Source of the DNA: a virus
Strand: one strand, 5' to 3'
Length of the DNA: 20,680 nt
IMG/VR virus record: IMGVR_UViG_3300024518_001531
Location: 1 to 20,680 of that record
A model generated the notes under the pieces. It worked only from the letters and a program-made list of their open reading frames with translations. It searched no databases and was not told the origin of the DNA. Below are positions 1 through 20,680 of this stretch, piece after piece (position 1 is the first letter of the stretch; each line of letters starts with the position of its first letter). Made by a program: the position numbers and the translations under genes.

Positions 1-2078
<2,078 letters not shown>

Positions 2079-2082
<4 letters not shown>

Positions 2083-2154
2083 TAATAGGAGTACCAATAC
2101 TGTGACCCTAACATACGTCTAGGACATATCAGGGTAGATGCTAAGTTCCCTTAA
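2079..2154 (+). pseudogene. Scar of a deleted glycosyltransferase
   Basis: An ATG overlaps the terminase TGA (ATGA) and starts M-I-I-G-V-P-I before running out of frame at a TGA (2103-2105). Shifted by one base, from 2101, the sequence reads C-D-P-N-I-R-L-G-H-I and stops at 2152-2154. These pieces match the two ends of the intact glycosyltransferases at 7366 and 7931: their starts read xGxP (IGVP in the second), and their C-termini read CDPTIKLGHIG and CDPNLEIKHIG. The simplest reading is an internal deletion of roughly 165 codons from a third family member that once followed the terminase. The matches are short, so this rests on position plus two separate matches in the right order. Confidence 0.6.
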
Positions 2155-2166
2155 AGACACTTATAC

Positions 2167-2185
2167 ACATATTGGACAAATATGT
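2167..2185. promoter_or_regulatory. Perfect 7-bp inverted repeat, possible operator
   Basis: The sequence ACATATT-ggaca-AATATGT is a perfect dyad with a 5-base spacer. Its right end lies six bases before the -10 hexamer at 2192, so it covers the -35/spacer region of that promoter. Its centre is about 28 bases before the predicted transcription start. This is where a dimeric repressor or activator could bind. A small RNA hairpin is unlikely because the dyad lies upstream of the predicted start. No regulator gene is visible in the window. Confidence 0.45.
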
Positions 2186-2188
2186 TTG

Positions 2189-2197
2189 TGGTATAAT
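2189..2197 (+). promoter_or_regulatory. Extended -10 promoter of the head genes, leaderless
   Basis: TGGTATAAT is a perfect extended -10 element (TGn plus TATAAT at 2192-2197). The ATG of the next gene begins 7 bases after the hexamer, which is where transcription would start, so the mRNA would have no leader. No convincing -35 hexamer lies at normal spacing; TTGGAC at 2172 is only 14 bases away and lies inside the dyad. The same arrangement occurs at 15700. Confidence 0.65.
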
Positions 2198-2203
2198 ATC
2201 AAC

Positions 2204-2470
2204 ATGGCAGAGAAGAAAATTAAGCCTAAATGTGAAGTCACTTTAATACTAAAGGACAGACGATTTACAGGCAAAGGAGTAAACACACTATCTGCCCTTA
2301 AAAGGCTAAAAGAGCCAAAGGACATTAAGTCAATAGCCAATTTTGAAACAGTTGTAGACGGAAAACTGGCTAAATTTCCTTTACGCCTCAACCCCACCAA
2401 GCTAAAGCGACTCTTCGCAAATGAGTGGGAGATGGAATTACTGGCTAAAAGACTAGATACGTTAAGATGA
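2204..2470 (+). CDS. Small basic protein of unknown function, before portal
   Basis: This 88-aa protein is rich in Lys and Arg and lacks a signal peptide or membrane segment. I do not recognise its family. It could be a small DNA- or RNA-binding protein or a packaging or head accessory protein, but nothing in the sequence proves this. The frame is open upstream to an ATG at 2138, but the start at 2204 (MAEKKIKPKC) is preferred: it lies directly after a strong extended -10 element, has the AACATGGC context shared by other genes here, and the 22 extra residues would overlap the dyad, promoter and glycosyltransferase scar. Its stop overlaps the portal start (ATGA at 2467-2470), so the two are probably translationally coupled. 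Confidence 0.75.
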   Translation: MAEKKIKPKCEVTLILKDRRFTGKGVNTLSALKRLKEPKDIKSIANFETVVDGKLAKFPLRLNPTKLKRLFANEWEMELLAKRLDTLR

Positions 2471-4287
2471 GATACGCTAACATATACGACTACATAGAGA
2501 GTCAGGAGACTGAATACCAACAGCCCATTAGTATAAATGGCTGGGACTGGTCTATGAAAGACCATATCCAAACAAGTTTTTATTACAAGCATGGCAGGTT
2601 ACTAGGAGGGAATGACGATTTAACTCCTGTCAAGAACATTACTCGCCCTATTTTAAACCTACAATACCGAGCAGAAGACATTGATGTAAAAGATGTCGTA
2701 CTTTATGTAGATGACCCAGACTCATACCACCTATCGTTCCTAGTGAAGAAATACCATGATGACGTATTTATCCCTGAGAATGACTTGGACACGTTTTTTG
2801 ATGAAGTCAAGGAGGCTAAGATAGATTACGGAGGTGGACTAGCTAAGAAGATGTCAGGAGCTAGACCAGAGAACGTAGACCTACAGAGCATAGCTTTCTG
2901 TGACCAAACCAACCTAATGTCAGCACCACTTGGTATAAGACATTATTACAACCCAGCAGAACTAAAGGACATGGGTAAACAAGGTTGGGGTGACGAAGCT
3001 AACGGAGCAACTATGAGCCTAGAAGAACTCATAGAACTATCAGAGTATTCAAAGGAAGATGACACAGAGACAGGCAGGGAGAACGACACTTCAGGAGCTT
3101 ACATTGAAGTCTACGAAGTGCATGGAGTTCTACCTAAGTCATTCTTAGATGACGGAGATGACGACTACGAATATGTACGCCAAATGCACATAGTAGCTTT
3201 CTACAAGAACAAAGATGATGACCGTAGAGGAGCAATACTATTCCGAAAAGAGGAGAAAGAGAATCCATTTAAACTACACCTAAGAGACAAGATATACTCA
3301 CGAGGTCTAGGTTATGGAGGAGCAGAAGAGTTGTTTGAACCACAAGTTTGGACTAACTATGACGTAATACGAATAAACGATATGCTAGACGCAGCCTCAA
3401 AGGTTGTGCTTAAAGGTGTTGGTACAGACTTAAAGGTAAGATACCCTAACGGACTACATGACGTAGACAACCTACAAATCATAGAACTTAGCGAGGGAGA
3501 AGACTTAGGACAGATAGACACCACACCACGTTCTATGGCTCTATTCCAACAGAGTGTAGCTGACTGGGAAACACACGCACAGAAGACAGGAAGTGCTACA
3601 GAAGCCCTCTTAGGAGAACAGCCACACGCAGGAACACCATTTAGGTCACAAGAGAGACAAGTCATTGAAGCTAAAGGACTACATGAGTACAGGAAAGAGA
3701 AGTATGCACGTTTCTTAGAGGAAGTGTACCAAGACTGGATTATCCCTCACATTCAAAAGGAGATAGTTAAGGGTGGAAAGTTCCTAACAGAGCTTACAAC
3801 AGACGAGATGCAGTTCGTGGTAGATAAATTAGTCACCAAACAAGCAAATAAGTTCATTAAAGAGCTTATATTACAAGGACAGGCAGTAACAAGAGAACAA
3901 GTAGAGCTATTTAAGGCTCAAACCAGAGAGAAGCTAGCAAAACAAGGCAATAAGAAGTTCGTTGAGATACTCAAAGGAGAGTTCAATGACAAGCCACTAC
4001 GAGTTAAGGTCAGTATTGCTAGTGCAAGTAAGGATTTGGCAGGTATGACAGACAAGATGGTAAACATCTTCCGACAGATTATCTCCAACCCACAGGCTTT
4101 CCAACAGGCTATGCAAATACCTGAGATGGCAGCCACATTTAACAATATCTTAGAGTATAGCGGTATTACCCCCGCTGTGTATGCAGGGTTATCTGCACCA
4201 CAACAGCAAGTAAGCCAACCGCAACAACAGGGAGGCGTAACACCTGAACTGGACTCTGATGAATTACAAACTAACCCACAAATATAA
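2467..4287 (+). CDS. Portal protein
   Basis: Forms the ring at one capsid vertex through which DNA is packaged and ejected, and docks the terminase. At 606 aa it has the size of podovirus-type portals. Recognisable family features are the acidic middle region, the segment around TGSATEALLGEQPHAGTPFR followed by SQ (about residues 378-400), and then a long helix through EYRKEKYARFLEEVYQDWIIPHI. The C-terminal part is helical, with an NIFRQIISNPQAFQQ-type segment and NILEYSGITP, and it ends in a Gln-rich tail (QQQVSQPQQQ) that could form part of the barrel or an assembly contact. It overlaps the small gene before it by four bases, and its TAA shares a base with the next ATG. Its position two genes after the terminase supports the call. 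Confidence 0.86.
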   Translation: MRYANIYDYIESQETEYQQPISINGWDWSMKDHIQTSFYYKHGRLLGGNDDLTPVKNITRPILNLQYRAEDIDVKDVVLYVDDPDSYHLSFLVKKYHDDVFIPENDLDTFFDEVKEAKIDYGGGLAKKMSGARPENVDLQSIAFCDQTNLMSAPLGIRHYYNPAELKDMGKQGWGDEANGATMSLEELIELSEYSKEDDTETGRENDTSGAYIEVYEVHGVLPKSFLDDGDDDYEYVRQMHIVAFYKNKDDDRRGAILFRKEEKENPFKLHLRDKIYSRGLGYGGAEELFEPQVWTNYDVIRINDMLDAASKVVLKGVGTDLKVRYPNGLHDVDNLQIIELSEGEDLGQIDTTPRSMALFQQSVADWETHAQKTGSATEALLGEQPHAGTPFRSQERQVIEAKGLHEYRKEKYARFLEEVYQDWIIPHIQKEIVKGGKFLTELTTDEMQFVVDKLVTKQANKFIKELILQGQAVTREQVELFKAQTREKLAKQGNKKFVEILKGEFNDKPLRVKVSIASASKDLAGMTDKMVNIFRQIISNPQAFQQAMQIPEMAATFNNILEYSGITPAVYAGLSAPQQQVSQPQQQGGVTPELDSDELQTNPQI

Positions 4288-4622
4288 TGGAAGCATTTAA
4301 TTATTTAAACGACATAGAGAAGTCTGAGATTGAGAAGTTCGTAGAGAACAAGACTCAATTTGAGGCTGTCAGGAAAGTGCTATTAGCTGGTATATATTTC
4401 AATGGCACATTGACCGCAGGAGAACCAGCAGACGCAAGAAAGAATTTTCTACTTGCACAATTAACACAACCTATCATGGAGAACGCACCGATAGCAGAGT
4501 ATGGCAGTCATGCCAAGAGTCTCGTAAATGGTGTGAAGCTCATTGAGACAGGTTTTAACGACTTTGAAAAGTTCAGGAAAGTTGAGACTGAACCAAAAGC
4601 AAAGGTAAATCGTGGGAAGTAA
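4287..4622 (+). CDS. Conserved-type small helical phage protein after portal
   Basis: This 111-aa protein is predicted to be mostly helical (from MEAFNYLNDIEKSEIEKFV through VRKVLLAGIYFNGTLTAGE). Small proteins of this look directly after the portal are common in tailed phages, but I know of no firm function. A head accessory or assembly role is inferred from position only. The ATG uses the final A of the portal TAA, so re-initiation by the same ribosomes is likely; no Shine-Dalgarno sequence is present. The C-terminus is Lys-rich. No membrane segment, Cys or known motif is seen. Confidence 0.75.
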   Translation: MEAFNYLNDIEKSEIEKFVENKTQFEAVRKVLLAGIYFNGTLTAGEPADARKNFLLAQLTQPIMENAPIAEYGSHAKSLVNGVKLIETGFNDFEKFRKVETEPKAKVNRGK

Positions 4623-4642
4623 TTATTAGTTAAGGTAAGAAT

Positions 4643-5056
4643 ATGACAATATTAGTATCAAAAATCTTAACTGCTATGGCAGCCGTAGCCCTCTTAATGG
4701 GAGGAGTAGTTGCTTTAACAGTACAAGATTTGAGTTTAGGGTCAGCAGGTGAAGTACCAGCACTTCAAGGAATTGCAACAACCACCGCAGTAGGGCCACA
4801 AGAAGTCATTACAGTATTTGCAAACAAAGCAAACTGTTCTTCAAGGGTAATTAGTACCACTGATGGAACAGGACAAGCTATTCAAGTGTTGTTTGGTGCA
4901 CCTACAAATGGAGATATAACAACTCCAACAGAAGTAGTAGGACACCTACAAGCAGCAAGTACAACAGCTATGTATGACGCAGGGTTATACGGTTGTGGAG
5001 CTTGGAAAGTACACGCATCAGCATCTACAACTCTATTGATTTCAGAGTTTAGATAA
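4643..5056 (+). CDS. Membrane-anchored beta-rich protein, possible decoration or fibre protein
   Basis: This 137-aa protein begins with MTILVSK and a hydrophobic helix at about residues 8-27 (ILTAMAAVALLMGGVVALTV). The remainder is rich in Thr, Ser, Ala and Gly with beta-like alternation (EVITVFANKANCSSRVIS) and has two Cys residues that could pair (about residues 55 and 115). It has no charged cytoplasmic tail and no clear signal-peptidase site, so anchoring and cleavage are both possible. It lies between the portal and scaffold genes, where capsid decoration proteins are often found, and the next larger gene has the same design. The sequence just upstream holds AAGG eight bases before the ATG, one of few Shine-Dalgarno-like sites here. 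Function is unknown. Confidence 0.75.
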   Translation: MTILVSKILTAMAAVALLMGGVVALTVQDLSLGSAGEVPALQGIATTTAVGPQEVITVFANKANCSSRVISTTDGTGQAIQVLFGAPTNGDITTPTEVVGHLQAASTTAMYDAGLYGCGAWKVHASASTTLLISEFR

Positions 5057-5066
5057 ACATTATAAT
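5036..5066 (+). promoter_or_regulatory. Weak promoter candidate before the 36-aa gene
   Basis: TATAAT at 5061-5066 is a perfect -10 hexamer. TTGATT (5036-5041) is a four-of-six -35 match at a long 19-base spacing. Transcription would start about nine bases before the ATG at 5082. There is no TGn extension, and the region is AT-rich, so a chance match is possible. Confidence 0.3.
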
Positions 5067-5081
5067 TAACAGGACAAAATC

Positions 5082-5192
5082 ATGTCATTAGAGATAGCAA
5101 AGTTAAAGAGCCTCAAAGACAAAGTATACGGCAAGGAGGTCTTAAAAGAAGCAAAGAAAAAGGTCGGGAAAGTTTATAAGTCAAAGAAATAA
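5082..5192 (+). CDS. Lys-rich 36-aa peptide, unknown
   Basis: This short frame (MSLEIAKLKSLKDKVYGKEV and on) encodes 36 residues, 13 of them Lys, ending in YKSKK. It fills the gap between two larger genes almost exactly, with 25 bases before it and five after, and has AGGA seven bases before its ATG, one of the better Shine-Dalgarno matches in the window. The charge suggests nucleic-acid or capsid-interior binding, but this is inference. It could also be a remnant of a longer gene. I do not recognise a family. Confidence 0.6.
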   Translation: MSLEIAKLKSLKDKVYGKEVLKEAKKKVGKVYKSKK

Positions 5193-5197
5193 GTAAC

Positions 5198-5734
5198 ATG
5201 AATAAATTTCTAACAGCAGGAGTCGCAGTAGCGGTAGTGTTATCAGGCTTAGCTTTCTTCGGAATAGAAGATGGACTTGACGGCAGAGATGGGCGAGATG
5301 GTAGAACTGGTGCACAAGTAGGACCAGACCACTACGACACACAATACTTCCAAGCAGGAGCAGTATTTGGAGGTAAAGTAGCAACCTCTTCAGGTGAAGA
5401 TGCAACTGTTACGGTAGACGCAAGAGTTATTGACCAAGATTTATCTTACGTGTCATACACACCAAATATTGACCAAACAATAACAACACAAGCGAGTACA
5501 TCAGCACCATTTAGGAACTTGAAAGTAGGAGAATCATTCTCTCAACTATTCTATAACGCTTCAACTTCAGCTTCAGCAACAATTACGTTTGCAGCAGGTA
5601 CAGGAATTGACCTACAAGAAGATGAGGGTGAGACGGTTGTTCTTAATGGACTAGAAGTAGCTAGACTTACTTATGTCAAGAAAGCAGATACCGATATTAT
5701 TATGTGGGTAGAAGCAGGACAAGTAGGAGACTAA
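5198..5734 (+). CDS. Membrane-anchored protein with collagen-like segment
   Basis: This 178-aa protein has an N-terminal hydrophobic helix (about residues 4-22, after MNK) followed directly by five collagen-type triplets GLD-GRD-GRD-GRT-GAQ (26-40). A Ser/Thr/Ala-rich beta region follows, with a closing segment GETVVLNGLEVARLTYVKKA that resembles C-terminal trimer domains of phage fibres. Gly-X-Y repeats commonly form a triple-helical stalk, so a trimeric, surface-exposed protein is plausible. Its place just before the scaffold gene is unusual for a fibre and fits a capsid decoration fibre. The start has no Shine-Dalgarno sequence but carries the AATAAGTAACATG element also found at 15716. Function is inferred only. 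Confidence 0.78.
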   Translation: MNKFLTAGVAVAVVLSGLAFFGIEDGLDGRDGRDGRTGAQVGPDHYDTQYFQAGAVFGGKVATSSGEDATVTVDARVIDQDLSYVSYTPNIDQTITTQASTSAPFRNLKVGESFSQLFYNASTSASATITFAAGTGIDLQEDEGETVVLNGLEVARLTYVKKADTDIIMWVEAGQVGD

Positions 5735-5742
5735 TTATTATG

Positions 5743-5804
5743 AGTTCTCACATCTCTTCAAAAGTGATTAACAGTTCTCACATCTTATAAGTGAATAGTT
5801 CTCA
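5743..5804 (+). repeat. Degenerate tandem repeat before the scaffold gene
   Basis: AGTTCTCACATCT occurs at 5743-5755 and 5773-5785, and the first eight bases recur at 5797-5804, giving starts 30 and 24 bases apart. AAGTGA recurs in step (5762-5767 and 5789-5794). The palindrome CTTATAAG lies at 5784-5791. The block fills most of the 75-base gap before the scaffold ATG. It may bind a protein or result from slippage; no function is proven. Confidence 0.7.
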
Positions 5805-5809
5805 ATACT

Positions 5810-6412
5810 ATGGAAAACAATGACAATACTCCAACAGACGTTGTGGAGTCAGATGACAACGTCACAGAACCAGCACCAGAGCCTACTGAAGATTCAGAGG
5901 AAGAAGCAGTAGACGTAGAAGCCCTTAAAGCTGAAATGGAATCTTTAAAGAAAGATAATGAAGACCTAGCAGACAAGTTAGCCAAAAAGAGGATAACTAA
6001 ACGCAAAAGTAATCAGGCTGATTCTAAAAAAGAAACACAATCAGACGGACTAGATTATGCACAGAAAGCATTTCTGAATACAGAGGGAATCAAAGAGTTT
6101 GATTTCGTTGAAAAACAGATGAAAGAAAGTGGCATACATGATGTTGAAAAGATATTAGCTAACGGTTACTTCCAAGCTCAACTCAAAGAACACAGAGACT
6201 CAGTTGCAGTTAAGGAAGCCACACCATCAGGCACTCGTACCGACTCTAAACCATCTAACACCAAAGTAGATTACTGGATTGATAAAGGGGAGCTTCCACC
6301 TAATGATGCAGATAATGTAAAACTAAGGAGAGAGGTGGTAAACGAGAGGATTAAACGCAGCAAGTCAGGCAATAACTTCTCACAACAGGCGATTGTAGAC
6401 GCTTTCAATTAA
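5810..6412 (+). CDS. Scaffold-like capsid assembly protein
   Basis: Probably guides assembly of the major capsid protein and leaves the shell before or during packaging. The 200-aa protein starts with a very acidic, disordered region rich in Glu, Asp and Pro (about 1-35), followed by a coiled coil (EALKAEMESLKKDNEDLADKL, about 38-58) and a basic patch (KKRITKRK). The C-terminal part around VDYWIDKGELPPND and VNERIKRSK resembles the ends of known phage scaffold-type proteins. Low aromatic content, acidic start and basic helical end are typical of scaffolds, and the gene sits directly before the capsid gene. No protease domain is seen. The start lacks a Shine-Dalgarno sequence and follows the repeat block at 5743-5804. 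Confidence 0.72.
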   Translation: MENNDNTPTDVVESDDNVTEPAPEPTEDSEEEAVDVEALKAEMESLKKDNEDLADKLAKKRITKRKSNQADSKKETQSDGLDYAQKAFLNTEGIKEFDFVEKQMKESGIHDVEKILANGYFQAQLKEHRDSVAVKEATPSGTRTDSKPSNTKVDYWIDKGELPPNDADNVKLRREVVNERIKRSKSGNNFSQQAIVDAFN

Positions 6413-6421
6413 CATCTAGCC

Positions 6422-6449
6422 AGTCTGAATTAACAGCAAAATTCAGATT
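6422..6449 (+). promoter_or_regulatory. Hairpin just before the capsid gene
   Basis: AGTCTGAATT and AATTCAGATT form a 10-bp stem with one G-T wobble and an 8-base loop (AACAGCAA). The stem ends three bases before the capsid ATG, with no T-run after it, so it is not a standard terminator. It could stabilise the capsid message, be an RNA-processing site or control initiation. Confidence 0.6.
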
Positions 6450-6452
6450 ATT

Positions 6453-7328
6453 ATGGCAAACACACTAGGAGCAGGAGGAACTTCGTCAGTATATAAGGAA
6501 GAATGGCTAACTAAACTTCAAGAAAGATTAGACAAGCCAGTTACATTTAAAGAAGTATGTGACGTTACCTATTCAGATAACTACATCTTCAATGTACCTT
6601 ATATGAGTACAGAGTTTTCGGCTCAAACAGGAACACGAGGAACAGCTTACAGCTTCTCTGACTTTACTCTTACAAATGAACAACTTACCATTTCCACAAA
6701 GGAGGTAGTACCAATTTTCATTGACCGAGCAGACCAAGCACAATGTACATACGTTTCACAAATGGAAATGGCTGAAAGACAAGCTGCACTTCTACTTGAT
6801 AAAGTAGAGTCAGCAGTTCTAGCAGACCACGCAGCATGGACAGACGTAGGTGATGTCGCAGGAGTAATTACTTCAGGAAACACTACACAAGCAACCGTAT
6901 CAGCAACTAACATTGATGATATTGTTCGTGGTGTACGAAGAATTATTACTGTAGCTAACGGTGAAGAACTAGCAAACCGCAACGGTATCTTCTTCGTATG
7001 GCGACCAGCAGACTTTGAAGCACTAGAACAATTTGCACAAGCAAACGGATTCAACCTTGCAGACGCAGCGTTGAAGTCAGGTATTGACAAGGGTTATTAC
7101 CTACTTGGTGCATACCACTATGTTTCAAACTCACACACTGCAAATCACGTATTCGCAGGTGTTCGTAAAGTACACAAAGTAGGTATTCTACGAAGCACAT
7201 GGGGACAAATCGTTGTAACACAAGACCCTAACCTACAATCAGGAGTAGGTCTTATTGCACGAGCAGACTTCGGAGTAAAGACTCCAACAGGACTAAAATC
7301 AATTCTCTACGATATTAACGTAACTTAA
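6453..7328 (+). CDS. Major capsid protein (HK97-fold type)
   Basis: Main building block of the icosahedral shell. The 291-aa protein follows the scaffold gene, as expected, and has the composition of a coat protein: no signal sequence, balanced charge and alternating beta and helical segments. It starts MANTLGAGGT and continues with an N-arm helix region (YKEEWLTKLQERL). A segment ISTKEVVPIFIDRADQAQC (about 81-99) precedes a long spine helix (VSQMEMAERQAALLLDKVESAVLADHAAW). A later segment (VWRPADFEALEQF) and the C-terminal 'GVGLIARADFGVKTP' region resemble P22-like or related coats. The assignment is from context and overall pattern. No Shine-Dalgarno sequence is present despite expected high expression; hairpins flank the gene on both sides. 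Confidence 0.78.
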   Translation: MANTLGAGGTSSVYKEEWLTKLQERLDKPVTFKEVCDVTYSDNYIFNVPYMSTEFSAQTGTRGTAYSFSDFTLTNEQLTISTKEVVPIFIDRADQAQCTYVSQMEMAERQAALLLDKVESAVLADHAAWTDVGDVAGVITSGNTTQATVSATNIDDIVRGVRRIITVANGEELANRNGIFFVWRPADFEALEQFAQANGFNLADAALKSGIDKGYYLLGAYHYVSNSHTANHVFAGVRKVHKVGILRSTWGQIVVTQDPNLQSGVGLIARADFGVKTPTGLKSILYDINVT

Positions 7329-7339
7329 TTGTTCTTATA

Positions 7340-7363
7340 CTTAGCCCTTTTACGAGGGTTAAG
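7340..7363 (+). promoter_or_regulatory. Hairpin after the capsid gene, overlapping the next gene's RBS
   Basis: CTTAGCCCT and AGGGTTAAG form a 9-bp stem with one G-T wobble and the loop TTTACG. It lies 11 bases after the capsid stop and ends two bases before the next ATG. The 3' arm contains GAGGG, the only Shine-Dalgarno-like sequence for the first glycosyltransferase, so folding would hide it. There is no T-run, so it would not be a normal terminator. It could limit glycosyltransferase expression relative to capsid. Confidence 0.6.
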
Positions 7364-7365
7364 AT

Positions 7366-7941
7366 ATGGGAGTAAAGATTTGCTTGGGATTACCCACAAA
7401 CAGAGGGATAAAGCCAAAAACCGCACAATCTTTGTTGGAAATGGTTTTGAGTACCCCAGCAAACTTCCATGCAGTTGTTTCAACAAAAGGATATAACACA
7501 GCAGAGAATCGTAACTGGATTACTGCCAAAGCCTTTCAAGCAGGTTGTACGCATCTTCTCTTACTAGATGACGATATGGTTTACACCCCAGATGGGATAA
7601 ACAAACTATTGGCTCACAAGAAAGAGATAGTAGGTGCTAAGTACAGCGTTAGGAGGATAGTTGAGGACAAATCAATTAACCACGAAGTCATAGAGTATGG
7701 AGATGACCGTAGCGAAACAGATTTGTTCAAGTGTCAAGCGTTAGGTGGAGGATTGCTTCTCATAGACCTAAGTATCATTCCAAAGATGAAGACACCGCTA
7801 TTCTGGTACAAAGTATTGGATATAGGCATGGTGGAGATGAGTAACGATTGGTGGTTCTGTGAGAGAGCTAGAGAGGCTGGGTATGACGTTTGGTGCGACC
7901 CTACGATTAAATTAGGACACATAGGAGAATATGAATACTAA
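7366..7941 (+). CDS. GT-A fold glycosyltransferase, first of a tandem pair
   Basis: Likely transfers a sugar from a nucleotide-sugar donor to an unknown acceptor. The 191-aa protein shows an N-terminal Rossmann-like strand (KICLGLPTNRGIKPKT), a metal and nucleotide-binding acidic cluster LLLLDDDM (DDD at 68-70), and a C-terminal segment SNDWWFCERAREAGYDVWCD (159-178) followed by IKLGHIG, where the Asp of ND and the His usually serve catalysis and metal binding. In the paralogue the same position reads GED, so here Glu is replaced by Asn while the following Asp is kept. It is short for family 2, so acceptor-binding extensions are minimal. It overlaps the next gene by 11 bases. Capsid or host glycans are possible targets. 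Confidence 0.83.
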   Translation: MGVKICLGLPTNRGIKPKTAQSLLEMVLSTPANFHAVVSTKGYNTAENRNWITAKAFQAGCTHLLLLDDDMVYTPDGINKLLAHKKEIVGAKYSVRRIVEDKSINHEVIEYGDDRSETDLFKCQALGGGLLLIDLSIIPKMKTPLFWYKVLDIGMVEMSNDWWFCERAREAGYDVWCDPTIKLGHIGEYEY

Positions 7942-8509
7942 AGTAGCCATAGGAGTCCCTTGTAACAGGGTTATAAAGCCAAAGACCATGCAGAGTTTAC
8001 TGGAGATGGTTCATTACTCGGTAGATGTTGATTTAGTCCCTATCATAGCGACAGAGGGCTATACAATTTCAGAGAATAGAGCCTATATCTTAGCCCAAGC
8101 CATGAAAGTTGATTGTGATTACCTACTATTCGTAGATGATGACATGATATTTCCAAAGAATACGCTAGAGCAGTTACTCTCACACAAGAAAGAGATTATC
8201 GGAGTTCCGTACTACTCACGAAAGCTACCAAGAGAGTCAGTTGTGGTATATGAAGACGGCACAGAGGTTAAAGGAGAGTTACCAGAAGACCTCTTTAAGT
8301 GCCAGCACGTAGGAACAGGGATAATGCTCATTGATTTAAGTATTATAAACGACTTAGAGAAACCTTACTTCTTTATGAAGACACATGAAATAGGGTTTAC
8401 TTTAATGGGAGAAGACGCTTGGTTCTGCCAACAGGCACGAAAGGCAGGATTCAAGATATGGTGTGACCCCAATTTAGAAATTAAGCATATAGGCGACTAT
8501 ATTTATTAA
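7931..8509 (+). CDS. GT-A fold glycosyltransferase, second of a tandem pair
   Basis: Paralogue of the gene before it and of almost the same length (192 aa). Shared elements in order are IGVPCNRVIKPKTMQSLLEM (7-26; the first protein has LGLPTNRGIKPKTAQSLLEM), SENRAYI, LLFVDDDM (DDD at 69-71), LLSHKKEIIG, LFKCQ, IDLSII, the catalytic-type segment GEDAWFCQQARKAG (160-173) and CDPNLEIKHIGDY (178-190). The middle (about 95-120), where acceptor contacts are expected, differs most, so the two may act in sequence on one glycan or on different acceptors. AGGAG lies only three bases before the ATG, too close for normal use; coupling to the upstream gene is likely. Its last codons hold the TATATT of a possible promoter for the next gene. 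Confidence 0.84.
   Translation: MNTKVAIGVPCNRVIKPKTMQSLLEMVHYSVDVDLVPIIATEGYTISENRAYILAQAMKVDCDYLLFVDDDMIFPKNTLEQLLSHKKEIIGVPYYSRKLPRESVVVYEDGTEVKGELPEDLFKCQHVGTGIMLIDLSIINDLEKPYFFMKTHEIGFTLMGEDAWFCQQARKAGFKIWCDPNLEIKHIGDYIY
8498..8503 (+). promoter_or_regulatory. Possible leaderless -10 for the adaptor gene
   Basis: TATATT (five of six matches to TATAAT) lies seven bases before the ATG at 8511, the same spacing as the stronger element at 15703. There is no TGn extension and no clear -35. The following TTATTAACATGGCA is shared with the start of the gene at 12448. The element is also coding sequence for Tyr-Ile, so chance is possible. Confidence 0.3.
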
Positions 8510-8510
8510 C

Positions 8511-9263
8511 ATGGCATTATTTAGCGACACAACCACAAAAGACGGACTCATTCAAAGATTTGAGTTTTGGACACGCATGAAAGACGGTTCTGTAACAGGA
8601 ACACTCTTAAAGCAGGTCACATCAAGGATAAATACGGCATTTGAGAAAATCATGCCTATTTTGCTTTCATATAGCGACTATATCCGCTTTGACGATACAC
8701 AAAACCACACAGATAGACCTATCGGAACAGTAAACATTGTATCAGGACAAGCAGACTACACGATTAAAACAGACGACAATTCCCTAGATATTTTAAACAT
8801 AAACGCAGTAAGAGTGCTTACAAGTGCATCAGGCACAGAGTACGCAACGCTAGAACGACTCACATTAGATGATGAGAGAGTATTAGACGCTATGAGTCCT
8901 AATCCTAGTAATACTGGCGTACCAAGTCACTTCGTAGAGCAAGGAAACAACATATTCCTCTACCCAGAGCCTAATTATGCAGCCACAGACGGCATTAAAC
9001 TCTTCTTTCAGAGAGAACAAAGATACTTCCTATCTACAGACACCACAGATAAAGAGTCAGGATTACCTAAAATCTTTGATGAACTACTCGTATTACACGC
9101 AGCAAACGACTGGATTGCCGTAAATCGTGCAGACGACCCAAGACTTCACAACGAAATCCAACTACAAATACAGAAGATGGAGAAGAACTTAAAGAACTTC
9201 ATAGACATGAGAAACCCTACAAAGGTCAAAATGACTATGAAAGCACCACATAACTTCCGCTAA
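8511..9263 (+). CDS. Head-tail adaptor (connector) protein
   Basis: Probably forms the ring below the portal to which the short tail attaches. The 250-aa protein has an N-terminal helical part (about 10-60) with INTAFEKIMPILLSYSDYIRF, a beta-rich middle (VNIVSGQADYTIKTDDNSLDI) and a segment PSHFVEQGNNIFLYPEPNYA followed by DGIKLFFQRE and a C-terminal helical part (FDELLVLHAANDWIAVN, then a charged helix). This layout, with the 'GNxIFLYPxP' turn and DGIKLFF strand, recurs in adaptor or tail-tube A-like proteins of podoviruses. Position after the capsid module and before the nozzle-like protein supports it. The start has no Shine-Dalgarno sequence. Which exact adaptor family it belongs to is unsure. 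Confidence 0.68.
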   Translation: MALFSDTTTKDGLIQRFEFWTRMKDGSVTGTLLKQVTSRINTAFEKIMPILLSYSDYIRFDDTQNHTDRPIGTVNIVSGQADYTIKTDDNSLDILNINAVRVLTSASGTEYATLERLTLDDERVLDAMSPNPSNTGVPSHFVEQGNNIFLYPEPNYAATDGIKLFFQREQRYFLSTDTTDKESGLPKIFDELLVLHAANDWIAVNRADDPRLHNEIQLQIQKMEKNLKNFIDMRNPTKVKMTMKAPHNFR

Positions 9264-9264
9264 T

Positions 9265-9444
9265 ATGACGAATCAATCACGAAACTTAGGAACAGTAACA
9301 AATGACGCATTAACGTCACGCAGTACAACATGGGCTGACGCTAATTTTACGTGGGCAGAGGGAGGTGGCACATGGGATAATCCACACGACTTAGGCAACC
9401 AAACAAGGAATTTAGGAACTATGACTAACCAAGCAACATCATGA
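9265..9444 (+). CDS. 59-aa repeat-ended structural protein candidate
   Basis: This small gene fills the space between the adaptor and fibre genes exactly: it starts one base after the adaptor stop and its TGA overlaps the next ATG (ATGA). The protein carries a near repeat at both ends, NQSRNLGTVTNDA (3-15) and NQTRNLGTMTNQA (45-57), around a Trp/Gly-rich centre (TTWADANFTWAEGGGTWDNP, 21-40). Short proteins with Asn/Ser/Thr-rich repeats and Trp motifs are seen in some phage structural clusters, so a minor tail or fibre-attachment role is plausible. The codons of the two repeats differ, so the duplication is old or selected at protein level. I do not know a defined function. Confidence 0.72.
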   Translation: MTNQSRNLGTVTNDALTSRSTTWADANFTWAEGGGTWDNPHDLGNQTRNLGTMTNQATS

Positions 9445-10535
9445 AGAATATAATTACATCATTTATAATATCAGTCGTTGTAGTAGTGGGATTTGCTAAC
9501 CTATACCCACTTTTTAAGAATGATAACTTAGGAGCTACACTCACGACCTTAAATAGCTCTGACAACTTGGTAGACTTTCCTACAACTTACAATGCCAATA
9601 ACACAGCTATAAACACTGAATTAGGTCTTATTTCGGGAACGACAACTATTCCTAGTATTACAACTCTTACAGGACTCACAACGATAGGAACTATCGGAAC
9701 GGGGGTGTGGGAGGCAACAGATGTGGGAGTTGCTCATGGAGGAACAGGCAAATCAGCTTGGACTCAGTACCTTATTCCTTACGCAGACACTACGACATCA
9801 TTTTCACAAATAGCAATAGGGACTTCAGGACAATTCTTAACATCAGGAGGTGCTGGGGTAGCTCCGTCTTTCACGACTTCAGCAATCAACCAAGCACTAG
9901 ACTACAGCTTCACAGGAACTTACTTTGGAATAGATAATCTTTATGCTTCATCAACCCTAAACATAGCAGGTGTAGATTACACTTTCCCATCAACAGACGG
10001 AGCAAGTTCAACCGTATTTATGACAGATGGAGCAGGAGCTATGACTTCTTATAGACCAGATTGGCACTTACTAGATGTCGTAGAGACTACAGCCGTAGAC
10101 AACGCAACCTCAACATTCGCTACGGCAGAAAACCTGATGCTTGTGTATTCATGGACAGCCTGTGCAACAGGGTGTAATGCAAGAGTGACATTTAATGGGT
10201 TGTCAGACGGCAACTACGGAAGCCACATATCTGTTGATAATGGAGCATTTACTGATGCAAGTGATGTAGATTTCATGACAACCAGCAATTCGGGTGGAAC
10301 TGCCGCAACGCAAGGTGTGGTATACATCAAAAACGTATCGTCACAAAGGAAACTAGCGACCTTTTCAGGCTCAACTTTTGCTGGCGGCTCAACAGCACCA
10401 TCAGATTCAGCAGAAGGTTCAGGAGTATGGGACAACACATCAGCACAGATTACATCATTAAATATAGAAAGTAGCGATACTGTAGGCAGGAACTTTACCA
10501 ACTTAAAGATTTACGTTTACGGAACAAATAACTAA
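9441..10535 (+). CDS. Fibre-like protein with N-terminal membrane helix
   Basis: This 364-aa protein starts with MKN and a hydrophobic helix (about 4-23, IITSFIISVVVVVGFANLYP). Thr/Ser/Gly-rich beta repeats follow, including LTTLNSSDNLVDFPTTYNAN (36-55) and the segments TGLTTIGTIGTGVWEATDVG and HGGTGKSAW, a repeat type common in tail fibres. Its C-terminal domain (about 210-364) looks like a beta-sandwich or trimer tip and ends LKIYVYGTNN. In tailed phages fibres normally lack membrane anchors, so the N-terminus is odd: it could insert into the host membrane before assembly or act as a hydrophobic assembly peg. It lies between the adaptor and nozzle-like genes, consistent with a tail-associated fibre. 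A receptor cannot be guessed. Confidence 0.76.
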   Translation: MKNIITSFIISVVVVVGFANLYPLFKNDNLGATLTTLNSSDNLVDFPTTYNANNTAINTELGLISGTTTIPSITTLTGLTTIGTIGTGVWEATDVGVAHGGTGKSAWTQYLIPYADTTTSFSQIAIGTSGQFLTSGGAGVAPSFTTSAINQALDYSFTGTYFGIDNLYASSTLNIAGVDYTFPSTDGASSTVFMTDGAGAMTSYRPDWHLLDVVETTAVDNATSTFATAENLMLVYSWTACATGCNARVTFNGLSDGNYGSHISVDNGAFTDASDVDFMTTSNSGGTAATQGVVYIKNVSSQRKLATFSGSTFAGGSTAPSDSAEGSGVWDNTSAQITSLNIESSDTVGRNFTNLKIYVYGTNN

Positions 10536-10536
10536 T

Positions 10537-12075
10537 ATGGCTCTTATTCAGACAATAATAAACAGATTTGACGGGGGAATACAAAACGACATACGTTTGC
10601 GTATTCAGGGAGCTTCACAGGTTTGTAAGAACTTTGATGTCTTTACCAATACCAGTAAGATGTCACCGTATTTTGACACTGATGATGGAGATAGTTCAGC
10701 TTCAACCAGCAAAAAACAGAACTTTGCCGTAGCTTTAGATGCTAGTGCAAGTACATATAGGCTCTACGCACTAGGGGTTGTTAGTGGTCAGAATTATGCG
10801 GAGGTGAAGTATAAAGACCTGACATCAGGCAGTACACCAGACTTCGGTGACGCTTTGTGGGGAACACTAGGAACGACAGCGAAACATCAAGGCTCATCAG
10901 CCGCTGTGGATTTTGGGCTATTTACATATTACGCAAGGACTGGTCTGATTTATTGTGCTTCAAGTGGAGACAATCAAATAATGGCTTATGACCCAGACGG
11001 TCTTGTAGACTTCGCAGAGAGTGGAGTCAATGCAGTAACAATGACAACCGTAAGCGAGGGGTTAGTTCACTCAAAAGACGACATACTCTATATTCCTTAT
11101 GACAATAAGATAATGAAGTTTGACGGTAGCACTTGGACAGACGCAGCAATTACAGTTCCAACACACATGGTTATCAACTCTATTTGTGAATACGGAAACT
11201 ATATCGCTATCGCAGCAACCCCCAAGAGTGGCGTTGGCAAGACCTTTGTATATTTATGGAACAGAGACAGTACACTAACAACCCTTTCAGAAAGTATTGA
11301 CTGGGGTACAGGACAGATTAAGGCGTTAGAGGAAATAGAGGGCTTTCTAATGGGCATTTCTTATTATGGAGGAGTACACAGACGACAAAATGACAGAATT
11401 GTATTTAGATATTACGCAGGAGGCACACCTAAGACTTTTTTACAGATACAGGCAGACGTAAACACCGTTCTTTTACCAGCAGGAAAGCAGAAGATAGATG
11501 AAAGGCTGTATTTCTCAATGAAATACACCAAAGACAGCACCATTCACGCAGGAGTGTGGTCAGTACGCTTCCATGAGGGTCAATTTGCTCTTGTTCAAGA
11601 AAGAGAGCCTGACACTGGACTCACGCTTACAGAGAACTTTATCCCCAAAGGATTCATCAAGGTTGGTGATATTCTATTCCAAACCTACATCAATACAGGC
11701 GGTGGAACTTTTGTAACCAGCAAAACCAACGAACAAACAGCTTATGCAGATAATTCAGTCTGGGCTTCAATCATTAACCCAAATATTGAGGCAAAATATA
11801 TGTCACGCAAGAAGCAGTTGATAGCTGTTTCTATGAGTTATGAGACATTACCTACGGCTGGAAGTGCCAAACTAGAATACAAGATAGATGGTGGAAGTTG
11901 GACAGAGATATTCACAGAAACAACAGATAGTGCGGTCAATACGGAAGCTGTCGTAGACGTAAACGGTGCTCAGTTTGCAGAGGGCAGAGAGTATGAATTT
12001 AGAATCACATCAACAGGTGGTGCAGAGATTACAGAGCTTAAATACAAGTGGGACACACTTGATACACAAATATGA
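10537..12075 (+). CDS. Nozzle/tail-hub protein, beta-propeller-like
   Basis: This 512-aa beta-rich protein begins with FDGGIQNDIRLRIQGASQVC and KNFDVFTNTSKMSPYFD, a start seen in tail-tip nozzle-type proteins of podoviruses. Repeated short beta units with Gly/Asp turns (LFTYYARTGLIYCASSGDNQ, YIPYDNKIMKFDGSTWTDAA, IAIAATPKSGVGKTFVYLWN) fit a propeller-like body at about 60-400. A C-terminal beta domain (AKLEYKIDGGSWTEIFTETT and on) resembles a fibronectin-like or Ig-like module. It follows the adaptor, a normal place for the protein that closes the tail tube and holds fibres. No membrane segment or Shine-Dalgarno sequence is seen. The call is from pattern and order, so a different tail protein is possible. 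Confidence 0.63.
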   Translation: MALIQTIINRFDGGIQNDIRLRIQGASQVCKNFDVFTNTSKMSPYFDTDDGDSSASTSKKQNFAVALDASASTYRLYALGVVSGQNYAEVKYKDLTSGSTPDFGDALWGTLGTTAKHQGSSAAVDFGLFTYYARTGLIYCASSGDNQIMAYDPDGLVDFAESGVNAVTMTTVSEGLVHSKDDILYIPYDNKIMKFDGSTWTDAAITVPTHMVINSICEYGNYIAIAATPKSGVGKTFVYLWNRDSTLTTLSESIDWGTGQIKALEEIEGFLMGISYYGGVHRRQNDRIVFRYYAGGTPKTFLQIQADVNTVLLPAGKQKIDERLYFSMKYTKDSTIHAGVWSVRFHEGQFALVQEREPDTGLTLTENFIPKGFIKVGDILFQTYINTGGGTFVTSKTNEQTAYADNSVWASIINPNIEAKYMSRKKQLIAVSMSYETLPTAGSAKLEYKIDGGSWTEIFTETTDSAVNTEAVVDVNGAQFAEGREYEFRITSTGGAEITELKYKWDTLDTQI

Positions 12076-12428
12076 ACCCAGAACTAGAACTAATGAAAGC
12101 AGAATTAGCTGACCTCAAAGAAAAGTTTGAGAGACTACAGAAGTCAGACCGCTATGTATTTGAGAGAGATTTAGAACTTCAAACAGGTAGGAATATTCAA
12201 CTAGCCACAGACACAGGAACAAAGATTGGTACGGGGATAGACCAGAAGTTAGGTTTTTACGGAGAAACACCAAAAGTCCAAGCAACAGTAGCCAATACAA
12301 GCAACGCAGCATTTACAGAAGACAGTGGCACTACAGTAAATGTGGAATCAACCTTTGGAGGTTGGAGAATAAAAGAGGTGGTACAAGCTCTTATTAACAT
12401 AGGTATATTAGATGGAACAGCAGATTAA
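12072..12428 (+). CDS. Small coiled-coil fibre-type protein
   Basis: A 118-aa protein with an N-terminal coiled coil (ELELMKAELADLKEKFERLQ, about 4-23) followed by RNIQLATDTGTKIGTGIDQK and LGFYGETPKVQAT. The latter segment is widespread at the ends of phage fibre or virion-surface proteins, where it forms a trimeric beta tip. It ends with a helix (GGWRIKEVVQALINIGILDG). Both parts suggest a trimer. It overlaps the nozzle-like gene by four bases (ATGA), so the products are probably made in similar amounts. It might be a short fibre or an adaptor for a longer one. Confidence 0.7.
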   Translation: MNPELELMKAELADLKEKFERLQKSDRYVFERDLELQTGRNIQLATDTGTKIGTGIDQKLGFYGETPKVQATVANTSNAAFTEDSGTTVNVESTFGGWRIKEVVQALINIGILDGTAD

Positions 12429-12447
12429 AAAATAACTAATTATTAAC

Positions 12448-13980
12448 ATGGCAACAAATACTAAAATAGGAGATGACTTCCTTACAGACGAACAAAGGTC
12501 AAGCGTTGCTACGTCACAATTTCTCGTAGATAACGCCAATCAAAACATAACATCTGATTCTATCTCTGATACAGGGGAAGATTTGTTCGTTCCCGAAAGT
12601 CCACAAACAACAGACCAAACTGGTGTGATAGACCAACAACTCGCAGGACTACAACAGGGCGTAAGCACTATTGATAGCCAAATTGCAGGAACAGAAACTC
12701 AGAGTGATGATTTACGAACTCAGTTACTAGAAACTCTAAGTGGTCTAGGAGAAGAACAAGCACGAACACAAGAGCTTGAACAACAAGCAGGTTTAGGTAT
12801 TCAAAGAAAAGAGCTACAGAACGTAATAAATGAACTACAGACGTTGCAGAAAGAGGCTGCAGCGATACCACTTTCAATACAAGAAGAGTTTGCAGGTAGA
12901 GGTGCTACCGCAGCAGGTGTAGAGCCAATTCAAACAGGTAGACTACGACAGAACGCTATAAAAGCACTCAGTTTTGCAGCTATAGGACAAACTCTACAAG
13001 GAAACATCTCACTAGCAGAACAAACTATCGCAAGAGCTATTGATGCAGAATTTGAACCACAAAGACAGAAACTAGAAGTATTAGGACAGCTATACAAATT
13101 TAACCGAGAAGATTTAGAGAGAATTGATAAGAAAAGGTCAGACCAGCTAGGTCTTTACCTTGATGAACGCAAGAGAGTGCTAGATATTCAACAAGCAGAC
13201 AAACAAGAGATATATAACATAGGAACAATCGCACAACAGTACGGTGCAGACACTCAGACCGTACAAGCCATCTTTGAAGCTAAGACAAGAAAGGAAGCGG
13301 TATTGCTTGCAGGTAAGTACCTACAAGACCCACTAGCGAAACAAGACCTCATCAACGCAAGGTTAGAGAATGAACTAAAAAGGGCACAAATCAATAAAGT
13401 GGCTAGAGAAACAGCTTTGTTAGGAAAAGACGCACAAAACCAATTAACTATTGATACACAAAGAGCTTCTGATGCAGTACGAGCAGGAGAAGACCATATC
13501 GCCACACTTAACGGCTTACGAAACCACAAAGGAATGACTAAGGCTGTAGGTTCTTATAAAATAGCTCGTTGGACACCACTTCAAGTAGATAAGTCTGCTG
13601 TAAATGACTTTGTTTCAGGTGTAGAACAATACATTGACCAATTAACACTTGATAAGTTGATTGAGTCTAAGGCACAGGGAGCTACTTTCGGTGCTTTGTC
13701 TGATAGAGAGTTGCAAGTTATCGCAAGTGCAGCCACCAAGATTTCGGGTTACAGGAGAACACGAGATGATGGAAGTGTCTATTTTGAAGTAGACGAAGCA
13801 ACCTTTAGAGCAGAGTTGTTGAATCTACAGACAAAAATACAAGACGCTGTAAACAGAAAGCGAGGAGGAATCCTTGACGCAGGAGAAGTGTCCGTACTTG
13901 ACGAGGCTTTCCCTGACAACCAAACACAACCAGATGATTATTTTGGTATTACTAGCACAACACAAGCAACTAACTTTTAA
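12448..13980 (+). CDS. Internal virion (ejection) protein, long helical
   Basis: This 510-aa protein is almost entirely helical with many Gln, Glu, Ala and Leu residues. After a disordered N-terminus, long coiled-coil regions span about 60-140 and 190-330. Toward the C-terminus a segment GLRNHKGMTKAVGSYKIA (about 352-369), then FVSGVEQYIDQLTLDKLIES and GALSDRELQVIASAATKI, recalls a module found in proteins that podoviruses store in the capsid and eject to form a channel for DNA. It lies between tail and fibre genes next to a second protein of similar type. There is no membrane segment. It starts with TTATTAACATGGC, the same as the adaptor gene, and no Shine-Dalgarno sequence. A tape-measure role is an alternative. 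Confidence 0.62.
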   Translation: MATNTKIGDDFLTDEQRSSVATSQFLVDNANQNITSDSISDTGEDLFVPESPQTTDQTGVIDQQLAGLQQGVSTIDSQIAGTETQSDDLRTQLLETLSGLGEEQARTQELEQQAGLGIQRKELQNVINELQTLQKEAAAIPLSIQEEFAGRGATAAGVEPIQTGRLRQNAIKALSFAAIGQTLQGNISLAEQTIARAIDAEFEPQRQKLEVLGQLYKFNREDLERIDKKRSDQLGLYLDERKRVLDIQQADKQEIYNIGTIAQQYGADTQTVQAIFEAKTRKEAVLLAGKYLQDPLAKQDLINARLENELKRAQINKVARETALLGKDAQNQLTIDTQRASDAVRAGEDHIATLNGLRNHKGMTKAVGSYKIARWTPLQVDKSAVNDFVSGVEQYIDQLTLDKLIESKAQGATFGALSDRELQVIASAATKISGYRRTRDDGSVYFEVDEATFRAELLNLQTKIQDAVNRKRGGILDAGEVSVLDEAFPDNQTQPDDYFGITSTTQATNF

Positions 13981-13985
13981 GACTT

Positions 13986-15707
13986 ATGGCATTTAACGAA
14001 ACAGAATTAGCAATCATCAAGACTGGTAAGGAAAGCGGTAAGTCTCGCCAACAAGTTGAGGAGGCTTTGCAGAACTACCGACTTGGGATTACACCAAGTA
14101 AGAAAGAAAGGGTACAAAACCAGTTTGTAGACGGAAGAAAGAGTCCACTACGAGCTTTGGGTGACGTATCTTTAGGTGCGGTTAAGGGATTAACCGAAAC
14201 CGCTATTGCTCTACCAAGAGCATTACAAGCAGGAGGTCAGGCTGTACACGCAGGATTAGACCCTACACGAACATTCGCAGAAGTAAGAGAACAGACAGGT
14301 TTAGCCTCACTACAAGGAGATGACGCTGCCTTTATAGACGACCTCTTAAAAGCTAAAAACCCTGAACAACGAGCAGGAAAGATTATCGCCTTTGCAGGTG
14401 AACTTCTAGCAGGAGGGGGTGCTTCTCTATTGAAAAAAGGCTTTCAAAAGGGGACTGAGGCTGTGGGAGGTGTAGTTGGTAGGGGTAAAACCGCTATTAG
14501 TGAAGCTCTCCCATCAGGACTTAAACAAACGGTGTCAGAATTTGGAGAAAGAATCCCTAGATTGGGCGGTAGGGTAAGAGAGAGAGTTGAACAGGCTTCC
14601 GTAAGAGCAGAAAGAATAAGAAACGCCACCCCAGCTACTCAAAAAGCAATTAAATCAGGTGTAGACGACAGAATTATTGACTTTGTAGATGATGTAAAAC
14701 TTAACGCACCAGATACGCTTTCAGATTATAAAGAAATAGTAGACCTAGCAGAGAATGTTGGTGCTAGAGGTGCTGCACGACCAGAATTTATAGCAGGACA
14801 AAGGGCTGCTGAACAATACAAACTAGCAGACAAGGCAAGAAAAGACGTTGGAGGAAAGATTGGTGAGGCTGTAGACGCACTTTCAAAGAAACAGGGTGCA
14901 GTCAATATACTACCAGCACAACGAAATCTACGAATCCTATTGTCACAAAACGGAATACAACCAACAAAAGGTGGCAAGTTGGTGTTTGAGGCTACTGAAT
15001 ACACACCAGCACAACAAAAGAAAATACAAGAACTCTATGACATAGCAACAAAGAGTGAAAACTTCACAGCACGACAGATATGGGGATTTGATAAGCAGTT
15101 CTCACAACTACAAAGAACAGCACGATTTGATTCAGAGATAGGAGACATATTTATTAAGACAGCAGATGGAGGAGATACAAGTATCTTCAAGGCATTTAGA
15201 GATGTCTATTCAGGAGAGCTTGAAAACATAGCACCAGAAATACGAGTCCTTAACCGAGAATACGCACAGTGGAGAACTCTCATAGATGACGTTGAAAGTT
15301 CAATCGTCAAGCGAGGTAACTTCTCAGGTACTTCAAAGGTAGACCCTGCTGAATTTGCACAGACCAACCTACGCAGGATATTTAGTGACGCTACAAGTGC
15401 TGCTGACTATAGGGCTATCTATAACAACTTAGATGAGGCTTCAAGAACTTTGGGCTACACAGGCTCACGAGCAGATGACCTAGCGTGGTTTGCAACAAGA
15501 ATGAGACAAATCTTCCCTGAAACAGTCCCAGAGACATCAGCTACTAAGATACTTGGTGGTGGTGTGAAACAAACAACAGAAAAAGTCCTAGAAGCAGGTA
15601 AGCCTAGCTTAGTAGACCAACAGAGAGCAATTAGAGAGATGTTGGAAGAGGCACTTGGTCAAGGGTCTTTTAAACAGGGCGTAATCCCTATTAACAGCGT
15701 GGTATAA
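13986..15707 (+). CDS. Second internal virion (ejection) protein with amphipathic segments
   Basis: This 573-aa protein is helical and rich in Ala, Gly, Lys and Arg. A Gly/Ala/Leu-rich region at about 131-165 (KIIAFAGELLAGGGASLLKK, then GTEAVGGVVG) and another at about 55-90 could insert in or lie along membranes, as expected for ejected proteins that help DNA cross the envelope. The C-terminal half is charged, with conserved-looking IWGFDKQFSQLQRTARFDSE and QTNLRRIF segments. No enzymatic motif such as a lysozyme or protease is visible, in contrast to some ejection proteins. Five bases separate it from the first ejection-type gene. Its final codons Val-Val-stop (GTG GTA TAA) form the extended -10 of the next transcript. 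Confidence 0.6.
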   Translation: MAFNETELAIIKTGKESGKSRQQVEEALQNYRLGITPSKKERVQNQFVDGRKSPLRALGDVSLGAVKGLTETAIALPRALQAGGQAVHAGLDPTRTFAEVREQTGLASLQGDDAAFIDDLLKAKNPEQRAGKIIAFAGELLAGGGASLLKKGFQKGTEAVGGVVGRGKTAISEALPSGLKQTVSEFGERIPRLGGRVRERVEQASVRAERIRNATPATQKAIKSGVDDRIIDFVDDVKLNAPDTLSDYKEIVDLAENVGARGAARPEFIAGQRAAEQYKLADKARKDVGGKIGEAVDALSKKQGAVNILPAQRNLRILLSQNGIQPTKGGKLVFEATEYTPAQQKKIQELYDIATKSENFTARQIWGFDKQFSQLQRTARFDSEIGDIFIKTADGGDTSIFKAFRDVYSGELENIAPEIRVLNREYAQWRTLIDDVESSIVKRGNFSGTSKVDPAEFAQTNLRRIFSDATSAADYRAIYNNLDEASRTLGYTGSRADDLAWFATRMRQIFPETVPETSATKILGGGVKQTTEKVLEAGKPSLVDQQRAIREMLEEALGQGSFKQGVIPINSVV

Positions 15708-15708
15708 T
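15700..15708 (+). promoter_or_regulatory. Extended -10 promoter of the fibre/lysis genes, leaderless
   Basis: TGGTATAAT repeats the element at 2189 exactly, with seven bases to the next ATG (15716), so the transcript would begin at or just before the start codon. The hexamer contains the stop codon of the preceding gene. No -35 hexamer is visible at normal spacing. A weak dyad AGGGcgtaatCCCT (15676-15689) lies upstream in coding sequence. Confidence 0.62.
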
Positions 15709-15715
15709 AAGTAAC

Positions 15716-16504
15716 ATGGCAACTATAAAACAAGAAAAACTAAATAAGCTAGCCCAAGAGGTGAAACAAGCCTTTAAGGAGGCAGAGAACGAACTCACTC
15801 GTGAGGAATTTCTTGATGCAATCAAAGATATTGTAGCTTTCGTAAAGAAAATAAAGCAAGAAAACGTACAAGAAGTTGCCACAATGAAAGAGATTTCTGC
15901 CAAAGACAGCAGGAGGTTAGCAGAAAAAGCAGCACAGTCAGAACAAGCCCTAAAACAAGAAATAAAGAAATCATTTGAACAAGCCTTTAGTGAACAACAA
16001 GGTTCGCTTAATTTTATACGAGACAAGGTTTCTAACTTTGAGAAACAAAAAGACAAGAACGAAGAGAGCCTAATAAGAGAAGTAATGGAACTCATACCAG
16101 AGATGCCTGAAATTAAATCCACTACACCAGTAGAAACACGAAACAAACTAGAAACGCTAAAAGGAGAAGAACGACTAGGGTGGACAGCAATACATGGACT
16201 AAAAGAAAAGCTAGAAGAACTTAAAGAAATGAAAGTCGGTGGTAAAGGAGGTGGAGGAACATCAGCTATGGGAGTACGATACGCACTAGGTAGCACAGCA
16301 GTAAAGGAAACACCAACAGGAGATATTGACGGAGCTAATACTACTTACACCGTAGGAAGAACGATTAACTTAGTAGTATCTTTTGCTATCAATGGACAAG
16401 TCATAACAGATGATGAATACACAGTAGCAGGAAAAACAATAGAAATGACGACTGCTATACCAGCAGCATTATCAGGGACTAGCTTTCGTATAGTATACGT
16501 TTAA
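15716..16504 (+). CDS. Coiled-coil fibre protein with beta tip domain
   Basis: The 262-aa protein has a long coiled-coil N-terminal two-thirds (about 3-172, Lys/Glu/Ala/Gln-rich), then a Gly hinge (KVGGKGGGGTS, 173-183) and a C-terminal domain of about 65 residues with ETPTGDIDGANTTYTVGRTI, FAINGQVITDDEYTVAGKTI and FRIVYV. This tip is a common phage fibre beta-sandwich. The protein lacks the N-terminal membrane helix of its neighbours, so it probably attaches by its coiled coil. It is the first gene after the second extended -10 promoter, and the AACATGGC start context matches other genes in the window. Confidence 0.76.
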   Translation: MATIKQEKLNKLAQEVKQAFKEAENELTREEFLDAIKDIVAFVKKIKQENVQEVATMKEISAKDSRRLAEKAAQSEQALKQEIKKSFEQAFSEQQGSLNFIRDKVSNFEKQKDKNEESLIREVMELIPEMPEIKSTTPVETRNKLETLKGEERLGWTAIHGLKEKLEELKEMKVGGKGGGGTSAMGVRYALGSTAVKETPTGDIDGANTTYTVGRTINLVVSFAINGQVITDDEYTVAGKTIEMTTAIPAALSGTSFRIVYV

Positions 16505-16508
16505 TATT

Positions 16509-18524
16509 ATGATAGAAGATTTAAAAACATTAGGCATAGTAGCAGTAGCATTTACGCTAATATTTGGTGCTGTCTTTGTCAAAGATAGAGTTGGAGGAGA
16601 AGAGAACGTAGGATTAGCACTATACTTACCCGTACAGCTTAATAGTGTAGATACAGCAGGAGATGGAGAGTGTCTCTCTTATCAAAGTGCCACTTCAAAG
16701 TTTGAGTGGATTTCTTGTGGTGGAGCAGGAGGTTCTACTTTGCACGTAGACGCTACTGGCTCAGTTTACCCAGCAGACGGTGACTATCACTCAGCACCTT
16801 ATTACACAGCAACCTCAACAGCTACAGCCTCAACATTCCCATTTGCTTCTACAACAGCACTCACAGCTACGAACTTGTTTGGTGCTTTAACTGGCAACGC
16901 AGACACAGCTACTGCCCTTGCTGCCAATGGTGGTAACTGTGCAGCTGGAGAAATTGCTTTAGGAGTTGATACAGCAGGTGCAGTAGAGGGCTGTTATGAG
17001 CCAACAGAGGGCGATATAACAGACTTAGCCCACCTTACCTTTCCGTGGACACCGACAGCTTTAGGAAATTCAACATCAACATTATTGCAACTTACAGCAG
17101 GAGCACTCATCACAGGAAGTTCTACAGTAACAGGACAACTTAATGTTTGGGATGAAGGAACAGGAGCTCACGATGCTTTTGATGCAACCTTTGGAGACCC
17201 AGATGACTACGGAGCTATTCAAATTGGAAACACTGAAATTTATTCTTCTTCCTTTAGTGCGAGTAACCTAGACTTAGATAAAGCATTTCTTCTCAGACAA
17301 ACTGGAAATATTGGAGCTGGTAATGACCCAGGAATTGAATTTGCTTGGATGGAACAAGGAAACGCTGTCCGTATGGCTATCCCAGAAAGTGGAGCTGGAA
17401 ATGCTACTGCTATGATTAGGTCAGTTACAATTGCTGGGCCATATGCTGCTGCAACAGGAAACAACATTGTCCTTTGTGACACTTGGTCTACATACAACAC
17501 AAACATAGACTGTGATACGGGTGGTACGGGAGCAGACCTCTTTGTTCAAGACGACTTAGAAGTAGAAGGAGAACTATATCTTTCTGGCTCAATTTATGGC
17601 GATGCAGATGACGCTTCACAGCACCAAATTGTTTTTGCTAACGCAACAGCAGACCACATTCTCACTATCCCAGACGACACGATAGCTAGTGGAGACTTGC
17701 TCGTAGGTAGTGGAGCTGGAACATTTGTGTACACAGCAAAGGGCTCAATAAACCTCGGAGACTTTAACGATAACCTTACTCACTATGTAGACGCAGACGT
17801 TTCAACATACTTAACTGGTGGTACGGGAATTACAGAGTCGGGAGGAACTCTTACTTTTGATTGTTCAGAAGTAGAGGGGGTGGGAATTAACTGTGCAACA
17901 GAAGCAATCACACTAGACCTATCGCTTAATAATGCTTGGACAGGTACAGGAACAACAACTTTTGCAGGAGATATAGATGTGGCTGACGCTATGGAAGCAG
18001 GTTACTTTACAGGAACAGGTGCTACTTCAACCTTTGCCAATGGCTTAGACCTTACCACAGGTTGTTTAGCGTACAACGGAACTTGTATTACAGTTGAAAC
18101 CATTACAGCAGGAGATTATCTAACAAAAACAGCGAGTGATATTGATTTAGACGTAGAGATTTATACAGAAACATTTACTTTCTCTATAGCTTCTTCAACC
18201 CTCTCTACAACAACTTCTGCAACTCAGCACAAATTACCCAATGCGATAACTATTACTAGAGCAACTTGCTCAACTAACGCAGGGACAACTAGCTTACAAG
18301 TTGATGAGAGAGCAGAAGCCACTCCTAACACAGCAGGAACAGATGTGTTCACAGATTCATTCTCTTGTGGAAGTGGTTTTACTAACGCTACAAGTTCGTT
18401 CAGTAATGCTAGCATCACAGCAGACAATATTCTTAATCTTGATGTAGACACGACAGACGACCAATCTTCGGGTGCTACTCCAACAAATGCATTTCTACAC
18501 ATTGAATACACGATAGATGATTAA
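16509..18524 (+). CDS. Long membrane-anchored fibre-like protein
   Basis: At 671 aa this is the largest product. A hydrophobic helix lies at about 7-25 (TLGIVAVAFTLIFGAVFV), then a short Cys-containing module (GDGECLSYQSATSKFEWISC, 51-70), a Thr/Ala/Ser stretch with NLFGALTGNADTATALAANG and GVDTAGAVEGC (122-162), repeated beta segments, two Cys-pair-like spots (TFDCSEVEGVGINC) and a C-terminal domain (about 551-671) rich in Ser, Thr and Asn. The stretch at 98-162 is the one that most recalls CPR-associated phage contigs. Charges flanking the helix (MIEDLK before, KDR after) leave its orientation unclear. It ends eight bases inside the next gene. Likely a receptor-binding or stalk fibre. Confidence 0.76.
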   Translation: MIEDLKTLGIVAVAFTLIFGAVFVKDRVGGEENVGLALYLPVQLNSVDTAGDGECLSYQSATSKFEWISCGGAGGSTLHVDATGSVYPADGDYHSAPYYTATSTATASTFPFASTTALTATNLFGALTGNADTATALAANGGNCAAGEIALGVDTAGAVEGCYEPTEGDITDLAHLTFPWTPTALGNSTSTLLQLTAGALITGSSTVTGQLNVWDEGTGAHDAFDATFGDPDDYGAIQIGNTEIYSSSFSASNLDLDKAFLLRQTGNIGAGNDPGIEFAWMEQGNAVRMAIPESGAGNATAMIRSVTIAGPYAAATGNNIVLCDTWSTYNTNIDCDTGGTGADLFVQDDLEVEGELYLSGSIYGDADDASQHQIVFANATADHILTIPDDTIASGDLLVGSGAGTFVYTAKGSINLGDFNDNLTHYVDADVSTYLTGGTGITESGGTLTFDCSEVEGVGINCATEAITLDLSLNNAWTGTGTTTFAGDIDVADAMEAGYFTGTGATSTFANGLDLTTGCLAYNGTCITVETITAGDYLTKTASDIDLDVEIYTETFTFSIASSTLSTTTSATQHKLPNAITITRATCSTNAGTTSLQVDERAEATPNTAGTDVFTDSFSCGSGFTNATSSFSNASITADNILNLDVDTTDDQSSGATPTNAFLHIEYTIDD

Positions 18525-19842
18525 AAACATTCTCAAAGTAATAGGACTATCACTTACGGCAATATTCTTTGCTGTAGGTGTAATCTTCTTTACTGGAACA
18601 CCAGAGCTTCCTTTAGGAGTACCGTTTAATCAGCAAGACTTGATAGATGCGATTCCTAGTAATTTTCAAATAGGAGATGAAGATACTGCCTTTGCTTGGA
18701 CAGACGATAATACAGATGAGGATATAATCATACGCACAGACTCTAGGAATTACCACTCTTGGGGAAGTGCTGTGATTATGCACGTAAGCATTACCAATGT
18801 ACATAAATTTGACCAGAACGTAGGATTAGTGTTCTCGTTCCCAGATGCAAGGTATGTGGCAGAGAAGTATATGCGTTTCACAGGAAACTCATCAACTACA
18901 TCACAAGTGGTCACAGCCTTACCGAAAGACCCACATGGAGTACCAACCTTTGAAACGGTGGAACACCTAGAAGCCCAATATCAAGAGCTTGTCTTAACGG
19001 GTGTTGATACACGGGATATAAGTTCTATCTCACGTAAAGACATCAAAGCTAATCTAACTCAAAATAATGTCGCTGTATTGAATATCGCTAGTGGGGAGAC
19101 AGCCATCTTTAAGGTGTATGTGAAGTTTCCAAAAGGTGTAGAGGGACAAGAATACTTCTTGGAAGCCTTTGGCGATAGGGGTGCATACGGACACCTTGAC
19201 CCTAATTCATGGGATTTTGAAGATGATTTTGAAGCGTATGGTACAGGTTTTCTTACTGGAAACGGTGATTGGACAGAAACATCTAACACATATGACGTAG
19301 TTAGTAGTCCTGTGTACGAGGGAACGAGAGGGGTTGAGTGTCCTGAGGTTTGTAATAAAGCTGCCAATGCTAATTTCACAGACATATCAGATGATGGTGC
19401 AGAGGTGTGGTGGGCGTTTATGAACGATAATGGTATGCCCGCAAGTGGTGACTCTACTTTTAGGGTTATGGAAGGTGGTGGGAACAGAGTCTTAGTCGGT
19501 GTTCACAGTGGAACAATTAAATGGGGTCATGGCTCACCAACAGGGGGTCTTGATACGATTATTTCAGCAGTTAGTGGTAGGTGGTATATTGCAAATGTAC
19601 AAATGGCAGATGATGGAACACATAGGGTCAGAATTTATGACACTGTTACAGAAGTGTGGAGTAGTTGGACTTCTTGGGACACTGGATATTACATTAGTAC
19701 CAGTGGTGATTTTACAAGTTTGAACCTCAACACAGGTGGAACAGGTGACGCCCATTATGACTTAATCACAGCAACAGACCCATTAGCGGCAGGGGGTGCT
19801 CCTGCGGGTTGGGAAGATGTAATTATCATTAGCAAAAATTGA
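18517..19842 (+). CDS. Membrane-anchored protein with lectin-like C-terminal domain
   Basis: This 441-aa protein begins MIKNILK and has a hydrophobic helix (about 8-26, VIGLSLTAIFFAVGVIFFT), followed by a beta-rich domain (about 55-220: VGLVFSFPDARYVAEKYMRF, then VAVLNIASGETAIFKVYVKF) and a linker LEAFGDRGAYGHLDPNSW (215-232). The C-terminal half (about 233-425) starts with DDFEAYGTGFL and contains GRWYIANVQMADDGTHRVRI, the pattern of a jelly-roll (concanavalin/LamG-like) lectin or glucanase fold. No catalytic Glu-x-Asp-x-x-Glu motif is seen, so sugar binding is more likely than cleavage. It overlaps the fibre gene by eight bases. It may mediate adhesion to surface polysaccharide. Confidence 0.74.
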   Translation: MIKNILKVIGLSLTAIFFAVGVIFFTGTPELPLGVPFNQQDLIDAIPSNFQIGDEDTAFAWTDDNTDEDIIIRTDSRNYHSWGSAVIMHVSITNVHKFDQNVGLVFSFPDARYVAEKYMRFTGNSSTTSQVVTALPKDPHGVPTFETVEHLEAQYQELVLTGVDTRDISSISRKDIKANLTQNNVAVLNIASGETAIFKVYVKFPKGVEGQEYFLEAFGDRGAYGHLDPNSWDFEDDFEAYGTGFLTGNGDWTETSNTYDVVSSPVYEGTRGVECPEVCNKAANANFTDISDDGAEVWWAFMNDNGMPASGDSTFRVMEGGGNRVLVGVHSGTIKWGHGSPTGGLDTIISAVSGRWYIANVQMADDGTHRVRIYDTVTEVWSSWTSWDTGYYISTSGDFTSLNLNTGGTGDAHYDLITATDPLAAGGAPAGWEDVIIISKN

Positions 19843-19843
19843 T

Positions 19844-19951
19844 ATGAAGTTTATACTATACATACACAAGAAGTTATTTTGGAAAAGCATTTTGAACTAT
19901 CCATTTATTGTTTGGAAAGGTAAGATTTTGGATTTGAGACAGATAACATGA
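19844..19951 (+). CDS. 35-aa aromatic, basic peptide, possible membrane peptide
   Basis: The ATG lies one base after the preceding stop, and the TGA overlaps the next ATG (ATGA at 19948-19951), so the frame fits the gap exactly. The peptide (MKFILYIHKKLFWKSILNYP and PFIVWKGKILDLRQIT) has many aromatic and large hydrophobic residues with scattered Lys, resembling small membrane-active or amphipathic peptides. Given the holin-like gene next door, a role in lysis is a reasonable guess. It is too short for family recognition. It may also be a leader peptide controlling the next gene. Confidence 0.5.
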   Translation: MKFILYIHKKLFWKSILNYPFIVWKGKILDLRQIT

Positions 19952-20169
19952 GCAGAAACAGTAAAGGACAATTTGTAATAGGAATAGGAATAGCAGTATC
20001 AATATTGATTACAGTTGTTGGAGGTGCTTCAGCTTTCTTTGTAGGACAAGGAAGACAAGATTCAGAGATAGCGGTTGTAAGAAACGAACAAGCCAACCTT
20101 AAAGATGATGTGTCTGAGATTAAGTCAGACGTTAAAGAAATCCTAAGAGCATTAAATGAGTCTAAATAA
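19948..20169 (+). CDS. Holin-like protein, one membrane helix plus coiled coil
   Basis: This 73-aa protein has a basic N-terminus (MSRNSKGQ), one membrane helix (about 9-33, FVIGIGIAVSILITVVGGAS) and a C-terminal coiled coil (IAVVRNEQANLKDDVSEIKS followed by DVKEILRAL, about 41-69). Small single-span proteins with a coiled-coil tail next to a hydrolase gene are commonly holins or lysis-control proteins, but a membrane-tethered tail protein is possible. It overlaps the peptide gene before it and the peptidase gene after it (14 bases), which supports joint expression. Positive charge before and Arg/Asp/Glu after the helix fit an N-in, C-out topology. The start shows AACATG without a Shine-Dalgarno sequence. 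Confidence 0.6.
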   Translation: MSRNSKGQFVIGIGIAVSILITVVGGASAFFVGQGRQDSEIAVVRNEQANLKDDVSEIKSDVKEILRALNESK

Positions 20170-20680
20170 ATACGGATTAAGAGAATTACCTAAAGACAAC
20201 CGAGACTTCCCTCTTGGAGCTTTTACTGTATTACCAGAGTTATCAGAACTACCAGATACATTTGAACACACAACACCGTTCCCAATAAAGAATCAAGGAC
20301 AAAGTGATTTCTGTTCAGCTTATTCCTCATGTGGAGCTTCAGAGCTTCAAGAAGATGTAGAACTATACCCTGAATACAGCTTTGCTCTTTCAAAGGACAT
20401 TTCAGGTAATAAAGACGAATGGGGTCAAGACCTCAGAAGTGCAGCTAAAGCACACCTAAAGGGTGCTATTCCTATGCCGTCAGAGCCTCAAAATGGCGAT
20501 TTGAGAGACTTATACTCATACCCCCCAGCATGGTTTCACTCAGCAAAGAGACATGCTAAGAAGTCATATTTTAAAATAACAGGTAACTACGATAGTTACG
20601 ATAATATCAAGGCTAGTATATGGAAATACAGAGAAGAGAAGCGTGGTATAATGATAGGAGTGATATGGAGTTGGGCTGTG
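20156..20680 (+). CDS. Papain-like (C1A) cysteine peptidase, 3' end cut by window
   Basis: The 175 visible residues include IKNQGQSDFCSAYSSCGASE, aligned to the papain active-site region: the oxyanion Gln (about 47) and catalytic Cys (about 53) are six residues apart, as in papain (Gln19, Cys25). The papain disulfide partner (Cys22 equivalent) is Ser here. ALSKDI may correspond to the helix after the active site. The catalytic His and Asn must lie beyond the window, so activity cannot be confirmed. There is no long inhibitory pro-domain, only about 43 residues precede the motif. It overlaps the holin-like gene by 14 bases. It may cleave a peptide bridge or a surface protein in lysis or entry, or process a virion protein. 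Confidence 0.82.
   Translation, partial: MSLNKYGLRELPKDNRDFPLGAFTVLPELSELPDTFEHTTPFPIKNQGQSDFCSAYSSCGASELQEDVELYPEYSFALSKDISGNKDEWGQDLRSAAKAHLKGAIPMPSEPQNGDLRDLYSYPPAWFHSAKRHAKKSYFKITGNYDSYDNIKASIWKYREEKRGIMIGVIWSWAV

Follow-up and report, generated by a model that had tools for sequence, protein, structure and literature searches.

Tailed phages are generally considered to build their particles in the cytoplasm, with every step of assembly inside the cell, so that the export of spikes or fibres across a membrane is not expected of them. The DNA analysed here, referred to as the window (20,680 nucleotides, positions 1 to 20,680 of IMG/VR record IMGVR_UViG_3300024518_001531), raises the question of whether such export nevertheless occurs and what then becomes of the membrane anchor, as five of its virion-type proteins, designated N1 to N5, begin with a hydrophobic helix. 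An earlier note on this DNA had offered three options, namely export and display on the infected cell, insertion into the virion after membrane passage, and use of the helix as an assembly peg.

The Phage and Its Relatives

By its gene content, the window is a tailed, podovirus-like phage; all coordinates below refer to the plus strand. The large terminase subunit matched phrog_2 (7.6e-31) and Terminase_3/3C above the cut-off, and an SU10-type adaptor was found at 8511..9263 (SU10 adaptor match, 7e-10). The major capsid protein (6453..7328), which served as the marker for finding relatives, gave weak HK97-type matches (phrog_267, 3e-6; Phage_capsid under the cut-off; no sequence match in the PDB). 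The presumed portal (2467..4287) was assigned solely by position and size, with no match in protein families or the PDB, and a small single-helix protein of 73 aa (19948..20169) is holin-like with a weak PHROG match. The family comprises at least 231 contigs of uncultivated, podovirus-like phages, and isolated relatives of the capsid, portal, N2 or peptidase were not found among 50,697 phage records. A search of 380 genomes of the Parcubacteria phylum with the presumed portal returned a strong full-length match only in the already known Parcubacteria bin.

Architecture of the Five Proteins

The single hydrophobic helix described in the earlier note was confirmed in N1 to N5, with best 19-residue Kyte-Doolittle means of 2.16-2.39 located inside residues 4-26; beyond these five, an N-terminal value above 1.6 occurs among the predicted genes only in the 73-aa holin-like protein (start 19948). 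N1 (4643..5056) is a small head-module protein of 137 aa with two cysteines (65, 118), laid out as a helix (residues 2-29), a flexible linker and a jelly-roll-like beta domain (42-136). N2 (5198..5734) is a head-spike-like protein of 178 aa composed of a helix, a collagen-like Gly-X-Y stretch and a beta domain (49-175), the helix being of low confidence in the structure model. The remaining three, each with its N-terminal helix, are the tail-fibre-like N3 (9441..10535, 364 aa, cysteines 241 and 245), the large fibre-like N4 (16509..18524, 671 aa, 12 cysteines) and the fibre-like N5 (18517..19842, 441 aa, 2 cysteines). The description of Ser/Thr-rich beta sequence directly after the helix needs amendment for N2, where the short collagen-like stretch comes first. 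A spacer with a shared motif also follows the helix. The earlier note covered neither this feature nor the leaderless relatives, the disulfide-type cysteine pattern or the peptidase.

The predicted beta domain of N2, which is encoded in the head module, resembles the Pa223 capsid spike (9ny6; Foldseek E 3.1e-5, prob 1.0, but TM 0.35) as well as T4 gp9 and gp10, from which N2 differs in its putative export leader and processing motif and in a sequence identity of about 14%. Leaderless N3 matches tail PHROGs.

The anchor-plus-fibre design recurs in related genomes. Across 87 analysed loci and the window, the helix is carried by 126 of 149 homologues of N1 to N5 and by 1 of 606 core proteins (terminase, capsid, adaptor and others), a difference beyond chance. 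Because relatives whose capsid identities are ~43-74% conserve the helix at the protein level, in genes at matching positions, the starts of N1 to N5 are not mis-called. All close relatives have the helices, contrary to the refuting outcome named in the earlier note, and nine more distant loci show the head slot without anchors. A scan directed at N3 located the helix in 13/13 fibres from loci with the same capsid family (two of the 13 helices being just below the hydrophobicity cut-off), every one of them also having LG, FG or YG where the motif would be expected, as against a leader in 0 of ~46 fibres with a visible N-terminus from other loci; the leader as a general trait of such tail fibres was therefore rejected.

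Evidence for Passage across the Membrane

Extracytoplasmic proteins prefer even cysteine numbers (PMC7678975), a preference that the phage proteins share with host exported proteins containing paired cysteines, although here the bias sits in virion-type proteins of a phage. The mature domains of anchored proteins, counted non-redundant at 50%, comprise 53 with even and 2 with odd cysteine numbers, compared with 36:58 in cytoplasmic proteins (Fisher p ~9e-14), the pattern expected of disulfide-type pairing. Since anchored Parcubacteria proteins show a weak even-cysteine bias (17:10), the phage proteins exceed the bias of the host, if the host belongs to that group.

The helices have the features of a Sec signal-anchor, i.e., a basic N-terminus, a hydrophobic core and a less positive C-flank, with the charge before the helix higher than that after it in 96 of 113 proteins and lower in 3 of 113. 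Some proteins at fibre positions in relatives instead carry classical signal peptides (e.g., ...TAYA↓APNFS and ...ATALA↓APVS, the arrow marking the predicted cut). Given the even cysteine numbers, the positive-inside charge and these signal peptides in related fibres, N1-N5-type proteins would be exported and disulfide-bonded, and on these sequence features their export is well supported.

Among the three options of the earlier note, those involving export are thus strengthened by cysteine parity, positive-inside charge, signal peptides and lipobox swaps (described below), and the assembly peg is disfavoured. Helices that are never inserted into a membrane, and that instead lie inside the virion as hydrophobic pegs or as a means of trimerisation, would suit the normally cytoplasmic assembly of tailed phages and the need of the collagen-like N2 for trimerisation. 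This explanation is very unlikely in view of the paired cysteines and positive-inside charge, the lipoboxes and classical signal peptides of equivalent proteins, and a leader that has been gained or lost repeatedly while the domain was kept; a cytoplasmic assembly peg was rejected on cysteine parity, charge and the lipobox/signal-peptide swaps.

A Shared Motif between Anchor and Mature Domain

Unrelated protein families of these phages share the motif [LVFI]-G↓[AS], hereafter φ-G↓[AS], positioned past the helix at the end of a variable spacer. Of 108 anchored phage proteins, 79 have it no more than 55 residues from the helix, as against 2 of 52 anchored proteins of one Parcubacteria genome, which may not represent the host's group (Fisher p ~3e-18). 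Chance occurrence was rejected, since shuffles and later windows of the same proteins scored well lower, and a general host export signal was rejected on the 2/52 count. The strict motif is absent from about a quarter of anchored proteins. In the window, predicted processing sites are L-G↓S in N1 (residues 32-34, 4736..4744, mature start 4742), T-G↓A in N2 (residues 37-39, 5306..5314; φ-G↓A in most homologues) and L-G↓A in N3 (residues 30-32, 9528..9536, mature start 9534), and candidate sites are V-G↓L in N4 (16608-16616) and L-G↓V in N5 (18613-18621), so that N2 deviates by T at P2 and N4 and N5 by L or V after G. In the structure model of N1, the site falls in a low-confidence linker, with the helix on one side and the beta domain on the other.

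Leaderless tail-fibre homologues begin directly after the motif G, as in MSVITTIN and MSTIVTIQ, which align to LG↓ATVTTIN with M falling on G. The motif is also kept where a lipobox takes the place of the helix: the N5 homologue of G005 is anchored by a lipobox and retains LG↓A, and a lipobox followed by the motif occurs in L116_4 (LTGC...PLG↓A, an N5 homologue) and in the fibre-position relatives L116_1 (LSGC...FG↓A) and L047_18 (LSGC...TLG↓A). Taken together, the anchor is probably cleaved off at φ-G↓[AS].

This motif bears on two further explanations. The exported proteins could remain on the infected cell as adhesins, decoys or agents of superinfection exclusion rather than virion parts, the motif being incidental or used for shedding; the N-in/C-out topology, the disulfide signature, the fibre-like nature of N4 and N5 and the ordinary signal peptides of several relatives would be compatible with this. 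It is nonetheless unlikely, because nearly all loci place N1 and N2 in the interval from the presumed portal gene to the scaffold gene, leaderless homologues occupy the same head and tail positions, the fold predicted for N2 resembles a phage capsid spike, and N3 is a tail-fibre homologue. The display on infected cells suggested by the earlier note would be at most a stage, as release of the proteins by cleavage is suggested by the conserved φ-G↓[AS] that separates each domain from its anchor. Alternatively, the virion might hold or cross a lipid membrane that takes up the helices, in keeping with the several anchored proteins of the head module; with no other membrane-virion genes seen, and with a variable spacer ending in a cleavage-like motif that argues for helix removal, this is extremely improbable.

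A Candidate Processing Enzyme

Which enzyme would make the cut is a separate matter. Export followed by cleavage through a host enzyme, whether signal peptidase I or another protease, is a real possibility in view of AxA-like sequences past the helix in some leaders (VAFA, IANA) and the classical signal peptides on some fibres, and we rank it below an even chance. Signal peptidase I requires small residues at -3 and -1 within a few residues of the helix, a pattern found only in some relatives' fibres, whereas the shared site is hydrophobic at -2, unconstrained at -3 and 2 to ~50 residues past the helix, which makes it unlike a signal peptidase I substrate; its near absence from the anchored Parcubacteria proteins also weighs against a host protease.

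The candidate within the phage is a papain-like cysteine peptidase (20156..20680) that is truncated by the contig end, the window copy ending before His, and that has its own L-G↓A near the N-terminus (20213-20221). The only invariant columns of its alignment include the motif G plus the papain-type Gln and Cys (Q46, C52), and most rows also keep the His and N/D. The Gln, Cys, later His and Asn/Asp are shared with papain (C1) peptidases, whereas the invariant motif G near the N-terminus is peculiar to the phage enzyme. The peptidase initially seemed rare, as PF00112 exceeded its cut-off in four records, an impression overturned by clustering and a dedicated profile: most near-complete relatives have one, including nearly all of those above 30 kb. 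Two peptidase homologues had no match among the 50,697 phage records, and single-protein scans with two peptidases returned only the queries themselves. C1-type peptidases also occur in two leaderless relatives, with R or T, not a hydrophobic residue, before G.

The hydrophobic-P2 preference of this enzyme class fits the site, and the same motif stands near the enzyme's own N-terminus; from this match and the co-occurrence, the phage peptidase may be what cuts the N1-N5 leaders. Counting against this step are the C1-type peptidases of the two leaderless relatives and the need of a signal-less enzyme to get across the membrane to the sites. Since it adjoins holin-/endolysin-type genes and has no leader, it would meet the tethered proteins once the membrane opens.

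Proposed Maturation Pathway and Comparison with Known Systems

The reading that we favour, and consider somewhat probable as a whole, is that spikes and fibres are exported, tethered, cleaved and only then join the virion. The helix would serve as an N-in/C-out Sec signal-anchor; the beta domain would fold beyond the cytoplasm, where its paired cysteines would become disulfides; a cut between G and A/S at the end of the flexible spacer, possibly by the phage's own peptidase, would leave an N-terminus identical to that of leaderless homologues; and the released proteins would join virions during lysis or later, the timing of cleavage and attachment being the more conjectural part. A broader version is put forward tentatively and is less probable: virions may be completed outside the cytoplasm with Sec-exported, oxidised spikes and fibres, helix- or lipid-anchored on the outer membrane face and freed at φ-G↓[AS] by a lysis-timed phage papain-like peptidase, the leaders being repeatedly gained and lost, perhaps with host type.

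Filamentous (M13-type) phages, which have an ssDNA genome and a Zot-type ATPase, likewise send leadered coat proteins through the export or insertion machinery of the host, where they are cleaved, but there the coat is assembled in the membrane and the particle extruded; the window instead encodes a terminase, a weakly HK97-like capsid, an adaptor and lysis-type genes, and filamentous-type coats are judged unlikely because the terminase is that of tailed-phage packaging. SAR endolysins of tailed phages are exported membrane-tethered and released later, but they are lysis enzymes freed without proteolysis, whereas the cleavage-like site described here belongs to spikes and fibres. A literature search, in which subscription papers were poorly covered, found no leadered virion proteins described for tailed phages, so that, as far as it reached, the earlier suggestion of an undescribed strategy stands. 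If the pathway is correct, the family would break the cytoplasm-only assembly rule and offer a directly testable maturation pathway, the protease-site signature could be used to annotate nameless spike and fibre proteins of uncultivated phages, and the paired cysteines in such proteins would have a reason.

Additional Observations

In most relatives, the peptidase is preceded by a small membrane protein comparable to the 73-aa holin-like protein. The peptidase of L094, one of the two leaderless relatives with a C1-type enzyme, has a C-terminal region resembling a peptidoglycan-binding domain, and for this reason the peptidase could be an enzyme of lysis, which counts against the processing role; as the only endolysin it was rejected, separate amidase, M23 or SLT genes lying near it in three of the near-complete relatives examined, and a lysis function beside processing may still apply. 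In the head module, the interval between N1 and N2 contains an unlisted Lys-rich microprotein of 36 aa with an SLKDK motif (5082..5192), and 44 of 62 loci have a similar microprotein ORF 5' of N2.

Gene content of the contig

The contig is a linear viral fragment of 20,680 bases encoding a podovirus-like morphogenesis module, which comprises a methyltransferase, a large terminase, a presumed portal, a scaffold-like protein, a capsid protein, two glycosyltransferase-like proteins, and an SU10-type adaptor. It also codes for three large proteins of tail or ejection type, a small holin-like protein, and a papain-like peptidase that is truncated. Gene order is the basis for the roles given to the presumed portal, scaffold, and tail proteins. 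No isolated-phage counterpart of the capsid protein or the presumed portal was found in a search of 50,697 records.

Several small features accompany these genes. A Lys-rich microprotein of 36 aa (5082-5192; MSLEIAKLKSLKDKVYGKEVLKEAKKKVGKVYKSKK) carries the motif SL-x-[DE]-[KR], and similar ORFs were located upstream of N2, the ORF at 5198, in 44 of 62 loci, being in frame with the N-terminus of N2 in loci L051 and L052. Directly upstream of N3, the ORF at 9441, lies a 59-aa ORF (9265-9444) in which 'TN-S-N' and 'TW-D' segments recur; it is kept in seven genomes.

Distribution of the membrane helix

The earlier note had described five proteins beginning with one hydrophobic helix, and all five were recovered at their starts, namely N1 (4643), N2, N3, N4 (16509), and N5 (18517), with 19-residue Kyte-Doolittle means of 2.16-2.39. 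Only the 73-aa holin-like protein has a comparable N-terminal helix, the remaining gene products of the window scoring below 1.6. The check it suggested, a search for this anchor-plus-fibre design in related genomes, found the design there too. Relatives were gathered by searches with the capsid protein and an alignment of it; of 231 matching contigs 80 were kept, and three more came from genome bins. In these loci, 126 of 149 N1-N5 homologues carry the helix, as does 1 of 606 core proteins (terminase, portal, capsid, scaffold, adaptor, and others). At least one anchored protein occupies the head slot, the stretch from presumed portal to scaffold that houses N1 and N2, in 63 of the 72 loci spanning it.

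A scan directed at N3 detected the leader design in all 13 fibres of loci with the window's capsid family; of roughly 46 fibres from other loci whose N-terminus could be seen, none showed it. Leaderless members are scattered over several places in the presumed-portal tree, where parsimony gives seven leader changes, at least five of them forced by well-supported branches; leaders are therefore modular and have been gained or lost repeatedly. Anchored and leaderless proteins stand together in the head slot of four loci. Loci L053 and L056 (approximately 394-5000) contain a further group of several anchored proteins, of 189, 271, 308, and 698 aa, some with the motif described below; the group is placed between the protein h111 and N2 and upstream of the gene for the papain-like peptidase.

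Signs of export

Net charge is positive before the helix and slightly negative after it, being higher before in 96 of 113 proteins and lower in 3. Extracytoplasmic proteins are known to favour even cysteine numbers (PMC7678975). Once homologues sharing more than 50% identity had been removed, the mature parts of anchored proteins contain an even number in 53 cases, an odd number in 2, and none in 28, versus 36, 58, and 131 for cytoplasmic phage proteins (Fisher p ~9e-14, sequences below 50% identity being treated as independent). In the window, N1, N3, and N5 have 2 cysteines each, N4 has 12, and N2 has none. Several fibre-position proteins of relatives carry classical cleavable signal peptides. 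Proteins of the N1-N5 type are thus very probably exported. The two glycosyltransferase-like genes downstream of the capsid gene (7366-8509), whose products might modify exported proteins, have equivalents in 39 of the 63 loci whose head slot contains anchored proteins, versus 0 of the 9 lacking them.

A shared motif after the helix

The spacer between helix and domain, 2 to approximately 50 residues long, ends in [LVFI]-G-[AS] across otherwise unrelated families, as in LG/SAPSGL (N1 family), LG/AFPGPD (N2 family), and LG/ATVTTINGSD (N3 family), where the slash marks the proposed cut. Of 108 non-redundant N1, N2, N3, and head-slot proteins, 79 have the motif no more than 55 residues from the helix; later windows of these proteins give a background of 15-25%, and shuffles far less. 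Among the single-helix anchored proteins of a Parcubacteria genome, 2 of 52 have it. Leaderless N3 homologues of the same phage family start MSVITTIN (L006) and MSTIVTIQ (L044), and their alignment with LG/ATVTTIN places the initiator Met on the G, so a cut after G would yield the N-terminus that Met removal yields. The motif is kept where the anchor is swapped, the N5 homologue L116_4 having the lipobox LTGC followed by PLG/A, and two more proteins combining LSGC with FG/A or TLG/A. About 50 residues of collagen repeat separate helix and motif in the N2 homologue of L020, and the AlphaFold model of N1 puts the site in a linker of low confidence that joins helix 2-29 to the beta domain 42-136. 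Cleavage of leadered proteins at this motif is therefore probable.

A candidate peptidase

Almost all near-complete leadered relatives encode a papain-like peptidase, which falls into two diverged groups and is usually preceded by a gene for a small membrane protein. The only invariant columns of its alignment are a G in the N-terminal region, a Pro, the papain-type Gln and Cys, and a Glu. This G itself belongs to a hydrophobic-G motif, with A, S, or G as the usual next residue (RDFPLG/A in the window; QLG/A, LFG/A, IMG/A, and WLG/S elsewhere). Papain-family enzymes favour a hydrophobic residue two positions ahead of the cut, a preference consistent with the leader sites. Three relatives encode a separate amidase, M23, or SLT enzyme close by. 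C1-type peptidases also occur in two leaderless relatives, there lacking the hydrophobic residue before the G, and one of them may be an endolysin; the protease assignment is therefore put forward as a hypothesis, with the phage peptidase a tentative candidate for leader cleavage. In G015 (L120, 3860-5290), a second gene adjoining the peptidase encodes an N-terminus like that of the peptidase family.

Possible virion role and release

Judged from sequence and predicted models, N1-N3 look like virion parts. The modelled structure of N2 is similar to the capsid spike of phage Pa223 (E 3e-5, with a TM of just 0.35), to T4 gp9 and gp10, and to many fibre and collagen-like proteins from uncultured tailed phages. 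The N1 beta domain has weak matches at best, including a PM2 spike and a haloarchaeal phage turret. One leaderless N3 protein has matches among tail-fibre and minor-tail PHROGs. In podovirus ctNMl277, a leaderless N1-like gene in the head module adjoins a P22-like portal gene, upstream of a P22-type coat gene.

Since the peptidase has no leader, it could reach sites outside the membrane only through holin action, which would set release at lysis, an attractive though unproven step; that spikes and fibres join virions at or after lysis has about an even chance of being correct. Export is known for the coat proteins of filamentous phages, and tethering followed by release for SAR endolysins, whereas in this tailed family it is spikes and fibres that are predicted to be exported and cleaved. 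No description of such exported, cleaved spikes or fibres in tailed phages was found in open-access papers, and the full pathway, if true, would represent a new kind of virion maturation.

Genome binning provides weak evidence of hosts. The Parcubacteria bin GW2011_GWB1_40_14 (G009) apparently holds one relative on two contigs, C18 and C28 (loci L112 and L025), including a peptidase with WLG/S, and one leaderless relative falls in a Methylococcaceae bin.
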